Assembly: GCF_036711975.1 (NCBI RefSeq) | Contig: NC_091971.1 | Coordinates: 8,439,501 to 8,503,500, forward strand | DNA from: Onthophagus taurus | Lineage: Eukaryota; Arthropoda; Insecta; Coleoptera; Scarabaeidae | Direction: 5' to 3' | DNA: 64,000 bases | Shown here: positions 1 to 64,000 of the stretch, piece after piece | Numbering within the stretch: position 1 is the stretch's first letter | Layout of the letters: each line of letters begins with the position of its first letter | The notes under the pieces: model-generated | Database searches by the model: none | What the model saw: only the letters and a program-made list of their open reading frames with translations | What the model was told of the DNA's origin: nothing | Translations under genes and position numbers: made by a program

Positions 1-1199
1 ACAATTTTATAAACCTACCTTGAATTATTTACAAATACTTCACAAAGCTGTTTATTAAAGACTTAAACATAAAGTAACAAAAAAATTAAACAATAACGAT
101 TTCAACATATTTTTTAATTTTGATTTTTTGATTTAAAACTAATTAAAATAATTAATTTAAATTTTTTTTCTTAATCCAAATTAAATCTGAATTGTTAAAC
201 CTAATTTAATTAATAAAAAAATTTAGAGGTCATAAAACGAATTAAATCGTTAATAATAAACAAACAATAAGATCGTCGAAATAATTACGTAATCATATCG
301 TTTAAATCGCTTCCTTTCGTAGATTTTTTTATTACTTCGTTTCCTTCTCTGTTATTATTATTGCGAATGAGCGTTTTCGCTTAATGCAGTGACCTCTTAA
401 CGTGCGCTTAATCTGTTTCAAGCTCTACAAATTAGGATGATTGATTCAGTGCCATACAAATTATTAACCGTCATGTTTTACAAAACCATTTCTAGGTAAT
501 AATGTAAATAATGAAAATAAGTTAATTGGTTCTCTTTATGTTTAGAAACTTTTCCTTTCATACATGAACATTTATTAAAAGTAAAAGCTTCGATATTTGT
601 AAAGTTAAAGAATATTTTTGTTAAGGTATTATGTATTGAGTTCTTAGGTAATCTACAATTTTTACAATTTCCTTTCTTTGCATTACCTGTTAAGATTTAG
701 TAATTAAAAAGTTAATAAAAAGAATTTTACATGTATAAAGTGAGTGTAATAATTTACAATTTTAATTTACATTAATTCATATTTTTTTAGTGATTTCCTT
801 AAATTTAATTTGCTACGTTAACTTTGTGGTTACAAATATGCAACCAACATTGATTGGACGCTTGGTTTCTTACTTTTAATTTAAGATTTAGTTTTTCAAA
901 AACAAAATTATTAAAGTTTAAAACCAGAATTGGTCCTTAGGGTATAATACCTTTGGTTCTACCAAGTCTATAGCAAAAGATTTAACTGGATCCTCATAAT
1001 ATCTTAGAATTGAAGATAATTAAATTTCAAAAATAAACATAACGCCTATTTCACGTATTCACTCTTAGGTTATAGCATTTTTGGTTGAGGAGAACTTCGC
1101 ATTTGCTAATAACAAACGCACCTAAAAATGCGTCGTTTTCTTTTCTTTGTTGCTACAAACTCTTTCCAGTAATTTCTGTGTCTGGGTATATATTAGCAG
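1..1199. other. AT-rich intergenic DNA
   Basis: No coding exon, RNA gene or repeat recognised on either strand. The stretch is rich in A/T homopolymer runs and stop codons. Confidence 0.5.
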
Positions 1200-1760
1200 C
1201 TGCTTCTCTAAAGAAGTCTCAAGCTTGGATCATCACTACCAAAGTATTATAAGAAATAATTTCAGAGTCTATATTTGATTCCTCTTCATCCGTACTTAAT
1301 TCATCAAAAGTTGCATTCAACTCTTCTGTGCAAAGTTCATCTTCGGATTTTAATAACTTATTTATATCATCAAGTTCTACATTTAATCCAAGAGATGTAC
1401 CTATCATCACAACTTCCTTTACAATTTCTTAAGCTTCATTTACTGCTGCATTATTTTCATAGAGAATTTCATGACATTTGTAGATAAAACTAATCTATAT
1501 AACCAGGGGCGTTATCCCGTGCCAAATAAGAGCTTTTATATGACCAAAGCTTTATAATTAAATTACCAGTAAACTCCCAAGCTCTCTTTATTGACTTTTT
1601 CTGTTTTAAATAGTGTTGGCAGAGTGATGAACAAACATAGGTTTTAATTTCATATATTCTAAGGAATTTACACTAAAAAGAAGTGTTACAATGTCTTCCA
1701 TAGGTTTATGACTTGGAAGGCGACGTTTCTTTTGTGACACATCTGATCTATATCTTTTTT
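1200..1760 (-). mobile_element. Tigger/pogo-like transposase C-terminal remnant
   Basis: The minus strand at 1410-1219 has an open stretch reading MIGTSLGLNVELDDINKLL, then a CTEEL motif and an acidic DELSTDEEE tract. This is the typical C-terminal tail of Tigger/pogo (DDE, CENP-B-like) transposases: a helix of the form xLGLxVxxDDIxxLL followed by LTxEEL. Upstream (higher coordinates) the same strand carries further fragments broken by stops. No terminal repeats or intact DDE core were found, so this is a dead fragment. Confidence 0.5.
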
Positions 1761-2301
1761 GTGATTACCAAGTAAGGGATTAGTTTAAAGTGGTTTTTAA
1801 GTTAATCTTTATTTCTATAATATGATGAGTAATTCGCCCTCAATGTATCTAAATTGTTGAATTTCTTATTTATTTTATTAGCTTTAATAAATAAATAAGT
1901 AGATATGCAACTAACATTACATTAACATTCTTTGCTTTGAAATATATATCTGAGAGCAAAAGTGTAAAAGAGCAATATAGTTAACAATAAAATTTGCTAA
2001 AAGAAATTTAAGTATATTATTGTACAATTAATCTAAAATCAGTATTTACCTTTTCAAATGTTTAAATCACAATTAACTATCTAAGCATTAACTAAAAATT
2101 TATTTTTTATATAAAATAATACAATACATTTTCAATTTTTTTTAATTATTACTAACAATTTATATATTATTACCTTAAAAATTACATAACAAACTATAAT
2201 AAGTATTTAAACTATTTTTTGGGGTTTTATATGAATACTTCAGATTTTGACCTATTTTTTATCTAAAAAAAAATAAAGCAATTATTTAAGTCTTTTAAAT
2301 T
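1761..2301. other. Intergenic, 3' flank of takeout-like gene 1
   Basis: AT-rich sequence with no recognisable gene; the 3' untranslated region of the adjacent minus-strand gene probably lies at its right edge. Confidence 0.4.
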
Positions 2302-3575
2302 TTAAGCAATAATTTCGTCTTCTTTTAAATCTTCTTGCAAATCTCCACCTTTCGGTAGCCAAAATTCCGTTGGCATTTTTGTAAAAAGATTATTTGTGAT
2401 ATCAATAAATATTTGAGAAAGTGCATCTCCTATGCTTTCTTCTAAGTCTTTAACGATTTCAGTTCCACGTTCGTTTAAGAAATTATTAACTGTTAAACCT
2501 GAAATTAAAAAAAAATATGATTAATCATGTAATAAATTTATATATTTCGAATCAAAACCTAAAATTTTATTCCCATTAAAAAGATTATCCAAATTAATTT
2601 TGATTCCACTCAAGGAAAATTTAACTTTCATCGCATCCAATTTTATCACTTCTTTACCATCGTTTTCAATAAAATTAAAATCAGTGGTAATTTTTGTGTT
2701 AATTCCAGTTAAGGACATTATAGCATCTCCATGTCCAACTAAAGGGAGTATCAAAATTTTTCCTCTTAAATCATACATTCCCCTTATATCTAATTTAGGA
2801 AAATATAGACCAAATTCCATTTGTTTCTCATCTAAATTAATTCTAAAAATTAATTAGATAAATTTTAATTTTTTTAATGTTTAAAATTTCTTTTACCGAG
2901 AATAAGTTGGTGTTGAATTCGATACACCAACAACAGTAATATTAAAAAAGCTTCCTGTTAATGTAACTGCCCCATTTCCTTTTGTAATACTCAATCGATC
3001 CAGCAATAAAGGTTCAAAACCCTCAACATTTATTTCTGGGAGTCCCATCGCTAATTCTGGAAACATTTTCTCAAAAAGACGTTGAAGGCATTGATTTAAA
3101 TTTGGATCGTTTCTTCGACATGTCACCATCCAATCAGCTAATCACAAATAAATTAATACAACAAAATCATTAACCTTGATATTCCTATTTAATCAAAACA
3201 AAGAGATCATTAATAAGATTTTCCAATTCAATTCCATATCAAATAAATTTGTTTATGAATCATTTTCTTTCTAACCTTGTATTTATTTGCAATGATTGAG
3301 CAAAAGTACACGAGGAGAATTAAAATGTATAGATTTATTTCCATAACAATTTTTTTTGTGGTTATCACAATTTTTACATATTTATAACTACAATTTTTTT
3401 TTCGAATCATAAAACAAAATTGTTTTTTCTAAATCAATTAAATTAAATAAAATCAATCAAAGATAATTAACTTACGTTTTTCTTTTAAAATTGGCCCATC
3501 AGAAACTTGATAACACCGAGAAAAATTAAAAATAATAAGTCCCAAAAATATTTTGATGACAATTTTGTTCAACAT
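2302..3575 (-). CDS. Takeout/JHBP-like secreted protein, gene 1
   Basis: Four exons by splice signals and phase: 3575-3476, 3137-2897, 2842-2559, 2498-2302 (274 codons with stop). The protein starts with a signal peptide (MLNKIVIKIFLGLIIFNFS), then has the family cysteine pair CRRNDPNLNQC. Next come the LPEINVEGFEPLLLD segment, the strand LYFPKLDIRGMYDLRGKILI and the LFNGNKILG turn, as in insect takeout/juvenile-hormone-binding-protein-like proteins (DUF233). These bind small hydrophobic ligands in haemolymph or at sensory and fat tissues. The third donor (AG|GTTTTG) is weak but the only one keeping phase. The C-terminus is longer than in neighbouring copies (acidic tail ending DEIIA). The ligand cannot be read from sequence. 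Confidence 0.8.
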
Positions 3576-5648
3576 CTTCGTAGTTCGAACGTTGAAACGA
3601 TTTAAATTGAATAAAGATAATTCTTATTCTCTTTTAGGTTTCCATCACTCCACGATAAATTTATTTCGGGTGGTGGTTCAGATCAACCAATTGCAATTTA
3701 AAGTGTGATAATATGAACGAATTCTCTTGGTATTGCTTTCATGGCGGTGAAAGTCCACTATGTACTTAAGAACATTTCTCTTGGAATTCGTTTTGCGCCT
3801 GTTACGTGTATATAAGAACTACCTGTTTACGTAATGTTACACAAATCTCTATAACAACTATAACGTTACAAGTTGTAGTAGTTGTAAATTGCGAAAACAT
3901 ATCAACAATTGGAGTCTTGATCGTTTGGTTCGATGCCCATATAAATGGTTTTTAATGTGCTTGGATGTAGGTTAATTCTATCTTTTTTATTATTGTTGAA
4001 ACTAAGTGCAGCGTGAAATTTATTCTTTGGTTCCTGTTTTGAATTTATAATTGATTTATTGCAACTAAAATAATAAATAAATTACAAAAACTGTTATATT
4101 TCTGTAGGTAAAGAGAATTAAAAAAAATAAGAAAATGTACACAATCCACTATTGTTATTAGAAAGTTTTTTATTGAGCAATGTTTATTAAAGGTTTTGTT
4201 TGCGCATAAATCAATATTTATATTTTTCAACTTAATGGCAAGAAAATTGTAGGAGATTATAGTTAGTGAGAGATGTAGGAAAAATGAGTAAAAAAGTTGT
4301 AAATCGTAAAAAACCAAACTTGATTTTTTTAATTATACCGTGAAAACTACCTTTATGTCTAATTTATTTCTAATCATTATTAAGTGTGTAATTGTTGTGG
4401 CAAAACCTTCACCAAGTATCACCTGATTGAATAACTTATACTATAATGTCTTCTGCATCTATGAAATGTTGAAGGATTAGATTACAATCTTTCGGTCCTT
4501 AATACTAAATCTTCGTAGCCATAGTTTACAAAATGTTTATTGCTTTTAATGGGCTTAGGCGATAGAAGCTGATAAATTTTCATATTCCACTCAACTTCGA
4601 ACGCTAGCTGATGTTCCAATTGAAGACTTCTCCATATTTCCATAAAGATAATGCAAAGTGTGTCTCGCAAACTACCTCCTAAGTCTATTTCTAAATAATT
4701 TATGTCTTCTATCTGGACTGCTTTGCATAAAATTGTATCTATCTCCAATATGTCTGATATATTTAAGCAGATACACTTAGGGTTTCTAAAGTATGAAGAA
4801 ACGATCCCATCATTATTACTGTTTTGATAATGATTCGAAAACAATAGCGAAACACCTCAGGCTATGAGAAGCAATTTCAATCTAAGCTATTCAAGGAATT
4901 TACAAGCTAGAAAATAAAAATTTCAAGACAATGATTTGATTTGTTTTCCATCTAACGTCATATTGAGAGATTTCACTATCAATTAGAAGACACCATTAGA
5001 TGTCACATCACAAAATGTCAAAATAAGGTGACAATGTAACCATTTCTTTTGGATTAATGTTATAATATCACGATGATCTGTCGACAATAACAACTTACAA
5101 TTAGTAACTTATTAACATTTTTGTCCAAAAGTTCATTGTCTATTGTAACGCACATCTAGAACAATAAATTAAATAGATAGGTTCATCCAGCTATTGTAGC
5201 GCATATTTGGAACAATACATCAAATAGGTTCGAGAGAAATAAATTCTAAGATATTCGTCCAACAAAACCTTTCGAAAATATCGCCATCAAAAACTCTTAT
5301 AATACATGAAAGACGTTTCGCCACAGAATAGAAGGGTTCGTTCATGTCTTTGTGCGCCATCAATAGAAGAAGATTTCTCCGGCAACATATTCGAGAAGTT
5401 TGCAACACTCCACAGTTCTCGACGTAACTTTCGAAAAATGCAGCAAAAGTTTTATTATCATTTCATTCTCACTAGTCACCATGTTACGGGGAGTTATATA
5501 GCAAAAACGTGTTTATTATTTTTGGAGAGTGACTGTTTTATTAATTTTTACAATGAAGAAAGTGCGCTAAATTAAAACATTTATTGAAAATAAATCCAAA
5601 CCAGAATATAAAATATCATAACAAAATTATTATAAAATAAGTTTTAAA
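3576..5648. other. Intergenic between takeout-like genes 1 and 2
   Basis: About 2 kb without a recognised gene. It holds an unassigned 120-codon minus-strand open frame (4844-4482, no family recognised, no splice context), an 89-codon plus-strand frame (5306-5575) judged to be chance, and a short diverged tandem repeat at 5140-5231. Confidence 0.4.
5140..5231. repeat. Two-copy diverged tandem repeat
   Basis: Two adjacent copies of about 41-51 bases share the order TATTGTA-CGCA-T---GAACAATA-AT-AAATAG and then a GGTTC end. The first copy is at 5140-5190, the second at 5191-5231 with a shortened end. Confidence 0.55.
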
Positions 5649-8600
5649 TTATTTCGGTAATAGTTCATCAACAGGAAAACTATTAAAGACATTTGAAACA
5701 ACGGTTAAAATAACACTTCTAAAACTGCTAGAAATCATCGGTTGAAATTCTGTTAAAATGGCCTGCGGATTTTCGTTTAAAACTCCGTTAGTTTGATCAG
5801 TAAGTTGTTTATTTCCAGCGAAAAGATTTTCAAAATTCACATCAGCATCACTTATTTGTATATCAACGTCGCATTTATTAAAATCTAAATATTCTTTTCC
5901 TGCTTTTTGAGTTCTCTTCCCGTAAAGTTTCGTTTTAAGAACAACATCCTCTAAAAAAATGATCCCACTTCAAATCTAATCATTATACTATACAGGGTGA
6001 GTCAATAGTGCGGGGACGGAAGATAGTGGCTATACTATTGAAAATAAAAGAAATGTTTTTATGCCATCATATATTACCATCAAAGCTGTATCGATTAAAA
6101 TTATTTTCAGCTATACAGGGTGTTTCACTATTCCAGGACCATACTCAACTTCATTTTTTTAAATGGAACGCTATGTATTTTTTTACATATTCTGATTTGC
6201 TGTCTTAAATGCTACGACTGCATATCTTGTTTTTAAATTTTGAATGCAAGGTTGCCAAGTTATTATTTTTTTTGTGAAAAAGTTTGAAAATTCAGGTGGT
6301 CACTTAAAATTCGTTATCTGCATTAATATTGAATATTGAAGATTGCAATTTGGGGTGTCGATAAACAAAGCTTGGGTCTTTCGAACACTGTTCATACTAT
6401 TGGATATCATTGTACAGGGTGTTTAGCAAAAGCGATTAATTTATGCAATGTTTGGAGAACCATAACTTTGTTATTTTAAATGGAACACCCCGTATTTTTC
6501 TAAGGTTTCGGATAGCCTTATTAATTCTCTTTTATTTTTGTTAAGCATATGATATATCTAATACGTGTACTTTTTGAGAAAATTAGACTGTTTTAAAAAT
6601 GTCAGTATAAACGTGATTTATTTACAAAATGTAGGCTATGGAACAACATTTTTGAACATATAAGTAAGTTTATGTCGAAAAAGATATAGGTGCAATACAC
6701 AATATTAAAAAAAATACAATGAAGAATTAAGCAACAACCATTAACAAAACAAAATTAAAGTAAATGTTCAATATAGCCTCCTTGTTGTTGAACACAAGTT
6801 TCAATTCGTCTAAGAAATGAAACATTAACGTTCTGCAACATGTTTACGTTTATTGTTTCAAACGCATCGCGAATACGATTCATCATATTTGCTTTCGTCG
6901 TTGGTGGTTCTTCATATACCAAGCTTTTTACATATCCCCACAAAAAAAAATCTAATTTTGTCAAATCCGGAGAACGTGGTGGCCATCTAACAGGACCTCC
7001 TCTGCCTACCCACCGATCAACAAAAATTCTGTCTAAATGTCTTCTAACTATCCTACTATAGTGAGGTGGCGCACCGTCGTGCTGAAACCACATTCTTTGC
7101 CGAACGTTTAGTGGAACATCTCCTAAAAGTGCTGGCAGGTGATTTTCCAAAAAATTCCAATAAGATTCTCCGTTAACGTTTCCCTCGAAAAAATACGGCC
7201 CGATCAAACAAGATCCTACTATCCCTGCCCAGACATTTACAGACCATCGATGTTGGTGGTCTACTGGTCGTATAAAATGAGGATTGATAGTATCATAATA
7301 ATGAAAGTTATGGCGGTTAACGTAGCCATTTTTGTGAAACGTTGCCTCATCGCTGAATAATAGATAATCAAAAAAATTATACTCTTGTTGAACTTTTTCT
7401 AATGCCCATTCCGAAAATTCTAGCCTTTTCTGGAAATCAGTTGCATCAAGTTCTTGTACTAATTGAATATGGTATGGATGAAATTTATATTTTCGTAAGA
7501 TTCTTGAAACAGACGTTTGGCTGACGTTAAGCTCATTGCTTATTTTGCGTGTACTAGTGTGCGGGTTTTCAACTACCTTTAATAATACAGAAAGTTCGTT
7601 CTCTTCCCGAGTGGTTCGTTTCTCGCGATCTTTTTTTTCGTATTTGACGTGTCCTGTTCTTTCAAACCTTTCTTGAAGGTTTTCAAATGCTTCAACCCTA
7701 GGATGCCTACGCTCTGGAAATTGTTGAGCGTAAAGTCTAGAGGCAAGAAATGGATTTCGCTCTCCCGCACCCAAGAAATATACCATATCAATAAGTTCTT
7801 CTTGACTAAAATTCATTTTAATCAAACAACAGATTTTGGAAACACGTTATGAACAAACAAAGAGAAATCAAAACTTAATTGTTTGACACTTCGTATTGCT
7901 ATAAAAATCTTTTCAAAGCCTACTTTTTTTTAATAAATCACGTTTATGCCGACATTTTTAAAGCAGTCTAATTTTCTCAAAAAGTACACGTATTAGAGAT
8001 ACCATATCCTTAACAAAAATGAAAGATAATTAATAAGGCTATCCGAAACCTTAGAAAAATACGGGGTGTTCCATTTAAAATAACAAAGTTATGGTTCTCC
8101 AAACATTGCATAAATTAATCGCTTTTGCTAAACACCCTGTACAATGATATTCAATAGTATGAACAGTGTTCGAAAGACCCAAGCTTTGTTTATCGACACC
8201 CCAAATTGCAATCTTCAATATTCAATATTAATGCAGATAACGAATTTTAAGTGACCACCTGAATTTTCAAACTTTTTCACAAAAAAAATAATAACTTGGC
8301 AACCTTGCATTCAAAATTTAAAAACAAGATATGCAGTCGTAGCATTTAAGACAGCAAATCAGAATATGTAAAAAAATACATAGCGTTCCATTTAAAAAAA
8401 TGATGTTGAGTATGGTCCTGGAATAGTGAAACACCCTGTATAGCTGAAAATAATTTTAATCGATACAGCTTTGATGGTAATATATGATGGCATAAAAACA
8501 TTTCTTTTATTTTCAATAGTATAGCCACTATCTTCCGTCCCCGCACTATTGACTCACCCTGTATATAAAAAAGACTTACTTAGATTTATAACACAATGTC

Positions 8601-9078
8601 CAGATCCGTTTAAATCAAGCAACAACAAATGTCCTTTCAGTTTATATTTTCCTTTGACTTCAACTAGAGGGAATTTCATATTAAGTTCGACACCGACTGT
8701 TCCAAGATCCATATTGAAATGTTCGATTTCGAAAGACATCAGATTTCCCAATTCGACATCGGTTAATTCTAATTCCAAATTATTACCAGATTTTAAACTG
8801 AGTTTCTCCATTTTAAACGGTGACAAAGGTACTAATCTTATTTCAGGAATTCCTTTCGCTAAATTCGGTTTTAATTCGGTAACGGTGTTCAAAATGCATT
8901 TATTCATCTCTGGGTCGCTTTGTTTACATAAATGTATAAAAGAAGCTTAAGAAAAGATTTTTGATTAATAAAATCGTGTGAAAATTACAAAAAAAGACTT
9001 ACGAATTGTTGCTTTGCCGTTTGAATAGACGGTACAAGAACAACAAATTAAAAAAAATAAAGTGATTTTTAAATCCAT
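5649..9078 (-). CDS. Takeout/JHBP-like secreted protein, gene 2 (transposon in intron 2)
   Basis: Three exons: 9078-9003 (signal peptide MDLKITLFFLICCS), 8945-8580, 5950-5649. They sum to 744 bases (247 residues), the usual family length. Exon 2 carries CKQSDPEMNKC, LAKGIPEIRLVPLSP and strand KGKYKLKGHLLLLDLNGSG. Exon 3 carries the FENLFAGNKQL turn, the amphipathic C-terminal part and the ending VDELLPK. Phase is preserved across the 2.63-kb second intron, which is almost entirely the rosa-type transposon at 5993-8561. Removing the element and one TA copy leaves a 58-base intron, so the gene probably still splices. The 5' flank has TTTAAATA about 70 bases upstream of the ATG. Ligand unknown. 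Confidence 0.78.
5993..8561 (-). mobile_element. Rosa-type (DD41D) mariner-superfamily transposon with 630-bp terminal inverted repeats
   Basis: The element starts CAGGGTGAGTC and ends GACTCACCCTG, flanked on both sides by TA (5991-5992, 8562-8563), the Tc1/mariner target duplication. The terminal inverted repeats run about 5993-6622 and 7932-8561. They are nearly identical in the outer 250 bases (one substitution seen) and more diverged inward. The core motif ACAGGGTG recurs inside each repeat, at about 6114 and 6412 in the left arm. One intact transposase frame lies between them. It is inserted in an intron of takeout-like gene 2. Confidence 0.9.
6755..7825 (-). CDS. DD41D mariner-superfamily transposase (rosa-like)
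   Basis: Uninterrupted 356-residue frame. The N-terminal part (EELIDMVYFLGAGERNP ... QFPERRHPRVEAFENLQERF) is the insect-type DNA-binding helix bundle. A second helix-turn-helix follows at about residues 95-120 (TRKISNELNVSQTSVSRILR). The catalytic core shows FSDEATF, WFQHDGAPPH and SPDLTKLDFFLWG. Between the second Asp (QHD) and the Asp of LDFF lie 41 residues, the DD41D spacing of the rosa group. All three acidic residues and the full frame are present, so the enzyme could be active. It cuts and re-inserts the surrounding element at TA sites. Confidence 0.88.
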   Translation of the reverse strand: MIKMNFSQEELIDMVYFLGAGERNPFLASRLYAQQFPERRHPRVEAFENLQERFERTGHVKYEKKDREKRTTREENELSVLLKVVENPHTSTRKISNELNVSQTSVSRILRKYKFHPYHIQLVQELDATDFQKRLEFSEWALEKVQQEYNFFDYLLFSDEATFHKNGYVNRHNFHYYDTINPHFIRPVDHQHRWSVNVWAGIVGSCLIGPYFFEGNVNGESYWNFLENHLPALLGDVPLNVRQRMWFQHDGAPPHYSRIVRRHLDRIFVDRWVGRGGPVRWPPRSPDLTKLDFFLWGYVKSLVYEEPPTTKANMMNRIRDAFETINVNMLQNVNVSFLRRIETCVQQQGGYIEHLL

Positions 9079-9529
9079 TGCTGATTCTTTTTGTGTTGAT
9101 GGATGTTTGATTGAGAATGACTTCTGTACATGATCCAGGGTATTTAAACCAAGGAAAATTATATAAAAAAAAACATGTTTTTATAGTAATTATTATACAA
9201 TTTTTTTAGTGTTTTTATTTTTTTAAATCACTCAACACTTCAATTTTCATTTGGTTATTATGTTGAAAATTAGAAATATTGATTTATTGTACATTTGCAA
9301 ATTGATCAATTTGAGGATAAAACGAAAGATAATTGTTCGAAAAGATACTAAGTATTTTTTTATTTATTTTAAAGTTTTGATCATCAATAAAAAATAAATT
9401 TTGACAATCATTATTGTAATTTCCATAACTAAAACCACACACAGTGATTTTTAAATTTTACTCAAGGTCTAATAAAATTGTAAGTATAGGTAGTTAAATT
9501 TTAAACATGATTTTTATTTATCATAATTT
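9079..9529. other. Intergenic between takeout-like genes 2 and 3
   Basis: Holds the promoter side of gene 2 and the 3' side of gene 3; a TTTAAATA element sits about 70 bases upstream of the gene 2 ATG on the minus strand. Nothing else seen. Confidence 0.4.
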
Positions 9530-10374
9530 TTAATCCGGTAATAAAACATTTAATGGGTATTTATGAAAAATTTTGTTCGCAAACTTCTTAAACATATTAG
9601 CTATGGTGTCTTCTAGGACGGGTTTAATTTCATCAGCAACATTTTTCCAATTATCATTCAAAAATAAATTCATCGCTTTCCCAAGTTCTTTATCACCGCC
9701 AAATAAGTCATTTAATTGGAGTTTTGCGTGTCCAATAGTGAAATCGACGAAGAAATCTTTTACGCTAAAAAATGTGCGATCTCCCTTTTTTATTTTTCCC
9801 CCTTGAAGAAGAACTGTGGCATCTATATCACCTAAAAAAATTAAACTATTAATTAATTATTTAATTAAATAATAATAATTTACTATAATTTCCTGCACAA
9901 GTTCCCGACCCAGAAATCGGCATCATTAAAATTTTTCCATTCATAGAATAATCGCTGGTTAATTCTAAACGTGGCAACTTCACTTTAAGCTTAACTCGAT
10001 CTTTATCTAAATCAACCCGAACACTTTTTAATTCAAATTCAGATGGACCATAAACTTTTATGTTTGTATAATCAGATTTTATCGATAACGGACCATTTCC
10101 TTGATCGATCACGACTTCCGGGACATATAAAGGTTCACAACTTGGAATATCAAATTCTGGAATTCCTTCAGATAATTTCGGGCGAAGTTGTTCAACAGAT
10201 TTTTTTATACAATCTTCTAAATTTGGGTCGTGTCTGTGACAAATTTTTAAAAAGGAAGCTAAAAATAAATCTTTTTTAGTTAAATATCTAATAAATTTAC
10301 AAATAATTACGGATTTGTGAAAATGTTAAATTAATGAAGGAAAAAAATATAAAATAACAAAAAATATTTTTCAT
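9530..10374 (-). CDS. Takeout/JHBP-like secreted protein, gene 3
   Basis: Three exons: 10374-10311, 10258-9884, 9831-9530, total 741 bases (246 residues). Signal peptide MKNIFCYFIFFSFINLTFS. The family cysteine pair is CHRHDPNLEDC, followed by LSEGIPEFDIPSCEPLYVPE, the strand LPRLELTSDYSMNGKILMMP and the LFGGDKELGKAMNLFLND turn-helix typical of takeout. It ends VLLPD. All introns are short with GT-AG ends and phase 1, matching genes 2 and 5. A small-hydrophobic-ligand carrier role is inferred from family only. Confidence 0.85.
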
Positions 10375-10577
10375 TATTAATTTTTTTGTACGATTTCACG
10401 TGAATTACTAAATAACACTAAAGAATATATTGCTTAAATGCATAAAACATTTTTTGCTTGGAAGGTAAAATAAAGCGGCAATTCAACAAAAAAAAATGTT
10501 GTTTTTAATTTTATCACAAACTCCATTTCTAATAAAAAGTCTAATATTAAAACATATAAAATACACTTCAAATTTGT

Positions 10578-13014
10578 TTACTCTGGAAGTAAATCTTTAG
10601 CTGGGATATTTATCAATCCTTTATTGAATTCATTTCTAAAGAAATCAGCTGTGTATTGAACGTAAATTGGGTTGATTGCGTCCATAACCAAACGCGGATT
10701 TTCATTGTAGAAGTTTGCAATTAAATCAGCTAAAAGAAATTTAAATTAAAACTAATCAATTTTAATTAAGCTTGTATAATTTTACCGGCAAATTGTAAAT
10801 CTGGATTTTTAGATGTTAATTTTATGATTCCATCGCTTACTTTACTCTTAAGAAGGAGCTTTTCAATTTGAAGGTAATCTTCGCCATCTTTTTGGATTCG
10901 TTTTAATGACATTTTCATATTAAATGTTGTGTCAGCTATAAAATAAATTCATAGTAAATTAGCTAATATTAAAGTTTTAACATTATGTTCTTATTATTCA
11001 GGTTGAGACAAAATGGAAAAAAGAATCTTTCACTAATTCTAAGTAAAATAAATCATCAAAGATTACTTTCAAGATTAACTTCTTCAAATTTGTTTCACAT
11101 GATAAAAATAGCAGTAGCTATGAGTAACTATGGTAACCAATTATTTTAAACAATTTTCTAAGTGTTAAAAACTGATTTAGTAAAGCTTGTTGAAGTGTGG
11201 TGGCGCATCATTTTGTTGCAATAACTACCATTAGAATTCAGGTGGGACAACATTATAATATCGGTTTGAAAAAATCTAAACATCTCAATCCAGTTAAGGT
11301 TTCGATATTGGGTGTGCAACTTCCTTGCCCAATGTGGTTTTGACAAAGTCTTCGTACTTGATGTAAGAGATGACACAGAATAACTAGCATCTGAACGAAG
11401 CTTTTCGTTATCATTTTTTATTGTTGTATTATATTTCTTTAGTGGTCTTCCCCTCTTTGTATCCGAACAAATATTGTAAATAAATACTAAATATTGCTAT
11501 AAGACCATCTACGGTATTTACTCTACAATCTTTTCAGCTGCAAGATGCTAATGACCAATTCGTCAAACCACTTTTTTAAAAACGTTGGAGAAATCTATAA
11601 ATAGGTACATTAGAGATTACCAAATATGAAGCTCTGCGACTTAGCCTTGTACCAGTTAAAACTATAAAGGATAATGTAAAAAAATTGAAAGAATCACACT
11701 TTCAAAATTAAAACGAAGAGAAGAACTAACTTTATTTTGAAAGCCAAGGAGTCCACGAAGTAATCATGTGGAGACGATTATCGGGTTCATGTTAATCTGC
11801 AAGATGGCTAATAAGTGGACAAGACATAATGGAATAAGAGAGAAAACAAAGCAAATAGCTCTTATCTAAAACTTTAGGAGAGATTTTCTGCTCAAGACTG
11901 CCTTAGGCAACATTTGTGTTAATATCTAACAGTTATACAACTCCCTAACCCATCTACCAACAGATTTTAAAAAACGAAACAAAAAATAGTAAAAATTAAC
12001 GATAATGAGCAAAAATTAAATACCATATAAGAAGCAAAACTAAAAAGAAAACTATAAACTTCTTAATCTTCTACGGCTTTTAAATTATTCACACTGCTCA
12101 ACCATTTTGTCACACCCAATCTATAATTAACATTTAAGCGATAATTTTATATTAAATTTGTCAATAAACATTGAATGAAAAAATTAAATCAAAATAAAAC
12201 ATACTGAAATTTCCTTGGAAAAATCCTTTACTTCTTAAAGGAACAATTAAAAGTTGTCCCTTAACATCATATTCCATTGAAAGTCGTGTAAATGGAACGG
12301 TTAAAGAAATTTCACCAATAAGATTTTTTGGATTAAACCTAAAAAATAGAAAAAAAAAATTATCCAAGAATTTTCTAATTACATAATCGTGTGCAGTTTA
12401 GATGTCGTTAAACTTTGCCATTCACGCAACAACAAAATTGTGGAAACTTTCTCCTTTTCACTTTCGTTCGTATAAAGATTATTAGATTTTTAGAAAAAAA
12501 ATTAGCATCAATTCAACAACAAATACAAACCTAATACTTTCGATGACTGTACTTGCGAATCCGGTGATTTTTGCGTTTTTACATACAGCATAAATATTAA
12601 CCAGGTTATCAACAGTTCTGTTAACGAGAGCGTATTCAACAACCAATGGATCTAAAGGTGGAAGTTTCAATTCCGGGACACCTTTTATTAAATAAGGTTT
12701 TGCTTTCTCCACAGCTTCCAAAAGACACCTGTTATATTTTGGATCGGATATTTTACATCTTTCTGGTAAATAATCAGCTAAAAATTAAAATATAAATTAA
12801 AATTAAATTAATGAATTGAAATATTTTGAAATATTCTAAAAGTCCTTGATATTTACTGAAAATTTATTTGTTTGACTGTATTTAATGTAAATAAAAGAAT
12901 TAATTTAAATGTTTTATGTAAAACTAATTCTAAATTTGTTTACTTACGAATAGTAAGTGAATTGGTAATAAAAACTTGAAGAAATATGCTGAGTACTAAA
13001 ACGTAACTTTTCAT
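10578..13014 (-). CDS. Takeout/JHBP-like secreted protein, gene 4
   Basis: Five exons: 13014-12948, 12777-12531, 12338-12205, 10935-10786, 10729-10578, total 750 bases (249 residues). Signal peptide MKSYVLVLSIFLQVFITNS; cysteine pair CKISDPKYNRC; then IKGVPELKLPPLDPLVVEY. The central strand is EYDVKGQLLIVPLRSKGFFQ and the end is AKDLLPE. The LFNG-D-x-LG turn seen in its neighbours is weak here (the region reads SKNPDLQF), so this copy is the most diverged. Intron 3 is 1.27 kb and contains a decayed transposase fragment. A consensus TATA box lies upstream. Confidence 0.82.
11150..11400 (-). mobile_element. Decayed mariner/Tc1-like transposase fragment in an intron
   Basis: On the minus strand, one frame reads LQQNDAPPHFNKL. 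This resembles the second catalytic-Asp block (QxDxAPPH) of mariner-superfamily transposases, here with adjacent residues in another frame. The surrounding open stretch (11376-11158) is frameshifted relative to it. No ends found. It lies inside intron 3 of takeout-like gene 4. Confidence 0.35.
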
Positions 13015-13073
13015 TTTGACCCACTGTTGATGTGAAATGTCACTGGTCGAACTTGATATCTTGCAGGAGACCT

Positions 13074-13081
13074 CTTTTATA
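13074..13081 (-). promoter_or_regulatory. TATA box of takeout-like gene 4
   Basis: TATAAAAG on the minus strand in a GC-richer context, 60 bases upstream of the ATG at 13014, with a plausible initiator (CCAGTGAC) between. Spacing fits a short 5' leader. Confidence 0.6.
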
Positions 13082-13717
13082 CCCCCAGCAAAAGGGAAAT
13101 TTTATCGATGGTGGGGAGTTTGAAATGAAGATTTACTCGGAAGAAATATAGTAAAAGTTTTTTCATACACGCCATTTTCTCAATTAAAACGTATAATTGT
13201 ATTGCAATTAACTACATGTTAAACTTCAACATGTTATTTTTAAATTCTATAATTACCAATAAAAAGAGACGAGAAAATAGCATGAAATCTAATAATAAAT
13301 CGTAAAATTGATGGCTATTTAACCATTGTTATCATTATCCTTTCGTCACATCCTTCCTCTTTGCAATCTAAAGTAAGTACAATGGAAGGAAAGTACTGGT
13401 TGTAATAGGTAATAAGATGGTAAATTTCGCTTTCACTATACCAAGAAGTTAGAAATTTAATATCGATTTGAAATTAAATTATTTATTTGTACACACGTTT
13501 AATATTTTAACTATATTATATCCAATTATGTGGTAAATAGAACACTTAAAACATTTTCTAATTCATTAAATTCTAAAAGGCGGATGATTCAGCACAAGGT
13601 AAACCACAAGTTTTCAAACAAACATTTCAATTAATTTGATTTTTATACAAATCTCTCTTCAGTAGTTTTTCTCTACTGTGCTCGTAACTATATTAAGAAT
13701 TAAATTTATAAACAATA
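13082..13717. other. Intergenic between takeout-like genes 4 and 5
   Basis: AT-rich; nothing coding or repetitive recognised. Confidence 0.4.
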
Positions 13718-14753
13718 TTAAGGAAACAATTCTTGGTAAGTAAATCTTAAAGTAATTTTGTTAGCAATTTCAGTAAATTTTTCAGCTAAAGAACCCTCCA
13801 AATTTGGTCTAATTTCATTCAAAAATAAATCAGCGTTTTCAGTAACAATATCATTCGATATCTTTCCAAGCAAATGATCATGACTGAAAAGATTCTCCAA
13901 ACTCAATTTCGTTTCTCCCATTTTAATCTTAATCTTCATCTTGTCAAAATGTTCATACTCCTTCCCTTCCTTTTCAATTCGATCACCTTTCATAACAGCT
14001 TCGAATTCGTAATTACTTAAATTGCCTTTAATAGGTCCATTTCCGGTCAATTTTATCAGAAGGATTTGCATGTCCAAATCGTAATTTCCTCGAAAATATA
14101 AATATGGTAAGTTTACTTTAAAATAGAAGATATTTTTTATTAAATCGGCCCTAAAAAAATTCTAATTAATAATTTTAGATTTAAAATTAAAAAAAATACT
14201 TTAAATCTAAAATTTCAAAATCAGATGCTCCTAAAACTGTTATATCTGTTATATTTGCAGAAACCCTCGTAGTTGTTGGTCCTCGCCTTAATTTTATTTC
14301 ATCCAATCTTAATGGCTCAAGTGGAGGTACATCAAGTTCAGGAATTCCTTGTTTTAATTGTGGTTTTAATAAATTCACAGAGTTTAAAATGCATTTTGAA
14401 ACTTCTGGATCGGATGCTTTACATACATGAATGTAACTCGCTAAATTAAGAAAATTATAAATTCTTAAATATTCTAAACTCATAAATAAATGATTTTCAA
14501 TTTACTCGACAAAGGTCAAATAAGAGTCGAATATTGTAAACAACGTAGTAATTAACAATAAAATTTATAATTCCTATCAAATTTTAAAGCTAAGTGTGAA
14601 TTATTTATGTTTATTTATGTAATAAATTATTTGAATTCATTTAATATAAAAATTATATTTAAAAAAAAATTAAAATAAAAACTTACGTATTTCTGATTTT
14701 GTTTGATTCACAATAAATCCAAAAATGAGAACTAAAACAACGAAACAAAACAT
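13718..14753 (-). CDS. Takeout/JHBP-like secreted protein, gene 5
   Basis: Three exons: 14753-14687, 14440-14200, 14150-13718, total 741 bases (246 residues). Signal peptide MFCFVVLVLIFGFIVNQTKS. Cysteine pair CKASDPEVSKC, then LKQGIPELDVPPLEPLRLDE, strand RGNYDLDMQILLIKLTGNGP, the LENLFSHDHLLG turn and ending YQELFP. The last two exons of the other copies are fused here (no intron after the GNLS position), showing intron loss or an ancestral arrangement. Family role only: binding of a small lipophilic ligand outside the cell. Confidence 0.84.
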
Positions 14754-16963
14754 TTTTATTTAAAAAAAAATCTTTGTTCGTGTTTGCATCAAATTGAACA
14801 AACGAACGGATTAAAAATGTGCATGAGGTACTCGAATCTTTAAGCTATGTATGTACCAAGTATAGAAACCTTGGAATTAAATCGATATGGATACCCACTG
14901 GTTAAGGAATGATTGTGAAAAATAAAATAGTGATGAAATTTGATGCTTTTTGCATGTTAATGTGGATTTAGTTAAAATTAATGGAAATTTTTGGTAAAAA
15001 ATTATTAAAACATATTCTTTAGGTGATCTTAAATGAAAACTTATACGTTTTAATTTTCTGGATTAAAAAATATAGTAAAAAAGTAAAAGTTTAAATTAGC
15101 CAAAGAAGTAATTTTAGGTTAATGAATATCTGTTATGCAATGAAGCTGCAATTATGTGTGTAAATGTCGCTATTACTGGAGTAAGTTGAAAATGTTTGGA
15201 AAAAAAATAGAGTTGGGAAAAGTGATGTAATAGATTTAATTGGTGTGAGAAATTAAGAATGAATAAAAAAGGAACTAGATGAAAGTGTTTATTAAAATCT
15301 TATTACTTAATATGTTCTGTAATATTCTACGTTGTAGGGGTTTTGATGTCATTAGAAATAATTAATGTAAATGTTTTCAAAATTTTATTAATAATTTTCC
15401 AAATATAGCTAGTTTTCTATAATTATTTAATGAAATTGTGACAATGAAAATGATCACATCAAGATATGGTGATAGAAGAAAAAACTAACAAACTTTGGAC
15501 TATCTAAATTCAGGTTGTGTTTGATTAATACATATCCGCAAAAAACACTACAAAAACCGCCAAATGAAAATTATAATAAGCCAGAAAATTAGCAATGTCT
15601 GTATCATATAAGTATGATATGGCGTAGCAAACATTTTTTTAATTCTAGTCTGTCGAGATTTCCTGCTAACTTCTGGTTCACGTCCATTTGAGATTCAAAA
15701 TCATCTAACCTAAACTATCGTCAAGTTAACCGGAATATTGTTCGATTTTTGGACAAAGCAGAAGTGGTAGTTTTTTTGTTACTCACTTTTGCCATGCTTT
15801 TTCATGTTGTGATAGCTGGCATATGGTAAAAAACATCATGTTATCGAGGAGTGAAGCACGTTCCTGTTCAATAAATTATGGGTGAACTGATTCCCAAGGA
15901 TGATAAATAAATGGCTGGTAGACTGACGTTTTTATAAACACAAAATTGTGAGGTGTTCGAAAATAATATTTTTGTTCTACCGGAAATAAAATTAAAAATT
16001 TTGGATCGGTAATAGTCGCCAGATTACTTAAAGGTGATAGAACGTGATTTCAGGAACGCCCAATAATTTTGGACATCAAGTTTTTGGATGGCTTGCAGAA
16101 TCTGCTATCAGACATGTTGCGAAATTCTGAACAAAGAATTTTTCTGAACAAAGTTTTCCTGGAAAAAACCGATGGAAGATATACAATAAATATACAAACA
16201 TTTTCCGACGTATAAGTTGCTCTTGAAGTGTATGATTCAAAGATAAGTTATAAATGATGTAAGTAAGGGCAAAATAAGGCAGAAAAAAGTTACAAGCGTG
16301 CAAATTGACACCGAGTTACCTACACTTTCTATGGATCTACGAAAGAATCCAAGAAACAAGAATAAAAAGTTAACGTTTAATATAAATGGAAAAAATATTC
16401 AATAACATCATGTGTCAAAAATAGTACTTATTGCTTATAGTTATAAGTATTGATAAAGAGAAAACCACTATCCTAAAATTACCATCTATCTGCAACATCA
16501 ATATGTCTAACTCGATGAATAGGACTTAGATGGCACTAGTAAGGTCAAATTTTCTGTTTTACTGTAGCTCAACTCAAAGAGAACACAAATAGTATAACGC
16601 AGAAAGAGTTTTTTATAACTACTTTTAATAATGAAAATATATTGTTTTGAGAAAATTAATATTAAGCAGACTATGAATCATATTATAACAAGCGAAACAA
16701 TTTGCATTTTTTATATTTTTAGTACAGGAAGGTTCTCACATTAGACCACTTAAACTGTAAGTGTAGGTGGCTCTTTTCTAATAAAGGTTAATTAGTTAAA
16801 CGTATGTAGATTATTGGCTCTGCGTCAGTAATGTTTGGAACAAAGAAAATAATGAATTTATTCAAACCCACGTAAATAAAATATTTGATGTAAATAAATA
16901 TTTATTCTAACAAAATTATTAACAAATCCAATTTGAAACTACATTTATAACATAATGACATAT
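14754..16963. other. 2.2-kb intergenic region
   Basis: No recognisable gene. A 75-codon minus-strand frame (16303-16076) has no family match by eye and no splice context. Some of the stretch may be decayed transposon, but I saw no defining motif. Confidence 0.4.
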
Positions 16964-18044
16964 TTAAAACATCGATAATAAACCACAAGAAATTAACATC
17001 AAAACTAAGTTTATTGTAAACATGTTAGCTGCGGCTACGGGACAAACATTTCTTACAGAAACTATATCCAACCCTCTCACCGTTAACATGTTGTGAATCG
17101 ACAAAATATCCCTCCGTTTTAATTCTGGCAATCTTGATAAAATAACGGTGTACAATTTTTGATCTGGCCTAATTTGGCAAAAAGTTAAAACCATGTGATC
17201 ACCAACTGCTTTTAATACTTGGATTGTTCCAGCAAAATCATCAAATGTTTGAATTAATTGTGACCCTAAATTAAAAAAATAAATATTGTACGGTTTAAAT
17301 TAATCATTTTTTACCATTGTGGGGTCCACTTATATGCCAAATACCTGGTGCAGACATATAAGAAGTTTTATAAGTAACAACAATTCCATCTGATCCTATC
17401 CATAAAACTTTTAATTTTCTTTGCTCAAGGTCATTTGAAGGGTAAACTCCATTTCTATTGTATTGATGTTGATTTATTAACCGCCTATTTTGATTTATTG
17501 AATCTAAAGGATATTGCGTACCTAAAAATCATAATAATTTAATTAAAGTTTTTTTTATTTTTTTTAATATTACTTGTTATAGTATCATAACTGTCATATT
17601 TAATTCTATTATCATATTTGTGTCTGTTATAATACGTTGATCTGTATTGATCTTCTCCTAATTGAGGTTCTTCGGAAATATTAATTTGTAAGCAAGTATC
17701 TGGATGTTGTGGTTCGTATGATGTTTCTATACGGTGAGAAATTAATTCTATTCCGTACCATAATCCCATTAACTAAGAAGATAAAAGAGAAATATTGATA
17801 ATCCCTAGAGGATTGAGTTTGCACTAAAATAATTCAATTAATTCCGATCTAAACTCATTTTTTTTAGAAAAGTTTTTATTTATATTATTTAATATCTTAT
17901 CGATGTGATTAAAAAAAATACCTGATCGATAGCCACATGTCGTTGCGTCCCAACTTCGGCACAATTATTATAAGCGTTATCACTAGAAACTTTTTTAAAA
18001 ATGTAACTAATACAAATAAAAGTTATCAAGAAATAAAAACGCAT
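16964..18044 (-). CDS. Secreted, probably GPI-anchored lipocalin-like protein
   Basis: Four exons: 18044-17922, 17772-17574, 17521-17315, 17265-16964, total 831 bases (276 residues). N-terminal signal peptide (MRFYFLITFICISYIF), then NNCAEVG and, at the start of exon 2, LMGLWYGIELISHR. A small-residue-x-Trp after an N-terminal Cys is the lipocalin G-x-W position. Later features are a CLQINI strand, a Tyr/Arg/Asn-rich insert in exons 2-3 (DQYRSTYYNRHKYDNRIKYD), LWIGSDGIVVTY, GIWHISGPH and an FCQIRPDQKLY strand. A hydrophobic tail (MFTINLVLMLISCGLLSMF) after VCPVAAA looks like a GPI-anchor signal. Function unknown; the lipocalin assignment is an inference from motif and strand pattern. Confidence 0.6.
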
Positions 18045-18731
18045 TTTTTTAAATTAGTTTTTTTAAGCTAAGAAAATTTTCTTTACGAAATGGTCCGATG
18101 TGACTTTTCGAAAATAATTTAACAAAATAACAAGACATAGTAATGATAGGAAGTAATATACAAAGAGAATTGTTCTTTCTGGTGGGAGACATACAACGTA
18201 ATTTTCATTGACTTCATTTGGTTCAATTAGACTTGTTTTCTTAGGTTACGAAGTATTTAAGATGCGGATGACGAATTTCATTCATGATGTTCGTCTAGGT
18301 TTTTTGGGAAAAGAAAACAGGTCGATCTTTATTTATAAGGTCAGTGTCGGATTATTCAACGTTTTAATTACCGTGAAATTATGTCAAAATTCGAAATAAA
18401 ATTATATATTTTGTTTCTTATTGTTTTTGAAATAATTTGATTGAGCAAGCGAATCTAATAACATAATAAGATTTAAATTATATCCTGCTAATACTCTATT
18501 TAAGGTCATTTATCATTAATAATACACTTGTTTTAATGAGAGATAATTCTATGGTGTTTTGTGTCCATTTAATTCATGATGTTTATATTAAAATAAATAA
18601 ATACAAAATCAAATCGAAAATATACAATTATTTAATCACATCAAAAAAGGCAGAATTGAAAACATAGCATCATCCAATCAAAAAGTTTAATGAAACCTTG
18701 TAATTTTACGATTACAAAACAAGAAAAAACG
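18045..18731. other. Divergent intergenic region between the lipocalin-like gene and takeout-like gene 6
   Basis: The two genes are transcribed away from each other. A 63-codon plus-strand frame at 18208-18399 has no supporting features. No repeats recognised. Confidence 0.4.
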
Positions 18732-18739
18732 TATAAATA
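18732..18739 (+). promoter_or_regulatory. TATA box of takeout-like gene 6
   Basis: TATAAATA 35 bases upstream of the ATG at 18767, followed by a CAGTC initiator-like element at 18760. The leader would be only a few bases long. Confidence 0.55.
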
Positions 18740-18766
18740 ATAGAAACGTTATTCTAATCCAGTCAA

Positions 18767-19772
18767 ATGGAAACAATGGATCTGCATTTATCGTTTTTGT
18801 TGGTGTTTTTATTAACACAAAGTGCTTCTCCTGTGGAATTACGTACGTGTTTAAATAATTTCTTTGCAATATTAAAATTATCTTTTGTTAAAGCTCCATT
18901 TATCCATGTTTGTCACCAAAGCGATCCTGAATTAGAACAATGTATTATTAACGCTGTTGAAGAAGTTAAACCAATTTTAGTAACAGGTAAAAAGTGCTGT
19001 TTATGCCAAAATATTATTTAATTAATTTTATTTCTATTTAGGCGCTCCTGAATATAATATCCCGAGTGTTGAACCGATGATTATTGAAGATTTTATTGAA
19101 GAAGAATCATCTGGTTTAACAATTCAAGTTAAAGATGTTTCGACGTGTGGAGGAAGTCAATTTACAGTGGAAAAGATTAGGTAAAAAATTTTAAATTATG
19201 TATTTGTTAACTTTTTGTTATTAATTGTAGTTTACATCGTGATCCAATGTCCTTTACAGCACAGTTAATTTTTCCACAAATGAAAATAAATGCTACTTAT
19301 AACATGCATGGAAAAATTTTAGTTTTGCCAATTAAAAGTAGTGGAGAGTTCCGCGCGAATTTAAGTAATTTTAATTAATTTCGTTTAATTAAAATTGTTT
19401 AATTACTTGATTTATTTCTAGCGAACATAAAATCGACAAATACAATGATAGGTGAGCTTTATGAAAAAGATAGCACGAAATACGTTAAATTAATATCAAA
19501 CGATATTAAATTAAGTGTTGAATCTGGTCATGTTCATTTGGAAAATGCTCATACTGATACTATAATAAGTAATTTTTCTTAATTATTTCTATTTGTTTTT
19601 TATTAATTTTTTTATTGTAGATGATATGATATCTGAGACTGTTAACAAAAATTTTCACGATTTCTTCCACGAATTAATGCCAGTTATTGAAAAAAATTTG
19701 GGGGAGCTTATGTTGAATATTTCAAATAAAATAGTTGAACCGTACCCTTACGATTTAATGTTTCCTGAATAA
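18767..19772 (+). CDS. Takeout/JHBP-like secreted protein, gene 6
   Basis: Six exons: 18767-18842, 18894-18986, 19042-19180, 19231-19364, 19422-19568, 19621-19772, total 741 bases (246 residues). Signal peptide METMDLHLSFLLVFLLTQSA; cysteine pair CHQSDPELEQC; then APEYNIPSVEPMIIEDF. Core strand is MKINATYNMHGKILVLPIKS and the end is YDLMFPE. It is on the opposite strand from the other five copies and has the most introns. Exons 4-6 and the 3' flank recur as fossils at 22.77-23.27 and 25.80-26.11 kb, so this gene marks the edge of the unit that was amplified with the protease homologues. Confidence 0.85.
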
Positions 19773-21328
19773 AAAAAGATAAACTTAAAAAACTTTATTT
19801 AGGAAATTGTTTTAGAAAATATTAGGTTAAAAACATTCTAATAAATACTTTCATCCAGATCTTGTTTTAATTCGTTTTTAATTTTATTTATATCAATTAC
19901 AACGATTTTACATATTTTATCAAATTCAACATTTCCGTTTATATATATTATTTATATATTTATAAAGTATATACATATATAGTATTACTGCATTAGAATA
20001 TATATAAACAAGAATTGATTTCGATGCGAGACTATACAAGTTACAACCACAAAAATAAATTCTGATTATAGGTCAATACAAGTACAGATAGTTGAGACCG
20101 GATCTGGTTTGTACGTTCTATTGCAAATAAAATATACTGTACACAATATTCGATGAAAGTGATGGATACCAAATCGAGAAAAACAGTGTAATTCTACAGA
20201 AACTATTGAGACAGATAAAAGAAAGCGGACGCGAAGAAAACGGCAATTGGTAAGATATTAAGAAAGCAAGAAAAGTCCTACTTGCGCAAAAATGCTAGAA
20301 GAAAAAATGGGACACTATGTTTTTGCACAAAAGAATATTACACAAAAAATCATTAAAACTTGCTTAATACTGAAATAAAAATTTCAAATCTTACGGGCAA
20401 CCCCAACCAATTGTGTACGTCACAAGTTCAGAAATGAAGAGGTAAAGATATTTTTAGCAAAAACTCTCCGGATAAAATCAGTAGATGAATTAGACCGAAC
20501 AGTATTTTTCAATAACAATGCGTTTGGCCATCAAATAATGTTATTAGCACAATATTAATTTCGTTGCCACAAACATGGAAGACACTCTGCTTGGTAGATA
20601 TGATACCCGTTCCATAATTTAGAAAATACTCATCACCTAAAATACAAATGATAAAACTTGTCCAAAAAAGAAGAAATGTTCAATTGATAGCTTTCTAGAG
20701 AAAGATACTTTGTCGAATGTGCTTTTGGTATGATAACGACTGTTAAAAACGGAAATTATAATTCATGCTAATTAAATCAGACAACGATGTTTGAACAGAA
20801 TGCTGCCTTCGAAATCCGAAAGAAAATTTAGACCCGAAATCATCCGGAAGTATTAAAGCTTTATCTGATAAGAAAATAATATACAAATTTAAAATTAATT
20901 TTTCATAAATTGTCTTGTTTTAGCGTAATATAATTGGAGTACATTCCCTAAAATAATACAATTAAGGCCGTTTCACTTGACACACTTGGGCGGATTGTAT
21001 TCAGTGGCAATTTCAATGTAACCGAAGACTTATTAATAAACTGGAATCCTTATAAAGCCAATCCGAAGATTAATTACCATAAATAATTGAGCTATAAATC
21101 AATAAATTTCACTGAAATTCGAATATTTTTTTACAACTATGAGGGTAATATTATATTTCATCCCCAAATTACCTCCTATCAAATCCCCTTATCACCCATG
21201 AAGATACTGCATCTCATGTCACTCCTCATTTCATGTACCATATATCACATAATTTCAGATTTAATTATTACAAATAAAGGTTGTGGTACTCGAAGGTTTA
21301 ATGATACTCGTTAACCTTGAAATTTTGG
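19773..21328. other. Intergenic; left part of the amplified block
   Basis: No gene recognised. Sequence from about 20946 onward (starting CCCTAAAATAATACAATTAA) is repeated at 24030 and 26198, upstream of the second and third protease homologues. The segment near 20702 is repeated near 23276. Confidence 0.5.
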
Positions 21329-21336
21329 TTTAAAAG
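21329..21336 (+). promoter_or_regulatory. TATA-like element of protease homologue 1
   Basis: TTTAAAAG, followed by the initiator-like GCATTCGG about 12 bases downstream; both are conserved in position in all three tandem copies. Confidence 0.5.
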
Positions 21337-21383
21337 GTTTCGCATTCGGATTTTATTCTTCATATTCATAATACTTTTCAGTA

Positions 21384-22424
21384 ATGAAGAAGTTCTTGGT
21401 GTTCATTTTAATCGGAGCTGTTTCAGCTAGAATTAGCGACGAAAGTAAGTTTTATAATTTAATATTTTGCTTACTAAGCCATGAAATAAATTAATTTAAA
21501 ATTAATTTTACTCACAATTTTATTTGATTAAACAGAATGTGAAGAATATAGTGAGCGGTATAAGCACATCAAAAATTGGGGGGAATTTTCTCACATTGGT
21601 GCGTTAGGTTCCTACGCCGGTGGTGACATTGATTATAATTGTCCGGTAGTTTTAATAAGTGAATCTTTCGCACTGGCTGGAGCTTTCTGTTTTAATAATC
21701 GAAGGTTAGTTTTTTTAGCGTAAAACGTATTCTATTTACCGCTTATATATATTTTTTAGACATGTTGAAAATATATTATTCGGAATATCAAGTACGTCTG
21801 AGTTAGGAGATGATAATAACACATGGGTACATATAGTCAAAACTTATACAGGTCCCTTATACCAAAAATCACGTCCTTCTACACGATTTCCTCTAGTTCT
21901 TATCAAATTTTCACCAGAAATAACAGTACATGATAAATTAAGACCCGCTTGTATATATAGTAAAAAGCTTAACGTTGGACAACTTTTAATTGATACGGTT
22001 TGGACAAAGAATCAGGACAAAAAAGGCACTGCTTATACAAGAACTGTCAACCGTTACAAAAACGAACTCTTAAAAGTGAATTCTCAAGTTGTACCTACGG
22101 AAGCGTGCAAAAATAGGTTTACCTATCAATATGGTATAAGGATTGACGACTCGAATTTATGTATTAAACGGGATTATCGCGGCTCGTTTACATCCCACGT
22201 AAGAAAGAAATAATTAATAAAGTTCAGTGTTCCTTTTTTTTCCCTAATTATTGTTGTTTTAGCCTGATTTCGCTGGAGTCTCTCACCTTTATGAAAACAA
22301 CAAGATTAAAGTAGTTGCTATTGACGATTTTGGACCGTTAGAAATAGGTAGCAAAATTCCTGATATATCCTCAAGACTTTCTTATTATGTTGATTGGATT
22401 GAAGACACCGTTTGGGGCAACTGA
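21384..22424 (+). CDS. Catalytically dead trypsin-fold protein (serine protease homologue) 1
   Basis: Four exons: 21384-21444, 21536-21704, 21760-22198, 22263-22424, total 831 bases (276 residues). Signal peptide MKKFLVFILIGAVSA, then a clip-less S1-like domain. HIGALGSYAGG aligns with the activated N-terminal strand and YNCPVVLIS with the usual CGG-LIS. ALAGAFCF stands where active enzymes have LTAAHC, so the catalytic His is Phe. LVLIKFSPEI aligns with the D-IAL strand but lacks the Asp, and no GDSGG is present (the region reads CIKRDYRGSFTSHPDFAG). A pseudo-enzyme is therefore certain if the family call is right. Such homologues often act as cofactors or decoys; the role here is unknown. 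Confidence 0.8.
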
Positions 22425-22765
22425 AATGAGGAACGATTATTTTTATTACTATCAAAATTAACATTTCAACATTATTTTTACACGCAACTTTATTTTTTAC
22501 TTTTTATTTGTCTTGAAAATTCTTTTTGTAACTGATCAATTCTGCAGCCAAATCAAGTCATTATGAATTACAGAAATATTGAGTGGCAGATCACCGCATC
22601 ACTATTTTTCCTGTAAAGAGTGCCTTATGTTTTAATAATTCTAGATAAAACATGGTTTTATTAATCATTTAATGGAGCAACAATATTTTTGGTGGAGTAA
22701 TTCATATCTTGTCGGCTTCGCGATTAAATAATGTTTTCGTAATTTTATTTATCAGTAACTGTTAA

Positions 22766-23272
22766 GAATTAATTTTTCCACAAATGAGAATAAATGCTTC
22801 TTATAACATGCAAGGAAAAATTTTAGTTTTGCCAATTAAAAGTAGTGGAGAGTTCCGCGTGAATTTAAGTAATTTTAATTAATTTCGGATATCATTGATA
22901 TATCTGAGACTGTTAACAAAAACTTTTGCGATTTCTTCTACGAATTAACGCCAGTTATATATTTCAAATAAAATAGTTGAACCGTACCCTTAGGATTTAA
23001 TGTTTCCTGAATAAAAAAATAAACTTAAAAAACTCTATTTAGGAAATTGTTTTAGAAAATATTAGGTTAAAAATAGGCTAATAAATACTTTCAACCAGAT
23101 CTTGTTTTAATTCGATTTTAATTTTATTTACATCATTTACAACGATTTTACATATTTTATCAAATTCAACATTTCAGATATCATTGATATGATATCTGAG
23201 ACTGTTAACAAAAATTTTCACGATTTCTTCCACGAATTAATGCCAGTTATCGAAAACAATTTGGGGGAGCTT
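22766..23272 (+). pseudogene. Fossil exons of takeout-like gene 6 (copy 1)
   Basis: At 22768-22880 a copy of gene 6 exon 4 (CACAAATGAGAATAAATGC and onward to GAATTTAAGTAAT). At about 22890-23010 a rearranged copy of exon 6, and at 23176-23272 a second copy of part of exon 6. Gene 6 3'-flank sequence lies between them. Exons 1-3 and 5 are missing, so it cannot encode a protein. Confidence 0.8.
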
Positions 23273-23399
23273 AGAGATACTTTGTCGAATGTGCTTTTGG
23301 TATAACAACGACTGTTAAAAACGGAAATTATAATTCATCGTAATTAAATCGATTTAGCTCTGAAATGTAATTCATCAGACAACGAAATCACTCGGAAGT

Positions 23400-24029
23400 A
23401 TTAGAGCTTGTCTGCTAAGTATAGTAGTATATTACAGTACAAGTGAGGAAACTAAGATTTTTCACTCCCGCGTCTGTCGGATTTCCACACGAGCCGAAGG
23501 CGAGATCAATCAGAAGGCGAATGTTCGAAAGTAACGGCATTGGAGGAACGAGAAGATTCTAGAGCTTCAAAAATATTATTCTATGCCTCGGTGTAATAAA
23601 GACACAGATATATTACAATGACGGAAAATTCATGCTTCTGAATTTTCTATTTTAAGTTTAATGGCACGAGATCTCTGAAGCATACCGGCTACTTCAGTCC
23701 CGGCGGAAAGATTATTCTCACGTGCTGCATTAACTATAAGAAAAAATCGAAATCGCCTTAATAATAAATCTGTACAATGTTTGTTATGCCTAAACGATTG
23801 GGTGAAAAAGAAAATCATTTGCGACCGACAGGGCTGAGGGCTGTAATTCTCTCTTCCAACTCTTACATTATAGCAAGTATTTAAGTATTCGTTATTGCAC
23901 TGAAACAATAAGATTATGCATGACGAGATTTCGATACTTTTATGAGCCTCAATAGTGGAGGTTGCGAGACGAGACTTAATACAAGACTTATTAGTTCATC
24001 GGCGAGACGAGACAAGACTTTAACCACTA
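23400..24029 (-). mobile_element. Insertion absent from the other two units, possibly a decayed hAT-type element
   Basis: This about 0.6-kb stretch interrupts the homology between unit 2 and units 1 and 3. Its right end reads, on the minus strand, TAGTGGTTAAAGTCTTGTC immediately abutting the unit edge; hAT elements often start CAGTGGTT. A minus-strand frame (23908-23630) is open but was not recognised with certainty. No matching left end was found. Confidence 0.3.
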
Positions 24030-24385
24030 CCCTAAAATAATACAATTAAGGCCGTTTTACTTGACACACTTGGGTGGATTGCATTCAGTGGCAATTTTAA
24101 TGTAACCGAAGATTTATTAATAAACTGGAATCCTTGTAAAGCCAACCCGAAGATTAATTACTATAAATAATTGCGCTATAAATCAATATATTTCACGGAA
24201 ATTCGAATATTTTTTACAACTTTGAGGGCAATATTATTTTTCAACCCCAAATTACCTCCTATCAAATCCGTTTATCAGTCATGAAGATACTGTAGCATAT
24301 ATCACATAATTTCAGATTTAGTTATTACAAATAAAGGTTGTGGTACTCAAAGGTTTAGTGATACTCGTTAACCTTGAAATTTTGG

Positions 24386-24393
24386 TATAAAAA
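24386..24393 (+). promoter_or_regulatory. TATA box of protease homologue 2
   Basis: TATAAAAA, where copies 1 and 3 have TTTAAAAG. This is a closer match to the TATA consensus at an otherwise conserved position, with GCATTCGG downstream. Confidence 0.55.
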
Positions 24394-24440
24394 GTTTCGC
24401 ATTCGGACTTTATTCTTCATATTCATAATAATTTTCAGTA

Positions 24441-25473
24441 ATGAAGAAGTTCTTGGTGTTCTTTTTAATCGGAGCTGTTTCAGCTAGACTTATCGACGAT
24501 AGTAAGTTTTATAATTTAATATTTTGCGTATATAATTTTCTAATTTACTCACAATTTTATTTGATTAAACAGAATGTGAAGAATATAGTGAGCGGTATAA
24601 ACAGGTCAAGAATGGGGGATCATTCAGTGAATTTTCTCACATTGGTATATTAGGTTTCAACGTCGGTGGTAATTACATGGATTATAATTGTCCGGTAGTT
24701 TTAATAAGTGAATCTTACGCACTGGCTGGAGCTTTCTGTTTTAATAATCGAAAGTTAGTTTTTTTTCGCGTAAAGCGTATTCTATTTACCGTTTATATAC
24801 CTTTTTAGAGGCGGTGGACAGATATTATTCGGAACATCAAGTACGTCCGAGTTAGATGATGATAATAAATTGGTACATATAGTCAAAACTTATTATCATC
24901 CCTTATACGACGAATCAGATCTTTCTAAACGATATGCTCTAGTTCTTATCGAATTTTCACCAGCAATATCAGTAGATGATAACGTAAAACCCGCTTGTAT
25001 ATATAGTAAAACGGTTAGAGATGAACAACCTTTAATTGATACGGTTTGGAGACCAACAAAGTATGAGGAAATAAAACACACTGCTTCTACAAAAACTGTC
25101 AAACATTACTACAACGAACTCTTAAAATTGAATTCTGAAGTTGTACCTGTGAATGTGTGCAAAAATAAGTTTAGCCCTAAACATATAAGGATTGACGACT
25201 CTAATTTGTGTATTAAACGGGACTATCAGGGCTTGTTTACATCCCACGTAAGAAAGAAATAATTAATAAGCTTCAGTGTTCTTTTCTTTTACCTAATTAT
25301 TGTTGTTTTAGCCTGATTTCGCTGGAGTCTCTCACCTTTATGAAAACAACAAGATTAAAGTCGTTGCTATTGACGATTTCGGGCCGTTAGAAATAGATAG
25401 TAGTATTCCTGATGTATCCACAAGACTTTCTGATTATCTCGATTGGATTGAAAGCACCGTTTGGCCCAACTAA
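24441..25473 (+). CDS. Catalytically dead trypsin-fold protein (serine protease homologue) 2
   Basis: Four exons: 24441-24501, 24573-24753, 24809-25247, 25312-25473, total 843 bases (280 residues). Same architecture as copy 1: signal peptide MKKFLVFFLIGAVSA, YNCPVVLISESYALAGAFCF (catalytic His replaced by Phe), ALVLIEFSPAISVDDNVKPAC, CIKRDYQGLFTSH joined to PDFAGVSHLYENNK, and the C-terminal helix STRLSDYLDWIESTVW. It has a 4-residue insertion near the start (NGGSFSEFSH). All introns keep phase, so the copy appears intact. The strongest TATA box of the three lies upstream. Confidence 0.8.
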
Positions 25474-25804
25474 AATGAGGAACGATTATTTTTATTACTA
25501 TCAAAATAAACATTTCAACATTATTTTTATATGCAACTTTATTTTTAGCCTTGAAAATCCTTTTTGTAACTGATTAATTCTGCAGCTAAATCAAGTCATT
25601 ATGCATTAAAGAAATATTGAGTGGCAGATCACTCCATCACTATTTCTTCTGTAAAGAGTGCCTTATGTTCTAATAGTTCTAGATAAAACATAGTTTTATT
25701 AATCATCCATACCTCGTCGGTTTGACGATTAGATAATAATCGAGATGACTATGAATATATAAATGCCGATGTTTTCGTAATTTTATTTATCAGTAACTGT
25801 TAAG

Positions 25805-26110
25805 AGTTAATTTTACCACAAATGAGAATAAATGCTACTTATAACATGCAAGAAAAAATTTTAGTTTTGCAATTAAAAGTAGTGGGGACTTCCGAATTGA
25901 AGTAATTTTAATTCATTTCGTTTAATTAAAATTGTTAAATTGATTTATTTCTAACGAACATAAAATCGACAAATACAATGGTCGGTGAGCTTTATGAAAA
26001 AGATGGCACGAAATACGTTAAATTGATATCAAATGATATTAAATTAAGTGTTGAATCTTTTGAATGTTGAATCTTGGAAATTCACGCTGATACTATAATA
26101 AGTAATTTTT
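25805..26110 (+). pseudogene. Fossil exons of takeout-like gene 6 (copy 2)
   Basis: Copies of exon 4 (25805-25905, with frame-shifting deletions) and exon 5 (about 25955-26102, with an internal short duplication of GTTGAATCTT), retaining the intron between. The signal-peptide exons and the last exon are absent. Confidence 0.8.
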
Positions 26111-26197
26111 CTTCATTATTTCTATTTGTTTTTTTTTAATCAAATTTAAAATTATTTTTTCATAAATTGTTTTAGCGTAATATAATTGGAGTACATT

Positions 26198-27938
26198 CCC
26201 TAAAATAATACAATTAAGGCCGTTTCACTTGACACACTTGGGCGGATTGCAATCAGTGGCAATTTCAATGTAACCGAAGATTTATTAATAAATTGGAATC
26301 CTTGTAAAGCCAATCCGAAGATTAATTACCATAAATAATTGTGCTATAAATCAATAAATTTCGCTGAAATTCGAATATTTTTTTACAAATTTGAGGGCAA
26401 TATTATATTTCATCCCCAAATTACCTCCTAGCAAATCTCCCTATCAGTCATGAAGATACTGCATCTTATATCACTCTTTATTTCGTGTACCATATATCAA
26501 AAAATTTTATATTTAATTATTACAAATAAAGGTTGTAGTACTCGAAGGTTTAGTGATACTCGTTAACCTTGAAATTTTGGTTTAAAAGGTTTCGCATTCA
26601 GATTTTATTCTTCATATTCATAATAATTTTCAGCAATGAAGAAGTTCTTGGTGTTCATTTTAATCGGAGCTGTTTCAGCTAGAATTAGCGACCAAAGTAA
26701 GTTTTATAATTTAATATTTTGCGTACTACGCCACGAAATAAATTCGTTTAAAATTAATATAATTTTGTATTTTACTCATAATTTTATTTGATTAAACAGA
26801 ATGTGAAGAATATAGTGAGCGGTATAAGCACGTCCAAAATTGGGCGGAATTTTCTCACATCGGTGCATTAGGTTCCCACACCGGTGGTGGCATTGATTAT
26901 AATTGTCCGGTAGTTTTAATAAGTGAATCTTACGCACTGGCTGGAGCTGCCTGTTTTAATAATCGAAAGTTAGTTTTTTTTGCGTAAAACGTATTCTATT
27001 TACCGTTTATATATTTTTTTAGACACGTTGGACATATATTGTTCGGAACATCAAGTACGTCTGAGTTAGATCATGATAATAATACATGGGTACAAATAGT
27101 CCAAACTTATAATAAATATCCTCTAGTTCTTATCAAATTTTCACCAGCATTAACAGTAGATGATAAATTAAAACCCGCTTGTATATATACTAAAACGCTT
27201 AGATATGGACAAGATTTAATTGATACGATTTGGATAAAGAATGAGAAAAAAGACACTGGTTATACAAGAACTGTCAGACGTTACTACAACGAACTCTTAA
27301 AATTGAATTCTAAAGTTGTACCTGTAAAAGTGTGCAAAAATAAGTTTAGCTTTAATTATAGAATAAGGATTGACGACTCTAGTTTGTGTATTAAACGGAA
27401 CTATCAGGGCTTGTTTACATCCCACGTAAGAAAGAAATAATTAATAAGGTTTAGTGTTCTTTTCTTTTTCCTAATTATTGTTGTTTTAGCCTGATTTCGC
27501 TGGAGTCTCTCACCTTTATGAAAACAACAAGATTAAAGTCGTTGCTATTGACGATTTCGGACCGTTAGAAATAGATAGTAGTGTTCCTGATGTATCCACA
27601 AGACTTTCTGATTATATCGGTTGGATTGAATACACCGTTTGGGGTTGAACTTTATATTTAGCATTGAAAATTCTTTTTGTAACTGATTAATTCTGCAACT
27701 AAAACAAGTCATTATAAAGTACAGAAATTTTAAGTGGCAGATCACTCCATCATTATTTTTTCTGTAAAGAGTACCTTATGTTCTAATTCTAGATAAAACA
27801 TGGTTTTAATTTAATGGAGCAACAATATTTTTAGTGGAGTGATTCATACCTCATCGGGCTTCATGATTAGATAGTAATCGAGATGAAAATATATAAATGC
27901 CGATGTTTTCGTAATTTTATTTATCAGTACTTTATATG
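26198..27938 (+). repeat. Tandem segmental duplication, unit 3
   Basis: Third copy of the unit, carrying protease homologue 3. The right edge is near 27938, where similarity to the other copies (TTATTTATCAGTA) stops. Confidence 0.75.
26636..27648 (+). CDS. Catalytically dead trypsin-fold protein (serine protease homologue) 3
   Basis: Four exons: 26636-26696, 26800-26968, 27023-27425, 27490-27648, total 792 bases (263 residues). Same order of motifs as the other copies, but the catalytic His position is Ala (LAGAACF). A deletion of about 12 residues removes the loop after IVQTYNKYP, and the last residues differ (IEYTVWG). No GDSGG motif. Open in every exon, so probably expressed. Divergence between copies is concentrated in the loop around residues 100-120. 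Confidence 0.8.
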
Positions 27939-29953
27939 ACAACAACAACTGTTTTTAGTTCGACTTGGAATTTTATTGATATAACCAAAAGTTTAAACTA
28001 AACGATTTTTAGTTCATTTTAGGTAAGTTAAACTTCCTTACTCTTTTAGTTGCCTCACATATTAAAACGTAAATTTGGTTCAATTCTTCTATATTCCCTC
28101 TGTTAATTAAAACGTCCCATAAAACACAACGTTCTCAAGTTACTATCAATTGAATGATTGTTTTTCATGCTATTTATAAAATGATATGTAATCCATAGTT
28201 TTATGTAATAAAAATGTACCGTATTGCTTAACATTATTGTGAAACATAATTTTTTTTTAATGGTGGAGAATTTTGGTCAACTTTATACTTATTATCTCGG
28301 ATTTTGTGTAATCTGTAAGAAGTAAGTAACTTATCAATAAAATTATTGCAAATTTCATAATTTCAAATCGATTTCTTACTTAAAAAAAACCGGTGAGATC
28401 ATTGTCAAAAATCCTCAAAAATATATAATATTTATATAATATTTCCTCTGCGTCGATTAATAAGCTTCTGTATGAAGCGTTTCTGTAGGACTTGTATCAG
28501 TATCCTTGAAAGAGCTACAACCAATACAGTTCTATTTCTATTTCTATCTCAACAGTTCTATTTTAAAGATCTGGGATTTTACCTTTTACACCAAAATTCT
28601 TTCATATATCATATTCTTCCACTCAAGCAACTCCCACAATACCTTCCGTTAAGTTATCAGCTACAAGATTTACTACCATGTCATTACCACTATTTTTTAA
28701 TATTAAAGATTCTATTCCACTTCTACGTTTGACAGTCGGTTTCATGCATCTAGCATCAAATTCTTAACTAGCATGACGATGAACATATGTTTTTTCATTG
28801 GATATTATTTGAACAGTACTACATAGGTTCAGTTCTTAGCTGTTCAGTGTTGATACTTGTTTGCCTAAGCTAACAGAGTTTTGGTTTGGAGCTTTTAAAT
28901 TATGCAAATCAAAATACCGCATGTTTCGACCTTGCTCCCCACTTTTACCATCATTTTCTTCGTTGTCATCAATTCCTGGATTTTTCACGAGATACCAATA
29001 TTTAGAATCATCAACCTAGTCTAAAACAAATGGACATATGATATATATATAAAATATTTATTTCAAATTACCTTCTTTACACATATATAGAATCACTGAA
29101 CCTAAGTACTGTTCATCGATGAATGGCACATTATGTAACAACTTATACAGTACACAGCGTATAGCTTTTATCTTTTCTTCCTGGGCACTTCAATTGTCCA
29201 ACTTTGGAAATTTCGGTTCACGTAAGGGTTAAGACACTACAGAAAAAACACAAAAGAGATTCAATTATTACTTCCTGATTTCGTTAAATATTGATACCAG
29301 ATAGAACATAGAATAAGGAAAGTTTCCAAAAAAATTAGGCTTTTGTGCTCCTTGTTATGCCTTCTTATCATTTGACACTTCAGATTCTGGTTTTTAAGGA
29401 CCAGAAATAAAGCGAAACTTTTTTTCTGCCTGGCTACCTTCTTACTCATTTATTATTCTTTTACTTCCGGCCTCTTTCATATTTGATAATAGTAAAATAA
29501 GAGATTTCTATTTAATATATGAGCAAAAAATTTTCAATAAAAGATGAAGTTAAGAAAACAACCCTAATGAACAAAAACATTATAAAACCATTTTAAAACA
29601 GAAAGAAAAATATAAAACTTGCAAGACGAGAACAAAAGCAGTTTAAAGTTTTTTTTTTGTTCGTTCATTGGATGTCTTGTAGAAGTTTTTAGTCTATTAA
29701 GTCTACATTCTATATACCAAAAAATGGAGTAAGTTTTGCACTTAATTACGTAATGTAGATGTGAGTAATTGAATGACTAATTATTGATAACTTTTTAGAT
29801 TTGATTTAAATGAAATTAGTATATTTCTATTAATTTTCTTCCAATTTTTAAATGCACGAAATCTTTCTTGGTTGATCATGCCTATTTTGAGAAATGACTC
29901 ACAAAACATAGTACGTCAAACAAATTTATGTAGATATAAAAATGAATGTACTA

Positions 29954-29982
29954 AAAGTTTCTGTAACATTTACAGAAACTTT
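29954..29982. repeat. Perfect 13-bp hairpin
   Basis: AAAGTTTCTGTAA and its exact reverse complement separated by 3 bases (CAT). No T-run follows in either direction that would suggest a defined function. Confidence 0.7.
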
Positions 29983-30186
29983 AAATCAGATCTTATTTAA
30001 TGGTAACTAAGTATTGCCGTTTATTATTATTAATATTTTTTATTGTTAACTTGTGGTTAGAATTGAAAATATATTATTAATAAAATAAGTATATACCCTA
30101 TATAATGTAAAACTATTTGGCCAGGTTCATAACAACATTTTTGAGTTTGTGTCATGGTGACAAATGAAAAAAGTACTACTAAAAAA

Positions 30187-30298
30187 AATATCAGTCAGAA
30201 CATGACTAATATAATAGACATAATAGATAAGCATTAGAAATATTAATAATTATAATTAAACGATTCTGATTAATTATGAGTCATGTTCTGACTGATAT
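30187..30298. repeat. Perfect 20-bp inverted repeat around a 72-bp spacer
   Basis: ATATCAGTCAGAACATGACT at 30187-30206 and its exact reverse complement at 30279-30298. The size and AT-rich spacer suggest a miniature inverted-repeat element or its remnant. Confidence 0.75.
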
Positions 30299-31125
30299 AT
30301 TTGTTTGTAGTATTTATACTTAAAGAAATTTGTTAAATTACAGAAATCTGCAACTCTAAGTGTTAGTTCTAAAAATTAACACTGCTATCGTTGCAAAGGA
30401 GAAAATCTAGATCAAGTGTTAAATATCTTTAATTTTATAAAATATTAGGAAATAATAGAGTATATACAACCTTAAAACGATTTTAACCAAAATTTAGGTT
30501 GAACCCAATTCCCCACCTTAACAAAATAAATATTAACATATACACATGTCAGTTAGGTTGCCTATAGTATATAAGCTGACAAACCCTATACAGAGAATCA
30601 GAATGCGTTAAAACTCCCTAAAGCATCGATTGTACTCCCATTTTTAAAACCCTAAAATACTGATTAATTCTTGTTTTAGATCCCAAACACAATATATCTT
30701 TGGATTATTAATACAAATTTTGAGATTTCCGCCCATACACAACGATCATCACGTCTACAACCTTTCAAGGTAAGAAATTCTATAAACATAACGTGTTTTT
30801 TTTTTTAATATAAAAATAACCCATCGATCTCAACATTTTTCTTTCGAACCGCACGTTTCAATCGTTCATACTGAAATGATGTTTAAAAAAAACCGGGTTC
30901 AAAGAGATAATGAAGTTGCTCGACCAGTTTTTAGATCTAATATAGCTATGACCTCTAAAGTTTTTTTTCTTTTTCATTTAATTTAATGTTTAAACCGGGA
31001 AATACCGGAGCCACGTCATTAGGTTTTTATAAACTGTGGTTAAAATAAGTATAGTAAATTCTCTATACTGTGGACTAACACGGGGTACATTATAGCCAAA
31101 AAAAAGACTGAAGATGTACGACTAA

Positions 31126-31215
31126 ACCCGAAACTTTCTAGTTCTAGATTTAGTGTTGGTTCTAGTTTAATGAAAAATATAGAACTATCTAACGCTGAAT
31201 AACAACTAAAACTAG
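31126..31215. repeat. Dispersed repeat copy 1
   Basis: Shares the ordered blocks CTTTCTAGTTCTAG, TAGTTCTAG/GGTTCTAG, AATATA, CAATCTAAC/CTATCTAAC and AATAACAACTAA with 52070-52156, inside the serpin exon array. Confidence 0.6.
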
Positions 31216-31667
31216 AAACATTGAAACAAAAGAAAGTATATTTTGAAACAAAACATACTTTTTTGTTTTTTGTTACGTCATTTCTATTAAAAAAAAATTA
31301 TTACCTCTGATTTATTGTGGTTCTTGTTATTGTATTTTTGACGACTCTGGAAAATCCATAGAATAATATCGATTTTAGAAGACGCAACATACAATAAACA
31401 ACAAGATAACGTAAAGTTGTTGGCGTTTCGACGAATTTGATGATAAACTGAAACTAAATACATGATGTTGGGTTTTCAAACGAAAAAATGTATTAAAAAA
31501 CAACAAAGTCCCCGTTTTTATTCGTTTCGTATTTTAAATATTCGATTCTTGATAACCTTCGAACCAGTATTCATTTTAATTTTTCTCGTCGTGGACGGTT
31601 CTCGGCAATTATCGTCAGTAGTTCTTTCGTGCGCGTCCCGGTCAGTGCTAAAGCAACAACGTCAATC

Positions 31668-34600
31668 ATGAAGAGTAAGTTAATTTAAATTTGCTTTATT
31701 AATTCAATTCATTGCAATAAATAACTTGATTATTGTTACGTAAACAATTTTTTGATTCAATAACATCACAAAAAAATTTTTTTTTTTTGGTAATCTTGTG
31801 TCTTCTTTTTTGTTGTTAAAATTAATAATGTATAAAGCAATAAACATCAAGGTTAACGCCATAAATGTTCTTAAAAACCAGTCGAGAATGAACAAGTTCT
31901 AGATTTAACATCAAGGTGATGTTTTTAAGATGATCTTTTTCGTGTTTTTTAATCTCCAACTTTAATCTTAAGTGGAATTTAAAGTTGATTTAATATTTTC
32001 TTGTTAATCTTCCTTTTTTGTTGTGAAACATGATAGTGTAACTAAAGATAACTTTAGTATATAAGGTACTCAAAAGTTATTGAACATTTCGATTTTATAA
32101 ACATGTTTATTATTGTTTTTAAATTATCTTATGGTCGTTTTTTCAATAGGTACAATATAATTGCCGTGGAGTAATTGTATTGTATTGTTCTTTTTAAAAA
32201 CAATCAATCATAAAAAAGGATTTTATTCAAAACATCTTTAAAAGTTGGCCAAATATAAATGAATAGAACTATTCCCGTTTTAAATTTTACTGTGGCCTGA
32301 ATGTAAATTGTTTGTTTTGTTTGAACCCGTTACAAACGATTTTTACGTAAAACCGATGTCCTACATTTGTTTAACCTTAATTTTTACCTCAGTTTTATAT
32401 TTCTATTTATTTTTGCACGTTTTTGCAATAATACGTTGCAGTAATCATCTGTTTAACCTTTAACAACAACGAAATCGGTTAAAACATTCATAAAGGACAT
32501 TTTGTTGATAAACTTTCTTTTTTTAATGATGTGTTCTTTATTTAATATTTGATTAAGTCGTTGGATAACATTTATTATTAGTCAAATTTGATTTGTAATA
32601 TTAACATATAACAACATAAATTTGACAAATCTATCACCTTTTCGATTCCCTATTTAAAAATACTACGATATAGGTATTATGCGATACATAAATATTGAAT
32701 GTTATGAGTAAACTGATAAAATTAATGAAATCAAGGGCGATATGACTCATTTTATGAATTCTTTTAATATCTAGATATATATCTAGTAGTATAAATAGTT
32801 AAAATTGATTAAAAAATAATTTACATTTTTATTGATGATTTTTATCAATGTCTAATAAAAGTTTTTAAATTATTTTAGATTGTGTCATATCAATCAAAAT
32901 GATGATACCTAAAGTTATTTGTTTTTAATATTGTACAGTGTTATGACCTGTTATGTAACCTTTTATAAACCTAATAATTAAATAATCAATTGGATTATTG
33001 GAACTATGTCCTTGACCTTTGGGATAACAACCCGGGATGAGATTGGGATCTTTGTCCCAAAAATCTTTCGCGCTTCTCCAAAAACTCTAATCCATATCTT
33101 CTGCGAAGCAATTTTCTTTCAAACACCCTCAATGCGTTTTCATCTGCGGTATTCAACGTCCTTGTTTCCTTTGGCTTTCTTGAAAGCAATAATTAGGAAG
33201 TGGATATCTACGCTACACTCACAGCATCTCCCTAAGGTCTGCCTAACTCCGAAAATTTGGTCTATTATAGACTTATTGTTTCTGAAACCACACTAGTATT
33301 CCTCTAGTATTGTCTCCACCTACGTTTTTACTCTTTCGTTTATTATGTTTGATAATACTTTGTTTTCTATATTAAGGAGGATTATGCCTCTGTAATTATC
33401 ACATACAGATTTGTCTCCTTTTTCATGCAGAGGAACGATTTTTCCATCTTCCATTTCTTGGGAATCCTTTCTTCCTCCCAGCAGGTTGTTATCAGTTTAT
33501 GGAGTCTTATTTCTGTTGCCTGTAAGGCAATTTTTAGAAGAGCTAATTTTTTTGTATATCAGCAGTGTGCTATCTTCTTCTAGGAAGAACATCCCACATA
33601 CAGAATTTTTATAAAAGATATTTAGCTCGTGTACTTATTACCTTGCATGCTTACAGCAAGAGCTTGATAATAATAGCTCATCTACCCTTTGCGACATGCA
33701 GTTCCAAATATAATGTATTTAATACATATTTACTAAGAATACATGTAATACATGTACATATCACAGTATTTCCGAGTATTTCCGTTATTAATTGTTTTAA
33801 AATTGAGGTTAGTTTCAAAATTAATCTAACGGTTGTATCTTTTAATTTCTCTTTACCTCTTTATTTAGTTGTTTCATATCTGCCCACATATATTTTGTAG
33901 GCTATAGGGGTTCTTGATTCTTACATTCGAAGTACTTGATTTAAAACACGTCAAGTTATAGTCTCTTTGAAAGTAAAATACCCTAAAGAATAGATTTAGC
34001 TCGTATTTGTTCAAATATCTACTAGTGGCGCTTTTCAAAACGTAAAACTAGACACTTTGGCCAAAATCCCTATTTTAAGCCAAAACTAAAACTTCAGAGT
34101 TGCTCATTCTGACATCATCTAGAAATCTGTATGTTTAAAGTCATAAATAATAACAGAACAATAACAATGATTTCAACAAACGCTGACGCTTGTTAAGTGA
34201 ATTATTCTTTGTTCAAGGAGAACTTTAATTTGTCTTCTTTTACTCAGTATATGGAAAAACCCCATACTCTCAATTTACACATTCATTACCATTTTTTATC
34301 TTCCGTGCGTTCATGAATGATCGATGGTCTTATAACAAAACATAATTCCACGCAAAAAATGCAATAATTCTTATGGACATTACACAAGATAAACCAGATA
34401 GCTAATATAATAATGGAAATTCCAACCACATGTTTGTGGTTTTACATTTACTACGACTTCTCTAATTAATTTCTTAAAATTTTTATATACGTTTTAATGA
34501 TTCAATCGAATTTTATGCGATTCCATGTGACAACTAATCGCTTCACAATCATAAAACGTGTATGTAAAACAATTCAAGATAAACCACAAATGATTTAATT

Positions 34601-37600
34601 AAGAAACAAAAGCAACGATCCATTTGTGGTTTATCTTTACGCAAAAGTGACAATGACATATTCAATTAATTTGACAAATATGTTAAAGCTATAAGAAACG
34701 GTTCAAAAAGGTTGTTAACAAAATCTTGAAAAAATATCTAATAAATGCTATGAATTTTGATTATCCCATTCTAATAAGTAAATAAAATAATCGTTTAACC
34801 AAAAACTGCATAACTAATAATGTTGTTTTTTATTTTTCAGTTTCGTGTTTTCTTTTGGTGGTTTCATTCTTCGTTTGTACGATGGCAGGAAACGATTTAT
34901 TAACAGCGACCGAAGTGTCTAACGGAAATACAAAATTCACATCGAATTTATATCAAATATTAGCAAAAGAACCCGGAAATGTGTTTTTCTCACCAATTAG
35001 TGCTCATGCAGTGCTCTCTATGATCTACCAAGGAGCTTCTGGGGCGACAGCTGAAGCTTTAAGAAAAAATCTGTATCTTCCAGAAGTAAAAGCGACAGCC
35101 ACTGGTTATAAAAACATTATGACCGAGTTGAATTCAGTTGAAAACGTGACTTTGCACATTGCCAATAAAGTCTACATAGCAAATAAGTATCAATTGAATG
35201 ATAATTTTAAACTTACCGCTACCAAGGATTACTTGGCTGAAGCACAACCATTGGATTTCAAACAAAGTGTAGTAGCCGCTAAAGAAATTAATACTTGGGT
35301 TGAGAATAAAACCAACAATAAGATTAAAGATTTAATCCAACCAGACGATTTGGATGAATTAACCCGTTTGGTTTTGGTCAATGCTATTTATTTCAAGGGC
35401 AACTGGTTGCATCAATTCCCAGTTGAACACACCAGAAAAGAAAAGTTTTATTTGAACGATAAAGACTCCGTCCTTTGCGATATGATGCATTTAACCGATC
35501 ATTTCGAATACGCCGAAGATACCGAATTAGATGCTAAGATTTTGAGAATGCGCTACACCAACAAAGATGTCAGTATGGTTATTGTTCTTCCTAATTCGAA
35601 GACTGGTATTTTCGCTTTAGAACAAAAATTGGCCAACAAAGATTTAACAACGTTGACGAGCCAATTAGTTTCTCGCGAAGTAATCGTTTCATTGCCTAAA
35701 TTTAAAATTGAAACCACCATTGATCTTAAAGATTCCCTTGAAAAGGTAAATATAATTTTTTTTATTAAATTATTTATTATTAATTTTATTTTCTTTTATT
35801 TTCAGTTGGGTATGGGTGTTATATTTTCTGATGCGGCTGAATTCCCCAATTTAATTAAAGGGGATGAACCGCTTAAAGTTTCAAAAGCTATTCAAAAAGC
35901 TTTTATCGAAGTAAACGAACAAGGAGCTGAAGCAGCTGCAGCAACTGGTAAGTCAAATAAAGAAAATAAAAAAAAATAGTTTTTTTTTGTTGTATTTACG
36001 GGGGCTTTTGCATGGTCTTTTGTACTTTGCGCTTTTTTGTGCTTTTTTACTTCCTCTTATTATCGCCTCCCAAGCTTTTATTTCATTTATATCTATTTAT
36101 TATATTTTAATTTAAATAATTTTGTTAATGATGCACCGCTTATTTTAATTTTTTTAAATCAAAAATCAACACGTGCACTATTTTCAAATGAAATCACTTC
36201 CACCTGGGTTGTTTATAAAATAATGTAGAAAGAGAAAAACCTCCGTTGGACGTATCCCTTTCTTTTAGGGAGCATCGTGAGGTTGAAGCGGTCCATGAAT
36301 TACGAAAAAGACACGTTTAAAGTCGATAGATCATTCGCGATTTACATCATTGGATCGGAAGGATTAATTTTATTTACGGGAAAAGTAACGGAAGTTCCGA
36401 GCTATGAAAGTGCTCTTCACGAGGAACTTTAACTTCCAATTCTTCAAATATTTTTTTAAATCTATTTTTCTTTGTTTATTTAAAGTTTTAATCGTTTAAT
36501 ACTATTTTTTAGAAAATTTATCAATATTTTTGTGACCCTTTCTTTGTAAAATGTGTTTTTTTTAATTGTGATCAAAAAAGGTAAGTAATACCAAATTAGT
36601 TAGTTATTTAAAGTATTATGAAATCTGTTATTTCATTTATACTTCATCGCGTTTTTTAATGACTCAAACATTATAAAATCTACATAAAATCACTTATATT
36701 TGCAATTAATGGAATGACTGAATTTGCTTTGCAATGGGGAAACTGTTAATGCTTGCGAAAATTAATTCTAGTAATTATTTTTGCCGACAGTTGCTGTCTT
36801 TAAGCTACGTACAAGACCTCAATTTGTTGTTCCAAAGCCGGAATTCATTGCGGATCATCCGTTTCTGTTTATTACGCAATTTCATGGAGATAATGATATA
36901 ACCATTAATTTATTTTTTGGATCATATTTACCCAACAAAGAATTTGACTGAATCTTTTCCTTATAATTAACGAAGAATTAATTAATTGTAGTTATCACTT
37001 TTTTTATTAACGATTTTACTTCAAATAGAAATTTATTTTAATAATGATAAATTAGTTTATTAATAATAAATTCAAAGGTCATACTTTATTAAATTTTTGA
37101 TAAATCAATCAGTTTCCGTTTGCTTTTTGTTTGTCTTTGGATGCTAAAAATCCTATAAGTTAGCTTACATGTTCAAAAAAGAATTCAACTAAAAGAAACG
37201 GCATCATGTTTTTTGAATACTTTGAAATTATTGCATTCCTCTTGGGTTTCTTTGTCGATTAGGTATAATTATTTTAATGAAACAACGGTTTTATTTCATG
37301 GAAAAATCGACGAACCAGTTCAGGCTTGAAAACTTGTTCTTGTTAATGTTGTCTAGTTTAATTGATTTACATAATTTTAACTTATTAGTTAATTTTTGTT
37401 TGTGCTTAACACACGACAAAATAAATATTGCTTAAAATGTGTTAGTTTTAATCATAAAACTTAAAAGGTCGTTGAAAGAGATTATTTATTGCGTCATTCA
37501 CACTTTTAGTATTTACATTAAAACTCGTAATTATAATAAAAAATAAGTAGTTGTTTTATGGAAAACCTTAAAAAATTGATTAGATTATATTTTAATAAAA

Positions 37601-40600
37601 TTAAAATTGCAAGGATTTAGATTAGAATCTCTATCAACCATCTAAAAACAGTTATTTTTTGGTAACATCACATTGTCTTTAACATTTTTTAATTGATCTT
37701 TGCATCGTACACCAAATTTCATATTGCCATAACGTACAACTTACACCTATATAACACCTTTGGTTCTTCAAAGAATCTTCAAGGATTGCAAATAAATAAA
37801 AGAAGTTTGGAAATATTGTTTGTCTATCAGCAGCTTCAATAGGAACTTATTTTTCTTCGTAATGTAAATGATACATGTATGGACATGATTTTATTAACAT
37901 TCATATTTCTAACCATTTCTGAATTTTATTTAAGTTTCTTTGAAACTTCTTATGGCTAAGTTTGGATTAATAAGATATGGAAGGATCAACGACAAAGAAG
38001 AGCTAACATCAGACCAAACACGCAAACTTGAGGAAAACCCCAGTATGGAGAATACAATCTTGCCCATTATTTTGTTCAACCATAATGTGTTGCGGAACTT
38101 GTTAGGTGCTGGGGAAGAAATCGGATAGTTGATTTCTTTCATTATAACCTAACCATTTTAATTATATGTATGTTGTCCAACAAAACCAATTAGAATAGCA
38201 TGTCTAGAAAGTTAATTATTTCTTTTTCTTCATCAGTAGATAACTCTGAAAGGAAAGGTTTGAATACGATTAGGTGTTTTGACAAATTTATGGCTTTCCA
38301 TTTATTATTTATTTTTCTACTATTTTTTCTATTTTTGATTGGAGAACTGTGTTGCTGTGGTCTCTCCAATCTTTTCGTTTGCTCCGTGACTTTGTTTGGC
38401 ATAAGATTTTTTAAATCTATATACCTTGAATTTGTTCTATTTGTACTAAGTCTTTCAGTTCCTTAGTAGCTTTATTTAACTTTTCGTTATTTTCAGACGC
38501 CCTGATTTGCTACCATCTTTTTCAAAATTATTACTTTTCATATTTTCATAACTGCGTCTATTGCATAAATGGAACCTACAGCATTTTTTTACTGACAGTT
38601 GACTTGATTCATTGTGTTATTTTAAGATATTTTTTATTCTTCTATGACTTTTCCTATCAAGGACAAATAGTGTTCTACATGTGACTGATTTAAATTTCTG
38701 TGTGTAAAGTGACAAAGTTCAGTGTGTGTCGTAATTTCGGTTGGTAATGAATATTTCGGTAGTGAATCTCTCTAAAATATACAGCGCAATATGTACATCT
38801 CGACATTCGAGTGATGTAACTTTTACGTATGGAGTTGCCAATGGTAATTTGTATTTTCGTCATGGTCTGGATGAAACGTTCCAAAGAAGTCATCGTATTC
38901 GTGCAACAGACATCTTCCAGTAAGGTGGAGGAATGGGCAGACCAAATAAAGTGATAACGAGAGGATTGGTATATTATCAGCAACAATTGGCGCAGATTCT
39001 TTTAAGAGTTTTAGACGTCTATTATAAGTCATAATAACTTGATCGTTTCAAGTATCAATGCATATTTTAGTATGGTTGCTCGTAATGTTTTAAGATTGGT
39101 TGAAGTGAATCTCACTAATGGTCTACTTGATTCTCATACTTGAACTATCTGGACTTTTTTCTAAGAAGCCATTTGAAGACATTATTGCATTCCAGACGAA
39201 AAAGGAGAAGATTTGAGAAATCGAATACTTAATGGAAGTTATGCAATCAAAAGTACTGGTATTTCGGAACGGGATTAAAAACATTTACCCACCCTATGTG
39301 ATGGATGAGTACCATTCAGCAGTTTTTCTAAAACACGAATATTTATTGTTTGCTAATCGCTTCTTAATTTTCAAAATTTACTATAATAGAAAATATCATC
39401 GTTATTTTTTGTCTCTATTTATACCTGTTCTGCTTTAGCAACTTTACATAATGATTTTTTGAAATATTCATTTAAGTAAATATATGTATAAATAAAGAAA
39501 TGTGAAATTTTGATTTCGTCGTGGATAATTTATTTGAGCAAGTTATTCAAATACGCTTGTCACATTTGCCTTCTTACTTTTTTTAAAGAAGGGAAGTTAG
39601 TTCTATGCTAAATATCCTTTCCTATTATTTATTTACTTGTTTCACGCGCAATATTCGTTGATTTTGATAGCTAAATTATTGAACCAATTAACCTTAAAAT
39701 CTTTGTTTTGTTTGTTTTTTCGTTGTTGTTACTCAAATTATTATATATCTAATGTCGTATAATTAATTTTTTTATTAATTTCACATAATTTACAAACACC
39801 TAAAGCTAAATCTACTATTACACACGCAAACTAGTACACATTTTTCTTTTTATAATACATCATAAAATGTTTTAGCTGTAATCATGATGTGTAGAAGTCT
39901 TCCTATGAGAAAACCTGATCCAATGGTTTTTAATGTTGACCATACTTTTATTATTTATATTGAAAGTGCTAACAACGAAAGGAAAAAATGTTTGTTTTAT
40001 GGAAAAATTGAACAACCTATAGGAAATTGAGAAATTTATTATCACGTTCTTGTTGTTAACTTAAGAATATTTATATTATTTGTATATTGATGTTGAAATT
40101 TCTATATTAATGACAATAAATTAATCAATCTTAATAATTTTTTTTATCTTTGAGGATTCTTGCATTTATGTTATTTGAGTCAAGATTTTCAATAAGAAAA
40201 GTTGCTTAATATTTATATTAAATATAATGCGATTAAGTAGTGCTCGAGCTTTTAAAACTTTCTTATTTATTCACATTTTAATTTTTATTAAAAAAAAAAA
40301 TGTATAGGAAAAACCGTACAATTTTGAATGTGTACAAATGACTGTTTTATCAAATAATCTTTTAGGTGTAGTATTGGAAATGTTTATGACGATGACAATT
40401 TTGGAGGAGTTCCTCGTCGAATATCCGTTTGTCGCTTACATTGAATGTTGTGCCAAAAAAGATAAACCTAATGTTTTGTTTTTGGGGAAAGTTACTAACC
40501 CTAATAATTAAAAAAATATATATACAGGTGTGCTCCATACATAATTCACAAGCTAAACCAAAATGTTTTAGTTATAATTACGAAGAAATGTATTTCTAGA

Positions 40601-43600
40601 AGGAAACGTCGTGAATAATTGATTTTTAACGTTGACCATACCTTCATAATATATATTGATTCTCATAAAGAACATGAGAAATCAATCACAAGAATGTTGT
40701 TTTATGGAAGAGTTCACTTAAAAATTTCTTAATTGATATTTAATGTTTATTGTATTAGATGTTATGCTTCCAATTTTTGTTATGTACGCTACTAATCGAA
40801 TTAAAAAAAATCAATACAATCAGGAGTTGTAATTAGAACAATGCGGAATGTTATAAATATATGATAAAATATGATAATTTTTTAGGTTTAATGGTTATGT
40901 TATGTTCAATGCCAATTTTGGAAAACTTTAACGTTGATCATCCGTATATCACATATATTGAAACACGCACCCAGAAAAATGATTCTAAAGTTTTATTTTG
41001 GGGAAAAATTTCTAATCCTAATAACAATTGAACACCACATCATAAATTATATTAAAGGAAATTAATTGATGTAAAAATTAATAATGTTAATCAAATTGGC
41101 TTCAATAAAAAATTCAGTGTTTAAATTTTAATGTAAAAATTAATAATTACTGTGCACGTCTTAATGCTTTCGAAGTAATTGAAAATGTTTTTATCGTCTG
41201 GCTTCAAAAACCAATCACATTTGTTGTGTAGATTTTAATCAAATATAGTTTTAGTTGTCTGTATGGATAATTGCATAACTAAGGCACCAGATGAAGTTTT
41301 TATTGACCATCCATTTATAATATGTATAGAAAATCGAAAGTCTGTAAACACAAATGGAAGTATTTTATTCTTCGGGGTTATTTCTAACCCAAATGTTTAA
41401 AAATTATAATGCCAAATAAATCTTAGCTTTATATATTTTCTGTTAATAATAATAATTTTTTTAAATTGCCAAAAATATTCTTTTTAACTGTTTTCCTATA
41501 AAATTTCCTCAAGAATGTTTAAAATATGTTATATAACGTCGAGCGATTGTTTTGCTTTTACTTAGTTTTGGTACAACCTACCATGATAGATACTTTTCAT
41601 TCCTTGATTTCTTCACCAAAATCCTCATTAGAACCTCTGCAGTACCTATAATATAGACAGCAAATAAACTAAGTAAGACTCCATTTTAGTCCTTTGCAAT
41701 GTCAAATGCGACCCTCAAATCAACAAAAAGGTTATATAGTATATAATATGCTTTAGGAAATAGATTATGTGTATTCCCGCTTATCGGTCTAGAAAGAAAG
41801 AAGAAAACTTAGAAGCTTGGAGAGGACTTGATTCAGAAATGATGAAGGCTATATGGGGTTGCCTTGATGCAGACACGATGATGGTATGAGTTAAAGCAGA
41901 TATTATGACAGAAGCATAATTGATGGTCTTCATAGATTGACTATGTCTTGGCTTGCTAGAAAGAAGGTGAAAACTTGCTGCAGAAATGATATAGATTTTA
42001 TACAGAGTTGTCTCGATAGAAATTTCAAGGAAGTTTGATTCAAACAATATTGTCTCAATTTTATAGAATCTATCTTTTTTGGAGGCATAATGGAGATGCG
42101 ATGTTGACTTCAAAAACTTGATACAAATTTATTAAGGAATCTTTGATGATTTTATGCAATCTTAAAGGAGCTTTAATGCGCTCATAGATGCAGTGTTGAT
42201 AGAGACCCTATAGAAATATGACGCAGTCTTGATAAAAAGACTCTATAACTAATCTTGATAGAAATAAGGCAAAATTGTCAGAATTGACGAAGAGCTGATT
42301 TAGGCATAATGAACATATAAAGCGGACTTAATTCATGGTTACCGTGTATGAAGATTTTAAGCAACCTTGAAGGCGTCCCGCTGCACTTTTAGTTTCAATA
42401 TTGATGCACATATAGAGATATGACCCAATATTAATATAGTCTTGATAGAAACCTGACTTGGCTTGATAGAGCCAAAGTAAACACTTGACGTGGAGATGAT
42501 GTAGACTTTAGATAGTAGATAGTTGTCTTGATGGAGATTTGATGTAGGCATTATAGTGATGTAACTCGGATTGATGTAAATTCTTTGCGGTTACGGTGGT
42601 CTTTCCAGTTTTTAACCAGTCTCTCCAAACCTTCCTATGCCATTCTGATTCTTCTCTTTATTTCTTGTTCTGAGCCGTCCCTTTTATTATTTTCGTGCCT
42701 AGTTCAATGATCTCATCCTTAACATAGTCTACTCGCCCGGAGTATAATCAACAAGTGGCTCGATTCGATGGAGTTCGAACATTTCTTGTTCACCTTTAGC
42801 CGTTGCCACAATATCATCTGCGTATCGATGATATTATAATCATAATTATCGTAAAACCAATGTTGAGTATTGTTGCAAACGTTTGTTTATCTCATGTCTC
42901 TTTGTAGTTTTATTTATATTGTGCCGTTTTTGGTTCTTGTCACTCAAGAAGATTATGAAAACAATTTGATAATCAGAATAAGAATTAAAATTCCAGCTTC
43001 ATTTTCTGTGTTGTCCTTTGTTATGTTTCTATATTGATTATTAATAATTATATCTAATACTTTTTAGGTTTAGTTATGGCAACATTCGCATGTGTTATGA
43101 AACCACCACCTGCAATGTTTAACGCCGATCATTCTTTCATCAGTTTTATCGAAAGTCGTAACGGCAACAAAAAAGATGTTTTATTTTATGGGAAAATTGC
43201 TGACTTAAAAGAATAAATACTTTAATTTTTGTCAGAATTATTCAAATCTTTTTTGTTATATCATTTAATTAAATCTGGGTAAGTTAAGTTTAACAAAATA
43301 ATATCGAATTAAGGAGCTTCTTAATTGCACGTTTCGCTTAATTGTTTGTTTCATTCAATGTCGTTATAATTTTTTATAGATTTGGGGAAATTTAATTCAA
43401 TATTTGTTGGTTTCTTCTTTTGCTCGTTTAGGTGTCGTTGTCAGGGGTCGTAGTGCACATTTTATGCGAAGAAAACGAGAATTCAGAGCGGACCATTCTT
43501 TCCTAATCGCAATTATCACGCAAAATTCGGTGGTTTTATTCAATGGAAAATTCGATGAACCAATTGATTAACTTAAATGTAAAACTTTAAATTTAAAATT

Positions 43601-46600
43601 GTTTGATTCTTTTCTTACTCGATTCTTTAATATTAAGTTTTTTCTTGTGTTACTTCTTGTGAATGTCGATCAATTCCTTCAAATTTATTTATCGTTTCTT
43701 GTGAATACAGTTCTAATTCATTAAAAATATCTTCATCTTTAATGACGTTATTTTTTAGAAATCGTACTAGGAGTTAGATGCGCAATGCCAACAATATTTC
43801 CACCTGAATTTAATGTTGATCATCCGTTTATAATTTATGTTGAGTTATATAAAAGTGAAAATATTAACTTACTTTTTTATGGTAAACTCCAAGTACTTGA
43901 TTAATTCGATTAAAAATTAGTTTTAGTATTGTTCTTCAATAAAATTGATACATTAAAAAATTTATTACATTTATTTAAAATATCCTCCATTAATATAGAA
44001 ATTAGCGCTATTAAATATTATTATTTTTAGTATTAATGGTAGGATTTGGATCAGCTCCAATGCGAAGACCACTTCGGATGAAATTTACTGTTGATCATCC
44101 TTTTATTGTTTATATTACTTCACGTAAAAATGAAAATATTGCTATGCTTTTTTATGGCAAAATTCAAAATATTTGAAGGATTAAAATAACTTTAAATCAA
44201 TTTCCCATTTTTTGAAAGATGTGAAAAAAATGGTTAATTATATTTTTAATAAAATTTTATAACAAGATTTCTGCTAAGTTTCTTTAAAATCACCTTCATT
44301 TAATAATTATTAAAAAAAAAATTGTTATTTGCTATATTCGATACATTTTTCTCAATTCTAATTAACGATAAATGAATGAATTCTGAAATTGTCTTAATAA
44401 TAACCATTTCTTAAGTGATTCTTCTGCAAAATGAGTTCTATGGTGTTTGTCTAAATCGATTCATTTTTTTAAGAAATTAAAATAAGGTTGTTTTGATTAC
44501 AAGTCATCTTTTTCTTTCTAGCGTTAATCTTTTTGGAGTCGGCGTTTGTATCTTCTCTAACTTTTACCGTTGAACATCCCTTTATTGCATTCATCGAGGA
44601 TCGAATTGCAGAAAAATCGGATGTTTTATTTTTTGGAAAAATTGTTGATCCTTCTACATAAATTTAATTAAGAGATTGTGTTATCTAAGTATTCTTCGTT
44701 TCGTAATTTTTAATTTTTGTCGTATTATTCCATAACAAACTCAATAATCTTCTTATATTTGTTATAATTTTCTTCAATTTTTATAAATTTATTGTAAAAA
44801 ATACAATTCAATAAATTTATTTTATAAAAAGACTTTTACTGTTTTATCAAACTTTTTTGACTTGTATACAAATTTCCTCACAAAAGTCCAAAGATATATT
44901 TTATCATCTCATCGTCTTTCACAAACATAATACACAGTGCTTCAAGGTAAATGTGAGCACAAACACAGTGCTTTCCCAACCAGTATGAATATTTAGACAT
45001 TGGCCATATCCATTAATTTTTTCATTCTGTAATCTTTGATATCACATTCTCGCCTAGATTATCCTTTTCAACACTTCCACGAGGTTGCTATAGACTATTT
45101 TGAGAGAAGTGCAAATCATTTTTTATGTTTACCACTTTATTTGAAGTTAAATTGATGATTAAAACCCAACTTTTGAGCTTTTATATTACAATCTGTTATA
45201 TTTTTATGACTGTGATTTTGCTTGATAACAACCTTCCTAGTTTCATAAAGATTGTAGAGAAGAGTTTAAACGACCTGAAACCGCTCTCATCTATATGATC
45301 CCGTGAGTCCGAGTAGCATCTTCATTCAAAATAGTTATAAGTTGTTGAGAAGAATTTGGCTGGTTTACTTATTAAACATCACATCGCCTCAAGTGGTATT
45401 ATCTTGGGTTTCCGATGTTATAATCTAGGTGGTGTGCTGAAACCTAGTTAAACTGGATGCTGGATACTATATTTCACCGAAACGATTTCATTGGCAATCT
45501 TGCGTCACTTCTAATAACAAAAGCCAAACAGCCTGAATTTGAGTTTTGTTGAGAAATTTATTAATTTATGTCAATGTTGACTCCTGCCATGTATAAGTGA
45601 CATGGACGAAACGACATTGCCTGTGACCAACGTTAAGTTATGTTTTCAACATTATACTGCTTTGTTTCGTTTTTCGTTCTTTATGGAAGATCTCCAACTG
45701 TATTTATTTCTAACTTGGCTTTGAGATGAGTGAGATAAGCTAAACATTGTAACAATCTGGAATCAGTTAGTCTTGATGACATGTTTACCACAAGTGATAT
45801 CAAACGAGCTGAGCACGACTTTTAAAACAAAGAAAATTTGTTTTCTTACGGATTGTATTCATCGTAACAACACTCCCAGATGCCTGTTGAATCTTCTGGA
45901 ATGTATGATCCAACCATTGGGTTGCTTTCTAAATACTCCGGATAACACTCGTCGGTCTTTATCTCCCAGATTTGTGGATCTACCAACTCGAGGAATATAG
46001 GTCACTATCGAAATCATATAAATATGTACTGCATGGCATCTTACATGCGAATAAAGCCAATGTTTTTAACTACACCTGGACCCAGAAGTCGGCATTTTCA
46101 TCAGTATATATCCTGAATGGACCTTCTCCAAAATTCTACCAATTGTTTATTCACAATTAGATAGGTGCACGAAGCTATCACATTATAAAATACAACACAA
46201 TATAACAATTACGCTATCACAATATAATTATCATTGTTGTGCCATCAGGTTGTTTCATTCTATCACGAGTTATATGCGTAAAATATTGGTCCTAAATATT
46301 AAGCATCTTTGTTTCCAAACAAAGGATACTGATTATCTTTCAAACCTAATCAAAATTTTCTCTTTATATAGGTTATGCATTATTCTTCTTGACATATTCA
46401 TAAGTAAAGCTAATATTAACACAACTGCAGTTTTTGAATTACTTTGAGATGGTGATTTATAAGAATGTAAGAACTGGTTTCTTGATGCACTCAAAAATAA
46501 ATGGAAAGAGGATAGTTTATACTATGCTGAGGTAATAAACACATATCTAAATCACAGAATAATAGTTATTCTGTGTCTAAATCCTGAAAAGTACTGAAAA

Positions 46601-49600
46601 AGATCTCTTTATTCCATGCATTTCCAGAAAAACGGATTAATCTTTACACAGATGTGTTCGGTTTGACGACACGAGAAAGCAAATTCAATACCTAAATAAC
46701 TTTGAATTTACCATGTATTTATTTGTGATTAAAGAAATGAATAACTCAATCCAAACTACTTTGGTCTTTTGGGGTTTGCTGAACTGAAGACAATGTTTAT
46801 TGTCTCTGCCCTCTATTGCGATATAGTGAAAATAACATTAACTAGTGACCTCTATCGCGGAGTAGAGATGATAACAGTCTTTTCTGTTTTCTTTATTAGC
46901 ACTATTGTAAGATTGTTATATTGGGAGAATTCACTCAAATTAAATTTTAATTTTAATTTTTTGCAATAGAATACATTTCAAAATAAAACTCATATTTACT
47001 TCCTTTCATTAAATCACGCTTTTAAAATAAAAATTTCGCTTTTGAAGTTTGACCGTTTACAAAATTTAAAATTTTTATTTTAGGATTGGTTGTTGTAACA
47101 AAATCTGCGTTTATACGTTTAGCACCTCCATTAACATTTCTCGTTGACCATCCGTTTATTGCATGTATTGAACAACACATGGCAGAGAAGTCAAACAATA
47201 TTTTATTCCTAGGAAAGTTTATCGATCCATCTAGTACTTAATTAATATTTTTGAACAAATAAACCAAAATGTTATCTTGTTGATTTACAAACTATGTTGT
47301 TAAGATAAAAAAGTCGATAATAAATATTTTTTTGATTTTAGACATTGGTCTGATTATTTATTGATATAAATAAATTTTCGTTCTTCATATTATCCATAAT
47401 AAGCACAAAGCGTAAAAAGTTAATTAATTAAAAATAACTTAATTGGTGTATTAAGCTTAATATGGCTTTAAGCACAAATTTTCATCACCATTTCATACTT
47501 TTTATTTTTAGCCTTATTTACAGTTTTGGCTTCATTCAACATTTCAAGATTACCACCATTTAATATTGACCATCCATTTATGATTTTAATTCAAAATAAA
47601 CAAATAAATTTATTCTTGGGAAAAATAATAATTGTTGTTCATGAAGGAAAATTAATTAATATAACAATTTCTTCTCTGCAAACATTTTATTATTTGCAAT
47701 AATTCGCTGGCTTAATTGGTTGTGGTAAAAAAATATTACGGCAATTCATTTGTGATCACAAAATATATTACACCGTTACTAAATAGTGTTTATTTTTTAG
47801 CAGTAATAGGGGTTGCATTAACCTCAATCTACATTCCGAGATTACCACCAAGATTTGAAGTTGATCACCCGTTTATCATTTTTATTCAAAATAAACAAAC
47901 AAATTTGTTCTTTGGAAAAATTATTAAACCATAGTGATTAAAACATTTTTTGTTTTTATAAAAAAGGATAGATTAATAAATGTAGATTTTCTTATCAGCA
48001 ATGAATGTAATTTATTTATTTTGCAACACTCTGCTTTATTAGGCTGCCTTTACAAGATAATAATTATTAAAAAATGAAGTACATTAAATAAATTTTTAGG
48101 TTTGCGAATACAAATGAGGGGTATTAGTGTCCAAGAAGATTTTGTTGCTAATCATCCTTTTTTAATAATCGTTATTATTAATAATAATAAAGAAGTTGTG
48201 TTGTTTCACGGAAAAGTTTTAAAACCAAATCTTGAACCATCAAAAACTAAATCTAGGAAACTTTAAATTCTCAAGCAATATTTATTCAATAATAATTACC
48301 TAATTAATTTTCGTTCTGTATTAATATCACCACGTTAATAAGTTGTTTTTAACCAATTATAAATGTAATAACACATTTTTCCACGTGGTAAGTTTCTTTT
48401 TATTTTTTAGTAGAAAGCTTATTATTTGGTGTATTTGCCTTTGTTTTTTGCACATTTTTACTAAATTATTTAATAACATTATTCTTATTTATATATAATT
48501 TTTATACATTTGTAGGATTAAGAATACAATTTAGAACGATCACCGAAAAAATGGAATTCTTGGTTGATCACCAATCCATAGCTTTTATTGAGTCAAAAAT
48601 TGAAAATACTCGAACGATTTTATTCTGTGGAAAAATAGGAACTGCAGAGTATCAAACAAGTTTACGCACGTTTGCCATTTCTAACTCAAACTCAATTTAT
48701 ATGAATTCTTGGATGTTTTGGACAAGTATTAAAAATCGTATAAAAATTTTTACGAACTAAAACATGTTTTTGTTCTAGTTTACGTTTCAATGTTTGTTTC
48801 TTATTATTCAATAAGTATGATGAATTGAAGATTTCGTTACCAAATAATAAAAGAAATCAGTGATGAAGAAGTATTAATATTTAAAATAATTTTATTATTA
48901 TTGTTGCACGTTTGTATTCTTTAAAAGTTTTGAAATGAATAAAATATATTAAATTTAATATATTATTGAGCAAGTGAGTGTATATAAAAAATATATATTT
49001 ATAAAATCACTTAAACATTTTCATATCACTGCACAAATAGAACAAAAATTGATAGTAGCATGTTTCTGTCATGATACAAAACATCATTAAAAGTAACTAC
49101 GTGATTATTCGGTTTGTTCAGAAAGCTTGAACACCGTCATCAAGGTGTCCTTTGATTCCAAAACTTGTATTAGTATGATAAAGATGCTCAACATCTTCTA
49201 AAGTAGCTTAATTTTGTTGTTTTTCTTTCTGGAGAACCCAAAGGTGGTGTAACATGAGCAGTCAAAAAATAACACTAAAATAGTCATGGACTCATATGTT
49301 TTTAGTATGTTTGATGTTTTTTTCTGGCAATGGTAGCTTTATTAGAAACTGCAAATTTGTCATACGTTTTGGCCAATGTAGGTATTTTGTTTCTTATTTG
49401 AGGTTTATTTCATTTCGTGAAGTTCCAAACTGAAAGATATGAGTTTAATAACATTCATAAATTAATTGTTGTTTGACAAGAGAAAGAAGATGAGTTGAAA
49501 GTAGATAGTCAAAAATATGAAGGTGCAAAAGTGGCGAAAAGTGAGCATTGAAAACAAACATTATTTATGGCATTGAAATTGCCCCCTGATACATCTTAAC

Positions 49601-52600
49601 GTTGTTCTTGCCCAACACAAGAACATCTTTCCCAACTATCATCCCGGATATCTTTCCACACTGTCGTAGTATGTTTATCCACATAACACAATAAAAATAT
49701 GAAGTCAATTTGCAAATTTTGTATATTCTGTCATCATCTGAGACCTACTTATTTTCAATATTGTACTCAACATCTTCTCCATAATCTACCAACATCCTCC
49801 ATCATCTCTCCACATCGTTCCTGTTATTCATCAATAAAATCTCTAGCGTCTCTCCACATTGTATTAACCTCTCGGAATATATTTCTCATCATCTCCATAT
49901 TCTGCTTGATATCTCTAAATATAGTTCCTAACATCTTACAGTCTTTTACAGTTCTTAACATTGTCTACGACATAAAAACTTCTTAACGTTTTTCTGCTCT
50001 TTCTAAATATCTTCGACAACATCTACCAACATTGAGTTATATTATTAATTAATTATACATTAATTAGTGCATACATCGTTTAAAATTGTATAGTTTTCTA
50101 TTCAGATGGACTCAACAGGTGTGAAGATTCCTTTATCATCTGGGAGTTATCGTTAAACATCATTCTTGGCCATTCTCAACATTGTTTATGGCTCCCCTCT
50201 ACGTAGTTTTTGAAACCCTCCAACAGAATCTTGGTTATTACTTTAACCTCTCGAGTTCTTGCCCATCATATATCAATATCGTCTTTGATATTGTGCCTAA
50301 TATCCTCGTATATCGTCCTTAGCCATTCTTAACATTGTGTTTAGTACCAATTAACATTAACTTTGATATTTCTAAGCATCTTCTCTGATATTCCTCACAT
50401 ATTTATTGTGGATACTCATACTTATTACATGATTTGCTTTAGCAGTTTTTATCTGTTTCTTTGTTTATTCAATTGAAACACTTCGCCAAAAATAAATAAT
50501 CAAAAACAGTTAAAAGGTATTGTGGAATGAAACTAGAAAACTTTTTATACTAAATCAACTTTTAGATCTTTTTTCCAACTTCTGCTTATGTAGCTTATTT
50601 TTACGATATAATTTTTTCTAACATTTTTGTTTTTAATTTTAGCACTGAAAATCATTTTCTTGTCATACACTCCACCAAATCGATTTACAGTTAACCAACC
50701 ATTCTTAATAAGGATCGTCTCGAACAAAAATGGAAGAAATCAAATTTTATTTTCCGGAAGAATAATGAAACCATAAGTTCTAAAATACACATAAACTTAT
50801 ACAACAGTAAAAATTTTAAGATAGTTATAAATTTATATAAAAAATTGTTCACACTGTCTCAATTTTGTATTTTCGAATTTACACGTTTGATTTTTCACTC
50901 AACACTCACTTTTTGAACACTTTAGGGGTTTTGTGCTTTTGGATTTGATTAATTTATACACAACTATTAATTAGTATGAATTTAAACATTTTAGGTTTTA
51001 TCACAAAGAGAACAACTTTTAAACTAGAGTTCCTTGTGGAGCATCCTTTTCTATTTTTCATTACACATAAAAAAGAAGATTACAATAACAATAAAATAAA
51101 TATGTTCAACGGAAAGATAATAAATATTTAGATACATAAATAAAGTCAAGTTACAAAATTTTAAATGTGATTTTATTATTAACTTTTAAAATTCTTTTCT
51201 TTCTTTAGATCTTTGCATGATCTAAATTAATTTATTTCAAGCTTGGTTTAGAGACAACTTAATAAATTTATTGTTTACTTGGTAATTTTAATTACAATAT
51301 ACATTTTTAGGTATAATAGCAGTACCGATATCCGCATTTATTCCCGATCAAGATTATTTCGAAGCAGATCATCCATTCTTTTTATCGATATCTATCAAAA
51401 TCAACGATGTTGATAATGTTCTCTTTTCCGGAAATGTTTTAAAACTTTAAATAAGTTCTATAACATTTACATTTGCATCTATAATTTTTTAAGTTGTACT
51501 TTTTCGTATTTCGTTTCATTTTCTTCATACTCAGATTTTGGAGATTTTTTTTATTGTATTTTTTGCATGTGTTTGTTTTCAAATCTTTATTAGATTAAAA
51601 CTTATATTTGAAATATTGTAGGTATCGTTTTGAAAAGAAAAAAAGCGAGTTTATCCTCTTTTAAAGAAGAGTTTTTTGTGGAACATCCTTTTCTATTATT
51701 TATTATTAACAAAATTGAAGATAATAATAACATTCTATTTAATGGAAGAATTCTAAATGTTTAAAATTTTATTAAATACATCCTAAGTTCATGTAATATT
51801 CATCTAATCTAAATAAAATTTATTTAAAAGTATTGCTTGTTTTATTTATTATTATGGCAGCATTTATTAGCTTTTTAAACAAACGTAAAAGCTTATTTAG
51901 CTTATTTTTTTGATTAAAATACAGTAAAACCTCGATATAACGGATTAATACGCGAAAAAGACTCTCTTACACACAAATTCGGACAACTATCCAGATTGCA
52001 TTTACTTTACATGCTTTATATTTATACCAACGACGGTAGAATCTAAGAGGACTGTATTTTCAGACGCACCCGAATCTTTCTAGTTCTAGGTGTAGTATTA
52101 GTTCTAGTTTTAGTTCAATAAAAATATACAACAATCTAACACTCAATAACAACTAAGTCCGAAGTTTCCGAAGTCCGTTCTAACGAGGTCCGTTATATCA
52201 AGGTGTTATTGTATATCATATTTTAATAAATTTATAGAAAAACCTCCTTGTGGAAAAAACAACACTAATCCTATCAAGAAATTATTCCATAAAGAAGAAT
52301 TATTTAACTTTATAGTTGACAAAACATTTATTTATTTGATAAACAAAAACTTGACACGTTTTTGTCGAAAGGGAATTCTTATATTTGGTCGAAATAATTC
52401 TCCATGTTGTTAATTTTTTTATATATTTATACTTTTTGTACATATTATTATTTATTTATTTTATTTTTAATGTATATAATATTTTAAATAAACAAGAAAT
52501 AAATAAATTGTAAATTTATTGTAAAAAAATACATTGCTAACAACCTTCACGCAAAATCACGATTAAACTAACAATTTTAAGTTTCATGGAAAAGGAAATA

Positions 52601-55600
52601 TGAGTAGATAGATAACATTAACAAGAACAAGGTGAAAATAGTGTAATTGTAAACGTTTTTCTTTCAGCTTTCGAAATCGTGCCTTTATCCTTGAAGTATT
52701 ACGAAGACTTCTACGTCGATCATCCATTTTTAATTTATGTAATCAAAGAACGATATTATACAAGAGAATTTATTAATTTATTTAATGGAAGAATTGTATT
52801 CCCATTTTAAACGTAATTGTTTATTAATGGAAGTAATTTTAAGAAAATAAAATGTTAAAATATTAATTAATTACCTTTTGATTCCCTTGTAACAAATTCC
52901 TTTTAAAATCAAAATAATTCTTCCTTTTTTTGTCTCTATCTGTGGAATTTTTAACACAAAAGGGGTAAAAGGTACTTGGTTTTAACAGGGTTTTTCAAAT
53001 TAGTTAGGACAATTTTCTTTGTGCTTTCAGGTATTGAAATATCGAATAGAGTGATGGATATACCAATAGAAGTATTTGAAGTTAACCATCCGTTTGTGTT
53101 CATTATCGAAATGGAATCGATTCTTAAAAAATACATATTTTACGCCGGTGTTATTTATGATTATTTATATTCTTAATGTTTTATTTAATTTGTAAATACG
53201 TAATAACAATTTTTCCTTTATTAATTTATCCGCAATAAAATACTCACTTAGTTTAGATCAATTTCCTTAAAAATTAATTTATTTCTTAATATTATTTTTA
53301 TAACATTTAGAATAAAATAAATTGTAGAGTAAATAATTGCTGGTGTAGGTTTTTTTTACTAAACATATTTAACAATAACCAAGGTAAGCTTTAACGATTA
53401 AATAGAAATTATTTAAAATACAAAAATTTAAAAATTGAATATTTGTTGCAGCTTTCGAAATTGTTAATCGTATCTCGGACAATGATACCAATCCTTGTTA
53501 TATCACCGTCAATCGACCTTTTATTATTGCAATTGAAACTACATCAGCTCAACATAACAAAACAATCCACAAAGAAACTCTCTTTATAGGCAGAATTGAA
53601 ACTGTTCAAGATGAAATAAACAAAAATAAAGTTTAAACACTTTTATTTCATGTAACTAAACATCTCATTATATTTAATCACCTTAATAAATAAATCTTTT
53701 TTTAATCGCAATATAAACTACCAACACTTTCTTCCCAACTTCTTGCTTATACTGCTTATTTTTTCAAATATAATTTTTCTTTTACCTTTATTTTTAATTT
53801 TAGGACTGAAAATTACTTTCTTCTCTTATTCTCAACTAGATGAGTTTACCGTTAACCAACCATTCCTAATAAAGATAATCTCGAACGAAAATGGGAGAAA
53901 TAACATTTTATTTACTGGAAGAATTTTGAAACCTTAAGTTCTTATAAAAATGGCTTATTCGACGATAATTACGACAAAACTATATTAAGTTTGTTTTATC
54001 TTGTTATTTCAAAGTTTAATTAAATATTTAATGTGACTTATTAAACAATTTACTTTAATTCAATCGTTAAAACTACGCAGCTTATTTACTCTGTTATATT
54101 TCATGAAGTGCGTATGGAATACAAAAGTATTCGTGTATGTAATTCATATAAGTTAATTAATCATCGTCCTAATATCCCATATTAAAAGATCTACAGCTTT
54201 ATCTGATAAAGCCAACACCGAGCGCCCCAATATGTTGACCATTTTCAGAATGAACCTCTACGTCAAGCGATTTCAGCTTAATTAGAGAACAGAATTATAA
54301 CTTTACCTAAGCCAAAGCGCCACAATATCAGTATGACCAGTAGTCAAGTTGAGATAATCTTATCGCAAATTCTTTAATTTTTCTAAAATACCTAACATTG
54401 TAAGGTTCCATAAAACTGTAAGCCATGATTAAGAATTTTATGAAAACACCGTTGAATTCCTATAAATTTAAAAATTATATAGAATTTACGAGGAAACTTA
54501 TCGTTTCGCTGCCTTCAATCAACATTGATCCAAAAATTATGGAATTCTTAGAAAGCTTTATGGTATTTTTTCAAGCAGAAGTTCTTGCTATAAATTTCTG
54601 CACCAGTTTTGCGTCTAGAAAAGGGATAGAAAGGTGCATCCGTATTGATGAGAGAGTGTACCAGCAACCTGAGAGAGCTCGCTAGGGGCAATAATGTTAC
54701 TCTATGATGGGTTCCAAGTTGCAAAAACATTGAAAACAAAATAACACTTAAAACAGGCAATCAATTAGTTGGGAGATCGCAAAGATAGCCTTACGCTGGA
54801 AATAACTTCCAGGTCACAATCAAGTGAAGACTATGATAACCCTTCCATATTGGACCAGCTGAGGATCAAACTTGTCGACTTTGCAACGATGAGTCAGAGA
54901 CTGCTGAATGTATACTACGTGAATGTGTCGCCAGAGACTGCCTCAGACACAACATTTTCGGCAGAATTCGCCTGACACCTACCAACATAAAGGAACAAGA
55001 CCTTGAAGCAATACTAAGGTTCATCAAGGGCCTACATTTGCCCTAAACCTTTGGTGGGCTTAAGTTACTATAGATCTTATAGGTCGCGGTGACGAGAGGG
55101 GTCGCTCTCCTCAGCTCGGTAGCAATAATAATATGCGTTATGGCAATATAACAGACTTTGGTTCGAAGATTCTTAAGAAGTTTCTGGAATTCATATGATA
55201 TCTTATCAGAATTTGCTGCAAAGAATTTCTTATTGAATTTAATCATTCACATCAAAGTTCCATGAAGTTGTATATATGAAATTAATAAGAAATTTATGAA
55301 GTTTTTGTTGTTAGCATGAATAGTTGGAAGTTTCATTGAACCTCACTACAATAGGTCCCTACTTCTGGGAGTTGGTTTTGACTACATTTTTGTTTACTTT
55401 CGCAGCATTCTTAAACATTGTAAATCTAACGAAGTTTTCAAGAACTTCACAGTTTTCCATAAAATCCAACAAAAATGCATTAAACATACATCATTCATTA
55501 TTATCATTAAAAATGAGTGAAATTATTTCACTCATTTTTGTAAAAATGGTTATGAGGTTAAAGCACGTTTAACGTGCTAGATGGGATTTCTCGTAAAGTT

Positions 55601-57658
55601 TCGTGAAAATTAAATTTTTGTTTTAATCTTTAACATTTAATAAATGGGTAAGTAAATAAATTTTCTTATTAAATTTGTTAATTGCAAATAATTCGAAGAT
55701 TACGTATTTAAAGTTTCAAAATTTTATTAACACAAAATTGTAAATTTTTTGTATAAAGGTGAAGGATTTTTTTTAAGAAATCTTATGTTTATTTCTATAT
55801 TTTTTTTTTGTTTAACACTCCTTTTTTCTTATTTTTCAGTGATTGAACTCACCGATAGAATTATGATGGAAACACCATATTTCTGCGCAGACCAACCCTT
55901 CGTTTTTTACATAAATTACGAAGAATCACACATCAATTTATTTTACGCAAGAATCACAAACCCATGATACTTTTATTAATCAATAAATATTCATTATAAT
56001 CAATTAATTTTTTATAAATATTTTGTTATAATTATTTGTTAAAATTTATTCTCAATAAATACACATTTTCACTTATTATTTTATTTCTTCTTTGTAAATA
56101 AATCTTTTTTTTTAATTAGAAATAATTAATAAATTTAATAAATTAATTTAATATATTCTTAATATTTTCTGCTGGTGTAGGTTTTGTTACTAGAAATATC
56201 TAACAAATATATATTTTTCTAACTGTAATAACTTAAGGTAAGCAGTTTCAAAATTCTTCAAAAAGATCTTTTCTATTTAAAAATCGTTTTTAAATCAAAA
56301 ATTATTTACAGTTCTCGAAATTGTTGATCGTATCTCGGGATCAGAAGACCCCGAGTTTCCCATATTCTTCGTCAATCGACCTTTCGTAATTGCAATAGAA
56401 ACCACATCAACTCATCACAACAAAACCATCCACAAAGAAACTCTTTTTATAGGCAGAATTCAAAAAGTTGAAGCGGCACATGCGAAGCACCAGCATGTAG
56501 AACTATTTAAATTTTAAGAAGCATTTTTTTATGATGTATCATGCCTTTTTTATAATAACAAACCGTTTTGGCAATCATAATAAACATTTTGATTTCGCAC
56601 TTAAATTGTTTTATTTCACCAAATTAAATTAAAAGCATTTTTTCTCAAAAATTAAGCAGCTTAGCTTCATAGCGTCTTCATAAACATAAATTAATATTTA
56701 AGTTAATTTCAGAGGTAAAACATGAACTTCAATGCGCACCACTCATCCAACCAATCATCACGGAATATCAAGTGAATCGTTGTTTTACATTTTTTATTAG
56801 TAAGGCTAACAACGAGGGTGAATATTTTTTGCTGGAAGGAAAAGTGATTTTTCCAACTGAAATTGTTGATGATAAAAAATCTTGTGAATGTGGTTTAACA
56901 CAAACACCGAAAGAAAAGGAAAATGTACGAGTTCAAATTCAGGTTTAAAATTAATTGTATAAAAAATAATAAATTCAAGTGTATTATTTAGTGCTATATT
57001 TTGTTCATTTAATTATTTTCAATGGTGATAAATATATCATAGTCTGTTATTCGAGAAGGGACTTGGAAAGACGAAGCCATTACGGTGCGTTGCTGAAAAG
57101 TCTCTGAACAAAGAGCAAAGTTAAAATGGTTTCTTAAAAGATTGACCATAAATAACGTTCTTAAAAAACACAAACATGGATTTGAAACATGGAGTTCATC
57201 TTCAATCATCGTGCTTGTCTAATCATTTTGTTCTTTGTAGTATTAACAATACAGTTCTTACATATTTACAGACGTTTTATGTATTTTTTTATAATTTAAT
57301 TAATCTAGGAGCATCACTTTAAATAAAATTGGTAAGTTATTAAATTTTATAGTTGTTAATTAAACATTCTTTTAATGTAAATAATCCCATATTTGTTTAT
57401 TGATGCAATAAAATTGTAAATTTTTGTACAAGGTGTAGGATTAAATTTTTAAATAACATGATTTTAGTAATTTTACTTACTAAAAACTTTTTTCCTTCTT
57501 ATTTTTCAGAGTTTGAAATCACAGACAGAATAATGATTGAGATTCCATCTTTCTGCGCAGATCAACCCTTTATTTTTTATATAATTTACGAAGAAAAATC
57601 ACCTTTATTCAACAAAATTCAAGAACAACTATTCTATGGAAGAATCACAATAATATAA
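31668..57658 (+). CDS. Serpin gene with a constant body and 29 alternative reactive-loop last exons
   Basis: Constant exons: 31668-31674 (only ATGAAGA), 34841-35745 and 35806-35947. Together they encode 351 residues plus the first base of the next codon. The signal peptide is MKISCFLLVVSFFVCTMAG. The body has all core serpin landmarks: NVFFSPISAHAVLSMIYQGA, LVNAIYFKGNWLHQF, the DMMHLTDHFEYAEDTEL strand and VSLPKFKIETTIDLKDSLEK followed by LGMGVIF. The hinge is VNEQGAEAAAAT, small residues as required for an inhibitory serpin that inserts its loop. The constant part ends with the donor G|GTAAGT at 35947; the loop and C-terminal strands come from one of the exons listed below. Each mature product is about 390-430 residues. 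Retaining the intron at 35948 gives a short dead-end reading (KSNKENKKK). Intron 1 is 3.2 kb and contains a LINE fragment. Confidence 0.93.
33004..33560 (-). mobile_element. Dead non-LTR retrotransposon (LINE) reverse-transcriptase fragment
   Basis: Minus-strand frames give, in order: RIPKKWKMEKS (frameshifted), KGDKSVCDNYRGIILLNIE, then ILEEY-stop-CGFRNNKSIIDQIF and VDIHFLIIAFKKA. These are the conserved blocks of LINE reverse transcriptase fingers (W-x-IP-x-x-W, NYRGI-LL, Q-GFR--RST-DQI, D-FKKA). The frame then jumps directly to the C-terminal ENALRVFERKLLRRRYG block, so the catalytic YADD part has been deleted. In-frame stops confirm it is inactive. Confidence 0.75.
34576..34637. repeat. 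Perfect 17-bp inverted repeat in serpin intron 1
   Basis: AAGATAAACCACAAATG at 34576-34592 and its exact reverse complement at 34621-34637. Related words (AACCACATGTTTGTGGTTT near 34426, AAGATAAACCAGATAG near 34387) occur nearby, so the motif is locally iterated. Confidence 0.7.
36269..36432 (+). CDS. Serpin alternative last exon E1 (furin-type loop, HEEL C-terminus)
   Basis: Acceptor TTCTTTTAG|GG; phase 1 joins the constant exon. The loop after the hinge reads G-SIVRLKR-SMNY. RLKR before Ser is the furin/proprotein-convertase recognition motif R-x-K-R. The body strand is FKVDRSFAIYII ... LILFTGKV, followed by an extended tail ending HEEL, a KDEL/HDEL-type ER-retrieval signal. The combination matches the Drosophila Spn42Da (Spn4) isoform that inhibits furin in the secretory pathway. 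Predicted isoform 405 residues before signal removal. Confidence 0.9.
36791..36951 (+). CDS. Serpin alternative last exon E2 (P1 Arg)
   Basis: Acceptor TTTGCCGACAG|TT. Loop V-AVFKLR-TRPQ, predicted P1 Arg with P1' Thr, suggesting a trypsin-like target. Followed by the serpin signature FIADHPFLFI, strand INLFFGSY and a tail ending NKEFD. The LF-x-G-K/R pair is changed to FFGS. Confidence 0.85.
37208..37329 (+). pseudogene. Decayed serpin last exon (psi-a)
   Basis: The last part reads NETTVLFHGKIDEPVQA then stop, closely resembling E8 (SVVLFNGKFDEPID). The upstream loop and D-H-P-F segment are broken by a stop and a deletion, and no usable acceptor precedes them. Confidence 0.75.
37330..39875. 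other. 2.5-kb gap in the serpin exon array
   Basis: No intact last exon found. Open stretches at 37930-38142 and 38690-39032 (minus strand) and 39232-39438 (plus strand) have no recognised family; an inserted, decayed mobile element is possible but not shown. Confidence 0.4.
39876..40030 (+). CDS. Serpin alternative last exon E3 (P1 Arg)
   Basis: Acceptor ATGTTTTAG|CT. Loop A-VIMMCR-SLPM: predicted P1 Arg, P1' Ser. Signature FNVDHTFIIYIES, strand CLFYGKIEQP, end IGN. A polyadenylation signal AATAAA lies downstream at 40115-40120. Closest relative in the array is the broken exon at 40572. Confidence 0.88.
40366..40511 (+). CDS. Serpin alternative last exon E4 (P1 Phe)
   Basis: Acceptor ATCTTTTAG|GT. 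Loop G-VVLEMF-MTMTILEEF, predicted P1 Phe, P1' Met, suggesting a chymotrypsin-like target. The signature is FLVEYPFVAYIE (His replaced by Tyr), strand VLFLGKVTNPNN. The tail TNPNN is shared with E5 (SNPNNN). Confidence 0.86.
40572..40732 (+). pseudogene. Broken serpin last exon (psi-b): stop codon in the loop
   Basis: Acceptor TGTTTTAG|TT is intact and the frame begins V-IITKKCISRRKRRE, but TAA at 40616-40618 ends it before the core strand. After the stop the same frame continues with a good FNVDHTFIIYID signature and MLFYGRV strand to a stop at 40732. It is a recent-looking knock-out of an E3-like exon. If spliced, it would give a serpin lacking its last strands. Confidence 0.85.
40886..41031 (+). 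CDS. Serpin alternative last exon E5 (P1 Cys)
   Basis: Acceptor AATTTTTTAG|GT. Loop G-LMVMLC-SMPILENF: predicted P1 Cys, P1' Ser. Signature FNVDHPYITYIE, strand VLFWGKISNPNNN. Related to E4 by its MPILE and NPNN segments, so the two arose by local exon duplication. Confidence 0.87.
41255..41400 (+). CDS. Serpin alternative last exon E6 (P1 Cys)
   Basis: Acceptor ATAGTTTTAG|TT. Loop V-VCMDNC-ITKAPDE: predicted P1 Cys, P1' Ile. Signature FIDHPFIICIE, strand ILFFGVISNPNV. Lys of the usual GK pair is Val. The loop with two Cys is unusual and could form an internal or intermolecular disulphide. Confidence 0.83.
41401..43067. other. 1.7-kb gap in the array with decayed repeats and a LINE fragment
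   Basis: At about 41790-42570 a degenerate minisatellite-like stretch of recurring words (CTTGATAGAAAT, TTGATGTAGA, GATGATG). At 42560-42840 a LINE fragment. No last exon seen. Confidence 0.45.
42560..42840 (-). mobile_element. LINE reverse-transcriptase fragment with YADD box
   Basis: The minus strand from 42838 reads RYADDIVATAKGEQEMFEL, the catalytic YADD block of a non-LTR reverse transcriptase. In shifted frames it is followed by EIKRRIRMA and GLERLVKNWK, typical of the post-YADD region. Frameshifts and stops show it is dead. Confidence 0.7.
43068..43216 (+). CDS. Serpin alternative last exon E7 (P1 Phe)
   Basis: Acceptor ACTTTTTAG|GT. Loop G-LVMATF-ACVMKPPPA: predicted P1 Phe, P1' Ala. 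Signature FNADHSFISFIES, strand VLFYGKIADLKE. Likely chymotrypsin-type target. Confidence 0.88.
43432..43571 (+). CDS. Serpin alternative last exon E8 (P1 Arg)
   Basis: Acceptor GCTCGTTTAG|GT. Loop G-VVVRGR-SAHFMRRKRE: predicted P1 Arg, P1' Ser, trypsin/clip-protease type. Signature FRADHSFLIAII, strand VVLFNGKFDEPID. A second basic run (RRKR) lies on the P' side. The decayed exon at 37208 is its closest relative. Confidence 0.88.
43759..43904 (+). CDS. Serpin alternative last exon E9 (P1 Arg)
   Basis: Acceptor ATTTTTTAG|AA. Loop E-IVLGVR-CAMPTIFPPE: predicted P1 Arg, P1' Cys. Signature FNVDHPFIIYVE, strand LLFYGKLQVLD. Followed by AATAAA at 43938-43943. P7 is Glu, unlike most of the array. 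Confidence 0.88.
44031..44176 (+). CDS. Serpin alternative last exon E10 (P1 Gly)
   Basis: Acceptor TTATTTTTAG|TA. Loop V-LMVGFG-SAPMRRPLR: predicted P1 Gly, P1' Ser (Phe if the loop is one residue shorter). Signature FTVDHPFIVYI, strand MLFYGKIQNI. Confidence 0.87.
44522..44661 (+). CDS. Serpin alternative last exon E11 (P1 Ser)
   Basis: Acceptor TTTCTTTCTAG|CG. Loop A-LIFLES-AFVSSLT: predicted P1 Ser, P1' Ala, a small-residue loop suited to elastase-like enzymes. Signature FTVEHPFIAFIEDR, strand VLFFGKIVDPST. AATAAA follows near 44810. Confidence 0.87.
44662..47083. other. 2.4-kb gap in the serpin exon array
   Basis: No last exon recognised. Several 60-75-codon plus-strand frames (45773-46000, 45972-46160, 46250-46447, 46769-46969) have no family I recognise; a decayed insertion is possible. 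Confidence 0.4.
47084..47241 (+). CDS. Serpin alternative last exon E12 (P1 Lys)
   Basis: Acceptor TTTTATTTTAG|GA. Loop G-LVVVTK-SAFIRLAPP: predicted P1 Lys, P1' Ser, trypsin-like target. Signature FLVDHPFIACIEQ, strand ILFLGKFIDPSST. AATAAA follows at 47258-47263. Confidence 0.9.
47512..47702 (+). CDS. Serpin alternative last exon E13 (P1 Ala, extended C-terminus)
   Basis: Acceptor TTATTTTTAG|CC. Loop A-LFTVLA-SFNISRLPP: predicted P1 Ala, P1' Ser. Signature FNIDHPFMILIQNKQ, strand NLFLGKI. Unlike its close relative E14, which stops after IIKP, the frame runs on for about 22 residues (IIIVVHEGKLINITISSLQT...), so the ancestral stop was lost. Confidence 0.82.
47801..47934 (+). CDS. Serpin alternative last exon E14 (P1 Leu)
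   Basis: Acceptor TATTTTTTAG|CA. Loop A-VIGVAL-TSIYIPRLPP: predicted P1 Leu, P1' Thr. Signature FEVDHPFIIFIQNKQ, strand NLFFGKIIKP. Tandem duplicate of E13 (shared RLPP and IQNKQ segments). Confidence 0.9.
48100..48266 (+). CDS. Serpin alternative last exon E15 (P1 Arg)
   Basis: Acceptor AAATTTTTAG|GT. Loop G-LRIQMR-GISVQEDF: predicted P1 Arg, P1' Gly. Signature FVANHPFLIIVI, strand VVLFHGKVLKP, then a basic 12-residue tail (PSKTKSRKL). Shares LRIQ-R at the same positions with E16. Confidence 0.88.
48411..48515 (+). pseudogene. Possible truncated serpin last-exon start
   Basis: A good acceptor (TATTTTTTAG) is followed in phase by V-ESLLFGVFAFVF, resembling a loop start, but no D-H-P-F signature follows before the acceptor of E16. 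The reading frame simply runs into E16. Either a decayed exon or coincidence. Confidence 0.3.
48516..48760 (+). CDS. Serpin alternative last exon E16 (P1 Arg, 35-residue C-terminal extension)
   Basis: Acceptor CATTTGTAG|GA. Loop G-LRIQFR-TITEKMEF: predicted P1 Arg, P1' Thr. Signature FLVDHQSIAFIES (Pro-Phe replaced by Gln-Ser), strand ILFCGKIG. The frame continues far beyond the usual end (AEYQTSLRTFAISNSNSIY...KNRIKIFTN). The changed signature and lost stop suggest relaxed constraint. Confidence 0.75.
48761..50642. other. 1.9-kb gap in the array with a degenerate repeat
   Basis: From about 49600 to 50420 short words such as CAACATC, TCTCCACAT, CTCCATAAT and TCTTAACATTG recur irregularly, as in a decayed minisatellite. 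No last exon recognised; the 95-codon frame at 49699-49986 falls within it and is not credible as a gene. Confidence 0.45.
50643..50776 (+). CDS. Serpin alternative last exon E17 (P1 Leu)
   Basis: Acceptor TTTAATTTTAG|CA. Loop A-LKIIFL-SYTPPNR: predicted P1 Leu, P1' Ser. Signature FTVNQPFLIRIVSNKNGRN, strand ILFSGRIMKP. Near-duplicate of E25 in both exon and upstream intron. Confidence 0.9.
50995..51131 (+). CDS. Serpin alternative last exon E18 (P1 Thr or Arg)
   Basis: Acceptor ACATTTTAG|GT. Loop G-FITKRT-TFKLEF. Position 6 is Thr; if the loop is one residue short, P1 is the adjacent Arg (KR-T). Signature FLVEHPFLFFI, strand INMFNGKIINI. Related to E20 (FFVEHPFLLFI). Confidence 0.85.
51311..51450 (+). 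CDS. Serpin alternative last exon E19 (P1 Ile)
   Basis: Acceptor ATACATTTTTAG|GT. Loop G-IIAVPI-SAFIPDQD: predicted P1 Ile, P1' Ser, elastase-type. Signature FEADHPFFLSI, strand VLFSGNVLKL (Asn in place of Lys/Arg). Confidence 0.87.
51622..51764 (+). CDS. Serpin alternative last exon E20 (basic KRKK loop)
   Basis: Acceptor AATATTGTAG|GT. Loop G-IVLKRK-KASLSSF: predicted P1 Lys inside the basic run KRKK, a second candidate for a proprotein-convertase-type target. Signature FFVEHPFLLFII, strand ILFNGRILNV. No ER-retrieval tail, so it would be secreted. Confidence 0.88.
52070..52156. repeat. Dispersed repeat copy 2
   Basis: Second copy of the repeat at 31126-31215: CTTTCTAGTTCTAG, AGTTCTAG, AAAAATATA, CAATCTAACACT and AATAACAACTAA in the same order. 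The flanking GTAAAACCTCGATATAACGG and GTCCGTTATATCA suggest a larger element. Confidence 0.6.
52238..52413 (+). CDS. Serpin alternative last exon E21 (divergent, P1 Lys)
   Basis: Acceptor AATTTATAG|AA. Loop E-KPPCGK-NNTNPIKK: predicted P1 Lys. Signature FIVDKTFIYLI (His-Pro replaced by Lys-Thr), strand ILIFGRNN, end SPCC. Open and in phase but the most diverged member, so it may be decaying; alternatively a specialised Cys-containing loop. Confidence 0.6.
52668..52810 (+). CDS. Serpin alternative last exon E22 (P1 Leu)
   Basis: Acceptor TTTTCTTTCAG|CT. Loop A-FEIVPL-SLKYYED: predicted P1 Leu, P1' Ser. Signature FYVDHPFLIYVIKE, strand NLFNGRIVFPF. Confidence 0.88.
53031..53176 (+). CDS. Serpin alternative last exon E23 (P1 Arg)
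   Basis: Acceptor GTGCTTTCAG|GT. Loop G-IEISNR-VMDIPIEV: predicted P1 Arg, P1' Val. Signature FEVNHPFVFIIEME, strand YIFYAGVIYDYLYS. The usual G-K/R is A-G. Confidence 0.86.
53452..53636 (+). CDS. Serpin alternative last exon E24 (P1 Arg)
   Basis: Acceptor ATTTGTTGCAG|CT. Loop A-FEIVNR-ISDNDTNP: predicted P1 Arg, P1' Ile. Signature ITVNRPFIIAIETTS, a long insert (QHNKTIHKE), strand LFIGRIETV and a charged tail. Duplicate of E27. Confidence 0.88.
53804..53937 (+). CDS. Serpin alternative last exon E25 (P1 Phe)
   Basis: Acceptor TTTAATTTTAG|GA. Loop G-LKITFF-SYSQLDE: predicted P1 Phe, P1' Ser. Signature FTVNQPFLIKIISNENGRN, strand ILFTGRILKP. Same exon as E17 except at the loop, where Leu has become Phe at P1. 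Confidence 0.9.
54420..54980 (+). mobile_element. Possible LINE RNase H fragment
   Basis: The plus-strand frame at 54425-54685 contains MVFFQAEVLAINFCTSFA, resembling the FQAEVxAI-xCA block of retrotransposon RNase H domains. A following frame (54769-54975) is open but unassigned. Neither end nor catalytic set is visible. Confidence 0.45.
55509..55539. repeat. Perfect 14-bp hairpin
   Basis: AAAAATGAGTGAAA and its exact reverse complement around a 3-base loop (TTA), between array exons E25 and E26. Confidence 0.75.
55840..55967 (+). CDS. Serpin alternative last exon E26 (P1 Arg)
   Basis: Acceptor TTATTTTTCAG|TG. Loop V-IELTDR-IMMETPYF: predicted P1 Arg, P1' Ile. Signature FCADQPFVFYINYEES, strand NLFYARITNP (Ala for Gly). 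AATAAA at 55982-55987. Duplicate of E29. Confidence 0.88.
56312..56517 (+). CDS. Serpin alternative last exon E27 (P1 Arg)
   Basis: Acceptor TTATTTACAG|TT. Loop V-LEIVDR-ISGSEDPE: predicted P1 Arg, P1' Ile. Signature FFVNRPFVIAIETTS, insert HHNKTIHKE, strand LFIGRIQKV and a His-rich tail (AAHAKHQHVELFKF). Duplicate of E24. Confidence 0.88.
56713..56948 (+). CDS. Serpin alternative last exon E28 (P1 Gln, Cys-containing tail)
   Basis: Acceptor GTTAATTTCAG|AG. Loop E-VKHELQ-CAPLIQP: predicted P1 Gln, P1' Cys, rare for serpins. Signature YQVNRCFTFFISK (Pro replaced by Cys), strand FLLEGKVIFP, then a 28-residue tail with SCECGLTQTP. Open throughout. Confidence 0.78.
57510..57658 (+). CDS. Serpin alternative last exon E29 (P1 Arg), end of array
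   Basis: Acceptor TTATTTTTCAG|AG. Loop E-FEITDR-IMIEIPSF: predicted P1 Arg, P1' Ile. Signature FCADQPFIFYIIYEE, a longer hairpin (KSPLFNKIQEQ), strand LFYGRITII. Duplicate of E26. The next gene downstream is convergent, so this is probably the last exon. Confidence 0.88.
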
Positions 57659-58084
57659 ATCACTTATTCACATTTATTTCGTATTTATATCATTGATCAT
57701 TAAAAATAATGAAATAAATAAAACAAAATTTCAATGTCAATAAACATTATAAATGCAACTATATTTCAATTGAAAATCACTGTATAAAACGCGTCATTTT
57801 TTCAATAAAATTAGATATTGTCCAACATAATTATTTTTCTAAAAGCAACATACAATAATTAAGAAGTAAAATGCGTTTTCTTTATCCTTTAATTTTGTTT
57901 AACAATTAATTAAGTTTTGAAGACATAAAAAGTAAGTGTGAAAATTAAAAAAGAAAACTATCCACAATGGTTCATTAAATTCTATCACATTTACACCGTT
58001 ATTACACGTATTCTTTATAATTATTATAAATTCCCTTTTTTTATTAATTTTAATTTTATTTTTAATTATTTTTTTCGCGAATCG
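57659..58084. other. Convergent 3' region between the serpin and glutamate-cysteine ligase genes
   Basis: 426 bases with AAATAAA-type polyadenylation signals for the last serpin exon (ATGAAATAAATAAAAC at 57709) and the ligase 3' untranslated sequence on the other strand. Confidence 0.5.
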
Positions 58085-61000
58085 TCAACATGCCTCTTTC
58101 GTTAGTGCCGTTGGAATACTTTCTTTCGTTTTCGTCGTAAATATGTCACCAAGAAGTTCAGGACATGATATTTCACCCTGTTGAATTCCATCTATTGTCA
58201 TTAATAAATCATAATTTATTCTTTCTGTTACTTTAGAATCTTGCCTAAAAAATAATCAACATAAACATGATTTTTTAATTAATTACTTATTTTTATTAAT
58301 TACCTATAATGTGGATGATTTGTAACAAAAGATCTCAACCAAGAAGCTGTTGTTAAAATCTCCCCAGATGCACGTTTTTGAATAAATTTTAAGTACTGTT
58401 GAATTGTACAATGTGTATCAGCATCAACGTCCATTCCACTGAGGTAATTATTAATTAATGGGATTAAACCAGGAAATTCACCTTCCTATTTTTTATGACA
58501 CAATATTAAGATGTGATATATGCAATAAATTGACTTACTTTTCCATTGATAATGTCATTAACACTAAGTAAAGCAAAGCTATCACAATGTGATTTATCTG
58601 AGGTTCCTTTACAACATTGATTTGCTTCAGGTGGGCTAATTTGGGTTGTGATATCTTTTCTAAACCAAAATTGTTGCGTTCGCAATGCGTCCCTCTTTTG
58701 GGCATTTTGCATATTTTCATCAACCTTTAATTTTTTTAAAATATTTATTATCCAAATAAAATTATTTTTGAATAAACTTACTTTACTTATAGGAATAATA
58801 AAATTTAATTGGTAGGATAAAATAACCCTCGTTAAAAGCACTACAAAACATACAATAGCTGCATTTTCAAAATCTGTTATTTGAACCTCACACGGTCTAA
58901 ACTCAACTCTCCAACCAATTTTTGAGTTTCCAGGAGGTGGTTTAAAACGCATCGTTTGCCAATTCGTTGATTGAATATTCTACAAATTTTTATTTAAAAA
59001 AATAAATCTTATTTTTAAATATTTATAACTTACTTCGAAATGATCTGTATCGTTTTCATCGTCTTGATGAACTTTTTCTGAGAACAACGAAACGGAATCT
59101 CTAATAAATAAATGAGCCACATGTTGAGCTAATAAATGATCGATTCCATTTGAGGTAAGTTTATCATAAATCGCTTGGTCGTAAACCAAAGGAACATCAT
59201 TAAATTTCTCCCCTTGCGGCGATAAATACGAATCAATCGAATCATATCTCGATTTATTAATAACAAATTTATTCTCTTTCAACGGTTTTAAACCGCGTTC
59301 TTCCTCCGTCCGACAATCAACCGAACAGGAAATTACGTTCCAACGACAATCAACATCGGTTATAAAACCGCGATGAAGAGGTGACGCCGCCGTTAAAGCT
59401 AACTACAAGATAATATAATTAATTTTGAGATAAATAAAAATAACCTTGCTAAATAAAGAAAATTTGAGACGTACCATAATGGGACATAAAGGAGTTAATT
59501 GGTCGTACAAAGTCCGCGCTTCTTCAATGTTACACGCTTGAAATGTTAATTGCAAACAACAACATCCCATTCCAAATCCCATTGCGTCCATATACACGCA
59601 ATCTGGCAAAGCGGATTTGTTGTATAAATGTGAATCGTCGACGGGAATTTTTGTGTTGAAGTCCTTGTACACTAAATAAATCAATTTTTTATAAATACAA
59701 ATAAATCTAAATATGAATGGGACGTGAAGTTAATTAAAGTTTTTTCAAGTCGATTATATAATTTATATTTTTTATAATTTATATTATGACATTTTTGTGT
59801 TTCAAACAAAAAAGATAATTGTTACCACATGCAAAATTTATTTATTATTATTTATTTAACATTTGATAATAAAATTTGATTAGATAATAAATTTTGTTTA
59901 TCATAAAAGACAAAACGCATCACTTGGTTTAAAATATTATAAAAAATTTAAAATACTGTTCATTGAATAAAGTTTTTTGTAACTTTTGAATCGATGTCCA
60001 ACATCAGCAAGATTTGAAACACATCTTTATAAAAAACAATGTTTAATAGTAATGTGATAATCTTGTGTGCAGAATCCTAATGTTATAAGGATTCAATTTC
60101 CCATAAAGAAGCACCATCAATAACCTAAACGGCAAAACAATGTTTGAAAACGTTTCTTGGAACTTGGTAGAGAAACGGTATGAAGAGTATTCCTAAACAG
60201 ATCATAAAAAATTAAAAATCTCATCGATCATTTTGACATCGTCATCATTGTAGAGGCGCTGACCACCCAAATGCCTCTTCAAATGCAGGAATACGTGGTA
60301 GTCATCAAGGTTTGTATATAAGAGGTTGTCTAGGTTTATACGCAACCATACTGCGGATTATGTCATTGGTGGAAAATAATACCGGAAAATAATTCAAATT
60401 TTTAAAATAATGTAATTGAATTACTTTAATATATTTAGTGTGGTATATAATTAACTGCGGTAGTAAAACGGGAAATAATTCAACTTAATTTTTGATATAA
60501 ATTCACTTATCATAAAATAGTTGAGGGAATTTAAAGTAGTAATTGATTTATGCTACACCAGAGAAGACACTTAAACTCTCATTAAACATAACCTTGAGGT
60601 TGCACGCGCAATTCACCGCCACACTTCTTCTTGCCCCTCGCCCACAAACTAAAATCAAAGTATTGCAGTATAGGAACCTAGATAACTTCTTATATATAAA
60701 CCTTGGGTTGAGTTGGGTTGGGAAACTTGAGGAAAGCTCGTACCACATAACGATGAAATCATAAACCGTCGGTTCTCTCTCACATTTTCATCAACTTTCT
60801 GGATCAAAGCGTCAATAATGACTGAAGAGCGCCCACTTCGTTCGTCATCATGCACGTTCCGTCACTCACTTCCGTACCTTCCCATCACTCATAACGTTTT
60901 TTCCGTACACTTCATTAATGTGACGATGAATTTCAGCCGTTTTCACGCCTTTAGTACTAAGAAAACGAATCACAGCGCGTACTTCAGAGTCGGCCGGATT

Positions 61001-63117
61001 CTCAGTCGGAGGAATCATTCCAAATACTCAAAAACAAACTTAAATACGATCGAATGATTTTGAAATTGAATCTGTGACTGGACAACCTATGGCGGTACAC
61101 AGTTACTTAAACCGCACTATTAATAAATCAAACGCCACAACTTTCAGGCACGTGGAGCATGTACCAGTCGTTCTAATGATTTTCATACAATAATAATGTC
61201 CTTATTAATTATTGGAAAACCAATGAGTTCAAATATAGACTCAAAACAACTTGGAATGATAGAGGATAATTAGTTAGGTTGGGTCTGAAATTTCAAGAAA
61301 AATATGTTAATGATAGACACAATTAATAAAAAAGGACACATATATAAATTGGAAGAATTATGTATGCGGGCATCAACGTAATTAAAGACACGTTAACACA
61401 TTAACACATCTTTGGGGCTGAGGCACAAATTTCATGTGTGGACAAAATCTTTATTTTTTGGCGCATAATGCGCAAAGGTAGATACACCACTACCGAAGTC
61501 CCCTAACAAAATTTTCAAAGATTTACCATACTATAAAGATATTGACTGAGATGGCGTGGTGTTTAAAGAAATTTTCTCTGTCACATTGACCAAATCGGCC
61601 TGGCGGACAATTTTTTTCTTGGTCATATTGACCAAGACGGCGGTGAACGTGTTAAGAACAATTTAAAGTGAAGTAATTAGTTAACGGAAACAGAAATACA
61701 ACTTTTTGTTAGTAGATAATTTGTTTTAAAATAGTATATTAAAAAACTAGTTTCGTAAGACACGCTTGAAATGCACGAATTCAAGTTTAAAAACGAGTTT
61801 TTAATGAATGAGTGCTTTTAGTCTTATGAAACGTGTTTTTTATGCTATTTTTTGTAATTCGCGTTTTTATACTTTTTTTTAACAAAAAATAAAATAAATT
61901 TTGACAATGTAGGGAAATAGTTATAACCCTTGAAAATAGAAATTTGAATTGACAATTAGTCAATTTTGTCAAAACACAAAATGTATTCACCTGAAAAAAC
62001 CTTTTGTAACCATTCAATGAGTTATCACAGCATAACTCCTTGAACTAATAAAATATGAAGTGTTTCATTAAAAAGCTACAACTTTCTTATCATTGTTGTA
62101 TTCCACAGATAAGTGTAAGGAAAATCTATTATTCTCCTTATTTAATTGTTTTTTTACATCAATAACTTACCAGGTAGATTTATAACAACATTTTCACCAC
62201 GACGCTCCCTAATATTTCTTGATAAAGTCGCAAATCGTGGGTGACCAGGAAAAACTGCATCATCTGGGAAAAATAAGGACCTCGTTGCGCCAGCGTTTGG
62301 TGTTGGTTTTGAAGGTGGATCAGTAAAGTTATCACATCCTAACCTAATGTTTTAATTAAGATATCATTGGTTTTGATCACATTTAAATAAAATACAAAAG
62401 CTTCATGTTATCAAAGTAACTAAAATCATAAAAGAAAATTCTTTCAAAAAGAATTTCTACTTAAAATATTAATTTATGTATATATACAATGTTTTAACTT
62501 TAAAAAATAAATCAATTTGATGTATAATAAAAAAAACTCACAATTTAACCTAATCAATACATTGTCCCATCACAACAAAAAGACTTAAACCATCAAAATA
62601 AATTATTAACACAAAAGAGAACCTTTGTAACCTTGACACATGAAATAACAATCAATACAACATATAATTACCTTGGAAAACTTGTCAACGTTAACACACA
62701 TTCTCCGGGATTTAAATACTCTTGTACTTCCAATCTACGATATCTCATATTTGCTTCAACAATATTAAAATGGGCCATTAAACCCCCATAAGGCACTCCG
62801 GGTGTTCCCTCAATCATATAAGCACCATATTCAGGTCTCCATAACGATTTAACACCAGTAGGATCTTGTTTTTCTTTAATCTGTAAAGCATCTAAAACAT
62901 CTTTAGCACGTAGGCTTAGTTTTGCTTCCTTTTTTTCATGATCAAATTTAACGATTACATATTCCACTTCATCGCCCCACTTTAAAACATCTCCTTGTCT
63001 GTCCCTTAACCGTTGATATAGGTTAAGAAATTGAATGATTCCGTGTTCTCGGACGTGTTCTGATAGTTTTTTGGTTTCTTCCCATGATAAAGGACTTCCT
63101 TCCGTTAATAAACCCAT
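58085..63117 (-). CDS. Gclc: Glutamate-cysteine ligase catalytic subunit
   Basis: Catalyses ATP-dependent joining of L-glutamate and L-cysteine, the rate-limiting step of glutathione synthesis, in the cytosol. Eight exons: 63117-62672, 62343-62171, 59671-59475, 59402-59034, 58979-58782, 58724-58539, 58485-58304, 58244-58085. They sum to 1911 bases (636 residues, as in animal orthologues). Landmarks are the start [30 protein letters not shown], the [20 protein letters not shown] loop, [42 protein letters not shown] and [13 protein letters not shown] chose the Met of MGLL at 63117; an in-frame upstream Met exists at 63144 but is not conserved in the family. All introns keep phase. Intron 2 is 2.5 kb and holds a dead mariner. 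Confidence 0.96.
60640..61035 (-). mobile_element. Decayed mariner transposase N-terminal fragment
   Basis: The minus strand from about 61030 reads [20 protein letters not shown], then [22 protein letters not shown], then (in another frame) [20 protein letters not shown] and [13 protein letters not shown]. These are consecutive blocks of the N-terminal helix-turn-helix region of mariner transposases. Stops and frameshifts break it and the catalytic domain is missing. Confidence 0.8.
61380..61655. mobile_element. Possible piggyBac-type miniature element
   Basis: Bounded by TTAA-containing ends in inverted orientation (TTAAAGACACGTTAACACA at the left; AACGTGTTAAG at the right). It contains a palindrome CTTGGTCATATTGACCAAG near 61619-61637 and a related TCACATTGACCAA nearby. 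No coding capacity. Confidence 0.35.
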
Positions 63118-63715
63118 TTCGTTGTTGAATGTTCTTTGATACACTGAGATTTAGGTTGTATTTGCACGTGATATTTATACGAGATTTTTGAGCTCAGTTT
63201 GTTAGTGTATTGTTCTAGATTTTTGATGATTCTTTTAAGATGATGTTGCGAAATCGAAAGTGTCGAGCTGTGTTACACAACTATGCGAAACACACGATGA
63301 TTACGGCTTTTATCGGAGTGGAACGTTTGAATTCCGACAGCGCAACAACTGGTTTTCAAAGAACTTAATTTTGACAGTTCAAAAAATGACAGCTTTATAA
63401 ACTTTCATTGAATTATAATAAATTTTATTATTAATTAGCGTAATTTTATTATGGTTAATTGAATGTTGTTAAATTATAAATAAATAAAAAGGTTTTTATG
63501 ACTTTTTTCTATTTTTTTATTTTACAATGTTGTTTATGGCTAACTTCTCGGTTTATATCGGAGAATGAAATGATAGTTGAGTGAACGAAGTGAAGTTGTC
63601 CTCAGTCAAAAAAGGTAATTTAGGTTAGGTTTTTCTTAAAAGACTACATAAATTTATTAAAAACCGTTTGGTACTTATCAAATAATGAGAACTTATTAGT
63701 AAGAGAAATATAAAT
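63118..63715. promoter_or_regulatory. Shared divergent promoter region of Gclc and Tam41
   Basis: The two genes are transcribed away from each other from about 600 bases. No TATA box is evident near either start, as common for housekeeping genes. A GC-richer stretch at 63240-63350 may hold the ligase core promoter. Confidence 0.5.
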
Positions 63716-64000
63716 ATGTCTGTACAATCAATAGTTCCAATAACGTCACTTTACTCGCGAATTTTATCGAGATTCCCTCAATATTTGCAATTCAGTTTTG
63801 CTTATGGATCTGGAGTAAAACAACAATTAAATAATAAAAATCATGGAAAGAATATGATTGATCTTATTTACTGTGTGGACGATTCGAGTAAATGGCATAA
63901 ATTAAACATACAACGTAATCCTTCGCATTATAGTAGTTTAAAATTTTTCGGTAGTAAATTTGTGGTTCGATTTCAAGAAAATGCTGGGGCTAAAGTTTAT
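63716..64000 (+). CDS. Tam41: Mitochondrial phosphatidate cytidylyltransferase TAM41, N-terminal part
   Basis: Makes CDP-diacylglycerol from phosphatidic acid and CTP on the matrix side of the inner mitochondrial membrane, feeding cardiolipin synthesis. The first 95 codons are in the window and the gene runs off the end. After a short leader come SRILSRFPQYLQFSFAYGSG, the nucleotidyltransferase GSG motif in its usual FAYGSGV context, and MIDLIYCVDDSSKWHKLN with the acidic metal-binding pair (D-x-I/V). Then NPSHYSSLKFFG. These match the Mmp37/TAM41 family. No intron is seen up to the edge. Confidence 0.9.
   Translation, partial: MSVQSIVPITSLYSRILSRFPQYLQFSFAYGSGVKQQLNNKNHGKNMIDLIYCVDDSSKWHKLNIQRNPSHYSSLKFFGSKFVVRFQENAGAKVY

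Follow-up and report, generated by a model that had tools for sequence, protein, structure and literature searches.

The window analysed here, a 64,000-nucleotide stretch of the Onthophagus taurus genome, carries on its forward strand a serpin gene in which a short signal-peptide exon and two core exons are followed by 29 units, each anchored on the serpin C-terminal signature, running from a first acceptor at 36269 to a last stop at 57658 (Table 1). Splicing the window DNA across the signal-peptide exon, the core, and unit 2 (31668-31674, 34841-35745, 35806-35947, and 36791-36951) reproduces exactly the NCBI protein "serine protease inhibitor 3/4-like isoform X7 [Onthophagus taurus]" (P0001), and exchanging the last piece for unit 5 (40572-40618), with the core unchanged, reproduces exactly isoform X26 (P0002); in the NCBI annotation, then, this is already a single gene with many isoforms. 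The signal-peptide exon is present in both isoforms, and core exon A also contains an internal ATG at 34882, a candidate intracellular start (MAGNDLL...). Two of the 29 C-termini, those of units 2 and 5, are thus joined to the core in NCBI proteins, which are protein models and not reads, while the joins of the other 27 are unseen because the protein database displays a single sequence for each 90% cluster (the cluster of P0001 has 30 member sequences and that of P0002 has one); these 27 units are presumably used in the same manner.

The X7 protein comprises a full serpin domain (Pfam PF00079 Serpin, E 3.9e-109, profile positions 2-365 of 370), and the nearest solved structure by sequence is that of Drosophila Spn42Da (4p0f). 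The inhibitory hinge, NEQGAEAAAAT, with small residues before P8, is read directly at the end of the core, and on the basis of domain and hinge the product is predicted to be an inhibitory-type serpin. As the sequence-only reading had described, there is one set of body exons, which ends right after the hinge in phase 1, with a single G at 35947 before the GTAAGT donor. A search of the 290.8-Mb genome found the core once, the next best serpins among the best candidates scored being 30-48% identical.

Table 1. Exons, alternative units, and unit-like remains of the serpin gene, in window positions. The slash in loop strings marks P1/P1' as assigned by counting.
Feature	Position	Strand	Description	Remark
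Exon 1, coding part	31668..31674	+	ATGAAGA, donor GTAAGT; signal peptide MKISCFLLVVSFFVCT begins here	when joined to 34841, gives the start of X7 and X26
Core exon A	34841..35745	+	remaining signal peptide and most of the serpin body	single copy found in genome search
Core exon B	35806..35947	+	ends NEQGAEAAAAT (hinge) plus one G, phase 1, donor GTAAGT	donor score 11.6
Unit 1	36269..36432	+	loop GSIVRLKRSM, ends in ALHEEL; likely corresponds to the Spn42Da-A type exon (ER-retained, furin-directed)	
Unit 2	36791..36951	+	VAVFKLR/T	used in NCBI isoform X7
Relic	37160..37329	+	terminal strand FHGKIDEP retained, signature gone	12.0 bits, 0/2000 shuffles
Relic	37446..37690	+	loop LIIKLKRS, HTFSIYI; stop past signature region; end estimated	12.0 bits, 1/2000 shuffles
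Short remnant, 35 nt	39599..39633	+	reference copy of its family; unit 21's stretch 80% alike	
Unit 3	39876..40030	+	AVIMMCR/S	
Unit 4	40366..40511	+	GVVLEMF/M; second AG before 40372	
Unit 5, truncated	40572..40618	+	VIITKKCISRRKRRE, then stop; signature remnant runs to 40732	end of NCBI isoform X26
Unit 6	40886..41031	+	GLMVMLC/S	
Unit 7	41249..41400	+	VLVVCMD/N, or VVCMDNC/I with AG before 41255	
Unit 8	43068..43216	+	GLVMATF/A; second AG before 43074	
Unit 9	43432..43571	+	GVVVRGR/S	
Unit 10	43759..43904	+	EIVLGVR/C	
Unit 11	44031..44176	+	VLMVGFG/S	
Unit 12	44522..44661	+	ALIFLES/A	
Unit 13	47084..47241	+	GLVVVTK/S	
Unit 14	47512..47702	+	ALFTVLA/S; tail ~20 residues above usual length	
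Unit 15	47801..47934	+	AVIGVAL/T; further AGs before 47804 and 47810	
Unit 16	48100..48266	+	GLRIQMR/G	
Unit 17	48516..48760	+	GLRIQFR/T; tail ~35 residues above usual length	
Unit 18	50643..50776	+	ALKIIFL/S	
Unit 19	50995..51131	+	GFITKRT/T; shortest loop, 12 residues ahead of signature	
Unit 20	51311..51450	+	GIIAVPI/S	
Unit 21	51622..51764	+	GIVLKRK/K	
Candidate further unit	52238..52413	+	very divergent; open from AG acceptor to stop, ...FNFIVDKTFIYLI...ILIFGR...	8.0 bits against unit profile; reached by 6/2000 residue shuffles
Unit 22	52668..52810	+	AFEIVPL/S	
Unit 23	53031..53176	+	GIEISNR/V	
Unit 24	53452..53636	+	AFEIVNR/I	
Unit 25	53804..53937	+	GLKITFF/S	
Unit 26	55840..55967	+	VIELTDR/I	
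Unit 27	56312..56517	+	VLEIVDR/I	
Unit 28	56713..56948	+	EVKHELQ/C; tail ~28 residues above usual length	lowest leave-one-out score, 12.8 bits vs 4.3 for best shuffle
Unit 29	57510..57658	+	EFEITDR/I	

Twenty-eight of the 29 units are intact and lead from an in-phase AG acceptor through a loop, the signature, and a terminal strand to a stop. Unit 5 is not intact; from its acceptor its frame ends early, ahead of an FNVDHTF signature remnant, and this shortened end is the one carried by X26. The earlier count of 29 intact units, each with acceptor, phase, loop, signature, strand, and stop, therefore stands for the number and extent of the units and, by pattern, for 28 of them, but not for unit 5. 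In a six-frame profile scan, whose profile was built from 27 seeds (one of them an out-of-frame piece of unit 5), each of the 29 units exceeds 30 bits, and the best score on the minus strand is 9.3 bits. Leave-one-out profiles give the 28 intact units between 12.8 and 55.2 bits, compared with 12.7 bits for the top of 200 residue shuffles of any unit, and each of the 28 outscores its own shuffles. A pattern composed after the units had been seen (AG, phase 1, loop, signature, terminal strand, and stop), run on both window strands, ends at exactly the 28 intact stops, with no matches elsewhere on either strand and none in five arrays shuffled in two-base blocks. Genome searches with units 13 and 27 as queries recovered 9 and 2 places, respectively, every one of them inside the array.

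Gaps between units reach 2.9 kb, and beyond the size of some of these gaps nothing favors the idea of several serpin genes in tandem, with each unit the terminal exon of one of them and the core exons overlooked. A Pfam search finds no serpin core match within the array among the best candidates scored (serpin matches on contigs C6, which is the contig of the array, C8, C10, and C11), and no second core copy appears among the best candidates scored in the genome search, in agreement with the earlier statement that no unit has body exons of its own. Moreover, X7 and X26 share one core although their units lie about 3.7 kb apart, which refutes separate genes for units 2 and 5 on the NCBI models, and for the array as a whole the idea has next to no probability.

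The layout, a common phase 1 donor one base (G) beyond the hinge followed by several exons that encode loop, signature, and C-terminus without a core of their own, makes it very probable (about 0.92) that this is the O. taurus member of the insect Spn42Da/serpin-1 gene type, with one core donor and 28 intact loop exons (29 with unit 5). The earlier description, a single serpin core served by many alternative exons for the reactive loop, was thus right in kind, as units 2 and 5 of the NCBI models illustrate. The signal-peptide and core exons run to one base beyond the hinge; in the mechanism proposed for such a gene, splicing would link the donor at 35947 to one of the 28 intact units (29 with the truncated unit 5), each intact unit supplying everything from P7 to the C-terminus, with its own reactive loop, closing strands, and stop. 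One gene could in this way make many inhibitors that differ in the bait loop and, because the genome search found a single copy of the core, would amount to a natural set of about 28 protease baits carried compactly on the same scaffold. The antibody-like economy invoked by the sequence-only reading can be taken only as a metaphor: every loop is encoded in the germ line, and there is no indication here that individual cells make a somatic choice among them.

This kind of gene is already known in insects. Serpin-1 isoform counts of 14 in Manduca sexta, 4 in Bombyx mori, and 6 in Cydia pomonella have been reported (PMC10671500), and these moth genes follow the same loop-swapping principle, although in the moth gene it is the ninth exon that is alternative, whereas most beetle units resemble last exons and are preceded by three coding exons. 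Drosophila Spn42Da (Spn4) resembles the beetle gene in its two invariable core exons, its separate signal-peptide exon, and its reactive center loop (RCL) exons, and one of its isoforms combines a furin-type loop with a C-terminal ER signal, but it has 4 RCL exons as opposed to 28 intact units in the beetle (PMC4006314). PpSerpin-1 of the wasp Pteromalus puparum has 21 C-terminal exons, compared with 28 intact units in the beetle, and all 21 forms have been confirmed by RT-PCR; it is likewise spliced one G past the hinge, and it has secreted and intracellular N-termini (PMC10513286), to which the signal exon and the candidate internal start of the beetle gene may correspond. In the wasp, however, the first seven exons are shared and exon 8 is the alternative one (PMC5691223). 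According to the wasp study, 192 of 731 genes of the clade show C-terminal alternative splicing, with a mean of 7.32 proteins per gene, and the +1 splice, one base past the hinge, is found in 161 of these 192 (PMC10513286).

Orthologues in other beetles (Diabrotica, Dendroctonus, Harmonia, Diorhabda, Tribolium, and others) are about 48-57% identical to the query isoform and are named "isoform Xn"; their clusters contain 77, 48, 42, 38, and 23 member sequences, cluster size being no exon count. The beetle array was earlier placed among the largest sets, and it does exceed the 14, 4, and 6 (PMC10671500), 21 (PMC10513286), and 4 (PMC4006314) given in these sources, but a record size is not established, because the clusters of other beetles reach 77 member sequences. 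At the level of titles and abstract openings, no description of the Onthophagus gene was found among the papers listed, and the array is a new and large member of its kind, to which it adds its size, its ER-type first unit, and its likely last-exon layout. One-to-one orthology of units with those of other insects is not supported, the best matches outside this gene reaching 21 to 42 bits over 19 to 54 aligned residues, which is too short to resolve such relationships. This comparison used the 87 of 120 representatives whose C-terminus was usable, and the best hit of unit 2 in it was P0001 of the same gene.

The stretches downstream of the stops bear on how a unit is chosen. Within 120 nt past the stop, AATAAA occurs in 18 of the 29 units, compared with 9.3 ± 2.4 in dinucleotide shuffles (0 of 400 as high), and is absent in the other 11; within 180 nt it occurs in 19 units versus 12.1 in shuffles (4 of 300 as high), and within 150 nt in 18 units versus 7 expected from random windows of the array, a less strict background. 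The downstream side of unit 5 was measured from 40732 in these counts. Other hexamers made of the letters of AATAAA show no clear enrichment after the stops, and AATAAA is also found in 16 of the 29 stretches of 180 nt upstream of acceptors, which are partly the same DNA as the downstream side of the previous unit. Donor-like sites were scored with hand-written splice-site matrices; the best score within 150 nt past the stop has a median of 2.9, compared with 2.4 in shuffles, and the three real donors of the gene score 6.9 to 11.6. The enrichment of AATAAA after the stops and the lack of general donors make it probable that the majority of units are alternative last exons, each with its own poly(A) site, and the choice of an acceptor would then also end the message.

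A common 3' exon for all units was rejected because donors are not general, which leaves 4 of the 29 units with strong donor-like sites (score of at least 8 within 150 nt, 0.87 expected; 5 of 29 at 6.9 or above) unexplained; a minority of units may therefore splice onward. If all units did so, they would be internal mutually exclusive cassettes that continue to a common 3' exon, a layout described for Cydia serpin1, a ten-exon gene with an alternative ninth exon (PMC10671500). The excess of strong sites would fit such cassettes, but 25 of the 29 units lack a donor of this strength in the 150 nt past the stop, where it is AATAAA that is enriched, and a cassette layout is accordingly rated unlikely.

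The acceptors fall into two blocks, with UAG in 20 of the 21 units from 1 to 21 and CAG in 7 of the 8 units from 22 to 29 (Fisher p 4e-5, with the boundary picked after seeing the data). The CAG label is clustered (0 of 500 shuffles as low) on the tree of the 28 units, in which only 3 of 25 inner branches are well supported, and descent therefore accounts for at least part of the two-block pattern. A rise in acceptor strength along the array was rejected (Spearman 0.20, p 0.30). It is conceivable, with the balance leaning against it, that terminal exons, not cassettes, compete along the 21 kb of the array and that their choice is set, without any docking RNA, by a two-class acceptor code linked to the use of poly(A) sites; the polymerase would then have to pass all proximal poly(A) sites before reaching the distal units. 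If true, the gene would be a natural test of one donor picking among about 28 last exons. The layout of the array also makes it possible to ask how a single donor selects from many last exons.

Large alternative-exon arrays behind one constant part are also found in Dscam1, in which the exons are internal and mutually exclusive under RNA-pairing control; no such pairing is found in the stretches tested in the beetle serpin gene. Duplex formation was tested between the constant intron and the 200 nt upstream and downstream of units, and between 57659-58300 and the upstream flanks only, in 154 tests with 24-nt windows and 15 shuffles each, which gave z values from -2.8 to +2.6. With no z below -2.8 in the two candidate docking regions, docking-site/selector pairing is unsupported though not disproved. 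Such pairing has been reported for coleopteran Dscam1 (PMC8042237), and the array contains a 23-nt inverted repeat, 96% complementary, whose arms lie at 37333-37355 and, immediately before unit 22, at 52609-52631; given the duplex tests, Dscam-like enforcement of unit choice seems improbable here, even more so than internal cassettes.

Within the Spn42Da/serpin-1 type of gene proposed here, the products would share a constant inhibitor body and vary in their baits. Basic residues peak at P1 (14 of the 28 intact units) and Ser at P1' (10 of 28), when the split codon is taken as P7. Counting in this manner, a rule of thumb, places R at P1 in 11 units, K, F, and L in 3 each, and C, D, G, S, A, T, I, and Q in one each; the P1 Arg of Spn42Da sits one residue later in the alignment. 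Half of the baits would thus have a basic P1 by counting, with trypsin-like or clip-type proteases as possible targets, and the remainder a hydrophobic or small one. Because every unit receives the same first base, G, P7 can be only A, D, E, G, or V, and the loop is free from P6 onward. This rule holds in 33 of 35 named-isoform homologue representatives with a hinge (34 rows plus the separately added P0115, which fits) and is broken by P0028 (Ser) and P0050 (Met). Among the 94 of 120 representatives with a recognizable hinge, P7 is also A, G, E, or V in 53 of the 60 other rows; the rule is therefore not specific to the spliced serpin-1 type, since most other representatives obey it as well.

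When the six most similar unit pairs are pooled, the loop shows a dN of 0.40 and a dS of 0.91, and the tail a dN of 0.19 and a dS of 0.85, corresponding to dN/dS ratios of about 0.44 and 0.22. The exons of these pairs are held by purifying selection, and the loop evolves about twice as fast as the tail at near-equal dS; no pooled dN/dS above 1, and hence no sign of positive selection, is seen in the loop or tail of the six pairs. This constraint is relevant to the suggestion that the array is largely decaying, with many units never used and a real isoform number that is much smaller. Decay would be in line with the premature stop of unit 5, with the two relics and the remnant inside the array, with the unusually long tails of at least three units, and with the 27 units whose use is unseen. 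Against it, acceptor, open frame, signature, and terminal strand are kept in 28 units, dN/dS is well below 1 in the six closest pairs, and P0001 and P0002 stand for clusters of 30 and 1 member sequences, the nature of the members not being visible; large-scale decay is judged about as unlikely as the cassette layout. Some turnover is nevertheless indicated, in that the divergent candidate unit, the two relics, and the 35-nt remnant suggest a continuing gain and loss of units.

Unit 1 does not look like a haemolymph bait. Its loop contains R-L-K-R, which aligns in the same register as the R-R-K-R at P4-P1 of Drosophila Spn42Da, where Arg is P1 (PMC4006314), and its last residues are HEEL, which has been reported as an ER-retention signal (PMC2556349). 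A [DE]EL end is found in 10 of the 120 homologue representatives, which come from beetles, mosquitoes, and a fly, and 7 of the 10 also carry R-x-[KR]-R within the last 75 residues. Unit 1 prefers the profile of these ten [DE]EL representatives over a profile of 78 other C-termini more strongly than any other of the 28 units does (+6.6 bits), and units 29 (+4.5) and 27 (+1.1) lean in the same direction; the raw scores against the [DE]EL profile are 38.3 for unit 1 and 38.5 for unit 16. This comparison omitted P0001, P0002, P0047, P0101, and C-termini outside 35-70 residues, and the cut of P0033 lost its loop. A query with the C-terminus of the Dendroctonus HDEL isoform recovered only itself (1 of 68 candidates). 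From these motifs, the unit 1 isoform is predicted to be an ER-retained proprotein-convertase inhibitor, like the furin inhibitor of Drosophila Spn42Da, and at least this unit looks more like an ER-retained convertase inhibitor than a bait for the haemolymph. The putative ER-type, furin-directed exon stands first in the beetle array, and the furin-inhibitory exon 5 of Drosophila is likewise listed ahead of the others, exons 6-8 (PMC2770083).

The base preceding the acceptor AG was compared along the array of alternative reactive-loop exons, from the acceptor at 36269 to that at 57510. It is T, giving a UAG acceptor, in 20 of the 21 exons numbered 1 to 21, and C, giving a CAG acceptor, in seven of the eight numbered 22 to 29; five of these seven CAG units encode loops of the E-[IL]-x-[DN]-R/[IV] type, where the slash marks P1/P1' as placed by counting.

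At the acceptors of units 4, 7, 8, 10, 11, 14, 15, and 20, adjacent in-phase AGs lie 3 to 12 nt apart and could yield a loop one to four residues shorter, and such shortening could thereby shift P1, the bait residue position, and generate additional isoforms. The C-terminal tails beyond the last strand exceed the usual length by about 20 to 35 residues in units 14, 17, and 28.

The stretch between units 21 and 22 contains a possible extra unit, which is open and divergent and includes ...FNFIVDKTFIYLI...ILIFGR.... A 23-nt inverted repeat with 96% complementary arms pairs 37333–37355 with 52609–52631, and the latter arm sits a short way upstream of unit 22.

Three mutually similar tandem exons, sharing the serpin's strand and lying upstream of it, look like a segment of a trypsin-like protease or of a protease homologue. 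Downstream of the array, the next gene recognised encodes glutamate–cysteine ligase.

Features neighbouring or lying within the array
Feature	Position	Strand	Basis
Juvenile-hormone-binding-protein-like exons, several	about 2500–14200	-	One by Pfam (9864–10325; PF06585, E 1e-46), the rest by eye
Tc/mariner-like transposase open frame	6755–7846	-	
Trypsin-like tandem exon	21719–22213	+	Pfam Trypsin, 2e-4
Trypsin-like tandem exon	24774–25262	+	Pfam Trypsin, narrowly below cut-off
Trypsin-like tandem exon	26988–27440	+	No match in Pfam search
Candidate extra unit	52238–52413		
Glutamate–cysteine ligase exon	58980–59402	-	PF03074, 1.4e-50
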